In this document: positions 1 through 64,000 of the stretch, one piece after another | Numbering within the stretch: the stretch's first letter is position 1 | Layout: each line of letters opens with the position of its first letter | Assembly (NCBI GenBank): GCA_024639905.1 | Contig: JAHEGE010000008.1 | Location: 227,099-291,098 of the forward strand | Direction of reading: 5' to 3' | Length of the DNA stretch: 64,000 bases | From: Gammaproteobacteria bacterium | Lineage (GTDB): Bacteria; Pseudomonadota; Gammaproteobacteria; Pseudomonadales; Pseudohongiellaceae | The notes under the pieces: generated by a model | What the model saw: the letters and a program-made list of their open reading frames with translations, nothing else | Told to the model about the DNA's origin: nothing | Database searches by the model: none | Program-made: the position numbers and the translations under genes

Positions 1-318
1 TATCGCCTCGATATCAGACCATGCAGCGAATCGACCAAGCTTATCGAGGTCTCTAATAATTCGCAGGTCGATAAGCATCTCAGGCAGCAAATCGTGCAAA
101 TACTCCATGACGAATACAGACCGCGCGACGTCGGGAATCGATTCACAAAACTCATCTGCCTCGCTCTGCTCAGGCTGGAAGACGGTGAAATGCGCCTGTA
201 GGAAATTGATGTTAATAAGGCAGACGTCATCTTCGAAGGCGACGCCACCGTGGGCGAAGGCCGGCGCCGAGTTGAGGCACAAAGACAGGCTAAACAAGAC
301 TGTGATCAATCGATTCAA
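1..318 (-). CDS. Exported conserved protein of unknown function, cut by window edge
   Basis: This reading frame is absent from the ORF track because it runs off the left edge. Read from a TTG at 318 it encodes a clear signal peptide (MNRLITVLFSLSLCLN, then SAPAFA and a likely cleavage before HGG). The mature part is acidic, with two cysteines near its start (DDVCLI and DEFCES) and the segment VFVMEYLHDLLPEM. The protein is probably periplasmic. I recall similar HGG-V-starting exported proteins in methylotrophs and ammonia oxidisers, but I know of no function. An in-frame GTG at 348 is an alternative start; the TTG gives a more normal signal peptide. The gene lies downstream of the SDR on the same strand, about 55 bases away, and could be co-transcribed with it. 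The C-terminus is missing. Confidence 0.6.
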   Translation of the reverse strand, partial: MNRLITVLFSLSLCLNSAPAFAHGGVAFEDDVCLININFLQAHFTVFQPEQSEADEFCESIPDVARSVFVMEYLHDLLPEMLIDLRIIRDLDKLGRFAAWSDIEAI

Positions 319-374
319 GGGGTTCTCACTTGTTAGGTATTCATTCACTTGTGTGAAATGCAGGGTTAAGGCGT

Positions 375-1067
375 CTACCAGGGAATCGTAGCGCCGTCGT
401 AATTTAAAAACTCGCCGCTGCGCGCCGCGTCTAACGCCGTGATCACATCCAGCATCCCTGAAACGCTGGTCGACGCATCGATCAGCCCGTTCGGGCCGCC
501 CATGTCGGTACGGACCCAGCCTGGGTGTAGGGCGCAAGCTGAGAAACCCGCGTCGGCCAGGTCGATCGAGAGGCTTTTGACCACTGCGTTTAGCGCCGCC
601 TTGGAGCTGCGATAGACGTAAGCACCGCCGCGGCCATTATCACCGATCGAGCCCATCTTCGAGCTGACGAATGCGAGTGTCTTGTCGTTACCCTTACGTA
701 GGTTGGGCATTAATAGTTGTGTAAGCAACAGCGGCGTTACCGCATTGGTGTAAAACACCTGCGCCATGTCGTCGCCATCCACATTGCCGAGTTCTGCATC
801 GCGCGGGCCATACACCCCGGCGTTGGCGATAAGCACATCGATCGGTTCGTCGTTTAACAGGTCTACCGCTTCGCGCATCGATGCGGCGTCTACGACATCC
901 ATCTCGAGAAGCGACAGCCCTTGGCTGCTGAGTGCGAGCTGCGTGAGGTCACTGGCGGTGGCAATATCGCGACAGGTGGCAATGACGCGCTCACCGCGCG
1001 CGAGCAGCTGGCGGGTAAACTCCAGCCCGAGGCCGCGATTACAGCCGGTGATAAAATAAGTCGCCAT
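375..1067 (-). CDS. Short-chain dehydrogenase/reductase (SDR family)
   Basis: The 230-residue product has the classical SDR layout. The cofactor loop TGCNRGLG lies at residues 7-14, an NAG motif near residue 90, a conserved serine in FVSSKMGS, and the catalytic YRSSK (YxxxK). It should be a cytosolic NAD(P)H-dependent oxidoreductase; the substrate cannot be told from sequence. The ORF track starts 50 codons upstream, but the ATG at 1067 gives MATYFITG, the usual SDR N-terminus, with AGGAG six bases upstream. The C-terminus (EFLNYDG) resembles the C-factor/sniffer-like subgroup. It is divergent from the TonB receptor that follows, with about 135 bases between the two starts, so the promoters probably lie back to back there. 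Confidence 0.88.
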   Translation of the reverse strand: MATYFITGCNRGLGLEFTRQLLARGERVIATCRDIATASDLTQLALSSQGLSLLEMDVVDAASMREAVDLLNDEPIDVLIANAGVYGPRDAELGNVDGDDMAQVFYTNAVTPLLLTQLLMPNLRKGNDKTLAFVSSKMGSIGDNGRGGAYVYRSSKAALNAVVKSLSIDLADAGFSACALHPGWVRTDMGGPNGLIDASTSVSGMLDVITALDAARSGEFLNYDGATIPW

Positions 1068-1201
1068 GGGCATCTCCTGAATGTGCTGCTTCAACTGCGG
1101 GTCGCAGCTAACTTTGTAGCGGTTTTTGCTATACTGCAATGATACCGCAATCGAGCAAGCCCGTAGGGTCTGATAAGCCAAAAGAGGACAGAATTGACGC
1201 C

Positions 1202-3736
1202 ATGAGAGCAACTCCACTCACGGGCTCGGCCCTCTCGCCCCTCCTGTCGCCTGTCTTTTCGCCTGTCTCTTCGACCTCGGCGCTGCTATCACTGTCAGCG
1301 CTGCTCGCGCTTCTGCCACTGCCCCTCTCGGCGCAGACGGGCTCACCTGAGCAGATCACCGTCGTCGGCGTCGTGCCAGGCGGCGCCGGCATCGACCGCG
1401 CAAAGGTGCCTTATCCTATTCAGAGCGCGAGCGCAGACGAACTTGCGCAGGCAAGCAACGCCAGCCTGGCGGATTTTCTGCGCCGCGGCTTCGGCAGCGT
1501 GTCGCTTAACGATGCGCAGAACAACCCCTTGCAACCAGACCTGCAATACCGTGGCTTTACCGCTTCGCCACTTTTAGGGCTGGCTCAAGGCTTGAGCGTC
1601 TACCAGAACGGGGCTCGCATCAATGAGCCGTTAGGCGACTCGGTCAACTGGGATCTCATGCCGCAGTCGGCGATTGCCGGCGTTACTCTCGCCGGTGGCA
1701 CCAACCCGTTGTTCGGCCTCAATAGCCTCGGTGGCTCACTCGGAATCCAGATGAAGAACGGCTTCGATTTCACCGGCTCTCAAGTCGGCGTTCGTACCGG
1801 TTCGTTTGGCCGCACCACGGCATTCGCCGAAACTGGCGGCAACGCCGATGGCTTCGCCTACTACCTGAATATCGAGTCGTTCGAGGAAGACGGCTGGCGC
1901 GACCAGTCTGCGTCAGACGCGCTCAATGCCTACGCAAGCCTTGGCTGGCGCGGCGAACGCGGGCAGATCAATCTCGACCTACAAAAGGGCGACTCGGACC
2001 TGCGTGGCAATGGCGCCGCCCCGGTCGAACTGCTCGCACTGAATCGCGCCGCGGTCTTCACCGCGCCCGACATCACCGAGAACGACCTGCTCATGGCCGG
2101 CGTCGATTTCGCCTTCACCCTGTCCGAGCATCACAGCCTCAGCGGCACCTTGTTCAATCGCCGCAACACCACCGACGCCTTTAACGGCGATGGGTCGGAA
2201 TTCGGCGTGTGCAGCTTTGGCGGCGTAGCCACGTTAATCGAAGGGTTAAAAGACGACGACCTAGAAGAGTTAGGCCTCGACGATGACGACCTCTGCGACG
2301 ATCAGTTCGCCAGCGCGGACGCGCTCGAAGACTTCCTCAACGGCCTGGGCTCAGACGACGAGTTCAACCTCGAAGACTTCAGCGACCACCTGTCCGGCAC
2401 GGGCCTACTCAGCGACGAGGCGATTAACAATATCAGCCGCCGCACCCAGCGCAGCCGCGGCATTGACCTGCAATGGCGCAGCAGCGCGCCTCTGGCAGGG
2501 CGCGAGAATACGTTCATCCTTGGTGCGGGCTACTACCGCGGTCTTTCCGATTTCGATTCGGTGCTAGAGCTTTCGCGTCTTGACCCCCTTACCCGCGTCA
2601 CCACCGGACTCGGCACGGGCACCTTCGTCGATGCCGAAGCCACCTCCGTAACAACCGCGACGCGTTCGACAAGCTTGTACTTCACCAACGTATTGCAGGT
2701 GAGCGACAGTATCGCTCTAACGCTTTCGGCCCGCGCCAACGACACCGATGTCAGCCTGCTTGATCTCAGCGGCGTGCGCCCGGAGCTCAACGGCGAACAC
2801 CGATTCACGCGTATCAATCCCGCGCTCGGCATGACGTGGCAGGCACACACAGACCATGCGCTCTATGCGTCTTATAGCGAATCTTCGCGTGCACCAACGC
2901 CCATTGAGCTCGCCTGCAACGAAGGCGTGTTCGAAGTGGCACAGCGCTTCGCCCTCGAGCGCGGTGACGACCCCGACGACATCGACTTCGAATGCCGTCT
3001 GCCCAATGCCTTCCTCGCCGACCCGCCGTTAGAGCAGGTGGTTGCAAAGAACATTGAGCTTGGCGCGCGCGGGCAGATCCCGCTAAGCGCCTCTACCGCT
3101 CTGTTCTATGAGATCGGCGCCTTCAATACCGTCAATCGCGACGACATCCTCTTTCAGACGACCGGGCGCTCGACAGGGCTTTTCGCTAACGTCGACAAGA
3201 CGCGTCGCAGGGGATTCGAGAGCAAACTCTTTGGCCAAATTGGCGCGTTAGAATGGATGGCCGCTTTCAGTCATATCGAGGCGACCTTCGAGTCGGATTT
3301 CGCTGCGTTGAGCCCCAACCACGATTTCGCCGACGACGAGGGCGAGATTCACGTGCAAAGGGGTGACAGCATCCCAGGTATTCCTGAACAGCAGTTCAAA
3401 TTAGTCGCTGACTATGCCCTATCAGAACAGTGGCAACTCGGGGTTGATCTGCTTGCCAACTCAGGGCAAACCCTACGCGGGGATGAATCTAACCAGCTCA
3501 CCCCTACCGGCGGCTACGGCATCATCAACCTTCGCACGCGCTATCAATTGAGCGACGCAATCGAGTTCTACGCGCGTGTAGATAACCTGTTAGACCGGGA
3601 CTACGAGACGTTTGGCTTACTCGGCGAGGAGCCCGGTGAGGTGGACGTGCCGCTTATCAGCGACATGACCATCCCGCGATTCCTCGGCGCGGGTCAGCCG
3701 CGCGCGGCCTTCGTCGGACTGCGCGTCACCTTCTAG
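1202..3736 (+). CDS. TonB-dependent outer-membrane receptor with acidic loop insertion
   Basis: This is a beta-barrel importer driven by TonB-ExbBD. A signal peptide rich in Leu/Ser ends at PLSAQT, followed by a plug domain (SLADFLRRGFGSV through GTNPLFGLNSLGGSLGI). The barrel ends RAAFVGLRVTF, whose C-terminal phenylalanine is the usual BAM signal. The ORF track begins at 1139; I chose the ATG at 1202 because it starts directly before the signal peptide. A GAGGA lies about 13 bases upstream, so the start is not certain. Around residues 345-400 there is an unusually acidic stretch (DDDLEELGLDDDDLCDD and more Asp/Glu) with cysteines on both sides, probably an extracellular loop. The ligand is unknown. 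The stop codon is one base from the stop of the convergent phosphodiesterase gene. Confidence 0.9.
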   Translation: MRATPLTGSALSPLLSPVFSPVSSTSALLSLSALLALLPLPLSAQTGSPEQITVVGVVPGGAGIDRAKVPYPIQSASADELAQASNASLADFLRRGFGSVSLNDAQNNPLQPDLQYRGFTASPLLGLAQGLSVYQNGARINEPLGDSVNWDLMPQSAIAGVTLAGGTNPLFGLNSLGGSLGIQMKNGFDFTGSQVGVRTGSFGRTTAFAETGGNADGFAYYLNIESFEEDGWRDQSASDALNAYASLGWRGERGQINLDLQKGDSDLRGNGAAPVELLALNRAAVFTAPDITENDLLMAGVDFAFTLSEHHSLSGTLFNRRNTTDAFNGDGSEFGVCSFGGVATLIEGLKDDDLEELGLDDDDLCDDQFASADALEDFLNGLGSDDEFNLEDFSDHLSGTGLLSDEAINNISRRTQRSRGIDLQWRSSAPLAGRENTFILGAGYYRGLSDFDSVLELSRLDPLTRVTTGLGTGTFVDAEATSVTTATRSTSLYFTNVLQVSDSIALTLSARANDTDVSLLDLSGVRPELNGEHRFTRINPALGMTWQAHTDHALYASYSESSRAPTPIELACNEGVFEVAQRFALERGDDPDDIDFECRLPNAFLADPPLEQVVAKNIELGARGQIPLSASTALFYEIGAFNTVNRDDILFQTTGRSTGLFANVDKTRRRGFESKLFGQIGALEWMAAFSHIEATFESDFAALSPNHDFADDEGEIHVQRGDSIPGIPEQQFKLVADYALSEQWQLGVDLLANSGQTLRGDESNQLTPTGGYGIINLRTRYQLSDAIEFYARVDNLLDRDYETFGLLGEEPGEVDVPLISDMTIPRFLGAGQPRAAFVGLRVTF

Positions 3737-3737
3737 G

Positions 3738-4775
3738 CTAGCGTTCGCGCAGGAAGTTGACCGCACGATCGGGAAAATCGGTGAACGCACCATCGATGCC
3801 GGCCTCGAAGAAGAACGCTTCGAGCATGGCCTCATAGCTGTCTGCCCATGCGGGCACCTGCCCCGCATCGGCACGGAATGTGTAAGGATGCACCTGCATG
3901 CCGCTGGCATGAGCAAGTGAGACCAGCTCGCTGATCTTGAGCTGCCCAGCAGGAGACTCGGGGTCTATTAATAGGCTTTTATCTGGCCCAAACCCGTCCG
4001 CGTAGGCACCGACCTGTGCCATGCCCTGCGCAGTAAACATCCACTGGTATTCCTCATCGTCGCCTACTAACTGCACGAGCTTCAGATCGACGCCTGCTGC
4101 CGGCAGGACCTCGTCGCGTAGGCGTTTCACTTCCTCCCAACTGAAGGTTTGTAAGAACACTTTGTGTTGCTTGCTGGTATAGCCGAAGGCTTTCAGGGCG
4201 GCGACTACGGCGGTTCCAAGATCTTTGCCTTCGGCAAGATGGAACTCCGGCGACTTTATTTCTGGGTAAATACCCACGTCTCGACCAGTCGAAAAGTTGA
4301 GGCCCTGAATCAGTTCCAACTCCTCGGCGAGGGTAGCGATACGGAAAGAGGATTTCCCCATGGGGAAGCGCGCGGCATAACCCTGTTGCCGCTTGCCATC
4401 GCGCGTGTAGGCGCCTTCGCTCGCCGCCAAACTGCGAATCTCTGCGAGCGTGAAGTCGATGGCATAGAAATGGCCGTCGGCACGTGCCCGATTGGGGAAT
4501 TTTTCCGCGACGTCGGTCGTGCGATCCAGCGTGATGTCATGGATAACGATGAGCTCATCGTCTTTCGTCATTACCACGTCTTGCTCGATATAGTCCGCGC
4601 CCATCGCATAGGCCATCGCCTTCGCCTCGAGGGTGTGTTCGGGCAGATAACCGCTGGCGCCGCGGTGGGCGACAACGACTTTGTCAGCTGCCTGCGCTGA
4701 AACTAACGGAGCGAGGAGAGATGCCATGAGGAAACCTCCGATAAGGGGCAGTGTGCGCCTGTGGGAAATCAGCAT
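3738..4775 (-). CDS. glpQ: Periplasmic glycerophosphodiester phosphodiesterase
   Basis: The product hydrolyses glycerophosphodiesters (deacylated phospholipids) to glycerol-3-phosphate and an alcohol. A signal peptide (LIGGFLMASLLAPLVSAQA) is followed by the GDPD signature: HRGASGYLPEHT with the catalytic His, ADYIEQDVV with the metal-binding Glu and Asp, and IVIHDITLDRTTDV with the second His. Later segments (GIYPEIKSPEFH, FTDFPDRAV) match the GlpQ-type barrel. At 345 residues it is close to E. coli periplasmic GlpQ. The gene is in line with the DUF5916-like gene upstream (gap about 100 bases) but faces the TonB receptor 1202-3736. It would supply phosphate and glycerol-phosphate from environmental lipids. 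Confidence 0.92.
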   Translation of the reverse strand: MLISHRRTLPLIGGFLMASLLAPLVSAQAADKVVVAHRGASGYLPEHTLEAKAMAYAMGADYIEQDVVMTKDDELIVIHDITLDRTTDVAEKFPNRARADGHFYAIDFTLAEIRSLAASEGAYTRDGKRQQGYAARFPMGKSSFRIATLAEELELIQGLNFSTGRDVGIYPEIKSPEFHLAEGKDLGTAVVAALKAFGYTSKQHKVFLQTFSWEEVKRLRDEVLPAAGVDLKLVQLVGDDEEYQWMFTAQGMAQVGAYADGFGPDKSLLIDPESPAGQLKISELVSLAHASGMQVHPYTFRADAGQVPAWADSYEAMLEAFFFEAGIDGAFTDFPDRAVNFLRER

Positions 4776-4874
4776 AAAGGGAAACCTTTGGGTAACGAGT
4801 TAGTCTTCTATCGAGTTCAGAAGATAGACTAAGCTGGCGATCATGTCAGCAGTATGACGGCGATCATACGCAGT

Positions 4875-7301
4875 CTACGAGCCGAAGCGGTACCTTAGCA
4901 GGACCGCAAACGAGTCTACGATCTTGTCGCTCCAGGACCTCTCCAGCAGGTCTTGGAAAGTATTAAAGCTCGTGCTCGGCAGGTTGCTACCGCGGGTGTA
5001 CACCACGAAGAGATCCGAGAGCGGCGCGAGCTCCCAGCGGTAGCGGGCCTGGAAGGTCAAACGGCTAATGACGAAATCGTCAGAATCCGTATTGGGTTTA
5101 GTCACCGGTTGGAGGAAGGTCGTGTTTTGGGCATCAACCTGCCAGAAACGATCCTCGTAGGCTTTCAATGCAGTCCACTGCATGGTGAATCGGAGCTGCT
5201 GCCACGCCGAAATAAAATAGTTCATTTCTAAGCGCGGCGCCCACTGGTGAGATTCGAAACTCGTGTAGGCACCATCACCTTGGTGCACGAGCAGCGCCTC
5301 CCTGTCTGTGTAATCAAGACGCAGGTCTGTCGAGAACCGGTCCGTTGGTCGCCAGGTTACGCCACCGGTCATCTGGGTCGTGGCTGGCCCTAGCTCATCT
5401 TGGCCCAGGTTCAGGCCTATTCTTAGCGCCAGCGGCTCCGCAGGGTTGGTCTCGTAACCCAAGTTCAAGCCATAGCGGCCCTTTACCTTGAAGTCACCAG
5501 TGCCGCGGCCTAGCCGGTCGTCGATGCGCTGCGGAAAATAGCGGAAGCTAAAGTCGACAGTGTCGTTGTTGAGTAAGTTGTAACCGCGATTGAGAAACGC
5601 CCCCAGCCGAACGGGTTCGCCATCGGTATTCCACTGATTAGTTACAAACACGCTCGTCGTCCTTTGGCGCAGCCCAGGGACATCAGATTCGACATTAAAC
5701 ATGTTGTAGTCGAGGTTCATCTGGTCGTTGCGAGTAAGAAAGCCTAACTCGTTTATATCGAGTGAATCGTCTATATAGGTCGCTCGAAGGCCGTGCTGCA
5801 GGCCGCGGCGAGGACGGTATGTGACGTCGCCCAAAAAGCCGCTGCCGGTGTCCCCGTTCACATCGCTGTGCATGAATTGAGTATCAACCAAAAACTTATT
5901 GTCGGCGGAAAAATAGTGCATATCTACCGCTTGCGTCGTTGCGTCCAGCTCTGGATGAGAAAGGTTCGTTCCCATCCAACCGATAGCACGGCGCCCGCCG
6001 CTGCTAGTGTCTTCGTAAAGCAGTCTACCCACTGCAAAGTCTCGACCCACCGCGCTAATAGTCACCGGAGTGCCGTCATCTCGGGTGCCGCTAATCTGCG
6101 ACTCGTCCTCCGATGCCACCAGAGTGCCATAGCGCCAGTTGCCATTCTGCCCGGTCAGTTTCGCCGCACCTAACAGCTCGGAGGGACGACTGCGATCGGT
6201 CGCGACAACCGACACATCGTCCGGTATGTCGTAGATTGCGGCGCTGCCGATGCGGCGCGTGTTCAATAGCGAAATGGGACCACCAGGGCCGCCGCCATTA
6301 CTCCGCGGCGACGTAGTGAACACGTCTTGTCCCTCGAGAAAGAACACGCGGCGCTCAGGAAAGAAGACCTCGAACGCCGTTAGGTTGACGACCACGTCGT
6401 CGGCCTGCACGCTACCAAAATCAGGATTAAGCGTCGCCGAGACGAGAGAGTTGGAGGTGGGCCGCCAATACAGCTCGGTACCGACTTTATATTCCGCCTC
6501 CCCAGTTATCCCATCACGCACGCCCGAGACGAAGGGGTAATACGTGAGTTGGCGTCGCGGTTCGATATCGGAGAGTTCGTATTTTTCGAACGCGGAAAGA
6601 TATTGGTTAATCGTTCGCGGCAGCGGTGGGTTTGACCACGTCTCGCCCTGTAAATGACCTACTTGGCGCTCGAAATAAAACCCGAGTTTGCGCACATCAT
6701 CGACCTGCGGCAGCGCCATCATAGACCAAGGTATGTAGTACTCGGCGCTCCAGCCATTCTCTAGGGGCTGAGTCCGCGCGAGCCATGGGCCATCCCACTG
6801 TATATTGAGATTGCGCTCCGGCAGTATCGTCCCATCGGTTAGGGAATTGCCGAGGTTGATCCGCATGAGAAAACCGTACAACCCCTCGCCTGAGGCGTCG
6901 ATGGCCACGACGAAACCGTCGCGTTCCAAGCGCGTGTCGCGCGAGGTCATGCGCGCCATCAGGGTCTCTTTCGGTTGAAAGTTCATCGCGCTGAGATAGA
7001 TGCCGCGCTCAGTATAGAAAAACCGAATATGCGTTTCGTAGGGCGCGTCTTCGAGCGTATCGGGATCGATTACCTGCATGCCGTCGATGACCGGCAGGTC
7101 GGCCCACACGGCTTCGTCGATAAACCCGTCGATGGTGATATTCGCGACGTCTTGCTCGATGCGGGTAATCTGCGGCAAGGCCGCATTTTGTGCGAACAGC
7201 GAGGGGGCGAGAAGGCACAGCACTGCAACGAGTCCCGTTACCCATACTCGGTAGTGATTTACGACGCTTAGGTTTTCTAGGGAACGGGAGGGCGTTAGCA
7301 T
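4875..7301 (-). CDS. CBM9-like / DUF5916-type outer-membrane protein
   Basis: After a signal peptide (VWVTGLVAVLCLLAPSLFAQN) the N-terminal part reads as a carbohydrate-binding-family-9-like sandwich (ITIDGFIDEAVWADLP, then IRFFYTERGIYLSAMNF). The remaining 550 or so residues alternate aromatic beta strands and end LLRYRFGS, as in an outer-membrane barrel. FEVFFPERRVFFLEGQDVF is characteristic of the DUF5916 family. The molecular function of this family is not established; binding or hydrolysis of sugars is only inferred from the N-terminal domain. The track's start at 7421 adds 40 unlikely residues. The ATG at 7301 precedes the signal peptide and has a GAGAAAG-like Shine-Dalgarno. It lies 130 bases downstream of the double peptidase gene on the same strand. 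Confidence 0.8.
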   Translation of the reverse strand: MLTPSRSLENLSVVNHYRVWVTGLVAVLCLLAPSLFAQNAALPQITRIEQDVANITIDGFIDEAVWADLPVIDGMQVIDPDTLEDAPYETHIRFFYTERGIYLSAMNFQPKETLMARMTSRDTRLERDGFVVAIDASGEGLYGFLMRINLGNSLTDGTILPERNLNIQWDGPWLARTQPLENGWSAEYYIPWSMMALPQVDDVRKLGFYFERQVGHLQGETWSNPPLPRTINQYLSAFEKYELSDIEPRRQLTYYPFVSGVRDGITGEAEYKVGTELYWRPTSNSLVSATLNPDFGSVQADDVVVNLTAFEVFFPERRVFFLEGQDVFTTSPRSNGGGPGGPISLLNTRRIGSAAIYDIPDDVSVVATDRSRPSELLGAAKLTGQNGNWRYGTLVASEDESQISGTRDDGTPVTISAVGRDFAVGRLLYEDTSSGGRRAIGWMGTNLSHPELDATTQAVDMHYFSADNKFLVDTQFMHSDVNGDTGSGFLGDVTYRPRRGLQHGLRATYIDDSLDINELGFLTRNDQMNLDYNMFNVESDVPGLRQRTTSVFVTNQWNTDGEPVRLGAFLNRGYNLLNNDTVDFSFRYFPQRIDDRLGRGTGDFKVKGRYGLNLGYETNPAEPLALRIGLNLGQDELGPATTQMTGGVTWRPTDRFSTDLRLDYTDREALLVHQGDGAYTSFESHQWAPRLEMNYFISAWQQLRFTMQWTALKAYEDRFWQVDAQNTTFLQPVTKPNTDSDDFVISRLTFQARYRWELAPLSDLFVVYTRGSNLPSTSFNTFQDLLERSWSDKIVDSFAVLLRYRFGS

Positions 7302-7430
7302 GATTCTTTCTCGGGACTGCGCCTGATGGCCGCGCTCATAGGGAAAATTGACCGAGATCAAACCGCGGTTCATTCGCGTGAGTCTACAGCAATCGCCCCG
7401 CAGCATAGCCCAGCGCAACAATTCGTTGCA

Positions 7431-10400
7431 TTACTCGCGCGCCGTGAGCACTGCGGTCATTTCAAGGCGCTCTGCGGCGCGCAGCACTTCAATCACCACA
7501 CTGTCACCGACCGCGGCTGCGCGCAGCAGATTCGAGTAAGTTTGCAGATCACTTAACGCGGCGCCCGCAAACGACAACAAGATGTCACCCTCTTGAATCC
7601 CCGCCAGCGCCGCTGCGCTATTTGGGGTTACGCCACTCACCCGAACGCCCTCACCTTCATACCCGAAGTCCGGCAGAGTCCCGAGGCTAACGCGTCGGGC
7701 CCCCGTGCCCTGTGGCGCAACGACGACCGCCGCATTAACAAGCGTCACTCGCAGCGGCCCCTCATTCCCACCAAGGTAGCGCAGCGCCTCTTCAGACCAC
7801 GCGGCGACGTCAGACAGGCCCGCATAGTCGATCTCATCGGCGGTATCGCTAACGCGGTGGTAGTCACCATGCAGCCCCGAGAAGAGGTGTAGCGCGGGCA
7901 CACCCGCATTCAAGAAACTCACGTGATCGCTGCTGGCTAGCGCCTGAGTTGGGAATTCTGATTCGATACCCAGAGTAAAACCGATGCCTTGGGCCATAAA
8001 CGGCCATTCATAGGCGCTCTCGCTGCCGAACACTTGCAGCTTACGCCCGCCGAGCCGCCCGACTGCGTCGAGGTTTATCATCGCGTAGAACTCGGTTGAT
8101 CCAAGCCCATTGAGCGGGTTGTCGATGAAATAGCGCGATCCCAAAAGCCCCGACTCCTCGCCGCTGAAGGCGACCACCAGTATGGGCCGCGTCGGCGTGA
8201 AGGTGCGCCGCAGCGTTGCCGCGACTTCGATAAGCACAGCTACGCCCGAGGCATTGTCGTCCGCACCAGGATACGCGGTGCCGTTGGCGTTGAGACCTAA
8301 GTGATCGTAGTGGGCGCCGAACACGACAGGCGCGAGAGTTGGATCGCTGCCTGGAATCAAGCCAACGACATTGGTCAGACCTTGCCGGTCACCGTTCGCA
8401 AGCGTCGCCATCCAGCTTTGACGGTAGCTGCCACCCACTGCCTGTAAGCCGATGCGGCGGAATTGGTCTTCGATTAGGTCGGTGGCAGCGGCAATGCCGG
8501 CGCCGGTCGCGAGCGACGGTTTAACGATGCCCCGCCCGAGCAGCGCCGGCTGCGTGAGCGCCTCGATATGACGAGAGAGCTTTGCTGCGAGATAGCGCGG
8601 CGGCATCTCGGCCAGCGCCGCCACATCGGGCAGGCCTGCGAGCTGTGGCGCGTGATCTAATTCTGGATTCGTCCACTGCAAAGGCGAGGCGCTCGCGCTC
8701 CACACGCCCTTCACATCGTTCGTTGGCTCGTCGCCTGCGAAACTCAGGTAAGAGTATTTTCCATAATGCGGAAGTTTCTCGATCATGCCGGGCACGGCTT
8801 CGGGCTGATCGATATCGATAAACCCTAGGGCAAGCTCGGGCGCTTGCGGATGACGAGCGACAAAAACAGAACTGCGTTCGGCGTAATCCAGCACATTGCC
8901 CGCAAGCGTCAAGTCATCGCCCTCTGCAGCTAAAACCGAACGCATGGCACCCGGAGCGGCATCGAATCCCGCCGGCGCAAAGCGGTTATCTCGACCCAAA
9001 ATCCAGACGCTTGATGTCGTCGGCAAGGCATCAATCTCACTATCGAGAACAGTGGTCGCCGCGACGCCTGCGCCAAAGGACTCTGCCAACTCGCGCCAAT
9101 GATCGGTGACAACCGAGCCTTGGGAGGACGACGGCAATACAAAGGTCAGCGACGACGCGCCAAAAAGTTCGCCCACCGTCGGCGGCGTCTCCGCACGGTC
9201 GAGCCGACGGAATAAGTCGAAATACGGATCAACGACGACTGCCTCTAAACGCGAGTAGTCGTCGGCAACAAAGCCCTGCGCGCGCTGATCTATGGTCAGG
9301 TCGACAAGGGTTGGCGAAGCCTGCCCTGAATAATACAGCGCGGCCGTCACGGTAAACTCGAACGGCTCTTGCTCCTGAACCTGCGCAAAGTTAAGTCGCG
9401 CTTTATCGCCGCGCTCTTCGGCTACAGAAAGAGCAAGCTCTGGCGCCCCTCGCCGTTGCACCCATTGCGCGAAAAAGGGAGCTAAGTCGCGCTCTGCAAC
9501 GCGAGAGAAAATACGCTCAATATCGTCGAATGACGCACGCGTGAATTGCGCCTCTCGATAAAACACGCGAAGCCCTTCGAGAAAAAGAGCGTCACCGATC
9601 TCGAGTCGTAACATATGCCATAGCATAAGCGATTTGCCATAGCCTACAGCCTGGGTCGCCGCCGAGTTGCGCGACGTGAATTCGCTTAGTGGAAAATCGG
9701 CGCTAGCACTGACCGCATTCTTGTAACGCGCCAGCATGTCTTTCCGATAAGCAGGCCCGCCACCGTCGACTTCTTGAAACAGATGGTCAGCGAGATAGGC
9801 AGTCAGCCCCTCACTCCAATTGCCGGTCGCGTAGTCGGGATACACGCCATTGCCCCACCAATTGTGCAGAATTTCATGGGGATAGGAGGACGTTATGATG
9901 AACGGGAAGCGGATGATTTTCTCACCAAGCAGAGTGAAAGACGGCATGCCGTAACCGGTTTCCCAAAAATTCTCGACAAGCGCAAATTTCGTGAATGGAT
10001 AGGCACCAAGCAGGGGCTCGTAAAGGGCAAGATAGCGCTGAGTCGCATCCAGATACGTGGCCGCGAGATTAGCATCTGGCGACCGCAGTAGCGCGAGGAC
10101 ATCAACGCTCCTCGCATTATCGGTCGCGTCCAGCACGGACGTGTAGACCGCAGAGTATTCGGTAAACGCCGCGGCAATCAGGTAGACCTCTTCCATCGGC
10201 TGGTCGCTGCGCCAGACGTTTGGCGCGAGTCTCTCGCCTTGGCTTAGGCTACTCCAAGCGGCTGCCGACTCGGCGAACTCTACACTCAGCTCGAAGGTCA
10301 CGAGCGCGTCGCCAAATTCTGGGATCCACGCGCTGCCACGATTAAGATACACGCCGCGAGGATCGATGAGCCCCGAGGTCTCCGCGAAACTTTGAGAGTA

Positions 10401-10793
10401 CTGCGCCCCGCTCTGCTGCGTTGGATCGAATAGCGTGCCCGTGTAGGACAGCTCGAGTGTCTGAGAGCGGCGCGCCAAATCTACTGTGTAGTTCGCCCTC
10501 TGCGCGGCGAGACCTCCAGTCTCATTAATCCCCTGCGAAACCTGTAACGGCTCGACCCCAAGCCGCTGCAAATCGCGGGGGCTGTTGTCGATGGCAAGGT
10601 TGGCATTAAGCGCGAAGGCAATATCGTCGCGGCCTAGCGAGGCGGGCAATGTGACGGTGTCGGTGACCTCGATGCGACTCGTCGCGGGATCTAGCAGCAC
10701 CGTCAGTTGGTGATGAATAGTGTCCTGCGGCTGCGCATTTAACGCAGCGCAGAATCCTAACGCGAGGAAGCCAAGCGAGCGCATCGCTTTCAC
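7431..10793 (-). CDS. Exported double metallopeptidase: M1-like, M28 and PDZ domains
   Basis: This 1120-residue exported protein (signal LGFLALGFCAALNAQ) carries two peptidase modules. Residues 25 to about 480 resemble M1 gluzincins: HEILHNWWGN at about 306 is HExxH with the NWWG extension, followed by NWSEGLTAY with the third zinc ligand. The GxMEN aminopeptidase motif is replaced by GYGMPSF, so the exopeptidase subsite is altered. After a middle region of unknown role comes an M28 domain with all usual metal and catalytic residues visible: HYDHLG, GADDNASG, FSGEESGLLGS, NLDAVGR and SSDHVSF. The last 90 residues (GVRVSGVTPNSAAALAGIQEGDILLSF, kept here in two parts: GVRVSGVTPNSA and ALAGIQEGDILLSF) form a PDZ domain. 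It probably digests peptides in the periplasm. The start overlaps the upstream lipoprotein gene by four bases, suggesting translational coupling. Confidence 0.9.
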   Translation of the reverse strand: MKAMRSLGFLALGFCAALNAQPQDTIHHQLTVLLDPATSRIEVTDTVTLPASLGRDDIAFALNANLAIDNSPRDLQRLGVEPLQVSQGINETGGLAAQRANYTVDLARRSQTLELSYTGTLFDPTQQSGAQYSQSFAETSGLIDPRGVYLNRGSAWIPEFGDALVTFELSVEFAESAAAWSSLSQGERLAPNVWRSDQPMEEVYLIAAAFTEYSAVYTSVLDATDNARSVDVLALLRSPDANLAATYLDATQRYLALYEPLLGAYPFTKFALVENFWETGYGMPSFTLLGEKIIRFPFIITSSYPHEILHNWWGNGVYPDYATGNWSEGLTAYLADHLFQEVDGGGPAYRKDMLARYKNAVSASADFPLSEFTSRNSAATQAVGYGKSLMLWHMLRLEIGDALFLEGLRVFYREAQFTRASFDDIERIFSRVAERDLAPFFAQWVQRRGAPELALSVAEERGDKARLNFAQVQEQEPFEFTVTAALYYSGQASPTLVDLTIDQRAQGFVADDYSRLEAVVVDPYFDLFRRLDRAETPPTVGELFGASSLTFVLPSSSQGSVVTDHWRELAESFGAGVAATTVLDSEIDALPTTSSVWILGRDNRFAPAGFDAAPGAMRSVLAAEGDDLTLAGNVLDYAERSSVFVARHPQAPELALGFIDIDQPEAVPGMIEKLPHYGKYSYLSFAGDEPTNDVKGVWSASASPLQWTNPELDHAPQLAGLPDVAALAEMPPRYLAAKLSRHIEALTQPALLGRGIVKPSLATGAGIAAATDLIEDQFRRIGLQAVGGSYRQSWMATLANGDRQGLTNVVGLIPGSDPTLAPVVFGAHYDHLGLNANGTAYPGADDNASGVAVLIEVAATLRRTFTPTRPILVVAFSGEESGLLGSRYFIDNPLNGLGSTEFYAMINLDAVGRLGGRKLQVFGSESAYEWPFMAQGIGFTLGIESEFPTQALASSDHVSFLNAGVPALHLFSGLHGDYHRVSDTADEIDYAGLSDVAAWSEEALRYLGGNEGPLRVTLVNAAVVVAPQGTGARRVSLGTLPDFGYEGEGVRVSGVTPNSAAALAGIQEGDILLSFAGAALSDLQTYSNLLRAAAVGDSVVIEVLRAAERLEMTAVLTARE

Positions 10794-12010
10794 CTAGCGG
10801 CATCCGCAAGCAGAGCCACTGCCTCGACGTGGTTCCAGTCTGCAATATGCAGCTGAGAGGTGCCGTCTGCCGTGCGCGTCGTACTCCAGGCGAGCTGGCT
10901 GCCATCGGGCGAGAACACCGGCAGGATGTCTGTGCCTGCGGTGTTAGTCACGCGCACCGGAGGGTTCGCACCCTCGACATCTATAATGAACAGTTCGAAA
11001 TTGGCATGACCAAGTTGATTGCTCGAATAAATTAAGTACTCGCCGCTAGGATGATAATAAGGCGCCCAGGCGACCATCGCATCGGCGGTCAGCTGGCGCT
11101 GATTACTGCCATCGGCATCCATCGTCCAGATTTCTGCACTGTTGCCGTCGGGGTTAAACCGACGCCACGTGATTTTTTTGCCATCGGGGCTAAAGAACGG
11201 ACCGCCATCATAGCCGGGCGAGCTTGTTAGCTGGATGACGTTGCTGCCGTCGGCATCCATGACATAAAGATCCATGAAATAGGCGCTGTCGTCGTCGAAT
11301 AAGGCCTGTTCTGCGCGGCTTAATACGCGACTATACGCCTCGCGATTAGACGCGAACAAAATGCGCGAACCGTCGGCCGAGTACGAGCCCTCGGCATCGT
11401 AGCCGTCGGCGTTTGTGAGATTCTGCAAGCCAGATCCATCGGCGTTGGCCACATAAATATCGTAGTGGCGATCGTAGTCCCAACCATACGCGCGCTCGAT
11501 GCCGCTTTCGCGGATCGCTATTTCCTCAGCCTGCTTCTCGCGCGCCTTGGGGTCTTCGTGGGTTGAAGAAAACATCACCAAGTCTTGGGTTGGGTGTATC
11601 CACGCACAGCTCGTTAGGCCGTAGCCAGGAGACACTTTTCGGCTCTCGCCACTTGCAAGGTCGAGCACGAAAATCTGATAAAAAGGGTTGTCGCCAGCCT
11701 GCTCGCTTTGGTAGATCAACTCGCTACCGTCGTCGCTAAAATAGCCCTCACCCGAGCGCAGGCTATCTGTCACCAGCTGCCGTGTATTGCTTAAGAGCAG
11801 CCCTTCGTTCTCGACGCCGTCATAAGGACTCTCCTCGGGGGCAGTCCAGCTCGTTGCCGCCGCCGTGCCATCGCCGTACTGGTTCTCTGCGTACCCAGGA
11901 TTCTCAGAATCCTCATTACTTGGACTACACGCCACGAGCATAAACAGACTCGCCGCGAGCAGCGACGTTTTCGTCAAGGGAAAGTGCGGAGTCAGAGAGC
12001 GAGAAGTCAT
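10790..12010 (-). CDS. TolB-like WD40/PD40 beta-propeller lipoprotein
   Basis: A lipoprotein signal (TSLLAASLFMLVAC, lipobox LVAC) predicts anchoring in the outer or inner membrane. The rest consists of repeated PD40 blades: FSPDGKKITW, YSADGSRILFASNR, YHPSGEYLIYSSN and FSPDGSQLAW. This is the TolB-type propeller also found in DPP-IV-like proteins. No catalytic domain follows, so it probably binds a partner or ligand instead of acting as an enzyme. Its stop overlaps the start of the double-peptidase gene by four bases and it begins 16 bases after the PLP-enzyme gene. I infer that it may serve the peptidase as a substrate or partner scaffold; this is not proven by sequence. Confidence 0.82.
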   Translation of the reverse strand: MTSRSLTPHFPLTKTSLLAASLFMLVACSPSNEDSENPGYAENQYGDGTAAATSWTAPEESPYDGVENEGLLLSNTRQLVTDSLRSGEGYFSDDGSELIYQSEQAGDNPFYQIFVLDLASGESRKVSPGYGLTSCAWIHPTQDLVMFSSTHEDPKAREKQAEEIAIRESGIERAYGWDYDRHYDIYVANADGSGLQNLTNADGYDAEGSYSADGSRILFASNREAYSRVLSRAEQALFDDDSAYFMDLYVMDADGSNVIQLTSSPGYDGGPFFSPDGKKITWRRFNPDGNSAEIWTMDADGSNQRQLTADAMVAWAPYYHPSGEYLIYSSNQLGHANFELFIIDVEGANPPVRVTNTAGTDILPVFSPDGSQLAWSTTRTADGTSQLHIADWNHVEAVALLADAAR

Positions 12011-12026
12011 AGATGCCTCGGGCTAA

Positions 12027-13067
12027 TTAGTCGTCAAATGTGAATTGATCCTGCTGTGGGAAAACGCCGAACAAACCACCGGTGTGGACGAAGACAATAT
12101 TGTGCGCGCCAGCGAAACAACCATCGGCGCCTTTACGTATTTCGTTCAGCATGCCGTAGAACGCCTTGCCGGTGTAAACCGGATCTAAAAAGAGGCCTTC
12201 GCACGCGGCAACGGTCTTAATCGTCTCGAATACCTCCGGATAGCCAATGCCATAGCCCGGTCCGAGATAAGCTTCTTGCGTGTTAACGGCCAACTCAGAC
12301 ACCTTGAGGTCTGCTGCAGGCGTGCCCGCCAAGATGTCGGCATAGCGCTGCTGCCAAGCAGAAATATCATGCTGCGCGCGTTCTTCGAAATACGCGGCGT
12401 TGTCGCTCACATTAAAGGCAACGACTTGCTCGGCGAGGTCGAATAGCGCGTTGCCGGCGATCAAGCCCGCCTGCGTGCCGCCTGAACCGGTGGCACACAC
12501 GAGCGCATCGGGGCGTAAACCGGCGGCAGTAAAATCAGCAGCGAGCTCTTCGCTTGCTGCGATATACCCCCACAAGCCCACTTCGTCGCTCGCACCCGTT
12601 GGAATAAAATACGCTTTCGAGCCTGCGACTTCGGCTTCTGCCTGCAGCTGAGCTGCGTATTGTGGATGCGCGCTCGCCCACCCCTCAGCAGGCAGATAAC
12701 TGATCTGCGCGCCGGCCAGGCGATCCATTAGTAGATTGCCGCTGGCCACCTCAGGCTCTTCGCCACGTAAAATTAATTGCACCTTCATGCCGAGACGCGC
12801 GCCCATAATGGCGGTCGCGCGGCAATGATTCGACTGCAAACCACCGCAGGTAATCAGTGTGTCACAGCCTTGGCGCTGCGCTTCGGCAATGCAGAATTCA
12901 AGCTTCCTCAGCTTGTTTCCTGACACCTCGACTCCTGTCATCTCGTCGCGCTTTACCCACACAGCCACGCCGCCAAGCGTTGCCGAGAGGCGCTCCAGTT
13001 TCACCAGAGGCGTAGGCAGGTTGGCGAGAGTGATCCGAGCCGGATAGTTGATCTTTGCGCGCTTCAT
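12027..13067 (-). CDS. PLP-dependent D-cysteine desulfhydrase / ACC deaminase-like enzyme
   Basis: The 346-residue protein is a fold-type II PLP enzyme. The lysine expected to bind PLP is in SGNKLRKLEF (about residue 50), followed by CGGLQSNHCRATA, which contacts the cofactor, and the phosphate-binding glycine loop ATGSGGTQAGL. These match the D-cysteine desulfhydrase/1-aminocyclopropane-1-carboxylate deaminase family (DcyD, AcdS). In bacteria without plant contact D-cysteine desulfhydration (to pyruvate, ammonia and sulfide) is the commoner activity, but sequence alone does not separate the two. No signal peptide is present, so it is cytosolic. Gene order places it three bases after the small helical protein and 16 before the propeller lipoprotein, which ties amino-acid catabolism to peptide digestion. 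Confidence 0.85.
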   Translation of the reverse strand: MKRAKINYPARITLANLPTPLVKLERLSATLGGVAVWVKRDEMTGVEVSGNKLRKLEFCIAEAQRQGCDTLITCGGLQSNHCRATAIMGARLGMKVQLILRGEEPEVASGNLLMDRLAGAQISYLPAEGWASAHPQYAAQLQAEAEVAGSKAYFIPTGASDEVGLWGYIAASEELAADFTAAGLRPDALVCATGSGGTQAGLIAGNALFDLAEQVVAFNVSDNAAYFEERAQHDISAWQQRYADILAGTPAADLKVSELAVNTQEAYLGPGYGIGYPEVFETIKTVAACEGLFLDPVYTGKAFYGMLNEIRKGADGCFAGAHNIVFVHTGGLFGVFPQQDQFTFDD

Positions 13068-13070
13068 CGT

Positions 13071-13487
13071 CTATTTCGATGCGTCGTAGGTCTGCACCGC
13101 ACCTGGTGCGGCGAGATCTGCCGCGCTGCTGGGCTTGAGCACTTCGCTGTAGAGGAAAAGGTCGGTTAACACCGCACGCAGATGAATGGAGGCGTTGAGG
13201 TTGTCGACCATCTCCGAACCGACTTTATTCTGCTTAAGGATGAAACCGAGAGCCGCGCTAGCCTTCGTGCAATCTTCGCTGATGACTTTTTCGAAAACAT
13301 CCTCGCTCTGCGCGAACGCGGCGATCAAATTTTGCATCGCGTCCTGCATGCCCTTAATAGTCGGTTGCGCGTGCGGACCCGGCCCAGATTCAACACCTGC
13401 CGGTCGCCCTTGCGCCGCATAGGCAAGCAGGAATTCGTAGCCGGATTCGATGGCTTCTATGGCGTTCTCTAAAGTTTTGTCTGTCAC
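13071..13487 (-). CDS. Small helical protein of unknown function
   Basis: The 138-residue product has no signal peptide, no obvious membrane segment and no recognised motif. It is predicted to be mostly helical (KTLENAIEAIESGYEFLLAY; DAMQNLIAAFAQ). A glycine/proline-rich loop (GVESGPGPHAQP) lies near residue 40. It is the first gene of the four-gene operon that continues into the PLP enzyme three bases later. I do not recognise the family. The base composition and codon use look like those of its neighbours, and the tight spacing supports it being a real gene. Confidence 0.65.
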   Translation of the reverse strand: MTDKTLENAIEAIESGYEFLLAYAAQGRPAGVESGPGPHAQPTIKGMQDAMQNLIAAFAQSEDVFEKVISEDCTKASAALGFILKQNKVGSEMVDNLNASIHLRAVLTDLFLYSEVLKPSSAADLAAPGAVQTYDASK

Positions 13488-13588
13488 GTTGCTTCTCTCT
13501 TTATTTGCGCCACATTAGGGCTGTATTGGCGTGTTGATATTCATTTGTCTGACTTGGCATGTAACGCCAAGGCGTAAGCCTCTGCGTT

Positions 13589-13633
13589 AAAAAAGGGCCA
13601 GCTCCGCAGCGCCTAGGCGCGTGGAGCTGACCC
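13589..13633 (-). terminator. Intrinsic terminator of the molybdenum hydroxylase operon
   Basis: Read on the minus strand, GGTCAGCTCC pairs with GGAGCTGGCC across a GC-rich inner stem (GCGCCTAGGCGC), then a run of six T follows. It lies directly downstream of the cytochrome b gene stop and upstream of the four-gene peptidase operon, so it separates the two units. The remaining bases of the 13488-13680 gap show only a probable promoter region. Confidence 0.75.
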
Positions 13634-13680
13634 CCATTTATGTCATTGCACGCCGAGCCTTGCCGGCGACGCGACGTAGT

Positions 13681-14448
13681 CTAGTCGGCCTGCTTAGGCG
13701 ACCATAGGTTTGGATCGTGATTCGCTTTCATCTCTTCTTCGGAGATCCAACCCTTAAACATAGAGCGCGTGTAGAACAACTTTTCGGGGCGAATCGCAAA
13801 ATAGATATGCGTCGATGCTAGCGCCACGAGCGCGAGTGTCGATAGCCCATGCAGCAAGAAGACGAGTCCAAGCTGGCTCTCTGGCATGCTGTTAGTACGC
13901 TCCCAGAAAGGCGAATCGATCTGCAGGAACATCAGCAAGCCTGTCGCGATAACGGTGAGCACTACAACCGTTACTGCCCAGTGCATACCCTTCTGTTCGA
14001 ACGAGTATTTGCCCGGCAGGCGTGTGCTATCGAAGGGCTCGGCAAAGTCCTTCGGGCCGAGGATCATCGACTTAAAATCTTGCCAGAACAACGAGCGCAC
14101 GATATGCACGATCGTGATGAAGCTAAGCAGCAGTCCTGACATCCAGTGCCAATCCAGCCACGCGAAGCGCAGGCCAATGATTGGAGCCACACCGGTAATA
14201 ATGAGGGCAAAGATCGAGCCCGCCATGACCCAGTGGAACCACCGATCGATAGCTTCGTGACGAACCACGCGCTTACCTTCGACCGACGCCTTTTCCATCT
14301 TCTTATTTGCCAACACAGCCATGACGATTGCATGCGCCGCGAGGAGCACGAGCACGGCAACGGCGACAACCCAGAGTAAATCCCATGACACGCCTAGGAT
14401 GACTTCCTCACCCCAGACATCGCGTTTATAGCGGACTATTTCTCCCAC
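13681..14448 (-). CDS. Membrane cytochrome b (formate-dehydrogenase gamma / cytochrome b561 type)
   Basis: The 255-residue protein has an N-terminal anchor (LLWVVAVAVLVLLAAHAIVM) and four further membrane helices of the di-haem cytochrome b fold. Histidines suited to haem binding occur in RHEAIDRWFHWVM, WLDWHWMSG, HIVRSLF, KGMHWAV and ALASTHIYF. Such subunits pass electrons from a periplasmic redox enzyme to quinone. It is the last gene of the molybdenum hydroxylase operon, about 100 bases after the FAD subunit, so I infer that it is the membrane electron acceptor for that enzyme. The start is a GTG with GAGAGG six bases upstream. Formate dehydrogenase subunits are not encoded nearby, which argues against a true FdnI role. 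Confidence 0.83.
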   Translation of the reverse strand: MGEIVRYKRDVWGEEVILGVSWDLLWVVAVAVLVLLAAHAIVMAVLANKKMEKASVEGKRVVRHEAIDRWFHWVMAGSIFALIITGVAPIIGLRFAWLDWHWMSGLLLSFITIVHIVRSLFWQDFKSMILGPKDFAEPFDSTRLPGKYSFEQKGMHWAVTVVVLTVIATGLLMFLQIDSPFWERTNSMPESQLGLVFLLHGLSTLALVALASTHIYFAIRPEKLFYTRSMFKGWISEEEMKANHDPNLWSPKQAD

Positions 14449-14551
14449 CTTGCACCTCTCTTATTTATTATCTTTGTTTTCCCTAGAACCGGGTTTCCCC
14501 GATGTCGTGCAATGCGTCGACGGTTAACCGCCGACACATGTGTCCTTGGAC

Positions 14552-15547
14552 TTAGCCGCGCACAGCGCGCTTCACCAAGTTTTCAACCAGTGGGATCTTA
14601 AAGTGGTTGTAATTGAGTGGCTGCGCACCGCGTGACGCAATTTCCGCGACCTGCTCTGCGAGTGCTTCTGAACGCGGTTGGCCCTTGAGCGCATTCTCTA
14701 CGTCGTCGAGACGACGCGGCACACACTCGACAGCACCGCAGGCGATGCGAGAGTCGGTGATCACTCCGTTAGAGACTTTGATCGCGGCGGCAATACTGAC
14801 CAACGCGAAGTCCCACACATTGCGGTCGGCGACTTTTTCGAAGTAGAACTCGGCGTTTGCCCATGTGTTGGGAATCCGCACGGCAGTGAGAATCTCACCC
14901 TCTTCGAGAGCCGTCATGCTAGTAATGTTGACCGCAGGGCCGACGAAGAAGTCTTGCGCAGGCACGAGGCGCTGCCCTTTCTCGCTCGTCACCACCATTG
15001 TGGCGTCTAACGCTACCAACGTAGGGGCCGTATCAGACGGGCTCACGGCAACACAGCGGCTCGCGCCGAAGATTGCGTGTTCGCGGTTGAGGCCTTCAGG
15101 AGAATCGGCGTAGCAGATGTTGCCACCGGCGCGGTAGCAATCGAGTCCGCGGCGGTAATACCAGCAGCGCGCATCTTGCACGAGGTTGCCCGCGAGCGTG
15201 CCTACGTTTCGGATCTGCGGGCTAGCCACGATACCGGCCGCCTTGGCGAGAAGAGCAAATTTCTCTTTCACCAGTGGGTTCTTGGAAATCTCGGTCAACG
15301 TCGTAACCGCACCGATCTCGATGCCGTCGCTCGTTTCCTTGATGCCCTTCCACGCGTCGATTTGCGTCAACTCGATCATCGCGCTCGCTGTCTTATTGCG
15401 GTCTTTCAGCCACCCGTAGGTGTCTTGGCCACCGCCTAATAACCAACCGTCCTTGCCGAGGCTGCCGGCTAGCGCCAGCGCGTTCGCTTCGTCGGTGGGC
15501 TGATAAAGCTCGATATCGAGCATTACGTCATGTGATGTGGCTACCAT
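14552..15547 (-). CDS. Molybdenum hydroxylase FAD subunit with extra Fe-S cysteines (PaoB-like)
   Basis: The 331-residue protein is the FAD-binding subunit of a xanthine-oxidase-family enzyme. FAD contacts are visible in LLGGGQDTYGWLK and ASPQIRNVGTLAGNLVQ. It also has an insertion with four cysteines (CWYYRRGLDCYRAGGNIC, then ASRCVAV). The same arrangement carries a [4Fe-4S] cluster in E. coli PaoB and in 4-hydroxybenzoyl-CoA reductase beta, so such a cluster is likely here. The subunit transfers electrons between the [2Fe-2S] centres and FAD. Only one base separates its start from the stop of the large subunit gene. The homology supports a PaoABC-like aldehyde oxidoreductase rather than a CO or xanthine dehydrogenase. 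Confidence 0.9.
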   Translation of the reverse strand: MVATSHDVMLDIELYQPTDEANALALAGSLGKDGWLLGGGQDTYGWLKDRNKTASAMIELTQIDAWKGIKETSDGIEIGAVTTLTEISKNPLVKEKFALLAKAAGIVASPQIRNVGTLAGNLVQDARCWYYRRGLDCYRAGGNICYADSPEGLNREHAIFGASRCVAVSPSDTAPTLVALDATMVVTSEKGQRLVPAQDFFVGPAVNITSMTALEEGEILTAVRIPNTWANAEFYFEKVADRNVWDFALVSIAAAIKVSNGVITDSRIACGAVECVPRRLDDVENALKGQPRSEALAEQVAEIASRGAQPLNYNHFKIPLVENLVKRAVRG

Positions 15548-15548
15548 A

Positions 15549-17972
15549 TCAACCTCGGAAATTATTTTGAGCGAGAGGAATGGCGTCAGACGTCACTCCC
15601 GCTACATGGTTAATGATCATATCTGCCGTTACCGGCGCCGAGTTAAACAGGTGTCCGTCTAACGAATCGGAAATCGCCGAGGCTAGGGATGCGGCTACCG
15701 CACCCATCGCAGGCTCGCCGATACCGCGCGCGCCGACAGGGTTCTCGGGGTCAGGCAGATCGACCCAGCCGGTGCGAATCTTCGACGGCGTATCCATCAT
15801 AGTAGGGATTTTGCTCTGCCAATACCCAGTGCTAGCTGGCAGGCCGTTTTGCGGATCGTAAAGATGACGTTCGTAACCCGCGAGGCCGATGCCCCACACT
15901 GCGCCACCCACGAGCTGGTTCTTCAAGCCCTGTGGGTGAACGACCGTTCCGCAATCCCCGATAGTCACCATGTCAATGATGTCGTATTTACCCGTCTCGA
16001 CGTCCATCTCGATTTCGGTAAATGTCACGGTAAAGCCCGGAGGGTTATTGTTGTGTGGCGCATCGTGATAGATGCCCATTAACGACTCACCCGCGAGGCG
16101 CGTCACCGAGATCTTCGTGAAGTCATTAAGTTCTTCTGGCAAATCGGATTCGCCAGTGAACTTGCCGCCGAGCTCTATGCCCTTTTGTGCAATCTGCGCG
16201 AAGCTCATGCCGACACTCTTATCGGCACTCTTGAACACGCGCTCGTCGCCAAAGTCGTAGTCGCTTGCGTCGCCGCCTAGCTCCATCGCAGTGATCTCTT
16301 TCATCTTCGCCAGCAAATCCTGCGCCGCGCCGTAGTTAGTGCGCGTGTTGGTGAAGATCGAGTTACTGCCATCTTGCGGCGAAGTGATTGGCAGGTGGCG
16401 ATCTGTGCGACCCGTTACCACGTCGACGTGTTCCCAAGGCATTTGCAGCACTTCTGCCGCGGCGCGCGAGGTAGAGGCATACGAGTAGGTGCCGAGGTTA
16501 CCAACACCGTTGTGTACCTTAAGGCGGCCATCGGCGGTGAGGCGAACGATGCCGTCCATGCCGCTGCGACCTGCATTGTGGTAACCCTGGCCGATACCGA
16601 TGCCAGTAACCTTGCTGCCATTGCGTTGGCGTGAACGCGTGATGCGCTCTGCGAGATTAAACTGCTCCGCACCCATCTTCAGTGCTTCGGGCATATAGGC
16701 GCTCGTAAATGGCGTGCGCTGTGCGCCGCCCACATCACCATTGGTAGGCGTGTTGATTTCGCGAATCTTCAGGCGATCGATACCGAGCTCCTGAGCGGCC
16801 TTGTCCAGGATCGGCGCGATAATCGCCGCGATCTGATTTTGGCCCGGACCACGTTGTGCGCCACGGTGACCGGTGTTAGAGCCGATCGACGTACCGCGGA
16901 AACGCACCGCTTCGGTTTGATAGAGGATAGAGATGCAGTCGGCCGCTGAGTAAGCATCGCCGCCGCCGCCTTTGCCGCCGTTGTCCGAAATAATGTACAA
17001 GTCTGCAGCAGCCATAGTGCCGTCTGCTTTAAAGCCGCACTTAATCCAGCCTTGGAAGCCCTGGCGTGCACCACCGATCGCGGTCTCTTCGTCGCGCGTA
17101 ACACGCATCATGACCGGACGGTTAATTTTCTGCGACATCTTGGCAGGGATAGCCATGCTCGGGATGCTGTTCGCGCGCGCGCGTTGGCCAAAGCCACCGC
17201 CGGTTGCCTCGTTAATGAAGACGAAGTCTTCTTGGGGCACACCAACGATACTCGCCATGCCGTCGGCAAGCGCCGAGAGTGACTGCGACGTACCGTGCAA
17301 GTAGAGCTTGCCATTTTCCCAATAAGCCATCGCGCTGCGTGGTTCCATCGACTGGTGCGGGTAGCCGGCAGTCGTGAACGCACTCTCGTAAACAAAGGCT
17401 GAGCTCGCCAGCGCGGCATCTAGATCGCCGTAGGCGAATGTCTGCTGCGGCTCTGCAGTTGGCTCGTTGCCTGCACGGAAGCTCGCGACCTGATCGGCGC
17501 TCCACTTTTCGGTCGCAAAGCCCTGACGGAACACGTAAGTGTTGCCGCCGTTGTAAGCATCCGGTCCGCCTTCTGCGAGGCTGTCTAATGGATCGAGCAC
17601 GAAAGGAAGGCGCTCGAACGTCACCGAGATCTTGCTAATTGCCGTCTCTGCTGTCTTCTCGTCTATCGCCGCGAGGGCGAGGATTGGCTCACCCACGAGC
17701 GTAGGCTCGTTTGTTAGTACCTTAAGGCCCGTGCTCTGCGGCTCGCCGTCAGGGTAGACGTCGTCAGCTGTGAGCAAACCAAACACGCCGTCCATCGCCA
17801 GCGCTTCAGTCGCATCGATATTGACGACGCGTGCGTGGGGAATGGGGCTTGTAAGAAGCCGCGCGTAGACCATGCCTTCACGCGTGTAATCTTCGGCGTA
17901 TTTGATGCGGCCGGTGACTTTACCGTTAACATCAGGTGGCACGAAGTCTTTACCAATGTGCATATAAGCCAT
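15549..17972 (-). CDS. Molybdenum hydroxylase large subunit, Mo-cofactor binding (PaoC-like)
   Basis: This 807-residue subunit carries the molybdopterin active site. Recognisable segments are the N-terminal hammerhead (VNGKVTGRIKYAEDY), EPRSAMAYWENGKLYLH, the cofactor loop ATGGGFGQRA, GHRGAQRGPGQNQ, and the C-terminal GARGIGEPAMGA, whose Glu is the catalytic base of the family. It hydroxylates a substrate with water-derived oxygen; aldehyde to acid is most likely given the accessory subunits, but the exact substrate is unknown. It has no signal peptide and would be exported as a folded complex with the Tat-bearing Fe-S subunit, as for PaoABC. No XdhC/PaoD-type maturation factor is seen in the window. 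Confidence 0.9.
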   Translation of the reverse strand: MAYMHIGKDFVPPDVNGKVTGRIKYAEDYTREGMVYARLLTSPIPHARVVNIDATEALAMDGVFGLLTADDVYPDGEPQSTGLKVLTNEPTLVGEPILALAAIDEKTAETAISKISVTFERLPFVLDPLDSLAEGGPDAYNGGNTYVFRQGFATEKWSADQVASFRAGNEPTAEPQQTFAYGDLDAALASSAFVYESAFTTAGYPHQSMEPRSAMAYWENGKLYLHGTSQSLSALADGMASIVGVPQEDFVFINEATGGGFGQRARANSIPSMAIPAKMSQKINRPVMMRVTRDEETAIGGARQGFQGWIKCGFKADGTMAAADLYIISDNGGKGGGGDAYSAADCISILYQTEAVRFRGTSIGSNTGHRGAQRGPGQNQIAAIIAPILDKAAQELGIDRLKIREINTPTNGDVGGAQRTPFTSAYMPEALKMGAEQFNLAERITRSRQRNGSKVTGIGIGQGYHNAGRSGMDGIVRLTADGRLKVHNGVGNLGTYSYASTSRAAAEVLQMPWEHVDVVTGRTDRHLPITSPQDGSNSIFTNTRTNYGAAQDLLAKMKEITAMELGGDASDYDFGDERVFKSADKSVGMSFAQIAQKGIELGGKFTGESDLPEELNDFTKISVTRLAGESLMGIYHDAPHNNNPPGFTVTFTEIEMDVETGKYDIIDMVTIGDCGTVVHPQGLKNQLVGGAVWGIGLAGYERHLYDPQNGLPASTGYWQSKIPTMMDTPSKIRTGWVDLPDPENPVGARGIGEPAMGAVAASLASAISDSLDGHLFNSAPVTADMIINHVAGVTSDAIPLAQNNFRG

Positions 17973-17977
17973 GAGAG

Positions 17978-18562
17978 TTATCCTATTTGCGCGGCGCGCA
18001 TCACGCCGTCGAGGTATGAGTCATAAGAACCGCAGCGGCAGATGTTGCCAGAGAGTCCCATGCGCGCTTCTTCACGCGTTGGGCTGGGGTTCTCGCGGAG
18101 TAGGCCAACGGCCGCCATGATCTGTCCAGGCGTGCAGTAACCGCACTGCGGCGACAGCTCTTCGACGAAAGCCTGCTGCACTGGGTGCAGCGTGCCGTCT
18201 GCGGCTTCAAGTCCTTCGACCGTCTCAACGCGGCCATTTTTGACCGAGTGAGTGAGAACTGAGCAGGCGTAAGTCGACACGTCGTCGACGAGCACGGTGC
18301 AGGCGCCACACTCGCCGCGGTTGCAGCCGAGCTTAGTACCAGTGAGGCCGAGTTTGTAACGCAGCGTGGAGGCGAGCGTCTCTTGCGGCGCGACGTCTAC
18401 AGTGCGGACTTGGCCATTGATGTTGATGCGGATCATGCGCTCGACCGCACCGGCGGGTCGCGAGGCGCCATTAGCCGCAACCCAGACACCTGTCGTGGTT
18501 GCCGCTGCACCTGATGCGATTACGCCCTTTATAAAGCGTCTACGGGTTAAGTTAAGATTCAC
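17978..18562 (-). CDS. Molybdenum hydroxylase [2Fe-2S] subunit with Tat signal (PaoA-like)
   Basis: The N-terminus carries a twin-arginine signal (TRRRFIKG plus a hydrophobic stretch AAATTTGVWVAA), which would export the folded holoenzyme. The first [2Fe-2S] domain has the plant-ferredoxin motif CNRGECGACTVL with a distal Cys in STYACSV. The second, helical domain has QCGYCTPGQIM and GNICRCGSY. The layout matches PaoA/CoxS. It is the first gene of the operon and is five bases from the large subunit. Translation probably begins at GTG 18562. Together with the FAD subunit this gives two [2Fe-2S] clusters and one probable [4Fe-4S] cluster on the electron path toward the cytochrome b. Confidence 0.92.
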   Translation of the reverse strand: MNLNLTRRRFIKGVIASGAAATTTGVWVAANGASRPAGAVERMIRININGQVRTVDVAPQETLASTLRYKLGLTGTKLGCNRGECGACTVLVDDVSTYACSVLTHSVKNGRVETVEGLEAADGTLHPVQQAFVEELSPQCGYCTPGQIMAAVGLLRENPSPTREEARMGLSGNICRCGSYDSYLDGVMRAAQIG

Positions 18563-19311
18563 GGGTTACATTCGCCTCCGTTGCTTGGGAATGACTGTGC
18601 TGCCCTTGGGGATCAAAGGCTCACACCGATTGCGTCGACACTGATTGCGTCTACAGCGCCCACGTAATCGTAATAAATACACTGACGGAGAGTAATCCAC
18701 AGCTTGGCTTTAATCAAGCCAGCACAAGGGCTCCGAGGCGATTAATGCACCATCTTTTACACCTCTATTGCTGCGTCACGTATTGTGACATTTGCGCCTA
18801 ATTTTTCATTGCCTCCGCCCTCTTTTTGACACGAAGTTTTGTCGCCCATTTTGCATTGGACAAACCCTTGTCATTTTCTTTGATCCCAGGCTGCGCGCGC
18901 GGCTGATTTCTTGACAATAGTTAGCGCAATGGTATTGTTGTCGGCCGTTTCCGAGTCGCCAGAGTGTCGGCTGTCCGCGCAAACAGGGGCTCTGGCTCGC
19001 CTTTCACCCAAAGGAGCCAGATGCAGTAAAGGCCTGGAACTGGCCGGCGTTTTCGAGCAGCTTGCACCCCACAAGGGCGAAGCTCCACGCCCAGATTCTG
19101 CTATAGGCCGTCAACGCTAAGCAACGCGCCCGCAAAGAGAAAGAGCTAACGCTTTATCCGGCACCCCCGTGGTCGGAGGCTCGAGTAACGGTGTGAGAAA
19201 AGTCGCGCAGCGAGCAAACGAAGTGACACGCGAGTGTTGTTGGCAACACACCGCCCCAATTTAGAAGGCTCTCTAATGTAAGAAGGGAGTCTCCAACGAG
19301 AGAACAGCGCC
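18563..19311. other. 749-base divergent intergenic region with several stem-loops
   Basis: No convincing gene is present between the Fe-S subunit and gltB. I see several inverted repeats. GTCAC-N5-GTGAC is at 18775-18789, suited to a dimeric regulator. TGGCTT/AAGCCA is at 18705-18721, CTGGCTC/GAGCCAG at 18992-19020, and GTGTTG/CAACAC at 19234-19249. With the promoter candidate at 18911, gltB would have a leader of about 370 bases. No known riboswitch class is recognised in it. The 69-residue frame at 18911-19120 starts inside the promoter and looks spurious. Confidence 0.5.
18911..18938 (+). promoter_or_regulatory. Candidate sigma-70 promoter for gltBD
   Basis: TTGACA is followed after 16 bases by TATTGT, close to the sigma-70 consensus. 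It points toward gltB, about 370 bases ahead. Because of the distance another promoter closer to the gene may also exist; I found none as strong. Confidence 0.5.
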
Positions 19312-23883
<4,572 letters not shown>

Positions 23884-23899
23884 GCAGCCGCGCGAATCG

Positions 23900-23921
23900 G
23901 CGAGGGCATTAATGCCCTCGC
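23900..23921. repeat. Perfect 22-bp palindrome in the gltB-gltD gap
   Basis: GCGAGGGCATT is followed directly by its reverse complement. It sits 17 bases after the gltB stop. A second small stem-loop (CGAGC-TTT-GCTCG) follows before the gltD ribosome binding site. The pair may stabilise or attenuate the mRNA between the two genes; there is no T run, so a strong terminator is unlikely. Confidence 0.6.
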
Positions 23922-23991
23922 TAATGATCAACTCGTGAGCGAGCTTTGCTCGTCCCACTAGAGAAGGCCTTGGGCCACGCAGGAAGAGACA

Positions 23992-25425
23992 ATGGGAAAG
24001 CCAACCGGATTTAAAGAATTTACTCGTCAGACAGTCCCCTACCGTGATGCGACGGAGCGACTGATCGACTACAAAGAAATTTACACGCCTCCGGAAGACG
24101 TAGCGCTTAGCACTCAAGGCGCACGCTGCATGGATTGTGGCGTCCCGTTCTGTCAATCCGAGAACGGCTGTCCGGTCTACAACCTGATTCCGGAATGGAA
24201 CGACTTGGTCTATCACGGCCGCTGGGAAGAGGCGCTCGAGCGCCTGCATAAAACCAATAACTTCCCCGAGTTTACCGGTCGCGTCTGCCCCGCCCCGTGC
24301 GAAGGCTCCTGCGTACTTGGCTCAACCGAGCCGCCGGTAACGATTAAAAATATCGAGAACGCGATCATCGACAAGGGCTTCGAGAACGGCTGGGTCGTGC
24401 CGCAGCCACCCGAGACTCGCAGCGGCAAGACTGTTGCCGTCGTTGGCTCCGGCCCCGCCGGTCTCGCCGCCGCGGCGCAGCTCAATAAGTCGGGCCATAC
24501 CGTCACAGTCTATGAGCGCGACGACCGCATTGGCGGCCTGCTGATGTACGGCATCCCCAACATGAAACTCGAGAAAGACGTCGTCGACCGCCGCGTGAAT
24601 ATCCTACGCGAAGAAGGCATCGAGTTCGTTACTGGCGCCGACATCGGTGGCAAAGGCGAGAACGGCATCGGCATCGACAAGCTAGTCGCCGACAACGATG
24701 CGGTACTACTCGCCACCGGTGCGACCACACCGCGCGATTTGCCGATCCCCAATCGCGAAGGCAACGGCATCCATTTCGCGATGGAGTTCCTCAAGAAGAA
24801 TACGTCTAGCCTGCTCGATTCTCAGCTCGAAAACGGCAACTACATCAGCGCCAAGGGCAAGAAAGTCATCGTGATTGGCGGCGGCGACACGGGCACAGAC
24901 TGCATCGGCACCTCGCTGCGTCATGGCTGCACTTCGCTTGTAAATTTCGAGATCATGCCTAAGCCGCCGATCGAGCGCGCCGACGACAACCCCTGGCCGC
25001 TATGGCCGAAGATTTATCGCGTCGACTACGGCCATGAAGAAGCGGCGAAAAAATTCGGCGAAGATCCGCGCGTTTATTCGATCTCCGGCAAAGAGTTTGT
25101 CCGTGACGAAGACGGCAACCTCCTCGGCATTAACACCGTCAAGGTCGATAACAACTTCAAAGAAATCCCCGGCACGATTCAGTTCTGGGAAGCAGATATT
25201 ATCCTGCTGTCGATGGGCTTCCTTGGCCCAGAACATTATGTGAGCGAGGCGCTCGGTTTAGAATTAGACGGCCGTTCAAACTACAAGGCCGAGTACGAAG
25301 AGTTCGCGACATCGAGCCCCAAAGTATTCGCCGCCGGCGACTGCCGCCGCGGCCAGTCCCTCGTAGTCCGCGCCATCGACGAAGGCCGCAAAGTCGCCGC
25401 CAAAATCGACGACTACCTCAACTAA
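23992..25425 (+). CDS. gltD: Glutamate synthase (NADPH) small subunit
   Basis: GltD oxidises NADPH and passes electrons through FAD and Fe-S centres to GltB. The N-terminal cysteines that bind [4Fe-4S] clusters are visible ([20 protein letters not shown] and [15 protein letters not shown]). The FAD-binding loop [13 protein letters not shown] lies near residue 150 and the NADPH-binding loop [11 protein letters not shown] near 300. The C-terminal [14 protein letters not shown] completes the FAD site. At 477 residues it has the family length. The ATG at 23992 follows a purine-rich GGAAGAG. Its TAA stop codon abuts the first base of a palindromic repeat cluster. Confidence 0.97.
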
Positions 25426-25627
25426 AACCCGGGGTCAGGTCTTTCATCGATGCACCAGAGGGGTCAGGTCTTTTGTTTATGCACCGAAGGTGCATGAATG
25501 AAAGACCTGACCCCGGACTGAAACACATCCACAACGCACGAATGAAAAATCTGACCCCGAGCTATCCCCCAATCCCCACGAAACCCATACTAAAAATGCA
25601 TCGATGAAAGACCTGACCCCGGGTTTA
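25426..25627. repeat. Compound palindromic repeat cluster, copy A
   Basis: Four arms of the window's repeat family lie together between the converging stop codons of gltD and the zinc-ribbon gene. The left edge reads AAAACCCGGGGTCAGG and the right edge ends GACCCCGGGTTTA. Between them a second, shorter palindrome (GGGGTCAGGTCTTTTG ... GAATGAAAGACCTGACCCC around GCACCGAAGGTGC) is nested, plus a degenerate half-arm (GAAAAATCTGACCCCGAG). The two outer TAA stop codons coincide with the repeat edges. It looks like one copy inserted into another, then partly decayed. Confidence 0.88.
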
Positions 25628-25924
25628 GCGGCCGCAGTGCACGCAGCGTTTCGTGATCAGATTTAGCAGAATACTCTTGACGAAGAATTGCTCTCCGCAA
25701 GTCGGGCAGCGTCGGCGCACCATATCGAGTGCGAAAACCGCATACAGGCCCATGTAAACCCACATCAGCGTCTCCACTTGGCGGCCATTACTTAATAGCA
25801 TCCATACGGCTAACACATACAGTGGCAGGGTCATAAAGCACACGAGCAGCCGCATCCGCGCCCGGAGCGCCGGCTTCACGGCGTCGCTTTGGGTGGTCTT
25901 TTGCTGCGAGTTCTCGTCATTCAT
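25625..25924 (-). CDS. Small membrane protein with C-terminal zinc ribbon
   Basis: The 99-residue product has a polar N-terminus and two membrane helices (LLVCFMTLPLYVLAVWMLL and MWVYMGLYAVFALDMV). A cytoplasmic tail carries CPTCG and CVHCG, a typical four-cysteine zinc ribbon. The function is unknown; zinc ribbons of this sort often mediate protein contacts. Its ATG overlaps the stop codon of the ABC exporter gene (TAATG), so the two are probably translationally coupled and may work together. Its own TAA stop is formed at the edge of repeat copy A. Confidence 0.75.
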   Translation of the reverse strand: MNDENSQQKTTQSDAVKPALRARMRLLVCFMTLPLYVLAVWMLLSNGRQVETLMWVYMGLYAVFALDMVRRRCPTCGEQFFVKSILLNLITKRCVHCGR

Positions 25925-27744
25925 TACTGATACCCCTCAGCCTGCAGCTTGAACAATGTCGCGTAGTGCCCACTGAGTGCCAGCAGCTCGTCGTGGCTGC
26001 CCTGCTCAATGATGCGCGACTTCTCTAACACGATGATGTGATCGGCGCGGCGCACTGTAGAGAAACGGTGCGAGATAATTATCGAAATCCTATTCGCGGT
26101 GAGCTCGGCGAAATGCGCAAAAATATCCGCCTCGGCTTTCGCGTCTATCGCCGCGGTGGGTTCATCGAGAATCAGTATGTCTGCCTTGCTGCGCATGAAC
26201 GCGCGCGACAACGCGACCTTTTGCCACTGCCCGCCAGAAAGCTCTTTCCCGTCTTTAAACCAAGTGCCGAGTTGAGTCTGATAGCCACTCGGTAGATCGC
26301 TAATAAAAGCATCGGCCATGCCTTTCTGAGCGGCCTCTTTTATTTCATCTTCCGCAGTTAGATTGTCGGCATCGCCTATGCCGATATTCTCTCCAACGAT
26401 GAGCTGATAGCGCGCGAAATCCTGAAAGATAACGCCGATCTTCTTGCGCAGCGTATCGATATCCCATTCTTGCAGCGGCAGTCCCTCGAGACTTATTACG
26501 CCGTGCGTCGGCGTATAAAGTCGTGTGAGCAGCTTTATCAGCGTGGTCTTGCCGCTGCCATTTTCGCCTACGATCGCCAAACTCTCCCCAGGAGTAATGT
26601 GCAGACTCACACTGTCGAGCGCGGGCACGTCGCTGCCGGGATAATAGAAGCTTACGTTGTCGAAACGAATGCCGTCTTCAGGTTTTGGCCCCGCGTGCAG
26701 CGATCCGCTGAGCTCCGGCACTTCATGGTCGAGGTATTCAGTCAGGTTCGATAAATACAGATTATCTTCATACATGCCGTTCACCGCCGTGAGGCTGCTG
26801 GTCACGGAGCCCTGCCCAAGCCGGAACTGGGCGATATACATGGTCATTTGACCGATCGTAATAGCACCGGCTATCGCGGCGAAGCCTACCCAGCCGTAAG
26901 CAAAGTAGAACGCGGCGCTGGCGAGAATGCCCAGACCATAACCCCACACGCCGCGGCGTAGAACGAGGCTGCGGTCTTCGCGGTACATGTCCAAAAAGAT
27001 GTCCACGTAGCGCTGAAGAAAAAGTTTGCCCAACTGCAGTAGCTTCACCTCTTTCACGCCGTCTTCACGTGTGAGCACCATCTCCAAATAAATTTGCATG
27101 CGTCGCTCGGCAGACCGGCGCTTATTCACCCTGAATGCTTCGCCTGAGAATTTTGCCTCGGCGATAAAGGCGGGAACGCCAGCGAGGCTGAGCAGCAACA
27201 CAGCCCAGGGAGAGAACTGAAAGAGGAAGGCGCCAATCGCGACGAGAGAGATGACGTTGCGCATGAGATCAAACGTTTTTGTCACCAGACTTAGCGGCCG
27301 TGAGCTCGCCTCGCGGCGCGCGCGGACCAGCTTGTCGTAGTATTCCGCATCTTCGAAATGCGCGAGCTCCAGCGTCAGCGCCTTCTCTAATATCATCACG
27401 TTGATTTTGTTGCCTAGCAACACTCGCAGTATCGCTTGGCACACGGTATTGGCCTGCTGGGCCGCGGTCATAAGAAGTACCAAGCCCACCTCGATGAAGA
27501 CGAAGTTGAGCGCCTGCGCTCGAGCGGCTTCAGCCTGAGCTCCGCTGGCGCCAAGCGCGCTAGCCACGGCATCGACGAACATCCCGCCGACCGAGGCGAT
27601 CGCTGCCGGCAGCACGCCCGCGATGAGCGTGGTAAGCGCCATTGCCAACATAAGCACTGCGCTGGTATCCCAGACGATACGCAGCGCAACAGCGCTGTAG
27701 CGGAATACGGAGAAAAAACGCGTAAGGAGAGTGATAGCGAACAC
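25924..27744 (-). CDS. ABC exporter, fused membrane and ATPase domains
   Basis: The 606-residue half-transporter has an N-terminal membrane domain of about six helices (residues 1-330) and a C-terminal ATPase. In the ATPase, GENGSGKTTLIK is Walker A, LSGGQWQKVALSRAF the signature, DILILDEPTAAID Walker B, and ISHRFSTV the switch histidine. The layout is that of homodimeric type IV exporters related to peptide and antibiotic exporters. The cargo is unknown and no precursor peptide or peptidase domain is evident. The only upstream start in frame is GTG at 27744, preceded by a purine run with little spacing, so the true start could lie a little downstream. It is separated from the methyltransferase gene by a strong terminator. 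Confidence 0.87.
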   Translation of the reverse strand: MFAITLLTRFFSVFRYSAVALRIVWDTSAVLMLAMALTTLIAGVLPAAIASVGGMFVDAVASALGASGAQAEAARAQALNFVFIEVGLVLLMTAAQQANTVCQAILRVLLGNKINVMILEKALTLELAHFEDAEYYDKLVRARREASSRPLSLVTKTFDLMRNVISLVAIGAFLFQFSPWAVLLLSLAGVPAFIAEAKFSGEAFRVNKRRSAERRMQIYLEMVLTREDGVKEVKLLQLGKLFLQRYVDIFLDMYREDRSLVLRRGVWGYGLGILASAAFYFAYGWVGFAAIAGAITIGQMTMYIAQFRLGQGSVTSSLTAVNGMYEDNLYLSNLTEYLDHEVPELSGSLHAGPKPEDGIRFDNVSFYYPGSDVPALDSVSLHITPGESLAIVGENGSGKTTLIKLLTRLYTPTHGVISLEGLPLQEWDIDTLRKKIGVIFQDFARYQLIVGENIGIGDADNLTAEDEIKEAAQKGMADAFISDLPSGYQTQLGTWFKDGKELSGGQWQKVALSRAFMRSKADILILDEPTAAIDAKAEADIFAHFAELTANRISIIISHRFSTVRRADHIIVLEKSRIIEQGSHDELLALSGHYATLFKLQAEGYQ

Positions 27745-27776
27745 CTTCTACAATCTGTTTCTACTTGGCGGAAACG

Positions 27777-27803
27777 AAAAAGGCTTCGCGACGAAGCCTT
27801 TTT
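27777..27803. terminator. Bidirectional intrinsic terminator
   Basis: AAAAAGGCTTCG is followed by CGA and then CGAAGCCTTTTT, a near-perfect stem with A and T tracts on the two sides. It ends the methyltransferase-like gene on the minus strand. It also lies just upstream of the ABC exporter, so the exporter needs its own promoter in the remaining 30 or so bases. Confidence 0.9.
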
Positions 27804-27825
27804 CAACTAGCTCTTTACACGTTAT

Positions 27826-28533
27826 TTAGAGCTTCATGAACTTCAGCACGATGCGGTCAGTGTTACGCCCGAGCGACTCGTCGAAAGGGCCCACGGTGTG
27901 ATCATCGGCTGGATTGTCGAGCACATCACTCGCGCCGGCTAGCACAAGGCCCGACTGCAGCACGGCCTTCACCGCCTCATCGAAGGCGATACGGTGAAGC
28001 GACTGATTGTCGGCGCCCGGCGTGCCCTCGTGATCGATGATGGCGAGCACGCCACCCGACTTGAGCGCCTTAATCGTATCGGCGAGCAGGCTCTGCGCTG
28101 CCGCAGGATTCGAGTTATGGAAATCATGGAAGTTCAAGGCAGTGAGGGCAAAGTCGACTGTGCCGGCCGGCAGTGCGGCGACTTCCCCGTCCCATGCTTC
28201 TACATTCGCCAATCGCCCCGCACGCGCGGCCGCAGCCTCAGCACTACGCCCGCCCGGACGATTCTGCATATACACCTTACCGCTATCGCCTACGGCATAA
28301 GACAGTACCTCGGTGTACCAACCCGCAGAGGCGTTGATATCTAGAACGGTCATACCGGGTTCGACACCCATAAAATCTAAAACCTCAGGGGCCCGACGGC
28401 TCGCGTCACGCTCTTTGTCGGCTGCGGGACGATCGGGATTCTCCATCGCGCGCTCAAGGGCGGCGATGTCGAGCGCCGATACCGTGCCGCTCATAAGACT
28501 GACAAGGCCAATTAGTGTGAGCATTTTCTTCAT
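27826..28533 (-). CDS. Exported methyltransferase-like protein
   Basis: A signal peptide (MLTLIGLVSLMSGTVSA) precedes a class I methyltransferase-like fold. Motif I is VLDINASAGWYTEVLS, where the usual GxGxG has become ASAG. The rest of the fold is recognisable: VEAWDGEVAALP, VDFALTALNFHD and ALKSGGVLAIIDHEG. The family corresponds to predicted methyltransferases with leader peptides (COG4798-like). SAM is not known to occur in the periplasm, so the activity there is doubtful; either the leader is a misleading hydrophobic start or the protein has lost SAM use. The substrate is unknown. A terminator closes the unit downstream. Confidence 0.75.
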   Translation of the reverse strand: MKKMLTLIGLVSLMSGTVSALDIAALERAMENPDRPAADKERDASRRAPEVLDFMGVEPGMTVLDINASAGWYTEVLSYAVGDSGKVYMQNRPGGRSAEAAAARAGRLANVEAWDGEVAALPAGTVDFALTALNFHDFHNSNPAAAQSLLADTIKALKSGGVLAIIDHEGTPGADNQSLHRIAFDEAVKAVLQSGLVLAGASDVLDNPADDHTVGPFDESLGRNTDRIVLKFMKL

Positions 28534-28697
28534 GCGAAACTCCCTCTTTGATAGGTACTAGTGTGATTGATACTAGCTGCTGAATATTTCCGCGCCGCCA
28601 CCCTTCAAGGTCACAGGCACGATGCGAATAACAGCCCGAGGATAGCGCAAGCGGCGGGGGTGTTGCGAGGGGTATGGCGTATTTCCTGCCCGTAGGC

Positions 28698-28886
28698 CTA
28701 ATGCAGACGCCTCGAGACCTTAAGCTCTGTTTCGAAGAATGCCTTCACCTCCAGCAGCTGATCGAGGTCCCCTGCGCTCTCCATAAGCGGCAAATGATGC
28801 TCGATGTCGCTTAAGATGTTGGTCAGGCTGGCCGTGTCCAAGATGCTCAGGTCGAGATCGAAAGGAAAATCAGACTGCTTGGACAT
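28698..28886 (-). CDS. Small protein of unknown function beside a palindromic repeat
   Basis: From the ATG at 28886 (AGGAG ten bases upstream) the frame encodes 62 residues, acidic and probably helical (SLTNILSDIEHHLPL; QLLEVKAFFETELKV). I recognise no family. The frame stays open upstream to 29009, and the ORF track's longer version takes its first residues (MQLDASMKDLTPG) from repeat copy B. The upstream section uses more A/T-ending codons. Either the gene is truly short, or a longer gene lost its 5' end when the repeat inserted. It stands alone between the methyltransferase and the ubiquinone hydroxylase. Confidence 0.45.
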   Translation of the reverse strand: MSKQSDFPFDLDLSILDTASLTNILSDIEHHLPLMESAGDLDQLLEVKAFFETELKVSRRLH

Positions 28887-28971
28887 CGCTATCACGGCTC
28901 CTGAGGTGTGCCACATAGAATTAGGTTGCACCCCCAAAGTATCGACAGCCTGCAATAAAACCTTATAGAAC

Positions 28972-29053
28972 CCCGGGGTCAGGTCTTTCATCGATGCATC
29001 TAGCTGCATTTCTCGCCATCAAATGCATCGATGAAAGACCTGACCCCGGGTTA
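28972..29053. repeat. Palindromic repeat, copy B
   Basis: Left arm 28972-28999 (CCCGGGGTCAGGTCTTTCAT and GATGCAT) pairs perfectly over 28 bases with the right arm 29023-29050, with a 23-base loop containing AGCTGCATTT. The right edge runs into TTA, which is the TAA stop codon of the FAD hydroxylase gene on the minus strand. This is the best-preserved copy of the family. Confidence 0.95.
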
Positions 29054-30334
29054 GCGTGCGGTGCGGGTTAGGGCTTTGCGGAGGGGGGAGAAGGCATTGA
29101 CGGCGTTGAGGCCGGCATTTCGGAGCCAGCGCAGGGCGATGGGCTGCTCGCCGAAACCGCGCTTGAAGGCCTCCATAAGCGCCATCATGGCGAGATTGGG
29201 GCCTGTGCGTTGCCGCTGGTAGCGAGCTAACGGGGTGGGATCCTCGGGCTGGCGCCCCGCCTTAATGCCAGCTTCGATCTGCTCGGCGAGCGCCTCGACG
29301 TCGGCCAAGCCTAAGTTGACGCCCTGCCCGGCCAGGGGATGAATGGTGTGGGCGGCGTCGCCAACCAGCACCACATTGCCCTCGACGTAACGCTTAGCGT
29401 GTCGCTGGCGCAGAGGGAATGCAAAGCGCGTAGCGCTAGCCTCCACCCCGCCCAAGGCGCCCTCCATCGCCGCTGTCAGCTGGGCGTTAAAGGCAGCTTC
29501 GTCCAGAGCCATGAGCTCATCGGCACGCGCCTCGTCTGCCGACCACACTATCGAACAGTGCCGTCCCGGCCCGCTGTCGACGCCGTCAGCGAGGGGCAAG
29601 TAGGCTAACGGGCCAGTAGTGAGGAAGCGTTGAAGCGCAGTATGCGCGTGCGGCAAGGCGGTGCGAATCGTGGTGACTATCGCCTTCTGGCCATAGCTCC
29701 ATTCTCGGGTCTCGAAACCGGCGAGGCTGCGCAGAGGCGAATTACCGCCATCGGCCGCTATCACCAGCCTTGCAGACACCTCGCTACCATCGTCGCAGCG
29801 CAGCCGCGAAATAGGCCTGCTCCGTTCGCTATCGCGCTCGAGTGCCACCACGCTACGCTCACTGAATAGGGCCAGCGGCGCTCGACCCTCAGCTTGCGCC
29901 GTCTCATTATGGGCAGCGATACTGCCATAGAGCGCATTGAGTAGGAGTGAATTTTCAACAATCGTGCCCAACGATGGCTCATGGACTTCACGAGCATGAA
30001 ATTCGACCTGCCCGGTGCCGTCTTGTTCCCAGACTCGCATGTGGGCATAGTCGCAGCGCCGCAGGGTGTCCAGCTGCTGCCAGACGCCAAGTTCAGCGAG
30101 AAGCCGCTGCGACTGCGCGGTGAGAGCGACCACGCGTGGATCAAACTGCGAGACGTCTACTGGGCCGGCCTGCGGCTGCGCCCATGAAATGCCTCGCTCC
30201 AGAGCCCCCTTGTCTAGCAATCCGATGCGCAGGCCGCAGTCTGCGAGCCGCAGCGCAAGACTCGCCCCTACTAAGCCTGCGCCAACGATGAGCACATCGC
30301 AGTCCGGCTGCTTGTTCACCGTTTCGCTATTCAT
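29051..30334 (-). CDS. Ubiquinone biosynthesis FAD-dependent hydroxylase (UbiI/UbiF/VisC group)
   Basis: This aromatic-ring hydroxylase has the dinucleotide loop VLIVGAGLVGASLALRL at the N-terminus and the second FAD motif GDAAHTIHPLAGQGVNLGL near residue 310. A DG motif (VIAADGGNSPLR) lies between them. It belongs to the UbiH/UbiF/UbiI/Coq6 family that hydroxylates ring positions of ubiquinone precursors. A second member (31446-32663) sits beside pepP, so this one probably acts at another ring position; which one is not certain. The track starts 14 codons upstream at a GTG; the ATG at 30334 gives the usual short N-terminus, though neither has a strong ribosome binding site. Its stop codon coincides with the edge of repeat copy B. 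Confidence 0.88.
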   Translation of the reverse strand: MNSETVNKQPDCDVLIVGAGLVGASLALRLADCGLRIGLLDKGALERGISWAQPQAGPVDVSQFDPRVVALTAQSQRLLAELGVWQQLDTLRRCDYAHMRVWEQDGTGQVEFHAREVHEPSLGTIVENSLLLNALYGSIAAHNETAQAEGRAPLALFSERSVVALERDSERSRPISRLRCDDGSEVSARLVIAADGGNSPLRSLAGFETREWSYGQKAIVTTIRTALPHAHTALQRFLTTGPLAYLPLADGVDSGPGRHCSIVWSADEARADELMALDEAAFNAQLTAAMEGALGGVEASATRFAFPLRQRHAKRYVEGNVVLVGDAAHTIHPLAGQGVNLGLADVEALAEQIEAGIKAGRQPEDPTPLARYQRQRTGPNLAMMALMEAFKRGFGEQPIALRWLRNAGLNAVNAFSPLRKALTRTAR

Positions 30335-30542
30335 AGGCTTGTACACGCTTTCATCACCGGCGCCTTGTCTACACACAGTTGGTCTAATGGAGGCGCACAG
30401 TATAAGGCGAGGCGCCCGCCCCTGACTATCACCGCCGCCCTAGGGGTCACTCTCATAACCTTGGTACTCGCCAGATCTGCTGCTAGACTCAGCCCACACT
30501 CTTAAGACAAAACGCAGAAGAATCACAAAAAGGAAACCGCGA

Positions 30543-31007
30543 ATGAGCAACACGATTAACGCCAATCAACTCCAAGACTATGTCGGCAAAGAAGTCGGCC
30601 TAACCGACTGGATCACAGTAGACCAGGAACGCATTAACCAGTTCGCCGAAGCAACTGGCGATCATCAGTACATTCACCTCGACGCAGAGCGCGCGGCACA
30701 AACGCCATTCGGCACGACTATCGCGCATGGCTTCCTCACGCTGTCGCTGCTGAGCATGCTGAGTTCGATGGGCGGCGGCCTGAAGCTCGAAAACACCGTC
30801 ATGGGTATTAACTACGGCCTCGATAAAGTGCGCTTCTTAAATCCAGTGAAGTCTGGAGCCAAAATCCGCGCGCGGTTCGTCCTCGCCAGCGCCGATGAGA
30901 AGAAGCCAGGAAACTACCTGCTTAAGCACAGCGTAACAGTTGAGATCGACGGCGAAGAAAAGCCAGCGTTAATCGCCGACTGGCTCGGCATGACAGTCGT
31001 CGGCTAA
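30543..31007 (+). CDS. MaoC-type (R)-specific enoyl-CoA hydratase
   Basis: The 154-residue protein is a single hot-dog domain. The hydratase signature is clear: EATGDHQYIHLD supplies the catalytic Asp and His, followed by PFGTTIAHGFLTLSL. Such enzymes hydrate trans-2-enoyl-CoA to the (R)-3-hydroxy form and feed polyester or fatty-acid metabolism. No signal peptide is present. An AAAGGAAA sequence lies about eight bases before the ATG. The DUF1499 lipoprotein gene follows 19 bases downstream. The pair interrupts the two ubiquinone hydroxylase genes and is on the other strand. Confidence 0.9.
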   Translation: MSNTINANQLQDYVGKEVGLTDWITVDQERINQFAEATGDHQYIHLDAERAAQTPFGTTIAHGFLTLSLLSMLSSMGGGLKLENTVMGINYGLDKVRFLNPVKSGAKIRARFVLASADEKKPGNYLLKHSVTVEIDGEEKPALIADWLGMTVVG

Positions 31008-31026
31008 TCCCCAAAAGAGAATCCCA

Positions 31027-31434
31027 ATGAAGAAAAGTCTACTCGCTATTTTACCTTTCCTCGGCGCTTGCGCCGGTCAACCACCGAGCAATATTGGCGT
31101 GCAGAACGGCCAGCTAACCGCCTGCCCCGACTCACCCAATTGCGTGTCGAGTTTCGAGACCAGCGAGCAACATGGCATCGCGCCACTGGCTGCAAACCTC
31201 GAACAAGTAGAACGGGTGTTGGTAGGCATGGAGGCAGCGAACATCGTGGATGCGCAAGAGAATTACCTCTACGCCGAGTTCACGAGCGCGCTAATGGGCT
31301 ATGTCGACGACGTTGAGTTCTTACACGACAGCGCGGCAGGCGTTACTCATGTGCGCTCGGCCTCGCGCCTCGGTTACAGCGACCTCGGCGCCAACCGCAA
31401 GCGAATCGAAGCGATTCGCGCCGCGATTCGCTAA
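31027..31434 (+). CDS. DUF1499 lipoprotein
   Basis: A short lipoprotein signal with lipobox LGAC (MKKSLLAILPFLGAC) is followed by a DUF1499 domain. Its hallmarks are LTACPDSPNCVSS with two cysteines, NYLYAEFTSALMGYVDDVEF, and SASRLGYSDLGANRKRIEAI. The function of DUF1499 proteins is not established. It is probably anchored in a membrane facing the periplasm. Spacing suggests co-transcription with the MaoC gene. It converges on ubiH, with 11 bases between the stop codons and no visible terminator. Confidence 0.88.
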   Translation: MKKSLLAILPFLGACAGQPPSNIGVQNGQLTACPDSPNCVSSFETSEQHGIAPLAANLEQVERVLVGMEAANIVDAQENYLYAEFTSALMGYVDDVEFLHDSAAGVTHVRSASRLGYSDLGANRKRIEAIRAAIR

Positions 31435-31445
31435 GGACTACCCGC

Positions 31446-32663
31446 TCACTCGAATCCCATCGCCCGCGCACCGAAGCGAGTCTTCAGCGCGGGGATGAGA
31501 TCGAGCGAGAGGAGTCCCGCCTTGCGCAGCCAAACCTTGGCCTGCGCATCGCTTGAAAACAATTTCGTCAGCCCATCAGTTACGCCAATCATCAGGTTTT
31601 GATCCGCCTCGCGCGCCTGTAGATAGCGTGTGAGCATCGTCATCGAACCGAGTTCCAGCGTCGACGTTGCCAGCGTCTCGACAAGCGCCTCTATATCCCG
31701 CAGCGAAAGATTCATACCCTGCCCAGCCACTGGATGCAGCGTGTGCGCGACATTACCTAGCAATACCAGATGCGGCCTCACCTGCTCTTGGGCCACCTGC
31801 AAACTCAACGGATAAATGGCACGCGCGCCGATGCGCCCTAAGCGCCCTAGTCGCCAGCCAAACGCCTGCTGCAGACGCTCGAGCAGGGCCGCGTCATCCA
31901 ACGCTGCTGCGTCTTGCGCCTCGCTCGCATCGAGCGTCCACACAAGCGACGAGCGCTGCGCCGAATCCGCGGCAATGAGTGGCAGCATCGCCAACGGACC
32001 GGTAGCGGTGAAGCGCTCGTAGGCGACACCGTTATGCGGCTGCGTAAGCCCAACGTTAGCGATTAATGCGTGCTGGCCATAGTCATGCTGGCTGCGCGCA
32101 ATGCCTAACTGCGCACACAGCGGCGAACGCCCGCCCTCCGCCACGACCAAAAGTTTCGCGGTGACCTCGCGCGTGTCTGCGCCCTCACCCTCGACAGCCA
32201 CTCGCATGCCGCCGCCAACTGGCGTCGCGGCAGTCACTCGTGCCGGCGCTAGAAATTCGCAGTGTCTCGCCGCTTTCAGTTGAGTCGACAGCGCCGCACC
32301 AAACGCAGCGTTCTCCACCACATACCCCAGAGCTGGCACGCCGTAATCTTCCCGAGCTAACTTGGTCGTGCCCAAGCGCCCCTTGTCAGACACCTGAATT
32401 GCCTCGATCGGACAGGCGCTAGCTTGTACCGCATGCCATAGGCCGGCACGCTCCAATATGCTGCGCGACGCAGCAGAGAGTGCAGTCGAGCGACTGTCGA
32501 AACTAGGATGCGGCGCAGCCTTCGACGTATCCGATTGCGGCTGCGCATCGATAATAAGCACGGAGAGGTTTTGCGTGGCGGGCGATGCATTCAGTGCGCA
32601 GGCGAGCGTCGCACCTACCATGCCGCCGCCAACAATCACCACGTCGTACTGTGTTTGCGTCAC
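31446..32663 (-). CDS. ubiH: 2-octaprenyl-6-methoxyphenol hydroxylase family protein
   Basis: The 405-residue flavoprotein has VVIVGGGMVGATLACAL at its N-terminus, VVAEGGRSPLCAQLG in the middle, and GNVAHTLHPVAGQGMNLSLRD as the second FAD site (Asp in the usual GDAAH is Asn here). It hydroxylates the ubiquinone ring. Its start overlaps the end of pepP by four bases, as in the pepP-ubiH pair of many gammaproteobacteria, which is the reason for naming it ubiH. It shares the family with the hydroxylase at 29051-30334, from which it is separated by two plus-strand genes. Confidence 0.88.
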   Translation of the reverse strand: MTQTQYDVVIVGGGMVGATLACALNASPATQNLSVLIIDAQPQSDTSKAAPHPSFDSRSTALSAASRSILERAGLWHAVQASACPIEAIQVSDKGRLGTTKLAREDYGVPALGYVVENAAFGAALSTQLKAARHCEFLAPARVTAATPVGGGMRVAVEGEGADTREVTAKLLVVAEGGRSPLCAQLGIARSQHDYGQHALIANVGLTQPHNGVAYERFTATGPLAMLPLIAADSAQRSSLVWTLDASEAQDAAALDDAALLERLQQAFGWRLGRLGRIGARAIYPLSLQVAQEQVRPHLVLLGNVAHTLHPVAGQGMNLSLRDIEALVETLATSTLELGSMTMLTRYLQAREADQNLMIGVTDGLTKLFSSDAQAKVWLRKAGLLSLDLIPALKTRFGARAMGFE

Positions 32664-33994
32664 GCCGCGCGCTCGAGTTTCGCCTGCGCCATGAAGGTTT
32701 CGATTTCGTCGACGGTTTTAGGAATGCCCGTGGTGAGCACGCGATTACCCTTCTTGGTGACCAGCACATCGTCTTCGATGCGCACGCCAATGCCGCGCCA
32801 CTTCTTAGGCACGTTCTTGTTGTCTGGCGCAATGTAAATGCCTGGCTCGATCGTCGTGACCATGCCCGGCTCGAGCAAACGCCACGCGTCGTCGATCTTG
32901 TAATCGCCTACATCGTGCACGTCGATACCGATCCAGTGGCCCACCCTGTGCATGTAAAAATCGCGATAGGCTTCGGCCTTGAGCGCTTGCGCAAGCGTGC
33001 CCTCAATTAGCCCAAGTTTAATCAAGCCCTGCGTAATCACCTTCACCGAGGCATCATGCGGCTCGTTCCATGCAGCGCCTGGCTGCACCGCGGCAATAGC
33101 CGCATCTTGCGCCGCCAGCACTAGCTCGTAAATCGCACGTTGCTGTGGATTAAACGTGCCATTGGCTGGAAAAGTACGGGTAATGTCGGAGGCGTAATAG
33201 TGGTATTCGCAGCCGGCATCGATGAGTATCAGGTCGCCGTCTTTTACCTCTGCATCGTTGCGATCGTAGTGCAAGATACAGGCGTTTTCGCCGGCTGCGA
33301 CGATCGAATTATAGGCCGGTGCGCGGCTCCCACCACGCATAAACGCGTAGTTCAGTTCGGCCTCCATGGTGTATTCACGAATGCCCGGCTCGCACACCGC
33401 CATCGCACGCCTGTGGCCTTCGGCCGAAATGTCGGCGGCGCGCTGCATCAGCTCTATTTCGCCTTTACTCTTTATCAGCCGCAGCTCGTGCAATAAATGG
33501 CCAAGCACCAAAAATTCGCCTGGGGGATGCGCGCCGAGTTTCGCCTTCGCGCGAATCACCTTCACCCACTCCATCACCTGTTCATCGAAACGGCTGTCTT
33601 GGCCCATGGAGTAATACACGCGCTCACGTCCCTCGATGAGGCCCGGCACGATATCGTCTATGTCGGCGATCGGATAGGCGTCATCGAAATGCAGCGTCTC
33701 ACGCGCCGCATCGGGGCCTAGCAGCACTCCCGTCCACAGCTCTTTCACCTTGTCTTTTTCTTGGCAGAACAGCACCGCTTCGCCCTGCTCGCGGCCAGGA
33801 ATCAACGCCAGCAGCGCGTCCTGTTCATCGAAACCGGTGAGGTAATAGAAGTCGCTGTTCTGGCGGTAATAATAATCAGTGTCGTTGCTGCGTTGACGCG
33901 CGGGTGCGGCCGCAATCAGCGCAATGCTATTGGGCTCCATCTGCGCCATGAGGTCACCGCGGCGCTGTTGAAATTCAGTGCTGTTCTGATTCAT
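32660..33994 (-). CDS. pepP: Xaa-Pro aminopeptidase P
   Basis: PepP removes an N-terminal residue preceding proline. The 444-residue protein has the creatinase-like N-domain (NDTDYYYRQNSDFYYLTGF) and a pita-bread M24 domain. All metal ligands are visible: the two Asp in LIDAGCEYHYYASDITRTFP, the His in MHRVGHWIGIDVHD, and the two Glu in TTIEPGIYI and GVRIEDDVLV. It is cytosolic. It is translated together with ubiH (four-base overlap). The gene for the UPF0149 protein (YgfB), which usually lies between pepP and the zapA region, is absent here. Confidence 0.95.
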   Translation of the reverse strand: MNQNSTEFQQRRGDLMAQMEPNSIALIAAAPARQRSNDTDYYYRQNSDFYYLTGFDEQDALLALIPGREQGEAVLFCQEKDKVKELWTGVLLGPDAARETLHFDDAYPIADIDDIVPGLIEGRERVYYSMGQDSRFDEQVMEWVKVIRAKAKLGAHPPGEFLVLGHLLHELRLIKSKGEIELMQRAADISAEGHRRAMAVCEPGIREYTMEAELNYAFMRGGSRAPAYNSIVAAGENACILHYDRNDAEVKDGDLILIDAGCEYHYYASDITRTFPANGTFNPQQRAIYELVLAAQDAAIAAVQPGAAWNEPHDASVKVITQGLIKLGLIEGTLAQALKAEAYRDFYMHRVGHWIGIDVHDVGDYKIDDAWRLLEPGMVTTIEPGIYIAPDNKNVPKKWRGIGVRIEDDVLVTKKGNRVLTTGIPKTVDEIETFMAQAKLERAA

Positions 33995-34196
33995 ATTTGT
34001 CTCGCTTTTACGGTTTGCAGGTCACATCGCCCTCAGGCTATTTTTGCCTAGGCGTGCGTCGTCAGGCGGTATCGACAGCCCCTAGTGTAAGCGCAACTCG
34101 CCCTCGGAGCGACATCGAGTCGCAATTTGTCTCCCTGCGTTATTGACCACTATCCACGCCACCTCTATAGTTGGCGCCTTGGAGAAAAACCTCGCT

Positions 34197-34403
34197 ATGA
34201 ACGAAGACCGCTTCCACTCGCTGAGCGCAAAAGTCGATGACCTTATCGACCTGTGCAGCACCCTAAAGACCGAGAACCAGTTGCTCAGAGCTACTGCAGA
34301 CAACTGGCAGGTCGAGCGGCGCCAGCTGCTATCGCAGAACAAAGAAGCAAAAGCCAAGCTCGAGTCTGTCGTTACCCGCCTCAAGTCGATAAACGAGGCG
34401 TAA
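34197..34403 (+). CDS. Coiled-coil protein of the TIGR02449 family
   Basis: From the ATG at 34197 (GGAG about 12 bases upstream) the 68-residue product is one long coiled coil (FHSLSAKVDDLIDL; LKTENQLLRATADNW). It is of the small family that always precedes zapA in Pseudomonas-like genomes, and is similar in size to ZapB. A role with ZapA in division is plausible but unproven. The track's 86-residue version begins at a TTG and adds an unlikely N-terminus. The zapA start follows one base after its stop, so the two are surely one operon. Confidence 0.8.
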   Translation: MNEDRFHSLSAKVDDLIDLCSTLKTENQLLRATADNWQVERRQLLSQNKEAKAKLESVVTRLKSINEA

Positions 34404-34404
34404 C

Positions 34405-34719
34405 ATGAGCGAAAAACCCACAGCGGTCCAAATTAAGATCCTCGACAAAGAATATCAGATCAACTGCCCGCCTTCGGAGCAGGAGGCGCTGATGAAGTCG
34501 GCGCGTTACCTCGACGAAAACATGCGGGCGATCAAGAGCCGCGGCAACATCCATGGCGCTGAGAAAATCGCAGTCATGGCCGCGCTCAATATTACCCACG
34601 ACATGCTGCGCAAAAATTTGATGATCAACGAGACGCGTCAGGCCAGCGCTCTGCAGCTGCGTAGCCTCGAAGAGAAGATCGACGCGGCACTCGTCGGTGC
34701 GCGCCAGCTCGAGCTTTAA
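34405..34719 (+). CDS. zapA: Cell division protein ZapA
   Basis: ZapA binds FtsZ and bundles protofilaments at the division ring. The 104-residue product has the expected globular head (VQIKILDKEYQINCPPSEQ, then ALMKSARYLDENMRAIK) and a C-terminal coiled coil (LRSLEEKIDAAL). Its position between the TIGR02449 gene and 6S RNA is the standard gammaproteobacterial arrangement, which supports the assignment strongly. Confidence 0.93.
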   Translation: MSEKPTAVQIKILDKEYQINCPPSEQEALMKSARYLDENMRAIKSRGNIHGAEKIAVMAALNITHDMLRKNLMINETRQASALQLRSLEEKIDAALVGARQLEL

Positions 34720-34766
34720 GCCTCATTCTGTGACCTGATCCACTTCCTCCGCGTTGCCCCGCGAGC

Positions 34767-34772
34767 TATACT
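34767..34772 (+). promoter_or_regulatory. -10 element of the 6S RNA promoter
   Basis: TATACT sits eight bases before the predicted 5' end of 6S RNA. The -35 position (TTCCTC at about 34744) is weak. Stable-RNA genes often have additional upstream control. Confidence 0.5.
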
Positions 34773-34779
34773 TGATCCC

Positions 34780-34959
34780 AAGTTCCCTAGGGTATTCGCC
34801 AGCCAAAAGTGTTCTTGAGCCGATATTAGTACCCCCGGAGGCGTCTCGTTTGGTGTTGTTGCGCATGTCCGCCCGTCGGAAAGCCTTATACATCGCGAGT
34901 GCCACCACCTGAACCTTTCGGTTCAGGGCAACTTTGGTAGCGGTATTTCGGGGAGCTTC
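34780..34959 (+). ncRNA. ssrS: 6S RNA
   Basis: 6S RNA mimics an open promoter and sequesters sigma-70 RNA polymerase in stationary phase. The gene lies between zapA and fau, its classical place. Conserved segments are recognisable against E. coli: TTGAGCCGATATT near the left, GTCCGCCCGTCGGAAAGCCTTA in the right half (GTCCGCCCGTC and GGAAAGCCTTA), and a hairpin CCTGAACC-TTTC-GGTTCAGG. The ends pair: AAGTTCCCT with GGGGAGCTT, allowing G-U pairs, giving a closing stem and a length of about 180 bases against 184 in E. coli. The ends are predicted from this pairing and from the -10 element and may be off by a few bases. It may be processed from a transcript that continues into fau. Confidence 0.93.
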
Positions 34960-34978
34960 TTCTTGTTAGTCTTATCCC

Positions 34979-35593
34979 ATGAGTAAATCCTCTCACGGCG
35001 ACACCGAACAAACAGCCTTGCGTCAGCAATTTCGCGCCGCACGGCGAGCGCTCAGCGCTGCCGAACAGCAGGCCGCCGCGCAGCAGCTAGCCGCGCATTT
35101 TTCCCGCTCGGCGGCGTTTCATCATGCCTCCTCCCTCGCCTTTTACCTCGCTGCTGATGGCGAATTAAGCCTGGCGCCGTTGCTCGAAGCGGCGCTAGCG
35201 GCAGGCAAGCGGTGCTTCTTGCCAGTAGCCAATGCAGAAGCCAATTCACTAAGCTTCTGCGCATTTCATGGCGACCCTGCCGAGCTCGCACCCAATCGCT
35301 GGGGAATACTTGAACCCACCGCGGCCCACGATCGCATCGACGTGGCAGCACTAGACATCGTCTTCCTACCCTTGGTTGCCTGCGATGCGCACGGCACGCG
35401 TCTGGGCATGGGGAAAGGCTTTTACGATCGCGCATTGGGTTTCCTGCTCGAGGCCGGTGCTAGCGCCGAGCCGCGATTAATTGGCGTCGCCCACGACTGC
35501 CAGGTCAGCGCAACACCACTCCCGCGCGCGAGCTGGGACGTCCCACTCACGCTCATCGCCACACCCACAACAGTGCTCGTGACACCCACCTAA
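34979..35593 (+). CDS. fau: 5-formyltetrahydrofolate cyclo-ligase
   Basis: This enzyme converts 5-formyltetrahydrofolate to 5,10-methenyltetrahydrofolate using ATP. The 204-residue product has the N-terminal RQQFRAARRAL segment and the family signature DAHGTRLGMGKGFYDRAL near residue 145. It lies 20 bases after the end of 6S RNA, as ygfA does in E. coli, and is probably co-transcribed with it. No signal peptide is present, as expected for a cytosolic enzyme. Confidence 0.93.
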   Translation: MSKSSHGDTEQTALRQQFRAARRALSAAEQQAAAQQLAAHFSRSAAFHHASSLAFYLAADGELSLAPLLEAALAAGKRCFLPVANAEANSLSFCAFHGDPAELAPNRWGILEPTAAHDRIDVAALDIVFLPLVACDAHGTRLGMGKGFYDRALGFLLEAGASAEPRLIGVAHDCQVSATPLPRASWDVPLTLIATPTTVLVTPT

Positions 35594-35623
35594 CACTCCT
35601 CTGCCCTAAATCACCCCTTGCAA

Positions 35624-35643
35624 TACTGTATAAATAAACAGTA
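35624..35643. promoter_or_regulatory. LexA (SOS) box of imuAB
   Basis: TACTGTATAAATAAACAGTA is nearly the perfect gammaproteobacterial LexA operator (CTGT, ten-base A/T-rich centre including ATA, ACAG). It lies about 65 bases before the chosen imuA start. It is the exact reverse complement of the box at 41164-41183 before dnaE2. Confidence 0.92.
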
Positions 35644-35708
35644 TATTGGCTTCGAAATCCATTCCTCAGCGCCCCTGCGCCGAAGGAGCATTAACGAAGG
35701 CACGGGAA

Positions 35709-36392
35709 GTGACGGCTGCAACCAGAACGACAATAGAGCAGCTGCTAGAAGCTAACCAAGACCTGTGGCGCGGCTTTCAAGGTGCAACGAGCCTCGATCA
35801 TTACGCCACCGGCTTTGCTGAGCTGGACGCGATACTGCCAAGCCATGGCTGGCCAGCATGTGGGCTCATCGAGGTCATTAGCAGGCAGTGCGGCGTCGGC
35901 GAACTGCAGGTGTTACTGCCGCTTATGCGCAGCCTCATCGCGAGCGGACGTTGGATAGTGTGGGTTGCACCGCCCTATTCGCCTTACGCGCCGGGGCTAG
36001 CACAGGCAGGCATAGACTTAAGCCGGCTGTTAATAGTGGGCAGGGGGGCCGCCCCTGCTAAAGCGGTCCCTGCTAAAGACGCATTATGGAGTATGGAAAA
36101 GGCGCTACAAACGCACCGCTGTGGCCTCGTGCTGGGGTGGCATAACACTCTGGCTCAAAAAGCAGTGCGGCGCTTGCAGCTTGCCGCGGTCACGGGGGGT
36201 ACGCTGGGCGTGCTGTTCACCGGCAGTAATAGTGATCACTCACCCTCGTCTTTACGCCTACAAATAAAAGACTCCACCGACAACAAGGGGCCTTATGCGG
36301 AGATCAATGTGATCAAAGCGCGCGGCAGCTTCAAACCCGGCACGGCGCGCGTCAGGCTCTTTTCACCTTTTGCAGAGAGGGTAATACGATGA
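35709..36392 (+). CDS. imuA: ImuA, SOS mutagenesis RecA-like accessory protein
   Basis: ImuA is a RecA-fold protein that acts with ImuB and DnaE2 in error-prone bypass of DNA lesions. The sequence IEQLLEANQDLWRGFQ followed by TGFAELDAILPSHGWPACGLIEV is the family N-terminus, and GVGELQVLLPLM replaces a true Walker A. I chose the GTG at 35709 (GAAGG eight bases upstream) over the track's TTG at 35646, since homologues begin shortly before the IEQLL segment and the TTG has no ribosome binding site right after the LexA box. Its stop overlaps the imuB start by four bases. Confidence 0.87.
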   Translation: MTAATRTTIEQLLEANQDLWRGFQGATSLDHYATGFAELDAILPSHGWPACGLIEVISRQCGVGELQVLLPLMRSLIASGRWIVWVAPPYSPYAPGLAQAGIDLSRLLIVGRGAAPAKAVPAKDALWSMEKALQTHRCGLVLGWHNTLAQKAVRRLQLAAVTGGTLGVLFTGSNSDHSPSSLRLQIKDSTDNKGPYAEINVIKARGSFKPGTARVRLFSPFAERVIR

Positions 36393-37912
36393 TCAAGTCA
36401 CCCAGCTCCACCCAGCTCACTTTGCTGCCACAGCCCCATCGCACTGAAGTCAGCAACGTGCCCCGCTCGCTTAAGAGCGCGACCGAGGGCGTCGTACAGG
36501 CCAAGGCCGCTCGCACCCAAACCACACGCCAAAGTCTGTGGTATTGCCTTTACCTGCCTCAGCTCGCGAGCCTGTCTGAACTTGAGCAGCGTCACTGCCT
36601 AGACCAGCTGGCACAGCTCTCGCAGCAATTCAGCTCCGCCATCAGCCTGCATCCGCAGGCCTTAGTATTCGAGATCCGCAGCGGCCTTAACTATTTTGGT
36701 GGCGCGCAGTCGCTACACGCGCAGTATCAAAGCGATGTTGAGGGGCGGTTGGCGAGCCTAGGCCTAGCACCTCAATTCAACTATGCCGCATGCCCCACGG
36801 TAGAAGGCAGTCTGCTGCTGGCACGCGGGGGCGGCAACACACTGGTCTACCGCAAGGAAAATCTGCACTCCGCATTAGGCCAGCTACCTATCGAGACGCT
36901 CGGCCTCAAGGCTGAGCCCCAGCGCCGGCTGCTCAACATGGGCATCCGCCGCCTCGGCGATCTCTGGCGGCTCCCGCCCGCGGGCCTGCGTCGCCGCTTC
37001 GGCAGCGACTTCCTCGGGCTTATCAACAAGGCCCTCGGCAAGGCGCCAGAGCCCATCAAAAACTACCTGCCCCCGCCGGCCTTCGTGCACTCCTACGACC
37101 TGCCTTACGAGGTAGAGAACACCGGCCTGCTGCGCCCCGTGGTAGACGAGATGATCGCGCAGCTGTGCGATTTCCTGCGCCACCGCGAACTCTGCGCCAG
37201 CAGCCTCACCCTGTCGCTCGTCCATGAGCGCCGCGCGGCGACCACGCTAGACATTGGCCTCAGGCAGGCGAGTCGCTCGCAGCAACACCTTATGCTGCTC
37301 GTCGACACCCATTTCGATAATCTACAAATTCCCGCCCCGGTTATCTCTCTTAGGCTCGAGGCAACACAGTTCGATGCCTTCATCAGCCATAGCGAGTCGC
37401 TGCTCACGGGCACCGAATCGCCCAGCGAACACACCGCGCCCAGCCGGCACAGACAGGCCGGCAAGGCCGACGACAGCAGCGCCAGCCTCGCCCAATTTAT
37501 GGAGCGCCTGCAGGCGCGCCTCGGCAGCGAGCAAGTGCAGGGGTTGGAAAGCGTAGAAGAACATTGCCCTGAGTACGCGAGCGCGCCGCGGCCGCCTGGC
37601 AGGTATGAGGCCTCTCCGCTGTCATCACCCTCGCCAGCCCACGGCTCCGGCAACGCCGACGCGACCAGCAATCCGCGCCCGCTGTGGTTATTAGACGACC
37701 CCGTAAAACTCACGCTGCGTCGCGGCGGCCTCTACCATCGGCAGGCGATCTCCCTGCTTAATGGCCCCGAGCGCATAGAATCGCGTTGGTGGTCGGGCAG
37801 CGAAGTGTCCCGCGACTACTATGTAGCGCGCGAGGCCGGCGGCAGCCGCCTGTGGATTTACCGCGAACGCAGCGGCGAGCGCCATTGGTATTTACACGGG
37901 TATTTCGCGTAG
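36389..37912 (+). CDS. imuB: ImuB, Y-family polymerase-like protein
   Basis: ImuB has a Y-family polymerase fold without its active site and links DnaE2 to the beta clamp. The segments LWYCLYLPQLASL, HPQALVFEIRSGLNYFGG, LGLKAEPQRRLLNMGIRRLGDLW and LPPAGLRRRFG are typical. The catalytic acidic residues of Y-family enzymes are missing, as in other ImuB proteins. The last 150 residues are variable and proline/serine-rich before a conserved end (WWSGSEVSRDYYVAREAGG, then WYLHGYFA). It overlaps imuA by four bases and converges on dnaE2 with only four bases between stops. Confidence 0.9.
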   Translation: MIKSPSSTQLTLLPQPHRTEVSNVPRSLKSATEGVVQAKAARTQTTRQSLWYCLYLPQLASLSELEQRHCLDQLAQLSQQFSSAISLHPQALVFEIRSGLNYFGGAQSLHAQYQSDVEGRLASLGLAPQFNYAACPTVEGSLLLARGGGNTLVYRKENLHSALGQLPIETLGLKAEPQRRLLNMGIRRLGDLWRLPPAGLRRRFGSDFLGLINKALGKAPEPIKNYLPPPAFVHSYDLPYEVENTGLLRPVVDEMIAQLCDFLRHRELCASSLTLSLVHERRAATTLDIGLRQASRSQQHLMLLVDTHFDNLQIPAPVISLRLEATQFDAFISHSESLLTGTESPSEHTAPSRHRQAGKADDSSASLAQFMERLQARLGSEQVQGLESVEEHCPEYASAPRPPGRYEASPLSSPSPAHGSGNADATSNPRPLWLLDDPVKLTLRRGGLYHRQAISLLNGPERIESRWWSGSEVSRDYYVAREAGGSRLWIYRERSGERHWYLHGYFA

Positions 37913-37916
37913 CGGC

Positions 37917-40900
37917 CTAGGTAAAGTCGCGCGAGTTGAGCGACAACTCGCCCAACCACGGCGAGAGGTCGACGAGGGTGTCCGCGATCACGTGAATCAC
38001 CCCGTCGCTCTCTTGCACTCTGCCAACCACACCCATCAGCATCGACTGTCTCACCACGGGACGCAGACGCTCACCTAGGGCCGGCCACACCACTACATTC
38101 ATGTGGCCGTCTTCGTCTTCTAACGTCAGAAACGTCACCCCCGAGGCGGTCATCGGGCGCTGACGGCACGTGACTAAGCCCACCACTTTCGTTCGTGCCT
38201 CATCCTCTAACTCGCTCAATGTCGCAGAACGATCCACACTAAAGTTGTCGAGGTGGCTGCGCAGTAGCGCCAGTGGATGCCGGCGCAGGGTGAACCCAGT
38301 GGCGGCATAGTCGCCCGCGACATTCTGCCCCTCGCTTACCGTCGGCAGCATGAGGCCGACGCCGAACTCGCTGTCGCCACGGTCTGCCCATTCGAACAAA
38401 TCGCCGGTAGGAGCCGTCTCAAGACCCGCATCACGACCTCGCGGGTTTTTGCCGCTAATCACGCCCGCCGCATGCCAGAACGCACGATGGCGGTCGCCGG
38501 CCAGTCCGCGCAGTGCATCCGCTGCCGCGAGCGCCTCGAGACCGCCGCGGTCGATGCCGGTACGAAACACGAGGTCTTGTATGGAGCGAAACTCACCGCC
38601 TCGGCGCGCCTCCTCAATAGCCGCGGCAGCCTCAGCAGACAAGCCTTTCACTAAATTGAACCCAATCCTCAACTGTTGCTGCGCCGCTGCGCATGCCTCC
38701 AACGAACACTGCGCCGAACTCCGGTTTACCTCCGCAGCTAACACCGTCACCCCGTGCCGCTGAGCATCCTTGATTAACTGCGCCGGCGCATAGAAGCCCA
38801 TGGGCTGGCTATTGAGCAGCGCGCAGCAAAACGCGGCAGGGTGATAGCACTTTAGCCACGACGACACGTAGGCGATAAGCGCAAAACTTGCCGAATGCGA
38901 TTCGGGAAAACCGTAGTCGCCGAAGCCCTTAATTTGATTAAACAGCTGCTCTGCGAAACTCATCTCGTAGCCGCGCGCCAGCATGCCGCCGACTAATTTT
39001 TCGCGGTAGGGCTCGAGTCCGCCCTTACGTTTCCACGCCGCCATCGCGCGTCGCAGGCTGTCGGCCTCGCCGCCGCTAAAGCCCGCCGCGACCATCGCCA
39101 GCTGCATCACCTGTTCTTGAAAAATCGGCACCCCGAGTGTGCGCTCGAGTGCGGCACGCACCGCCTCGCTGGGATAAGTCACAGGCTCCTTGCCGCTGCG
39201 GCGATTCAAATAAGGGTGCACCATATCGCCCTGAATCGGCCCCGGGCGCACAATCGCGATCTGAATCACGAGATCGTAATAGCAGCGCGGTTTTAATCGC
39301 GGCAGCATACTCATTTGCGCCCGCGACTCGATCTGAAACACGCCGATGGTGTCCGCTGCGCACATCATGTCGTAGACCTTGGGATCCTCGGCAGGGATTG
39401 TCTGGATCGTCAGCGGTTCTTCGCTGTAAGCACTTACTAGGTCTAGGCACTTACTCACCGCGCTGAGCATGCCCAGCGCGAGCACATCGATCTTCAGCAA
39501 CCCAAGCGCCTCGAGGTCGTTCTTCTCCCACTGAATAATAGTGCGGTCGACCATCGCCGCGTTCTCGATTGGCACGAGGTGAGTGAGCGGCCCCTGACTC
39601 AGCACGAAGCCGCCGACGTGCTGGGACAGATGTCGCGGGAAGCCGATCAGCTCCCCGGCGAGTGCAAGCAGCAGGCGTATCTTGGGGTCGTCTTTGTCGA
39701 TCTGGGCATCGGCGAGCTGCTCTTCGAGCCCCTCGCCCCACCAGTAAATCGCCTTGCTTAAGTGGTCGAGTAGCGCCTCGTCGAGCCCTAGCGTCCTGCC
39801 CACGTCGCGGATCGCCGAACGCGATTGGTAAGTAATCACTGTCGCTGCTAGTGCCGCACGGCCTCGGCCATACTTGCTGTAGAGGTATTGGATAACCTCC
39901 TCGCGGCGCGCGTTCTCGAAATCCACGTCGATGTCCGGCGGCTCGTTACGCTCTTTCGAGATGAAGCGCTCGAACAGCACCTCGATCCGGTCAGGATCGA
40001 CCTCGGTAATACCGAGGCAATAGCACACCGCCGAGTTGGCCGCCGAGCCGCGGCCTTGGCACAGGATTCGCTGCCGGCGCGCGAAGGCGACGATGTCGTG
40101 CACAGTGAGGAAATAGTGCTCATAGCCCACCTCCTTAATCAGCGCCAACTCGTGCTCGATGAGATTGCGCACCTTGGGACTCGCCCCCTGCGGCCAGCGC
40201 TCGCGGATACCTGCCTCGGTGAGCTCCCTAAGCCAGCCGCTCGCCGTGTATTGCGGCGGCACGAGTTCGCGCGGGTATTCGTAGCGCAGCTCGTCCAAGG
40301 AAAAGTCGCAGGCGTCGGCCAGCGCGACCGTCTCGGCGAGCTGCTCGGGGGAATAGAGTTTGCCGAGGCGCTCGCGGCTGCGCAGCGTGCGCTCGTTGTT
40401 TGCCTGGGCTGCATAGCCCAGCGAATCGAGACGCCGGCCGAGGCGAACCGCCGTCAGCGTATCGAGCAGCACCCGTCTGCTGGCGTCGTGCATTAATACC
40501 CCGCCGGCGGCACACAGTCGTATGCCGAAACGCGTGCCGAGTGCGCGCAGCCGCCGCAGGCGTTCGCTGTCGTCGCCGCGCAGATGCAGTTTGACGCCGA
40601 TACGCAGCGCCTCGCCGAATAACCGCACCAGCCACGTCGCCTGCGAGGCAAGCTGCTCGGCGCTCGCGCTGTCGATGGGCGGCAGCCACAGGGCGAAACA
40701 GTCGCTCGGCAGGTTCGCCTCCACCATGTCCCTGTCGACCCAGTATTCGCCTTTCACCGCCGCGCGCCGCGCACAGCTAATCAGATGGCTTAATTGCCCG
40801 TAGCCGCGGCGGCTGCGGGCAAGCAGCACTAGCGTCAGCGGCGCGACCGTAGCGCCGACGTTGGCCGTTTCGCGTAGCCGCAGCTCCGCTCCAATGATGA

Positions 40901-41147
40901 GCTTGAGCCCGCACTCCTTGGCCGCCACGTGCGCGCGCACGACCCCCGACAGCGAGCACTCGTCGCACAGCGCAAGAGCCGAGTAGCCGAGTTCATGAGC
41001 GCGCGCCACCAGCTCCTCGGGGAAGGACGCCGCGCCGAGGAAACTGAAGTTGGAGCGGCTATAAAGCTCGGCGTAGCCTAGATGAACAGGCGCGGAGCTG
41101 CTCGACTCAGAAACCTGAGCCGGCTGTGGGCAGTGCGAAAAGGACAT
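37917..41147 (-). CDS. dnaE2: Error-prone DNA polymerase III alpha subunit DnaE2 (ImuC)
   Basis: This 1076-residue C-family polymerase carries out mutagenic translesion synthesis. The PHP domain starts with YAELYSRSNFSFLGAASFPEEL, here in the DnaE2-specific form (SNFSFL, PEELV, CDECSLSGVVRAH). The polymerase active site is PDIDVDFENARREEV, and YGFPESHSASFALIAYVSSWLKC, which I quote only in part as GFPESHSASFALIAY, is diagnostic. The length is typical of DnaE2 and shorter than DnaE1. The start at 41147 lies 16 bases after its own LexA box. In most genomes dnaE2 follows imuB in one operon; here it is on the opposite strand. Confidence 0.95.
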   Translation of the reverse strand: MSFSHCPQPAQVSESSSSAPVHLGYAELYSRSNFSFLGAASFPEELVARAHELGYSALALCDECSLSGVVRAHVAAKECGLKLIIGAELRLRETANVGATVAPLTLVLLARSRRGYGQLSHLISCARRAAVKGEYWVDRDMVEANLPSDCFALWLPPIDSASAEQLASQATWLVRLFGEALRIGVKLHLRGDDSERLRRLRALGTRFGIRLCAAGGVLMHDASRRVLLDTLTAVRLGRRLDSLGYAAQANNERTLRSRERLGKLYSPEQLAETVALADACDFSLDELRYEYPRELVPPQYTASGWLRELTEAGIRERWPQGASPKVRNLIEHELALIKEVGYEHYFLTVHDIVAFARRQRILCQGRGSAANSAVCYCLGITEVDPDRIEVLFERFISKERNEPPDIDVDFENARREEVIQYLYSKYGRGRAALAATVITYQSRSAIRDVGRTLGLDEALLDHLSKAIYWWGEGLEEQLADAQIDKDDPKIRLLLALAGELIGFPRHLSQHVGGFVLSQGPLTHLVPIENAAMVDRTIIQWEKNDLEALGLLKIDVLALGMLSAVSKCLDLVSAYSEEPLTIQTIPAEDPKVYDMMCAADTIGVFQIESRAQMSMLPRLKPRCYYDLVIQIAIVRPGPIQGDMVHPYLNRRSGKEPVTYPSEAVRAALERTLGVPIFQEQVMQLAMVAAGFSGGEADSLRRAMAAWKRKGGLEPYREKLVGGMLARGYEMSFAEQLFNQIKGFGDYGFPESHSASFALIAYVSSWLKCYHPAAFCCALLNSQPMGFYAPAQLIKDAQRHGVTVLAAEVNRSSAQCSLEACAAAQQQLRIGFNLVKGLSAEAAAAIEEARRGGEFRSIQDLVFRTGIDRGGLEALAAADALRGLAGDRHRAFWHAAGVISGKNPRGRDAGLETAPTGDLFEWADRGDSEFGVGLMLPTVSEGQNVAGDYAATGFTLRRHPLALLRSHLDNFSVDRSATLSELEDEARTKVVGLVTCRQRPMTASGVTFLTLEDEDGHMNVVVWPALGERLRPVVRQSMLMGVVGRVQESDGVIHVIADTLVDLSPWLGELSLNSRDFT

Positions 41148-41163
41148 AGTGCCGCCTTAAAAA

Positions 41164-41183
41164 TACTGTTTATTTATACAGTA
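41164..41183. promoter_or_regulatory. LexA (SOS) box of dnaE2
   Basis: TACTGTTTATTTATACAGTA lies just upstream of the dnaE2 start and is the exact reverse complement of the imuA box. The identity extends to 23 bases. LexA bound here would cover the dnaE2 promoter. Confidence 0.92.
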
Positions 41184-41221
41184 TTTTGGCGAGCTCAGGC
41201 AAGCGTTGGCGGCGGTTACTG

Positions 41222-41701
41222 CTAGGGAATGGTCTCGCCAATAGACTGCATCGCAACAAAGGTCGAGGTGCTCGCAATAAACGGCAGCGTCGAGATCTTT
41301 TCCGCTAAGACCAGCCGGTAGGCGTTCATATCCCGCGTTCTCACCTTCATGAGGTAATCGAAATTACCCGCGATCAAATGCAGCTGCTCTATTTCCGCAA
41401 TCTTCGCCGCCGCCTCGTTAAATGCCTTAAGTGCCTCCTCGCGGGTGTCGGACAGCTTAACCTCCACGAAAGCCACATGGCTAAGCCCCAACTTAATTGG
41501 GTCTAGACTTGCCCGATAGCCCTTAATATAGCCGGCACTTTCGAGCCGATGCAGACGCGTCTGCGTGGGGGTTTTAGAGAGCGAAATCTTCTTTGCCATG
41601 GCGCTGATACTGCAGCGACCATCGACGGACAGTACCTCCAGAATCGCCTGGTCGTAGCGATCTAGGCCCGAGTATTCGAATGGCCCTTTATAGTTCGTCA
41701 T
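41222..41701 (-). CDS. Lrp/AsnC-family regulator, probably of putA
   Basis: The 159-residue protein has an N-terminal helix-turn-helix (YDQAILEVLSVDGRCSISAMA, then LSKTPTQTRLHRLESAGYIKGY) and a C-terminal ligand-binding RAM domain (VAFVEVKLSDTREEALKAF; HLIAGNFDYLMKVRTRDM). It is transcribed away from putA with about 100 bases between the starts. Divergent Lrp-type regulators (PutR in Agrobacterium and Rhodobacter, BkdR-like in others) activate putA in response to proline, so the same is inferred here. The gap probably holds its operator. Confidence 0.88.
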   Translation of the reverse strand: MTNYKGPFEYSGLDRYDQAILEVLSVDGRCSISAMAKKISLSKTPTQTRLHRLESAGYIKGYRASLDPIKLGLSHVAFVEVKLSDTREEALKAFNEAAAKIAEIEQLHLIAGNFDYLMKVRTRDMNAYRLVLAEKISTLPFIASTSTFVAMQSIGETIP

Positions 41702-41802
41702 ACGAATCGAATCTCCTGTTTTTTGCCTTCTGAAAGGAAATAAGCCTCATAGAATTGCATTACCATAGCCTAATTGATCTTCAACAACTACGGTAATTTA
41801 CT

Positions 41803-44800
41803 ATGCGCTCCCCCTATTCTGACTCGATCGACGACGCCACCTATCAGAACGAAGCCAATACCCTCGAGCAGCTCGTCGCAGCGGCAGCACTGAGCGAAGA
41901 TCAACGCAGCATAATTGTGGCCCGCGCGGCTGTCCTCGTAGAAGCCATCCGCGGTGATAAAAGCCCCGGTATCATGGAGGCATTTCTCGCCGAATATGGC
42001 CTATCGACAGACGAGGGCGTCGCGCTGATGTGCCTCGCCGAAGCGCTATTACGCGTGCCCGATCACGACACCATCGACGCCCTCATCGAGGACAAAATTG
42101 CGCCATCGGACTGGGGCAAGCATCTCGGCAGCTCGACGTCGTCACTGGTTAACGCCTCAACTTGGGGGCTGATGCTGACCGGTCGCGTGCTCAAAAACGA
42201 GAGCGTCAGCCCGGTAAAACACCTGAGAAGCGCGGTCAAACGGCTGGGCGAACCGGTCATCCGCACGGCCGTCACCGCCGCGATGAAAGAGATGGGCCGA
42301 CAGTTTGTGCTAGGCCAGACTATTCAGGATGCGCTCAAACGCGCTGCCGCTAAAGAGCGGGAGGGGTTTACTTATTCCTACGACATGCTCGGCGAAGCCG
42401 CGCGAAGCGACAGCGACGCTCAGGGCTACTACCGGGCTTACAGCGAAGCGATTGAGGCGATTGCAGTCACCAGTCGCAGCGACGAAACGCATCAAAATCC
42501 TGGTATCTCCGTCAAGCTCTCGGCGCTTCACCCTCGCTATGAGCTGAGCCAAAGAGTCCGCGTAATGGACGAACTCGTCCCGCGCGTCCGCGCGCTCGCG
42601 CTGCAAGCAAAGGCGGCCAACCTCGGTTTCACAATCGATGCAGAAGAACAGGATCGTCTCTCACTTTCCCTGGAGATCATTGAGGCAGTGCTCAACGATG
42701 CCCGACTCGAGGGCTGGGACGGCTTTGGCGTGGTTGTGCAGGCCTACGGGCCCCGCGCCATAAAAGTCATAGACACGATTCAGGACATCGCCCAGCGCTT
42801 GCACAGGCGCCTTTGCGTGCGATTAGTGAAAGGCGCCTACTGGGACACCGAGATCAAACAAGCCCAGGTTGAGGGCCTAGACGCCTTTCCCGTCTTTACT
42901 AGCAAGGCGGCAACCGATGTCAGCTATATCGCCTGCGCACGCAAACTCCTTTCCATGCCCGCCCATATTTATCCGCAGTTTGCGACCCATAACGCCCACA
43001 CTGTCGCCACTGTCCTCGCGCTAGCCGCGCCCGAGGCCCGGTTCGAGTTCCAGAAATTACATGGCATGGGCGACAGCCTGCATGAGCTGGTTATGCAGCG
43101 TGAGAAAACCCGCTGCCGAATCTACGCCCCCGTCGGTGTTCATCGCGACCTGCTCGCCTATCTTGTGCGCAGACTGTTAGAGAATGGGGCGAACTCGAGT
43201 TTTGTTAACCAGGTGATCGACACCAGCGTTCCTGCAACGGTGGTTGTGAAAGATCCGTTTGCGACCCTGGCCGAGGCCGCGCCGGGCATAAAGTTCGGCT
43301 CCGCTTTGTTCTCGCCGCAGCGTCAGAATTCACGCGGCTATAATCTCGCGCACTGGCCAACGCTTGCATGGATTGACCAGCAGCGCGATCCATTTAGACA
43401 GGCACAGTGGCAGGCACTGCCTCAACTTGCCGTTGCCTGCCCCGCAGCGGAGGGCGAGCCGATTCTCAACCCGAGTGAGCCTACCGACAGTGTCGGCAGC
43501 GTAGTCTTAGCGACGCCTGAGCTCGTGGCCGCGGCCATTGATGCCGCCACTCCGTGGCAGGCTGCAGCCAAGGACCGCGCTGCAATGCTGTGCCGCGTCG
43601 CCGATTTGTACGAGCAGCACAGCGGCGAGCTTTTCGCCCTGTTGGCGCGCGAGGCCGGCAAGACGCTTGATGACTGCGTCGGTGAGCTGCGCGAGGCGGT
43701 GGACTTCCTGCGTTATTACGCCGCACAAGTGCATCAGCAAAGCACCGAGACTCCCCCCGCGCCGGCGCACAGCGCAAAGGCCGGTCTTTTCGCCTGTATC
43801 AGCCCATGGAATTTCCCACTGGCGATTTTCACAGGACAAATCGCCGCGGCACTCGTCACCGGCAACGCGGTGTTGGCGAAGCCCGCCGAGCAAACACCGC
43901 TAATCGCCTCGCGTGCAGTCGCTTTGTTTCACCAGGCCGGCGTGCCGACGACCGCACTCCAGTGTCTGCCGGGTCGTGGCGAGACCGTCGGTGCAGCGCT
44001 CGTCTCCAACGCAAAAATAACCGGCGTTGCGTTTACGGGCTCGACGCAGACCGCTCGCGCTATCCGCACTGCAATGGCAGAGAATTTAACGCCTGGCGCG
44101 CCGCTCATCGCCGAAACCGGTGGTCTCAACGCCATGCTCGTCGACAGCACAGCGCTGCCAGAGCAGGCTGTGCAGGCCGTGCTAGAAAGCGCTTTCCACT
44201 CCGCAGGTCAGCGCTGCTCAGCGCTTCGATGCCTCTATATCCAGAGTGACATTGCTGCGCCATTTATCGAATTGTTAAAAGGCGCGATGAATGAGCTTTG
44301 TCTCGGCGACCCTTGGCAGCTCGCGACTGATTGCGGACCCGTAATCGATGGGCAGGCCAAGGCTGAGATCGAAGACTATATAGAGCACGCCGTCTCTGAA
44401 GGTCTCGTTTTGCACCGTTTAAAGTGCCCCGATGCTGGCTCTTTCATCGCTCCCACGCTTATCAGCGTCGATGGTATAGAAGAGTTGGAACGGGAGGTTT
44501 TTGGGCCTGTCCTGCATATTGCCACCTTTAAATCTAATGAGATTAATCAGGTAATCGACGCAATCAACGCCACAGGCTATGGGCTGACTTTCGGCTTACA
44601 AACCCGCATCGACGATCGCGTGCAAACCGTGTGCGATCGCATACGCGCGGGCAATGTGTACGTCAATCGAAATCAGATCGGCGCGATCGTAGGGTCGCAG
44701 CCGTTCGGGGGCGAGGGGCTTTCGGGCACTGGCGCCAAGGCAGGCGGCCCCGATTACCTCACGCGCTTCTGGCCCGCAGCGCCGCTACAGGCGTCGGGCG

Positions 44801-45309
44801 AAACCGCTGAGCCAAACAAATCCACTGGCACGGGTACTTCACAGCTCGCAGGAGATGTAGACGAAATCAGAGACGAGAACGAGGCTGAAAACTCAAGCCC
44901 TTTTGCCCCCCAACACCTACCCGGTCCCACCGGCGAGTCGAACGTGTTGACGCGAGCGCCACGCCCACCCCTTCTGTGTTTGGGTCCCGGAGCAGATTTC
45001 ATCGCGGCGCAGGCGCAGGCGGTGGAAAGCCACGGCGGGCAAGCTATCCGCGCTGAAGGGGAGATCGACGCTTCGGAGCTTTGTTCTTGGCCTAACATCT
45101 CTGCGGCAATCTGGTGGGGAGATAAGACCCAAGCGCGGGTTTTCGACCAGGCGCTCGCCACGCGCAGCGGCCCACTGACACCACTCATCACCGGACTTCC
45201 AGACCCAACTCGTGTTTTGCTCGAGCGCCACGTGTGTATCGACACAACCGCGTCGGGGGGTAATACCGCGCTGCTGAGCGGACAGGAGAGTGCCAAGCTC
45301 GCTCGCTAA
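41803..45309 (+). CDS. putA: Bifunctional proline dehydrogenase / P5C dehydrogenase PutA
   Basis: PutA oxidises proline to glutamate in two steps at the membrane. The 1168-residue protein lacks the ribbon-helix-helix DNA-binding domain of E. coli PutA at its N-terminus. The FAD-binding proline dehydrogenase barrel follows (SVKLSALHPRYE, RLVKGAYWDTEIK, FATHNAHTVATVL, MGDSLHE). The aldehyde dehydrogenase half has SPWNFPLAIFTGQIAAAL, the general base in IAETGGLNAML, and the nucleophile in AGQRCSALRCLY. About 165 residues beyond it, a Ser/Asn-rich linker leads to a small conserved-looking C-terminal domain. Without a DNA-binding domain it cannot autoregulate, which fits the divergent Lrp regulator. 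Confidence 0.95.
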   Translation: MRSPYSDSIDDATYQNEANTLEQLVAAAALSEDQRSIIVARAAVLVEAIRGDKSPGIMEAFLAEYGLSTDEGVALMCLAEALLRVPDHDTIDALIEDKIAPSDWGKHLGSSTSSLVNASTWGLMLTGRVLKNESVSPVKHLRSAVKRLGEPVIRTAVTAAMKEMGRQFVLGQTIQDALKRAAAKEREGFTYSYDMLGEAARSDSDAQGYYRAYSEAIEAIAVTSRSDETHQNPGISVKLSALHPRYELSQRVRVMDELVPRVRALALQAKAANLGFTIDAEEQDRLSLSLEIIEAVLNDARLEGWDGFGVVVQAYGPRAIKVIDTIQDIAQRLHRRLCVRLVKGAYWDTEIKQAQVEGLDAFPVFTSKAATDVSYIACARKLLSMPAHIYPQFATHNAHTVATVLALAAPEARFEFQKLHGMGDSLHELVMQREKTRCRIYAPVGVHRDLLAYLVRRLLENGANSSFVNQVIDTSVPATVVVKDPFATLAEAAPGIKFGSALFSPQRQNSRGYNLAHWPTLAWIDQQRDPFRQAQWQALPQLAVACPAAEGEPILNPSEPTDSVGSVVLATPELVAAAIDAATPWQAAAKDRAAMLCRVADLYEQHSGELFALLAREAGKTLDDCVGELREAVDFLRYYAAQVHQQSTETPPAPAHSAKAGLFACISPWNFPLAIFTGQIAAALVTGNAVLAKPAEQTPLIASRAVALFHQAGVPTTALQCLPGRGETVGAALVSNAKITGVAFTGSTQTARAIRTAMAENLTPGAPLIAETGGLNAMLVDSTALPEQAVQAVLESAFHSAGQRCSALRCLYIQSDIAAPFIELLKGAMNELCLGDPWQLATDCGPVIDGQAKAEIEDYIEHAVSEGLVLHRLKCPDAGSFIAPTLISVDGIEELEREVFGPVLHIATFKSNEINQVIDAINATGYGLTFGLQTRIDDRVQTVCDRIRAGNVYVNRNQIGAIVGSQPFGGEGLSGTGAKAGGPDYLTRFWPAAPLQASGETAEPNKSTGTGTSQLAGDVDEIRDENEAENSSPFAPQHLPGPTGESNVLTRAPRPPLLCLGPGADFIAAQAQAVESHGGQAIRAEGEIDASELCSWPNISAAIWWGDKTQARVFDQALATRSGPLTPLITGLPDPTRVLLERHVCIDTTASGGNTALLSGQESAKLAR

Positions 45310-45322
45310 GAGAAAACATTCC

Positions 45323-45357
45323 ATAAAAAAAGGCGACCTATTGGCCGCCTTTTTTAA
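45323..45357. terminator. Bidirectional terminator between putA and the facing gene
   Basis: AAAAAAAGGCG pairs with CGCCTTTTTT across a short loop. A tracts on one side and T tracts on the other serve putA from the left and the exported-protein gene from the right. Confidence 0.9.
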
Positions 45358-45369
45358 CTCGCAGAGAAC

Positions 45370-46356
45370 TTACTCGCCGCCGGATTCGCCTGCTGCAGCA
45401 CGCGCCTCTTCCATGCGCTCACCGCGCAGGATGTTGGTCATGCCGTAGTTGCCTTCGTGGCAGGCGTATTCGTACATCTGACCGTCGACCTTGCTCATAG
45501 GAATACGCGCGACGATCTTGTCTTTGAACGTGCTGGGATCTTCAACAGTGAACTCGTAGTCGACTGTGAACTCGTCAGTGCGTGTAAATCGCTCAGTTAA
45601 GAACTTGTCCTTAGCGCTGCCGAACACGCTGAAGCTTTGTGTCAGGTCATTGAAATTGCGCGTTTCGACAACGAGCGTATCGCCTTCCCAGTAGCCACGC
45701 GAATCGCCGGTCCATAGACGGATGTCATCGTCGATGTGTGCATCTTTATCGAGAGGGATGATGCGTGCATCGTGGATCATTTCCGTCATAACAACCACAG
45801 TGTCTCGGCTCTGCACGATCTGGATGTTGTTGTTATACATGCTGGGCGTGAACGGAGGGCCAGAATTAAAGCCGACGATGCAACGCTCAGATATACCGCG
45901 ATCTTCGTAGGAGTCTTTACCAATGCCACCTACAACAAGGCGCACAGGACGATCGCCTTCGATGTCTGGCCCAAGACCGCCGATCTGTACCACAGTGCCT
46001 TCAACTCGCTCAGGTACCTGGCCGTTCGTTGGGTAGGTGATCAGCGAGGTGCGGAGGTTATCGCCGCGACCGGCCTGTTCAACCCAAAACGTGTTATAGC
46101 CACCGACGCCATCGTTGTTGAGTGCTTCGTATTGCTTCTCGACGAATGAAGCGAGCATGTCGGCTTGCTCTTGAGTCATGTACTCGTTGTCGCCAAACAT
46201 GGCGGGGCGAGTCATGGGGATGTTGGAGGCGAAGTTCCATACACCCTGCAGATCTGGCTGACCCCACTCGGTGCGGGGTGCTTCGTAGTCTGCTGCAATG
46301 GCGAGGTTCGCTGCGCCGAAAGCCGCGACCGCTGTCATCAATACCTTGAGTTTCAT
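45370..46356 (-). CDS. Exported protein of an uncharacterised family
   Basis: A signal peptide (MKLKVLMTAVAAFGAANLAIAA) precedes a mature protein of about 305 residues. It has WGQPDLQGVWNF near the N-terminus, SERCIVGFNSGPPF in the middle and YWEGDTLVVETRNFND, then ERFTRTDEFTVDYEFTVED. I recall this family as common and multi-copy in marine and soil bacteria, with no known function. The fold is probably beta-rich. I chose the ATG at 46356, which has AGGAAG four bases upstream, over the track's start at 46389. The gene is divergent from the 48-residue gene at 46468. Confidence 0.78.
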   Translation of the reverse strand: MKLKVLMTAVAAFGAANLAIAADYEAPRTEWGQPDLQGVWNFASNIPMTRPAMFGDNEYMTQEQADMLASFVEKQYEALNNDGVGGYNTFWVEQAGRGDNLRTSLITYPTNGQVPERVEGTVVQIGGLGPDIEGDRPVRLVVGGIGKDSYEDRGISERCIVGFNSGPPFTPSMYNNNIQIVQSRDTVVVMTEMIHDARIIPLDKDAHIDDDIRLWTGDSRGYWEGDTLVVETRNFNDLTQSFSVFGSAKDKFLTERFTRTDEFTVDYEFTVEDPSTFKDKIVARIPMSKVDGQMYEYACHEGNYGMTNILRGERMEEARAAAGESGGE

Positions 46357-46467
46357 AATCTTCCTCGATGGATGGTCGTATCGTTTCAAGTGTAACCGAA
46401 CTACACGCCATTACAATACGTAGTCTTTGAGTATACGCTTGGGCGCTTGAGCCAAAGGAGAGTTGCC

Positions 46468-46614
46468 GTGCCAGAGAAAAACGCCGAAAAGTCAGCGCCA
46501 GACCAGCCAGAGAAAAAGAAGATCGTGCGCGAAGAGATCAAAGACCGCCACACCAGCCACTGGGACCTGGACATGCTCACCCGAGAAGAACTAGAACGCC
46601 TCCACAAGCAATAA
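46468..46614 (+). CDS. Small charged protein, 48 residues, not in ORF track
   Basis: A GTG at 46468, with GGAGA seven bases upstream, opens a frame for a 48-residue Lys/Glu-rich protein. The N-terminal half (EKNAEKSAPDQPEKKKIV) is disordered-looking; the C-terminal half (RHTSHWDLDMLTREELERLH) looks helical and compositionally specific. Its TAA stop lies four bases before the arm of repeat copy C. I do not recognise the family. The ribosome binding site, strand-specific codon use and the structured C-terminus support it. Confidence 0.6.
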   Translation: MPEKNAEKSAPDQPEKKKIVREEIKDRHTSHWDLDMLTREELERLHKQ

Positions 46615-46617
46615 CCC

Positions 46618-46702
46618 AAACCCGGGGTCAGGTCTTTCATCGATGCACTTAGCTGCATTTAATGCTAATAGATGCATCGATGAAAGACCTGACCCCGGGT
46701 TT
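46618..46702. repeat. Palindromic repeat, copy C
   Basis: Arms of 30 bases (AAACCCGGGGTCAGGTCTTT onward, 46618-46647, and its complement 46673-46702) pair perfectly. The 25-base loop shares AGCTGCATTT with copy B. The T tract on the right extends to TTTT. Confidence 0.95.
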
Positions 46703-46777
46703 TCCTAGCGCTGCTGGGCGTGTCGGCTTATTATCGATGCACATTGATCGCTAATTAAAACGATAAGGAGATCTTCC

Positions 46778-48079
46778 ATGATGACCCATCGAACTCGAAT
46801 CTCACTGATCGCCGCCGGCTTGGCGCTGTCCCTTAATACCTTCGCCACCGACACTTGGCCTATCGCAGAGGCCGGCGCCACTGCGGCGGGTTTCGATGAG
46901 AAAGGCATCGAGGCGCTAGACGCCGCGATGCGTAAGGCCGTGGATGACCAAGACGTGGCCGGCATGGTCTGGCTGCTCGCGCGCAACGGCGAGGTCGCCA
47001 CTTTCGAAACCGCGGGCCTCGCGCGCGTTGACGATCAGGCGCCGATGACCATGGATTCCCTGTTCCGCATCTATTCTATGACCAAGCCGGTGACCGGCGT
47101 GGCACTGATGATGCTGCATGAACAGGGACTGTGGGAGTTCGACGACCCCGTCAGCAAGCACGCGCCTGAACTCGCCGGGCTACAAATCATGAGCAGCTAC
47201 GATGAAGACGGGAACATGGAGCTCGTCACCCCCTCCCGGGAACCGACCATGCGCGAATTGCTCAATCACTCGGCCGGCTATGGCTATGGGCTCAGCGGCG
47301 ACGACCCAGTCAATACCGCTTTCCGCGACCTCGGCGTACTGGCCTCCAATGATCTTGACGACCTGATCGCAAAGGTCGCCGACATCCCCTTGCTGTTCGA
47401 GCCGGGCGAGCGCTGGTCCTACTCCATCTCGGTCGATATCCAGGGCTATATCGTGCAGCGCCTCAGCGGCATGCGTTTCGGCGACTTCCTCGAGCAGAAC
47501 GTCTTCGCCCCGCTGGCGATGAGCGACACGCGCTTCTTCGTTAAAGCCGAAGACGTCGACCGCTTCGCCGAAGTTCACAACTGGGATGCTGAGCGAAACC
47601 GCCTCGTACAACGCCCGCACCGCAGCGATCGACCTAGCTACCTAGACCCTAATCGCCTCGAGAGTGGCGGCGGCGGACTGGTCTCATCGACACACGACTA
47701 CGCCCGTTTCCTGCAGATGTTAGTCAACGAGGGCGAGCTTGATGGTGAACGCTTACTCACGCCAGAGAGCATACGAATCATGCGCACTAACAGCCTCCGC
47801 GACGAGCTCAACCTGCGCGGCAGCCTCACTAGCGAAGGCCAAGTGGGCCAAGGCTTCGGCGTTGATTTTGCGGTCATTACAGACCCCGCCAAGGCTGGCT
47901 CACGCAACAGCCCGGGCACCTATTACTGGGCAGGCGCAGCCGGCACTTGGTTCTGGGTAGACCCCGTAGAGGACATGTTTTGGATCGGCATGATTCAAGC
48001 ACAGGGTGCTACCAGGCCGGGTGCGATGAATCTGCGCAGCGTAGCCAACGACCACATTTATGACAGCGTAATCGACTAA
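46778..48079 (+). CDS. Beta-lactamase-fold serine hydrolase (class C/esterase type)
   Basis: A signal peptide (ISLIAAGLALSLNTFA) leads to a beta-lactamase-fold domain. The SxxK motif is RIYSMTKPVTG near residue 107, with the catalytic serine and lysine, and a Tyr-containing motif is WSYSISVDIQGY near residue 210. Related proteins are esterases or D-aminopeptidase-like hydrolases more often than true beta-lactamases, so antibiotic resistance is not implied. It is exported. An AAGGAG lies seven bases before the start. It is first in a probable operon with the next two genes. Confidence 0.86.
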   Translation: MMTHRTRISLIAAGLALSLNTFATDTWPIAEAGATAAGFDEKGIEALDAAMRKAVDDQDVAGMVWLLARNGEVATFETAGLARVDDQAPMTMDSLFRIYSMTKPVTGVALMMLHEQGLWEFDDPVSKHAPELAGLQIMSSYDEDGNMELVTPSREPTMRELLNHSAGYGYGLSGDDPVNTAFRDLGVLASNDLDDLIAKVADIPLLFEPGERWSYSISVDIQGYIVQRLSGMRFGDFLEQNVFAPLAMSDTRFFVKAEDVDRFAEVHNWDAERNRLVQRPHRSDRPSYLDPNRLESGGGGLVSSTHDYARFLQMLVNEGELDGERLLTPESIRIMRTNSLRDELNLRGSLTSEGQVGQGFGVDFAVITDPAKAGSRNSPGTYYWAGAAGTWFWVDPVEDMFWIGMIQAQGATRPGAMNLRSVANDHIYDSVID

Positions 48080-48122
48080 GCAAGGGCTGCCGCAGCCTCT
48101 CAACTGCGCAACGAGCTCGCCT

Positions 48123-49220
48123 ATGAACAACAGAACCTATAAGAGGCAGCAACAACCCTCACGGCTCGCAGGAGCATTAGCGCCGCTGATTTTAGCGGCC
48201 ACACTCCTCGAGCTAGGATCTCCTCATGCCAGTGCTCAGCCCCCAGATCATTATGCCGCCGAGAAGGCCCAGAGCTATCTCGCTCAGGGCCTGGCAGAGC
48301 TGGAGTCGGGCGAACTCAGCGCCGCGCAATCCAGCTTCAATTCCGCAATCCAGATACTCAAAGTCAATGACGGCCTCTTCTCGACCGAGCAGATAGCCCC
48401 CGTCGAACGCCTCCTGTGGGCTCACATGCAGGCGGGTAATTGGAAAGAGCTCGACACCAACATTGGCTATTACACGTGGCTGCTAGAGCGGATCGAGAAA
48501 TCGACGCTGGCCTCGCAACTGGCTATCGCTAAGGGTATGCGCAACCTGTACCTCGAAGCCTCAGCCCACCCTGAAAACGCGACCCCCGCGCGCTATCTCA
48601 GCGCCGCCCTGCGCACCAATTGGCAGGCGCTCAATTTCATCGAGGCCAACGTGGGTGCCAATGCCCCGCAGCTTTTGCCTTGGCTTTACGACGGCCTGCT
48701 GCTGCAGTTCTTGGAGTCTCGGCTTAAGAATCGCCGCGGCCTAACCAATCATACCTTCAAGACCGACGGCAGCGAGTTTGTAAGCGGCTGGTCTTTGTCA
48801 CAGCGCGAATCACAGCGGGCAAACTACGCGATCGGCGTGTCCTTGCTGGACAGAATCGAGGCGGCCGAAGAAGCAACCATCCTAGACTTCGCGCCTCACG
48901 AGCAATCACCGCGACGCAAGCGTCTGGCCACCACGCTGGCCGTGTACCGAGGCGACTGGGAGGCCGTTAATGGCAACGAAGAGGAGGCCAGCACCTTCTA
49001 TAATGAAGCAGGATCTCTGCTCGGCTGGGACGTAGTCCCGCTGACCACACAATTACCACGGCCCACGTTTAGCCTGCTGCCCCTAAGCTCATCGCTTGCC
49101 ACACCGATGCCCGGCACAGCGCCAGCAGTGGGCATGGAACGCGACAACAGCAGAGACGCCTGGGCGGCGAGTTACCGAGACGTCCCTCTCTCAGTCGTTC
49201 AAGCACTGACCCGTAAGTAG
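48123..49220 (+). CDS. Exported TPR-like protein of unknown function
   Basis: The N-terminus has a hydrophobic stretch (LAGALAPLILAATLLELG) ending SAQ, a probable signal peptide. It is followed by helical pairs resembling tetratricopeptide repeats (SYLAQGLAELESGELSAAQ; NGNEEEASTFYNEAGSLLG). Such repeats bind partner proteins. No catalytic motif is visible. The C-terminal 70 residues are rich in Ser and Pro. It follows the serine hydrolase by 43 bases and precedes the next lipoprotein by nine, suggesting one operon. Confidence 0.72.
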   Translation: MNNRTYKRQQQPSRLAGALAPLILAATLLELGSPHASAQPPDHYAAEKAQSYLAQGLAELESGELSAAQSSFNSAIQILKVNDGLFSTEQIAPVERLLWAHMQAGNWKELDTNIGYYTWLLERIEKSTLASQLAIAKGMRNLYLEASAHPENATPARYLSAALRTNWQALNFIEANVGANAPQLLPWLYDGLLLQFLESRLKNRRGLTNHTFKTDGSEFVSGWSLSQRESQRANYAIGVSLLDRIEAAEEATILDFAPHEQSPRRKRLATTLAVYRGDWEAVNGNEEEASTFYNEAGSLLGWDVVPLTTQLPRPTFSLLPLSSSLATPMPGTAPAVGMERDNSRDAWAASYRDVPLSVVQALTRK

Positions 49221-49229
49221 AGCGCCGAA

Positions 49230-49553
49230 ATGACCACCTTACAGGCACAACTGAAGAGTTCTTTTACCTCAGATTCAGTCGCTCGAAAGATTCCTCTGCG
49301 TCTGTCCTGTCTGCTTTTGAGCAGCATCCTGCTGGTCGGCTGTGGCAGCAGCCTCAACAAGACGACATCACGGCTACCCAACGACGCAGAGGTCGCCCAA
49401 TACAATGCCTCGGTGGAGCCTGAAGAGCGCATAGTCTGCCGAGACGAAATCCCCGTAGGCTCAAATGTGCCGCGCCGGGTTTGCAGATATATAAAGGATA
49501 TAGAGACTACCTCGCAATTTCATCGAGACCAGCTCCGTCGAGTGCTACGCTGA
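49230..49553 (+). CDS. Small lipoprotein with paired cysteines
   Basis: The 107-residue product has a lipoprotein signal (LSCLLLSSILLVGC, lipobox LVGC). The mature part contains ERIVCRDEIPVGSNVPRRVC, with two cysteines about 17 apart. That segment is shared by many small gammaproteobacterial proteins of unknown function. The N-terminal region before the hydrophobic stretch is unusually long, so a start further downstream is possible. It ends the operon that begins with the serine hydrolase. Confidence 0.7.
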   Translation: MTTLQAQLKSSFTSDSVARKIPLRLSCLLLSSILLVGCGSSLNKTTSRLPNDAEVAQYNASVEPEERIVCRDEIPVGSNVPRRVCRYIKDIETTSQFHRDQLRRVLR

Positions 49554-49749
49554 ACACATTGCATTCCGCTCCATGCTCCCACCTAAAGAGATTGCACAGC
49601 CGATTCTAATGGCGGTATAGTCTGCGCGTTCAGCGCAAATGTGCGGGTTTTTACGATTTGGGCGAGTTGAGCCGTACGCCTAAGCACTACCTAAAGACGC
49701 AGTCCGCTGATTTTATAACTATAAAACAACCCAAGAAGGGAGTTATCGT

Positions 49750-52700
49750 ATGCGCAAGAACATCCCCAGCTCACGCCGGGCGCTCACGCTCGCCGTCATT
49801 TCTGGCCTATCGATTCACGCTTTACCTGCAGTTGCACAAGACACTCCAGTCGAAGAAGTCGTGGTTACAGGATCGTATTTTAGGGGCTCACCCCTCGATG
49901 CACCGTCACCCGTTCAGGTCGTAGACCGCTCTAGTATCGAAGCGCAAGGCGCCGCGGTAATTTGGGACGTGATCAAGAACCTGGAGGTTAACTCAGGTTC
50001 GATCTCAAACCCGGGCTCTGGCGACAACACACAGGTTAGTGGTTCGGCTAACGTAAACCTGCGTAACCTCGGCGAGAACTCCACGCTCACGCTGATCAAC
50101 GGCAAGCGCATGGTGCCTGCCGCGGTCACTACCCGCAGCGGCGGCGAGTTCGTCGATCTCAACTCGATTCCCCTGGTTATGACTGACCGCGTCGAAGTCC
50201 TCACGGACGGCGGCTCAGCACTCTACGGCGCAGATGCCGTGGCGGGCGTGGTAAACATCATCATGCGCGACGATTTCCAAGGTTTCGAGCTCTATGGCGA
50301 TATCCAAGGCGTCCAAAAAGCCGACGAGAAATACGACCAGACAGTCAGCGCGATTTGGGGCTGGGAAAGCAACGATGGCGACACTAACTTGGTTGTCTCT
50401 GCCGAACGTTTCGAGCGCGACCCGGTCACCGTTCGTGAAACTAACGCGTTCAGCGATCTGCAAGACTTCCAAGGTGTTGTTAGTGCGGTTGGCGGCTTCT
50501 TCGCCAGTGCCGCGATCGGCGCACCTACACCAATGGCTTGGCTGAACACCGGCATCATGGGACGTAATGCAGCGCAGGGCGGCAGCGCCTCAGCTCCAGT
50601 ATGGACCGATCCGCTGTGTGACAACACCTTCGCCGCAGACGGCGGAACATTCCTAGAACCAGGTGGTCGACGTTACAACCAAGGTCAAGCAGGTGGCGCA
50701 TGCCTCGACGATAATTCCGAATGGGTTATCGCTGCACAAGAAACTGTACGCAACAGCTACGCAGCGACTTTTGCGCACCGATTCAATGATTCAGCAGAAT
50801 TCTACGGCTTTGCGCAGCATTCTGAATCAACCATTCATCGCGGTGATGACGGCTACAACGAATCTCGCGGCCCGACTATCTTCTTACCGCAGCCAGGAGC
50901 ACATGGCGGCAATCCGGTTGGCGCCTATCTCGAGCTCGGCGCCTTCGCGGCGGCTGCGGGCAATACGCCTCCAACCGCAGCAGATATGCCAAACCACCCG
51001 CTGTCAGTAGCGAATGGAGGACCAGGTATGGCAACTTGGTCACAAGTACGCAACGGCATCCTCCGTCCAGGCGGCGACGGCAACATTACGGAGACTTCGA
51101 GCTCTGCTGTGCAAGTTGGCCTGCGTGGTACTTTTGACGCCTTCGACAGAGAGCTCAACTACGATGTTGGTTATTCTTTCAGTGAGTCATCGATGGAAGA
51201 AAACTACCGTACATTCAATCGAGAAAAAACTGAGCTCGCAGCTCTGGGTCTAGGCGGTGAAAACTGCACGCCAAACGGCGTTTCAGACTTCGACTACGCA
51301 GGCGCGCCAGGTGCTTTTGGTTTCTTGCCGAACCTCTGGAATTCGGACGCCGCGGCGTTTAACCAGACCTTCTTCCCTGCATTCGTCTTCACCACTCGCG
51401 AATCAGTGTCATTGGGTCTGACCAGTAACAACCAAGGACAGGGCGGCTGCCAGTTCTACAATCCGTTCTTGACGCAGCTTAGCAACCCTAATGTTGCCAA
51501 CGACCCTGCGCTGATGGACTACATACTTGAAGACGTTCGTCGTGTAGATAAGCGCAACAAGCTAGCCGTGTTCGACGCCGTTGTTTCTGGCGAGTTGTTC
51601 GATATGAAAGGCGGCACAGCACAGTTCGCTGTAGGCGGCCAGTACCGCGATCGCAACACCAAGGAAATCGCGAACGAGCTGCACTACCCGGGTTTGCAGA
51701 ACCGTATACTCGGTTATGACGAAAACGGTGTGCCAAACGACTTCCATCGTGTGAGCAACAACTTTGAGTGTGCGATGTGTGCATTCAACTATAACGATAG
51801 CCGCACGACTTCGGCTGCGTTCATGGAGCTCTCACTGCCGTTCATCGAAAACGTTGAGACTCAAATCGCCCTGCGTTTCGAAGATTACGGAGGCAACATT
51901 GGTAGCGAGCTGTCACCTAAGATCGCGATGAGCTGGCGTCCATTCGAAGAGCTGTTGATTCGTGGATCATTCTCACAGTCATTCCGCGCGCCTAACATCG
52001 CCATCGTGCAGACAGGCTTGCAGTCGTCTTCCGTAACCTTCCAAGATCCTATCTCGAGCCAAAAGGTTCGTGCGGGTCTGGTTCCACCTACCATCGCAAA
52101 CGCGGAGCGCGAATCGACTTACACACTCGGTGGCCCAGCGCCCACAGTGGGTAATGAGTACGCAGACACCTACAGTGTCGGCTTCCTTTGGACACCGAGC
52201 GGCACGCTTGACGGCCTGAGCCTTGGCGCAGACATGTGGCGTTTCGAAGTGAGCGACCGCGTGTTGCCTGAGCCTCCAATCAACGCGCTACAGCCTGAGC
52301 TCGACGCGTTCATCGCGGCGTCTCAGAACGAAGCTAATTACGTACTGAACGATTCGATCTCTCTCGATTCGCCAGTGGTTAACGTGCCTTGTTCACCGTC
52401 TGCCATTGCAGCCGAGTTTGGAGTTGACTCACCAGAGCGCCTCAACTGCGTGGTTGCGCCGACAGCTTACATCGTCCCGAACATTCAGCGCCCAGTAGGC
52501 AATGAGTTCGGCGACCTCGTGACGCTGACACTTAGCGCAGTTAACGCTGGTGAAATTACGGCTGACGGCATCGACCTGAAGGCTGGTTACGGTTTCAGCA
52601 ACAGCCTCGGCCAGTTCGCTGCTAACATCACTTACACACACGTGCGTCAGTATGCCTTTAGCGGTGTCCCAGGCATGGTAAACGGCCTACTAGACACGGG

Positions 52701-53115
52701 CGAGTACGACGCAGCTGGTACAACTGGCGACGGCAACCTCGTGCGTTCAATGCCTGACAACAAAGGCACGATCACGATGAACTGGCGCAACGGCGACCAC
52801 GGCGTTACGCTGATCAACCGCCACATCGGTTCGTACCGCGACCTCGGCTACGAAGGTGCTATCCTCGTTGCTAACGACTTCACGCGACCACTACTGTCAC
52901 GCGAGATCGGCAGCTACAACACGTGGGATGTGCAATATAACTACAACAAAGCTTGGGACAACTCACGCTTTGGTAGCACAACCTTCACGGTTGGTCTGTT
53001 GGATGCGTTCAACAAGACTCTGCCTTACCGCGAGTTGAGCGCATTGAACTACGACGCGGCCGTGTTTGAAGGCCGTGGCAAGCGCTGGTACGCCCGCGCA
53101 CTGTGGTCGTTCTAA
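49750..53115 (+). CDS. TonB-dependent receptor, first tandem copy
   Basis: The 1121-residue receptor begins with a signal peptide (RALTLAVISGLSIHALPAVAQ) and a TonB-box-like VEEVVVTGSYF. The plug domain contains LRNLGENSTLTLINGKRMV and GSALYGADAVAGVVNII, and the barrel ends in WYARALWSF, an aromatic BAM signal. The size and the VVVTG start match large receptors for peptides or oligosaccharides in marine Gammaproteobacteria; the substrate is unknown. An ECAMCAF segment in the barrel could form a disulfide. AAGGGAG lies before the start, and an AT-rich palindrome (TTTTATA-AC-TATAAAA) at 49711-49726 lies just upstream. The gene downstream is its paralogue. Confidence 0.93.
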   Translation: MRKNIPSSRRALTLAVISGLSIHALPAVAQDTPVEEVVVTGSYFRGSPLDAPSPVQVVDRSSIEAQGAAVIWDVIKNLEVNSGSISNPGSGDNTQVSGSANVNLRNLGENSTLTLINGKRMVPAAVTTRSGGEFVDLNSIPLVMTDRVEVLTDGGSALYGADAVAGVVNIIMRDDFQGFELYGDIQGVQKADEKYDQTVSAIWGWESNDGDTNLVVSAERFERDPVTVRETNAFSDLQDFQGVVSAVGGFFASAAIGAPTPMAWLNTGIMGRNAAQGGSASAPVWTDPLCDNTFAADGGTFLEPGGRRYNQGQAGGACLDDNSEWVIAAQETVRNSYAATFAHRFNDSAEFYGFAQHSESTIHRGDDGYNESRGPTIFLPQPGAHGGNPVGAYLELGAFAAAAGNTPPTAADMPNHPLSVANGGPGMATWSQVRNGILRPGGDGNITETSSSAVQVGLRGTFDAFDRELNYDVGYSFSESSMEENYRTFNREKTELAALGLGGENCTPNGVSDFDYAGAPGAFGFLPNLWNSDAAAFNQTFFPAFVFTTRESVSLGLTSNNQGQGGCQFYNPFLTQLSNPNVANDPALMDYILEDVRRVDKRNKLAVFDAVVSGELFDMKGGTAQFAVGGQYRDRNTKEIANELHYPGLQNRILGYDENGVPNDFHRVSNNFECAMCAFNYNDSRTTSAAFMELSLPFIENVETQIALRFEDYGGNIGSELSPKIAMSWRPFEELLIRGSFSQSFRAPNIAIVQTGLQSSSVTFQDPISSQKVRAGLVPPTIANAERESTYTLGGPAPTVGNEYADTYSVGFLWTPSGTLDGLSLGADMWRFEVSDRVLPEPPINALQPELDAFIAASQNEANYVLNDSISLDSPVVNVPCSPSAIAAEFGVDSPERLNCVVAPTAYIVPNIQRPVGNEFGDLVTLTLSAVNAGEITADGIDLKAGYGFSNSLGQFAANITYTHVRQYAFSGVPGMVNGLLDTGEYDAAGTTGDGNLVRSMPDNKGTITMNWRNGDHGVTLINRHIGSYRDLGYEGAILVANDFTRPLLSREIGSYNTWDVQYNYNKAWDNSRFGSTTFTVGLLDAFNKTLPYRELSALNYDAAVFEGRGKRWYARALWSF

Positions 53116-53158
53116 GACTCTTAAGACCCTAAGAGCCCTACATTTAAGGCGCGAAAAG

Positions 53159-53193
53159 AAAAGCGGAGACGAGAAATCGTCTCCGCTTTTTTT
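53159..53193 (+). terminator. Terminator after first tandem receptor
   Basis: AAAGCGGAGACG pairs with CGTCTCCGCTTT across a six-base loop and ends in a run of T. It makes the two tandem receptors separate transcription units. The remaining bases up to 53450 hold the second gene's promoter region; I find no gene there. Confidence 0.92.
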
Positions 53194-53450
53194 GTACCTT
53201 CAGGATCCCGCCCACAACACCCCTACTTGGAATGCACCAATCTGGCGCAAACCCCACTTCGGAATGACTGGTTTATTTGTCTAAATGTTACCGATTAGGC
53301 GTTGCCACTTCCGTACTAGCGACTCTATACTCGGACACGTAGGCATGTAGTCGCGGCAACACTGTGCATTACAGACCTAGATCTGATCATCAACGCAGAT
53401 GCTTACAATAATAATAATCTCAAATCTCATCTTAATGAGGGAGAAGTAGC

Positions 53451-56400
53451 ATGCGTAGAAACTTCCCCAGCACGCGCCGGGCACTTACGCTCGCCGTCAT
53501 GGCTGGCTTATCAGTACAAGCAGTTCAGGCAACCGCTCAAGACACCCCCGTCGAAGAAGTCGTGGTCACCGGATCGTATTTTAGGGGCTCACCTCTCGAC
53601 GCGCCCTCGCCGGTTCAAGTGATTGATCGCTCCAGTATCGAAGCGCAGGGCGCTGCGGTGATTTGGGATGTCATTAAAAACTTGGAAGTGAACTCCGGCT
53701 CGATAACCAATCCCGGCTCGGACAACGGCCAAGTAGAAGGCACCGCAAACGTCAACCTGCGTAACCTCGGCGAGAACTCCACACTCACGCTGATCAATGG
53801 TAAGCGAATGGTCCCAGCCGCTGCGACGACGCAGAGTGGCGGTGAGTTTGTCGACCTTAATTCTATCCCACTCGTCATGACTGATCGCGTCGAAGTGCTA
53901 ACCGATGGCGGCTCAGCACTCTACGGCGCAGATGCGGTTGCGGGTGTGGTCAACATCATCATGCGCAATGATTTCGAAGGTCTCGAGCTCTACGGCGATC
54001 TGCAAGGCGTCGAGCAGGCGAGCGGCGCGTACGATGCCACGGTTAGCGGCATTTGGGGCACGTCGTTCAACGACGGTGCGACTCACTTAGTGCTTTCTGC
54101 AGAACGCTTTGAAAGAGACCCCGTCGCAGTGAAGGACGCCAATTTTTACGGGCCATATTCTGAATTTCTCGGCACGGTCTCCGACGCAGGAACATTAATT
54201 AACAACCCTGCATTTGGCGCAAATTTCAATGCGGCCCAGTGGCTCAACACAGAGATCTACACGCAAAATCTCGCAGAGGGTGGCAATCCTGCTAACTATA
54301 TCTACACCGATCCGAACTGCTACACGACCACGCTATCAAACGGCAGCAGTCCACAGATCGGCAGGCTTCGAGAGGATCGAGGCGAAAAGGCTGGCACTTG
54401 CCGCGCAGACACGTCAGAGTGGAATTACGTGTCAAACGCCACTGAGCGAAACGCCTTCGCTGGCTCCTTCAATCATCAGTTCAATGACACCACCGAGTTT
54501 TACTCGTTTTTCAGTCACTCCGATTCTAAAACGACTCGAGCAGATGACGGTTACAATCAGTCTCGAGGACCAACCGTCTTTTTAGCGCCCCCTAACTCTT
54601 ACACACGAAATCCGGCGTACGGTTTCAATGCTATCGGTCAGACAATGGAGCTCGGATTTTTTGCGCCGGCCGCGGGACTCACTCGTCCTACGCTGGCTGA
54701 TATGCCCAATATGCCTCTAGCTGCCAGTAACGGAGGCCCCAACGTAGCCATGTATCAGGGCGTACGTGATGGTATCGATCGAACTGGCGCTGCAAACAAC
54801 ATCACCGAAACAAGCACGGTGAGTGTACAGGCCGGATTGAAGGGAGAATTTGAAGCTTTCAACCGCCCAATGAGCTTCGATGTTAGCTACTCGTGGGGCG
54901 GCTCTTCGCTAGAGCAGCAGTATAAAACCTTCAACCGCGACCGCTCAGAGCTCGCAGCCAATGGATTGGGGGGCCCAAACTGCACACCAAACGGCATTCC
55001 AGACTTTGACTTTGCCGGCCAGCCAGGGCCTTTCGGCGGCGCTGTTCCCCAAATATGGGACTACTACTCCCCTGGTCTCGTCCAGACATTCTTCCCTGGA
55101 TTCGTATTTACTACGCGTGAAAATTTGTCCTACGCACTGACCAGTAACAACCAAGGCCAGGGCGGTTGTATGTTCTACAACCCTTATCTGAGCCAACTGT
55201 CTGATCCGAACCTCGCAAATAGTCGTGAGCTTATGGATTGGATGAACGTGACAGTTGATCGTGTTGACAAGCGCAACAAACTTGCCGTCTTTGATGCAGT
55301 AGTCTCGGGCGAATTGTTCGAGATGAAAGGCGGCACAGCACAGTTTGCTGTGGGCGGTCAGTACCGTGAGCGAAATACGAAAGAAGAGGCGTCGGAACTC
55401 CACTATCCAGGTCTCCAGAATCGTATATTGGGTTATGACGAGAACGGCGTGCCAAACGAGTTCCACCGCGTGAGCAACAACTTCGAGTGTGCTATGTGCG
55501 CGTTTAACTACAATAATACTCGCACAACGAAAGCGGCCTTTATGGAGCTATCGCTGCCATTTATTGAAAACGTGGAAACACAAGTCGCTCTTCGTTTTGA
55601 AGACTACGGCGGACAGATAGGTAGTGAGCTTTCGCCAAAGATAGCGATGAGCTGGCGGCCAGCTGAAGACATCTTGGTCCGCGGTTCATTCTCTCAATCG
55701 TTCAGAGCACCAAACATCGCGATTGTGGAGACAGGTCTGCAGTCTTCCTCGTACACGTTCCGAGACCCAATCTCAAATCAGGCGGTACGTGCAGGACTGC
55801 TCCCGCCGATCGACGCAAACGCGGAGGCCGAACAAACCTATACGCTGGGTGGTCCAGCGCCTTATGTCGGCAATGAGTATGCCGACACCTACAGTCTTGG
55901 ATTTCAATGGACTCCCTCTGGTGCGCTGGAAGGCCTGACTGTTGGCGCCGATTTCTGGCGATTCGAGGTGAGCGATCGCGTACTGCCTGAGCCTCCAATT
56001 CGCGCAATTCAGCCCGAAATTGATGCCTTCCTCGCTGCCTCGAAAGACGAGTCGAACTACATTTTAAATGACTCGATTCCTGCAGATTCACCCTATCCCT
56101 TCCCTTATCAGGCGTGTAGTCCCTCGGCCATTGAGGCCGAATTTGGACGTGACTCTGAGGAGCGTCTCAACTGCGTAGTCGACCCCCGTGCCTACTACGT
56201 CAACGGAATCCAGAGAGCATTCGGTACAACAACCGCCAATCTGATTACCACAACGTTGCGCGCTATTAATGCCGGCGACATCACGGCAGACGGGGTTGAC
56301 CTCTCAGGCGGCTACAGCTGGTCAAACGATTGGGGCCTCTTTAGTGCTCGTCTCAACTACACCCACGTGCGTCAGTACCGTCTCGACAACGTACCTGGGC

Positions 56401-56840
56401 TAGAAAGAGGTCTGCTGGATACTTACGTGTTTGATGCGGCAGGTACCACGGGTGACGGTAATATCGTTCGCTCCTTGCCTGATAATAAGGGCACCTTGAC
56501 GTTAGCATGGCAACGAGATGCGCACGGGGTTAGCCTCATAAATAGGCATATCGGTTCCTACCGGGACTTAGCCTACCAAACAGCATTTGAAAGCGGCTCT
56601 GATTTCACGCGCAGCATGCTCGACGAGAAGATCGACAGCTACAACACGTGGGATTTCCAATACCGTTACTCGAAGGACTGGGGAGGCCGGGTAGGCACAA
56701 CAAACTTCACTTTAGGGGTTCTAGACATGTTTAATGAGGACATCCCCTACCGAGAAGTCGGATCGCTCAACTACGACACGATTGTATTTGATGGCCGTGG
56801 CCGACGCCTCTACGCAAGGGTGCTGTGGCAGATCCAATAA
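53451..56840 (+). CDS. TonB-dependent receptor, second tandem copy
   Basis: This 1129-residue receptor is a close paralogue of the one just upstream. The first 150 residues and a block near residues 620-780 (FAVGGQYRERNTKE; ENGVPNEFHRVSNNFECAMC) are almost identical, while residues 220-450, probably outer loops, differ widely. The signal peptide ends TAQD and the C-terminus is YARVLWQIQ, lacking the terminal aromatic residue. The substrate is unknown. It has its own ribosome binding site (GAGGGAG) and terminator and so can be expressed separately. Confidence 0.93.
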   Translation: MRRNFPSTRRALTLAVMAGLSVQAVQATAQDTPVEEVVVTGSYFRGSPLDAPSPVQVIDRSSIEAQGAAVIWDVIKNLEVNSGSITNPGSDNGQVEGTANVNLRNLGENSTLTLINGKRMVPAAATTQSGGEFVDLNSIPLVMTDRVEVLTDGGSALYGADAVAGVVNIIMRNDFEGLELYGDLQGVEQASGAYDATVSGIWGTSFNDGATHLVLSAERFERDPVAVKDANFYGPYSEFLGTVSDAGTLINNPAFGANFNAAQWLNTEIYTQNLAEGGNPANYIYTDPNCYTTTLSNGSSPQIGRLREDRGEKAGTCRADTSEWNYVSNATERNAFAGSFNHQFNDTTEFYSFFSHSDSKTTRADDGYNQSRGPTVFLAPPNSYTRNPAYGFNAIGQTMELGFFAPAAGLTRPTLADMPNMPLAASNGGPNVAMYQGVRDGIDRTGAANNITETSTVSVQAGLKGEFEAFNRPMSFDVSYSWGGSSLEQQYKTFNRDRSELAANGLGGPNCTPNGIPDFDFAGQPGPFGGAVPQIWDYYSPGLVQTFFPGFVFTTRENLSYALTSNNQGQGGCMFYNPYLSQLSDPNLANSRELMDWMNVTVDRVDKRNKLAVFDAVVSGELFEMKGGTAQFAVGGQYRERNTKEEASELHYPGLQNRILGYDENGVPNEFHRVSNNFECAMCAFNYNNTRTTKAAFMELSLPFIENVETQVALRFEDYGGQIGSELSPKIAMSWRPAEDILVRGSFSQSFRAPNIAIVETGLQSSSYTFRDPISNQAVRAGLLPPIDANAEAEQTYTLGGPAPYVGNEYADTYSLGFQWTPSGALEGLTVGADFWRFEVSDRVLPEPPIRAIQPEIDAFLAASKDESNYILNDSIPADSPYPFPYQACSPSAIEAEFGRDSEERLNCVVDPRAYYVNGIQRAFGTTTANLITTTLRAINAGDITADGVDLSGGYSWSNDWGLFSARLNYTHVRQYRLDNVPGLERGLLDTYVFDAAGTTGDGNIVRSLPDNKGTLTLAWQRDAHGVSLINRHIGSYRDLAYQTAFESGSDFTRSMLDEKIDSYNTWDFQYRYSKDWGGRVGTTNFTLGVLDMFNEDIPYREVGSLNYDTIVFDGRGRRLYARVLWQIQ

Positions 56841-56851
56841 GCCCAGCAAAA

Positions 56852-56882
56852 GAAAAACGGCGCCAAGGCGCCGTTTTTTTTT
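56852..56882 (+). terminator. Terminator after second tandem receptor
   Basis: AAAAACGGCGCC is followed by AA and GGCGCCGTTTTTTTTT, a strong stem with a long T run. Confidence 0.93.
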
Positions 56883-56886
56883 GCCC

Positions 56887-56922
56887 AAAACCCGGGGTCA
56901 GGTCTTTCATCGATGCATTTTT
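56887..56922. repeat. Single arm of the palindromic repeat family, copy D
   Basis: Only the left arm (AAACCCGGGGTCAGGTCTTT ... ATGCATTT) is present. No matching right arm follows. It is probably a truncated copy. It lies after an ordinary terminator, unlike the others. Confidence 0.88.
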
Positions 56923-57031
56923 ACTAGCTATTTAGCGGGTACGTTCTCCCCCTCGCCCTCTCAATGGCCGAGTCCCTAGACCGAATATTGGTTATACTTC
57001 GCGCAACAATCCTTGTCCGTCCGGAGAAAAC

Positions 57032-59105
57032 CATGAATACCTCCTCAAAACTATTGCCCGCACTGCTCTTGGCAAGCTTAGTTGCTTGTAGCGATCAGCC
57101 GGCAGAGCCGCAGGCTAGCGTTCCAGCGCCTAAGCCCACCCCAGAACTCGGCGATTTCGGTATCGACCTCAGCCAGCAAGACCCAGCTGTCAAACCCGGC
57201 GACGATTTCTTCCGCTTCGCCAACGGTAAATGGCTAGAGGAATTCGAACTGCCTGCGGATCGCAGTAATTACGGATCATTCACTGTACTTGGCGACAGGT
57301 CAGACCAGCGTGTAAACGCTATCATCGATGAGCTCGCTGCAGCGGAGCCTGCAGCCGGTACGATCGAGCAAAAAATCAGCGACTACTACCTGAGCTTCAT
57401 GAACACCGAGGCACTGGATGCGCGCGGCATTAGCCCGCTGCGTGAAAGCCTTGCCGCACTAGCCGAGATCGATACCAAGGCCGAACTGATTGCGGCACTC
57501 GGCCGCTCACAGCTGGATGCAACCGCGAGCCCCTTTGGCTGGTATGTCGGCGCAGATCGCCGCGATCCCGATCGCCATCAATTAGTCTTGAGCCTTGGCG
57601 GCATCGGCCTTCCTGATCGCGATTATTACTTATTGGACACAGAGCAGTACCAAAATGTCCGTGCCGAATACGTCGCGCACATCGAGCGGATGCTGAACTT
57701 TGCCTCCGTAGACAACGCAGCTGACAAGGCAAATGCGGTACTCGCCTTGGAAACTGCGATCGCTCAGAACCTCTGGCCACGCGCCGATCGCCGCAACCGC
57801 GACCTCACATTTAACCCGATGACCTATGCAGAGTTCACCGCGGAATATCCCGGCATGGATTGGGACGCATACTGGGGTGCGGCGGGCATCGACGAGATCA
57901 GCGACCTCAATGTTAGCTACCCAAGCGCCATGGCGCCGGTGATCGCGCTACTCGATTCGATTCCCGTTGCGGACTGGGTTAGCTACATGAGCTATCAGCA
58001 CATCTCAAATCTCGCCAGCGTGTTGTCGCAGGAAATAGATGACGAGAATTTCCATTTCTACTCAACCGTACTTAATGGTGTGCCGGAGCAACGTCAACGC
58101 TGGGAGCGCGGTGTTGCCCGAGTCGGCGCGCTTAACAGCTTAGGCGAGGCGGTTGGCCAGATCTACGTGCAGAAGCATTTCCCCGAGGCCGCTAAACAGC
58201 AGATGCAAGATCTCGTCGAGAATCTGCGCGCTGCATTGAACGACAGCATTAACGGGCTGGACTGGATGGGTGACGAGACCAAGGTCGAGGCACGTTTAAA
58301 GCTCGAATCATTTAGGCCGAAGATCGCCTATCCCGACGAGTGGAAAGACCTGTCGGCGATCGAGATTAGTCGCGACGATTTGTTCGCCAACGCGCGAAGC
58401 GTGCGCGAATTTAATTACCTCGATGAGATTAGCCGACTCGGCACGCCCACCAATCGTGAAGAGTGGGGTATGACTCCCCAAACGGTGAATGCGTACTACA
58501 ACTCATCGTTCAATGAAATCGTGTTCCCCGCCGGCATCTTGCAACCGCCGTTTTTTGATCCAGCGGCCGATCTAGCCGTGAACTACGGCGGCATCGGCGC
58601 GGTGATCGGCCACGAGATGGGCCACGGTTTCGATGACCAGGGCTCTAAGTCTGACTACCAAGGCGTCCAGCGCAATTGGTGGACAGACGCTGACCGCGAA
58701 AATTTCGAAGAACTGACCACGGCGCTGGCCGCGCAATATGACGAGTTCGAGCCGGTGCCGGGCTACTTCGTTGATGGCAACTTTACGCTCGGTGAAAACA
58801 TCGGTGACGTAGGCGGGTTGTCGCTTGCATACCGCGCCTATAAGCGCGCACTGAACGGGGAAGAAGCGCCTGTTATCGACGGCCTCACAGGCGATCAGCG
58901 CTTCTTTTTGAGCTGGGCACAAGTCTGGCAGCGAAAATACCGCGAAGACGCACTCATTCAGCGCCTCACCTCGGACCCTCATTCGCCTTCAGAATTCCGC
59001 GTAAACGGTGTGGTGCGCAACTTCGACGAATGGTACCAAGCCTTCGGTGTACAACCAGAAGACGCGCTTTACCTAGCCCCCGAAGACCGAGTCCGCATCT
59101 GGTAA
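57032..59105 (+). CDS. M13-family zinc peptidase lipoprotein
   Basis: The protein is a neprilysin-family (PepO-like) endopeptidase for short peptides. From the ATG at 57032 (GGAG seven bases upstream) a lipoprotein signal with lipobox LVAC precedes the mature enzyme; the track's start at 56964 adds unlikely residues. The active site is VIGHEMGHGFDDQG (HExxH), with ENIGDVGGL supplying the third zinc ligand. The substrate-binding VNAYYNSSFNEIVFPAG is intact, and the C-terminal acidic ends match the family. At 690 residues the length is usual. It should act in the periplasm or at the outer membrane. The TAA stop coincides with the left edge of repeat copy E. Confidence 0.94.
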
Positions 59106-59192
59106 AACCCCGAGGTCAGGTCTTGCATCGATGCATTCGTTAGCTAAACTTGCAGCTAAATGCATCGTTGAAAGACCTGACCCCGGGTTTTA
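59103..59192. repeat. Palindromic repeat, copy E
   Basis: A full copy with a few mismatches (left arm CCCCGAGGTCAGGTCTTGCA; right arm TGCATCGTTGAAAGACCTGA). Both edges coincide with TAA stop codons: of the M13 peptidase on the left and of the TonB receptor on the right. It fills the whole space between the two converging genes. Confidence 0.92.
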
Positions 59193-61334
59193 GAAGGTGC
59201 CGCGGATCTTGATGGCCAGGACCGGGCCGGCATCTGAGCAGGAATCTTCGATCTCTTCTATGAACCCGGTGGCGATGGTGCCGCCGGTGTATCGTGTCCG
59301 AATTCTGCAGCGATCTCGCGCATCGCGAACCTCAAACCGATAGATCATGCCGCCGTTACCCTGAGCTTCTACCCATGCTGAGTAGAACCCGAACTTGGGG
59401 TATTGCTCGATCTTATCGATGTCATAAACGCGGAACTCGTTGTAGAACTCCCGGCGATAGTTGAGCCCGTAGTTCATGTTGCGGAAAGACGGGATATCGT
59501 GCCGAAAGCCAAAGCTGTAACTACTGCCGCCGCCGCGCATTGAGCGCTCGCGATCTTGCTGCAGAAACGGATCTGTTAACGTCGACTCTTCCATATTCAG
59601 CGCAGCGGTCACCAGCATTTGCGGCTGATTCAAGAACCCCAAACGCAGGCTGCTGTTCAGTCTGAATCCATACCGCTCCCCTGTCCCTATATTTCCTCGA
59701 GCAGACAGAATGGTATCGCCGGTGGACACATCAACATTGTCGATGAGATCGTCGAGATCCTGATAGAACACATTGCCGCTCACGACGCCTGCATCATTCG
59801 GCAGCCTGTACTCTAAATTTCCTTCGTACTGCCACCACTGCTGTTGCCGCAAGTTAGAATTGCCTTCGAAGGCATTCTGTTCGTCGTCACCGCCGTCGAC
59901 CCCCGCGGTGAAGTCGCGGAAGCTCAACTGGGCTACGTTCTTTTCCACCGTTGCACGAAACTGCACCGAGCTCGTGAGATCAAAACGATAGTCGAAGCGT
60001 GGCCTAAAGAAAGTGAAATCTCGAGAGCGATCGATCGAGCCGGTTTGTGCGATCGTGCTGTCTTCAAACAACATCGTGCTTTCTATGCTCATGCGAGCAT
60101 TGAGCTGCCAATTGTGTATCGCGAAATATTCGTAGCGCATCTCTTCGACTGTGCCAACCGAATCGGTGACAGCGGCTAGCCCACCGAAACGCTCGCCTCC
60201 GGAAGTCGAGCCGGCCAAGCCGAGTTGTAGCGACGTATCTAAAATCGTCTGCGCTCGTTCAACGCCAGCCTCAACTGACTGCGTCTCGGTGAGATTCGCG
60301 ATGTAAGACGAGCGTACGATACGCTCGCGCGTTCTTTCGATGTTCGACAAAAACAGGTCGCGCTCGCGGCTCTCTCCGTCTAGCTGATAACGGCTGCGTA
60401 CCGAATTATTGTCACGATCGTTAACTATAAATAGCGTCTTCCAACGATTTCCGCTGCCAAACACATGCATGTAGTCGCCGCCGATTTCCCAGTTGCTTTC
60501 GTCCGTAGGAACTTCATCGCGCTCGAAAGTGACACTGGCGGGGGAGACCGATAAATCTGTGAGCACGCGATCGGCATAGGCATCGTAGGCGTTGTCGTTC
60601 CACTGCAGGTTCAGGTTTGCAGTATCTTGCCGGGTAAACTCGTATCCCAGATTAGCTTGTAAAGTAGTAGGCCAAGCATCGCGCCCCTCGTCTCGATCCA
60701 CGGTGTTCGATAATGAGCCATCTACATTAAGGCCGTTCTCAAAGCCGTCGCGGAACTCCCATCGTGGCTCGAGCTCGGCGCTAAGGAAAAAATTCAATGC
60801 GCCATTCTGGCCAGTCGCCGACAGCTTCGCGCCTGGCATAATTTTGCCATCGTGGTAGTGGTCTGCGTTTACCTCGTAAGCATAAGACACGCTTGCTTCG
60901 GCTTGCGTGAGCACCACGTTGATAACCTGATTGCCGCCGCGCACATCAAGGTCGCCCGATGTGCCGCGAATAATCTCAATGTATTCGACTTCGCTCGCCG
61001 GAATGCGTGAAAGCTGCGCATTGCCCTCGTTGCCTTTGCCGGCGATGCGGCGGCCGTTGATTAGCACCTGATCACCGCCTGCACCGAGGCCGCGCCTATC
61101 CCCGCCGCCACCGCCACGTGCAGTATCGATACCAGGAATTCGCACAAGCATGTCGTTAACCGAGAACGGTTGGTACTGATCGAAGTAGTCGGCCTGATAG
61201 ACAACCGTTGAGGAGGCATCCGCGTCCTCTTGGCCAAGAACGGCGGTAGAGTGAACCGCCAACAGCGCGACGGATAGCCCTATGGCGAGAGGCAGACGCG
61301 ACGGCTTAAATCCGTTAGAGTTTGTTTTTAGCAT
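59190..61334 (-). CDS. TonB-dependent receptor beside D-aminoacylase
   Basis: The 714-residue receptor has a signal peptide (LPLAIGLSVALLAVHSTAVLG), a compact plug (NDMLVRIPGIDTARGGGGGD; DQVLINGRRIAGKG; YIEIIRGTSGDLDVRGGN) and a barrel ending VLAIKIRGTF. The plug carries no clear TonB box beyond TVVYQADYF. The substrate is unknown, but the gene shares a 103-base divergent promoter region with a D-aminoacylase, which suggests import of N-acylated or D-amino-acid-containing compounds. Its TAA stop coincides with the right edge of repeat copy E. Confidence 0.9.
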   Translation of the reverse strand: MLKTNSNGFKPSRLPLAIGLSVALLAVHSTAVLGQEDADASSTVVYQADYFDQYQPFSVNDMLVRIPGIDTARGGGGGDRRGLGAGGDQVLINGRRIAGKGNEGNAQLSRIPASEVEYIEIIRGTSGDLDVRGGNQVINVVLTQAEASVSYAYEVNADHYHDGKIMPGAKLSATGQNGALNFFLSAELEPRWEFRDGFENGLNVDGSLSNTVDRDEGRDAWPTTLQANLGYEFTRQDTANLNLQWNDNAYDAYADRVLTDLSVSPASVTFERDEVPTDESNWEIGGDYMHVFGSGNRWKTLFIVNDRDNNSVRSRYQLDGESRERDLFLSNIERTRERIVRSSYIANLTETQSVEAGVERAQTILDTSLQLGLAGSTSGGERFGGLAAVTDSVGTVEEMRYEYFAIHNWQLNARMSIESTMLFEDSTIAQTGSIDRSRDFTFFRPRFDYRFDLTSSVQFRATVEKNVAQLSFRDFTAGVDGGDDEQNAFEGNSNLRQQQWWQYEGNLEYRLPNDAGVVSGNVFYQDLDDLIDNVDVSTGDTILSARGNIGTGERYGFRLNSSLRLGFLNQPQMLVTAALNMEESTLTDPFLQQDRERSMRGGGSSYSFGFRHDIPSFRNMNYGLNYRREFYNEFRVYDIDKIEQYPKFGFYSAWVEAQGNGGMIYRFEVRDARDRCRIRTRYTGGTIATGFIEEIEDSCSDAGPVLAIKIRGTF

Positions 61335-61437
61335 TGTTATGACTCGTGTTTTCGAAACGTCGAAACTAGCACAACAAGCGGCTAAAAATTAACAACATTT
61401 TGTAACGAATTGGGCTTTCTTCGAGGCACATTTTTAG

Positions 61438-63048
61438 ATGAAACACACATCGATAGCCATTCAGACACGCGCAGTTAGCTTTGCGCTTTTTACCGTGCTT
61501 TTTTGCGCCAGCGCCGCCATTGCTCAAGACTTCGACATCGTTATTCGCGATGGCCGTATTGTCGATGGCTCTGGTAACCCGTGGTATGAGGCGGATGTTG
61601 GTATCCGCGGCGATCGAATCGCACAAATAGGCGATTTAAGCGAAGCAAAGGCGGAGCACACCATCGACGCCCGAGGCCTCGTCGTGGCGCCGGGCTTTAT
61701 CGACCCACACACGCATGCGCTAAACGGCATATTCGGCGTGCCCACCGCGGAGAGTTCGCTGCTGCAAGGCGTCACGACGCTGACTGAAGGCAACGACGGC
61801 AGCTCACCTTTCCCAATTGCTGCTCATTACGCCGAGGTCGAGGCAAAGCGGCTCAGTCCAAACTGGGCAGTATTCGTCGGCCAAGGAACGATCCGGCAGC
61901 GCGTCATCGGCAGTGAAGACCGCGACGCAACATCGGCCGAGATCGAGCAGATGAAGGCCATGGTCGCCGAGGCGATGGAAGACGGCGCCTTGGGTATTTC
62001 TACCGGGCTGTTTTATGTGCCTGGCAGCTTCACCCCTACAGACGAGGTGGTGGAGCTGTCGAAGGTCGCCGCAAGCTATGGCGGTATTTACATCTCCCAT
62101 ATGCGGGAAGAGGCGAATCAACTGCTCGATTCGGTTAACGAAACCATCGCGATCGGGGAAAAGGCCGGCATTCCCGTGCAGATAACCCACCATAAGGTTA
62201 TCGGAGTTCAGAACTGGGGCGCAGCGCGTGAGAGCTTGAGCTTAGTCGATGCGGCCCGCGCTCGCGGCATCGACGTGACGATCGATCAGTATCCCTACAC
62301 CGCCTCGCAAACTAGCATTAATGCGCTGATTCCCCAGTGGGCGCAGGAAGGCGGACGTGCTGCGATGTTGGCGCGCATTGCCAGTGCGGAGACTCGGGGC
62401 GCGGTTAAGGCTGCGATTGTCGACAAGATTCTTTTCGACCGTGGCGGCGGCGATGCGAAAAATGTCTCGATCTCGCGCAGCCCCAACGACCGCTCTATTG
62501 AGGGTAAAAATCTAGCGGAGATCACCCGCGAACGCGGATTCGAGCCTACACCCGAGAACGCAGCCGAAACGGCGATGGATATTGTTGGCATTGGACAGGT
62601 GAGCGCGGTCTACCACGCGATTGGGCCGCAGGACGTTGACCTCATTATGCAGCACCCGGCGGCGGCGATCGGGTCGGATGGGCCTGTGGGCGTATTCGGC
62701 GAAGGCGCGCCGCATCCCCGCCAGTACGGCACCTTCGCGCGAGTGCTGGGTCACTATGTGCGCGAGCGCAACCTCATAAGCCTTGAAAATGCCGTTCGCA
62801 AGATGACAAGCCTGACCGCCCAGAGACTCAGCATCCGCGACCGCGGCCTCTTAGTCGAGGGCTACTATGCCGACATTGCGGTCTTCAACCCCGACACAAT
62901 CACCGATAAAGCCACCTTCGATCAGCCCCATCAATATGCCGAGGGCGTCGACACTGTCCTCGTCAACGGCATCGTCGTCGTCGCCGATGGCCAACACACC
63001 GGCGCTCGCCCCGGCCGCGTCCTCCGCGGCCCCGGCCACGCCCCCTAA
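61438..63048 (+). CDS. Exported D-aminoacylase (N-acyl-D-amino-acid deacylase)
   Basis: This amidohydrolase-fold protein removes acyl groups from N-acyl-D-amino acids. A signal peptide (FALFTVLFCASAAIAQ) places it in the periplasm. The metal-binding segments are GFIDPHTHALNG near residue 85, THHKVIG near residue 250, and GSDGPVGVFGEGAPHPRQYG near 410 (quoted in part: GSDGPVG). LTEGNDGSSPFP and SHMREEANQLLDSV are characteristic of D-aminoacylases. At 536 residues the length fits. GAGG lies about 11 bases before the ATG. It is divergent from the TonB receptor gene. Its TAA stop is flush with repeat copy F. Removal of D-residues from peptidoglycan-derived or modified peptides is a plausible role. 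Confidence 0.91.
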   Translation: MKHTSIAIQTRAVSFALFTVLFCASAAIAQDFDIVIRDGRIVDGSGNPWYEADVGIRGDRIAQIGDLSEAKAEHTIDARGLVVAPGFIDPHTHALNGIFGVPTAESSLLQGVTTLTEGNDGSSPFPIAAHYAEVEAKRLSPNWAVFVGQGTIRQRVIGSEDRDATSAEIEQMKAMVAEAMEDGALGISTGLFYVPGSFTPTDEVVELSKVAASYGGIYISHMREEANQLLDSVNETIAIGEKAGIPVQITHHKVIGVQNWGAARESLSLVDAARARGIDVTIDQYPYTASQTSINALIPQWAQEGGRAAMLARIASAETRGAVKAAIVDKILFDRGGGDAKNVSISRSPNDRSIEGKNLAEITRERGFEPTPENAAETAMDIVGIGQVSAVYHAIGPQDVDLIMQHPAAAIGSDGPVGVFGEGAPHPRQYGTFARVLGHYVRERNLISLENAVRKMTSLTAQRLSIRDRGLLVEGYYADIAVFNPDTITDKATFDQPHQYAEGVDTVLVNGIVVVADGQHTGARPGRVLRGPGHAP

Positions 63049-63130
63049 ACCGGGGTCAGGTCTTTCCTCGATGCAGCTTACTGCATAAATCGCTAACGAA
63101 TGCATCGTTGAAAGACCTGACCCCGGGTTT
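63046..63130. repeat. Palindromic repeat, copy F
   Basis: A full copy with a degenerate left arm (TAAACCGGGGTCAGGTCTTT then CCTCGATGCAG) and a better right arm ending CCCCGGGTTT. The TAA at its left edge is the D-aminoacylase stop codon. Confidence 0.9.
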
Positions 63131-63279
63131 GAACTCGGTGGTGAAAACGGCTAACTTGGTGGTCAATCTGGCTAATCACTAGATTGAATATATCGTAACT
63201 AATTGATTTTTATCGGGTAATTTCCTGGCACGGTATTCGCAAGTACTTCTCTGTCACAGCACACTTTAGGAGAAGCACC

Positions 63280-63561
63280 GTGAGAATACTGTCTACCCTC
63301 GGCCTACTTGGTATCACCCTGGTTGGCCTCATCATCGCCATCCCCATTTTGTCGGTGGCATTCTCGCTATTCGGCGCGCTAGTGATCTTCCTTATCTGGG
63401 TCGCACCTTTTTGGATTATCGCCACCTCACGCGTCACCACCGGCTTTGAGAAAATCGCCTGGCTTATCGCGATGGTGTTTCTGTCTTGGTTTGCGTGGGT
63501 GTTCTATTTCTTCCTCGCGCCGCTAAAACAGCGCGACGACTATTACGACTACTCGCGTTAA
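63280..63561 (+). CDS. Small hydrophobic membrane protein
   Basis: The GTG at 63280 has AGGAG seven bases upstream. The 93-residue product has three hydrophobic segments (LGLLGITLVGLIIAIPILSV; FGALVIFLIWVAPFWIIAT; IAWLIAMVFLSWFAWVFYFF, each partial). A short cytoplasmic tail ends in KQRDDYYDYSR. I recognise no family. A terminator-like hairpin follows. Confidence 0.78.
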   Translation: MRILSTLGLLGITLVGLIIAIPILSVAFSLFGALVIFLIWVAPFWIIATSRVTTGFEKIAWLIAMVFLSWFAWVFYFFLAPLKQRDDYYDYSR

Positions 63562-63572
63562 TCACCCCATGC

Positions 63573-63604
63573 CCAGCCTGCTCGCCCTGCAGGCTGGCGC
63601 TTTT
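63573..63604 (+). terminator. Terminator after the small membrane protein
   Basis: CCAGCCTGC pairs with GCAGGCTGG across a seven-base loop, followed by CGC and four T. Confidence 0.65.
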
Positions 63605-63630
63605 CGGCAGAACCCTCATTTGTCTGCCAG

Positions 63631-63664
63631 TGCCCCGCGGCCACGCATGCTGTGCCGCGGGGCA
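63631..63664. repeat. GC-rich inverted repeat upstream of the ABC ATPase
   Basis: TGCCCCGCGG pairs perfectly with CCGCGGGGCA across a 14-base spacer. No T run follows. It could be an operator or an mRNA structure ahead of the ABC gene. Confidence 0.7.
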
Positions 63665-63726
63665 TTATTCTCTTGCGCCTAACCGCCATATTCTCTAGCC
63701 TGCTATTAATCAGACAAGGAATTCCC

Positions 63727-64000
63727 GTGGCGATTATCGAAGTCGATTCTCTTACCAAGCGCTACCCTCTACCCAACAAAAAATCCGAGGCATTTCTTGC
63801 GGTGAACGCGATCTCTTTGCGCATCGAAGAAGGCGAAATTTACGGCATCCTTGGTCCCAATGGCGCTGGCAAGACCACCACGCTCGAGATGCTCGAGGGC
63901 CTGACCGATATCGATTCCGGCATTGCACTTATCGACGGCATCGACGTACAGGAAAACCCCTACGCGGTTAAACAACGAATCGGCGTGCAACTTCAAGCCA
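63727..64000 (+). CDS. ABC-2 type transporter ATPase, cut by window edge
   Basis: This gene is missing from the ORF track because it runs off the right edge. From the GTG at 63727 (AGGA nine bases upstream) it encodes VAIIEVDSLTKRYPL, a Walker A GPNGAGKTTTLEML and the following EGLTDIDSG, then the Q-loop region RIGVQLQA. This is the start of an ABC-2 type export ATPase. The permease gene should follow outside the window. The cargo is unknown. Confidence 0.85.
   Translation, partial: MAIIEVDSLTKRYPLPNKKSEAFLAVNAISLRIEEGEIYGILGPNGAGKTTTLEMLEGLTDIDSGIALIDGIDVQENPYAVKQRIGVQLQA

Follow-up and report, generated by a model that had tools for sequence, protein, structure and literature searches.

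Dozens of stop codons across a 2.67 Mb genome of Pseudohongiella type (26 contigs) are in direct contact with the ends of a palindromic repeat. These contacts are real and genome-wide. Comparison with orthologous genes shows the joint as a T followed by AA, read in frame as TAA; this T opens the native stop codon or, in a minority of genes, a codon located a few residues before the native end. The class to which the repeat belongs, linked to a transposase, is known; the precise takeover of the stop codon is unusual. We give an even chance to the explanation that accounts best for the data, in which the repeat would be a non-autonomous, REPIN-like mobile element with two inverted arms round a short loop, accompanied by half copies and clusters. 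Its copies would have inserted without a target, survived where the joint restored an in-frame TAA, and lost the 3' non-coding DNA at their ends.

Copies in the window

The window is the whole stretch of 64,000 nucleotides that was analysed (G000:C26:227099-291098); its gltD gene has Pseudohongiella MAGs among its best matches. With up to three mismatches allowed, the 20-mer AAACCCGGGGTCAGGTCTTT has 12 matches in the window and none in 100 dinucleotide-preserving shuffles. The original prediction saw the same palindrome at six places. Four of these are indeed full palindromes, whereas the copy at 25425-25626 is composite and that at 56888-56920 is a single arm. All six contacts with stop codons are present as described, at gltD, a 99-aa ORF (the putative zinc-ribbon gene of the original prediction), a FAD hydroxylase, an M13 peptidase, a TonB-type receptor and a D-aminoacylase-like gene. 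Pfam backs the identities FAD, M13, TonB-plug, amidohydrolase and GltD-type oxidoreductase, and finds no match for the 99-aa ORF or for a 48-aa ORF at a seventh contact.

The gltD-type gene (23992-25425) ends on the plus strand with a TAA at 25423-25425 that is flush with the element, T-AAAACCCGGGG. Here the composite copy begins, with its left arm at 25425-25454, a small hairpin of a second type (type-C) at about 25455-25520, a degenerate arm at about 25546 and the right arm at 25594-25626, which is flush with the minus-strand TAA (25625-25627) of the 99-aa ORF (25625-25924). The full palindrome at 28969-29053 has a 31-bp stem and a minimum free energy (MFE) of -63.6 kcal/mol. It meets the TAA (29051-29053, minus strand) of the FAD-binding hydroxylase (29051-30334), whose orthologue in G024, the genome that matched most strongly among those of the genus in the search, is two residues longer and ends in TGA. 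At the seventh contact the stop codon of the 48-aa ORF (46612-46614) lies 3 nt from the AAACCC edge of the full palindrome at 46618-46702 (MFE -64.7 kcal/mol), as had been noted; the intervening CCC makes TAACCC (46612-46617, plus strand), a stop with the remnant of a flush edge in a form known from other stop codons.

The half copy at 56888-56920 (plus strand) forms no palindrome (fold z = +0.2) and sits directly behind an ordinary T-tailed terminator hairpin at 56853-56878. The full, imperfect palindrome at 59105-59190 is flush with both of two convergent genes, namely the M13 peptidase (TAA at 59103-59105, plus strand), which has the identical end residue in G024, and the TonB-type receptor (59190-61262; TAA at 59190-59192, minus strand). 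The last full palindrome, at 63047-63130 (MFE -50.4 kcal/mol), adjoins the TAA of the amidohydrolase or D-aminoacylase-like gene (63046-63048, plus strand); when the element is removed at this edge (63052) the T meets GA, and the resulting TGA is the stop codon of the G024 orthologue. The window also holds a tandem duplication, formed by the adjacent ORFs 49750-53115 (1121 aa) and 53499-56840 (1113 aa), with 300-nt blocks of 78-81% DNA identity that lie 3.7 kb apart.

The repeat family and its transposase

The core GGGGTCAGGTCTT has 139 exact copies in the genome and the reversed control has none. The main form of the repeat has arms AA(A)CCCGGGGTCAGGTCTTTCATCGATGCAT and exists both as half copies and as palindromes in which about 60 nt separate the two cores; its outer edges are mostly C-AAACCC, G-AACCCC or T-AA(A)CCC. 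The minor form, type-C, is the small hairpin GGGGTCAGGTCTTTTGTTTATGCACCGCAGGTGCATGAATGAAAGACCTGACCCCGGGTTT, which occurs clustered. There are 22 two-arm elements of almost uniform spacing, each with two inverted units. Target site duplications of at least 2 nt accompany five of the 22 (2.4 expected), which is not clearly above chance, as expected of HUH Y1 enzymes and unlike DDE-type MITEs. Duplication of TA or of any other target was rejected, none being clearly above chance. The arm pattern was found in none of the 83 other genomes of the genus that were searched, the core is absent from G024, and a literature search with the core sequence returned no paper on it. The spread of the repeat appears to be recent and specific to one species.

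The REP- and RAYT-like nature suggested in the original prediction is supported by one intact Y1 transposase gene of 280 aa (C26:311903-312742, minus strand), 21 kb beyond the window. The protein has an HYH motif and a C-terminal helix-turn-helix; it scores 39 bits with PF01797 and 71 bits with NCBIfam NF047646 (REP-associated tyrosine transposase), just under the cut-off of 80, and HTH_28 matches residues 242-277 under its cut-off. The ATG is preceded by a two-arm copy at a distance of 27 nt. Relatives of the transposase occur in 132 of 230 genomes of the class, and most of the 30 best have GGGGTCAG(G) repeats in their flanks, many of them on both sides.

The TIR repeats of TIRYT transposases have the consensus GGGGWSAS (Di Nocera 2013, PMC3733652), a motif that the core GGGGTCAG matches in 139 copies, and TnpA-Y1 subclass 2.1 or RAYT group 1 corresponds to the TIRYT-type class (PMC6006769). 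The family fits, by its sequence, the terminal-inverted-repeat (TIR) repeats of TIRYT-type HUH/Y1 transposases, with which it shares the motif, a Y1/HUH transposase with a C-terminal helix-turn-helix, the occurrence as singles, dimers and groups, and a copy beside the transposase gene. It differs from them in the extra AA(A)CCC outside GGGG, in having more than 100 cores, in ends that are fused in frame to stop codons as TAA, and in the lack of any matching repeat on the 3' side of the transposase gene in this genome. It is the shared motif that points to a mobilisation of the repeat by the linked transposase, which would then be the source of the copies.

Contact with gene ends has been described for other repeats. 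REPs less than 20 bp from both ORF ends of convergent genes have been reported, and the ends of GTAG-REPs often supply a TAG stop codon (PMC3733652), which is a precedent for repeat ends that provide stops. GTAG REPs and REPINs with RAYT are likewise dispersed inverted-repeat units near 3' ends, with two inverted units. The main element here, however, is a palindrome of about 85 bp without GTAG at the foot of the hairpin (TA|GGGG edges are confined to the minor type-C hairpin), it yields TAA instead of TAG, and contact is the rule (46/74). Ordinary REP behaviour was rejected as an account of the contact on a 250 kb sample of E. coli K-12, where the REP edge nearest to a stop codon is at 5 nt and none is at 3 nt or less. 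YPAL, Correia/NEMIS, ERIC and RUP MITEs are also small palindromic mobile repeats near genes, and YPALs are described as often lying close downstream of stop codons. Those MITEs have target duplications and/or TA ends, neither of which was detected here (for YPAL properties other than stop proximity see PMC2229807).

Repeats with the same core in the genomes G218, G234, G292 and G223 start at GGGG, without AACCC, and only one of their 24 arms that face a gene end (counted within 300 nt) lies within 6 nt of a stop codon; contact as a general trait of the transposase clade was rejected on this count. Among the genomes compared, stop contact is common only here and goes with the AA-ended variant of this species. 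The ends of integron attC sites, RYYYAAC...GTTRRRY, often overlap the stop codons of cassettes, and the edges YYTAAC...GTTARR with their stop overlap resemble them. An identity of the repeat as attC is nevertheless extremely improbable: copies lie between convergent housekeeping genes, several of them syntenic with relatives, in both orientations and also as half copies. It was rejected for want of an integrase, as the genome has no integron integrase above cut-off (best TIGR02249 score 46 bits versus 265).

Composition of the stop joint

Stretches round the copies listed in the genome searches (the window and L033-L066) were fetched and genes were called with our own codon-score caller, with which single small ORFs are uncertain; d is the distance from the stop codon to the first G of the core. 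In 46 of 74 CCC-edged arms that face a gene end, a stop codon, nearly always TAA, lies at d 3-6 from GGGG, with sharp peaks at 3 and 4, i.e. TAA-CCC or TAA-ACCC/TAA-CCCC. TAA ends 42 of 50 flush genes as against 81 of 194 other genes (p = 7e-8), and most single arms face gene ends. At d 7-60, TAA is followed by A0-2CCC in 7 of 16 arms but in only 2 of 75 control genes with TAA; of the seven, two are inner cluster arms, and the five outer ones retain a remnant edge (TAACCC) at the stop, e.g. TAACCCGGAATCAAACCCGGGG. A remnant TAACCC(GG) at the stop with a second copy edge within 15 nt was seen at L052 13673, L066 2414, L045 14389, L049 2158 and 46612 of the window. At such sites a single gene end has received copies in succession or nested in each other, and the stop is still formed by the older edge.

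Arms can be read open for at least 10 codons in all three frames. At L035 3573, L053 1954 and L044 8467 the reading frames of three genes continue into the arm and terminate there (d = -34, -34 and -22), so joints in the wrong frame exist, though they are rare. The minor hairpin (window 25455-25520; L036 2482-2622; L064 3568-3647; L066 2540) has a left edge ...TA|GGGG, which at three gene ends yields a TAG stop in frame (d = -1), a second type of stop from one and the same repeat system.

Which bases belong to the gene was read from G024. Among 34 flush TAA genes with an orthologue there, the orthologue stops with TAG in 16 and with TGA in 7 cases (23/34 not TAA); here TAA stands where the orthologue has TAG or TGA, which identifies the T as the gene's own and the AA as the element's contribution. 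The suggestion that the element brings the TAA with it thus holds for the AA and fails for the T. The companion idea, that it replaces the native gene end, is right only in the sense of a C-terminal shortening by 0-7 residues and, at several sites, of a loss of 3' non-coding DNA. Compared with G024, 18 of 35 flush genes have an equal C-terminus, 15 are shorter by 1-7 residues and 2 are longer; of 60 control genes 40 are equal, 12 shorter and 8 longer (Mann-Whitney p = 0.007).

The alternative that the element targets stop codons as DNA sequence found no confirmation. Edges that face a gene start are preceded, before the A-run, by C in 19, G in 14 and T in 10 cases (T 10/43), and the same-core repeats of the four other genomes are not flush. 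The lack of a preference for T at edges away from gene ends means that the T at gene ends is there because a stop is required, not because the element follows a target rule. TAA as an insertion target was rejected, since G024 orthologues of flush genes use TAA in 11 of 35 cases and those of control genes in 25 of 60.

When two-arm elements were removed in silico, T+AG, T+GA or T+AA was restored, by our reading, at 11 of 21 flush edges; at L039 removal restores both convergent genes, which then overlap as CTAG. In relatives the stops of the convergent pair 46/47 overlap or abut already. E. coli TnpA-REP cleaves at CT dinucleotides. These observations favour insertion by the transposase complex after the T of a stop-like CT^RR, such as the overlapping CTAG of convergent genes, a reading that we regard as unlikely. 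It agrees poorly with the predominance of C or G before the A-run at edges away from gene ends and with the same-core repeats elsewhere that are not flush; moreover, an enzyme acting on DNA is blind to the frame, yet the shortened genes are in frame. C precedes the stop T in 26 of 50 flush genes and in 75 of 194 others (p = 0.11), an excess that is not significant, and CT^ was rejected as a target on this basis. At 10 of the 21 flush edges removal does not restore the native stop, and insertion alone does not explain those edges.

Loss of 3' DNA and origin of the contacts

The unrestored flush edges seem to have lost native DNA. Intergenic DNA aligns poorly to G024 (coding DNA identity about 70-82%), and non-coding losses were judged by length and anchors, not base by base; on these terms about 117 nt of G024 sequence are absent at the FAD hydroxylase, and three convergent pairs with gaps of about 50-85, 14-74 and 38-119 nt in relatives have little besides the element here. 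The convergent genes at L043 5704/5776 (5704-5776) are separated by 4.2 kb in G024, but here they are neighbours on either side of a single element, which marks the place of the 4.2 kb loss relative to that genome.

The lineage is markedly compacted at 3' ends. Element-free convergent gaps in the stretches from this genome (window, L033-L066) have a median of 19 nt and often lack a terminator, and in five pairs compared the median is 15 nt here and 58 nt in G024. A genome that is compact at gene ends even without the element makes contact easier. Together with the disappearance of native 3' DNA at several sites, these gaps lend some weight to the view that copies landed anywhere in 3' UTRs and that ordinary deletions, strong in this genome, removed the remainder later. 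We consider it improbable: ordinary deletions should keep the native TAG or TGA and produce uneven distances or arms that are partly consumed, whereas the arm here is complete down to the terminal AA and 42 of 50 genes stop with TAA.

The full copies fold at about -50 to -71 kcal/mol, and the original prediction ascribed to each copy the architecture of a bidirectional terminator. This was not borne out. An intact second arm within 95 nt is lacking at 26 of 52 flush edges, half of the flush copies having lost the full palindrome; T tracts are only 2-4 bases long, and copies adjoin ordinary terminators. A role in termination is conceivable for the full copies but cannot account for the pattern. 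More generally, copies might be kept as functional 3'-end elements, the hairpin or arm after the stop acting as terminator, mRNA stabiliser or translation brake. The stable folds, the mostly terminator-free convergent gaps without an element and the single arms that mainly face gene ends speak for such a function, to which we assign a low probability in view of the lost second arms, the short T tracts, the native terminators that persist beside copies, and the lack of the family in all sister species searched.

In the explanation that we favour, untargeted insertion with survival of joints that restore a TAA, the transposase would have no sequence preference for stops when it inserts copies. 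Where a copy lands within or beside the end of a gene, the joints that persist would be those that give the gene a stop at once, and joints without one would be purged; out of frame, the gene would acquire a tail encoded by the element. Native 3' non-coding DNA bordering the exact element ends would disappear afterwards, through deletions anchored at the element or through recombination of neighbouring copies, and this would go on until the edge reaches the coding sequence. At that point the TAA would be a stable end state, because it does duty as the gene's stop codon. Against this explanation, copies situated a few to tens of nt beyond a stop are scarce (about 10 outer arms). Random insertion at neutral 3' UTR sites predicts many of them, so either survival must be very strong or the proposed trimming is needed. 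There is a small chance that the transposase itself trims the adjacent DNA, joins the AA end to an upstream T and halts at an in-frame TAA. If so, gene 3' ends would be rewritten genome-wide in a self-limiting process, and a selfish repeat would become the stop codon and hence could not be lost.

The family offers a clear, countable case: in one marine species, about 50 genes have had an essential coding signal taken over by a mobile repeat. With it, the persistence of REP-like elements in compact genomes can be tested directly, and the places where HUH/Y1 transposases of the poorly studied TIRYT group insert may be found. For annotators it means that C-termini and stop codons in this genome have been remodelled by a repeat.
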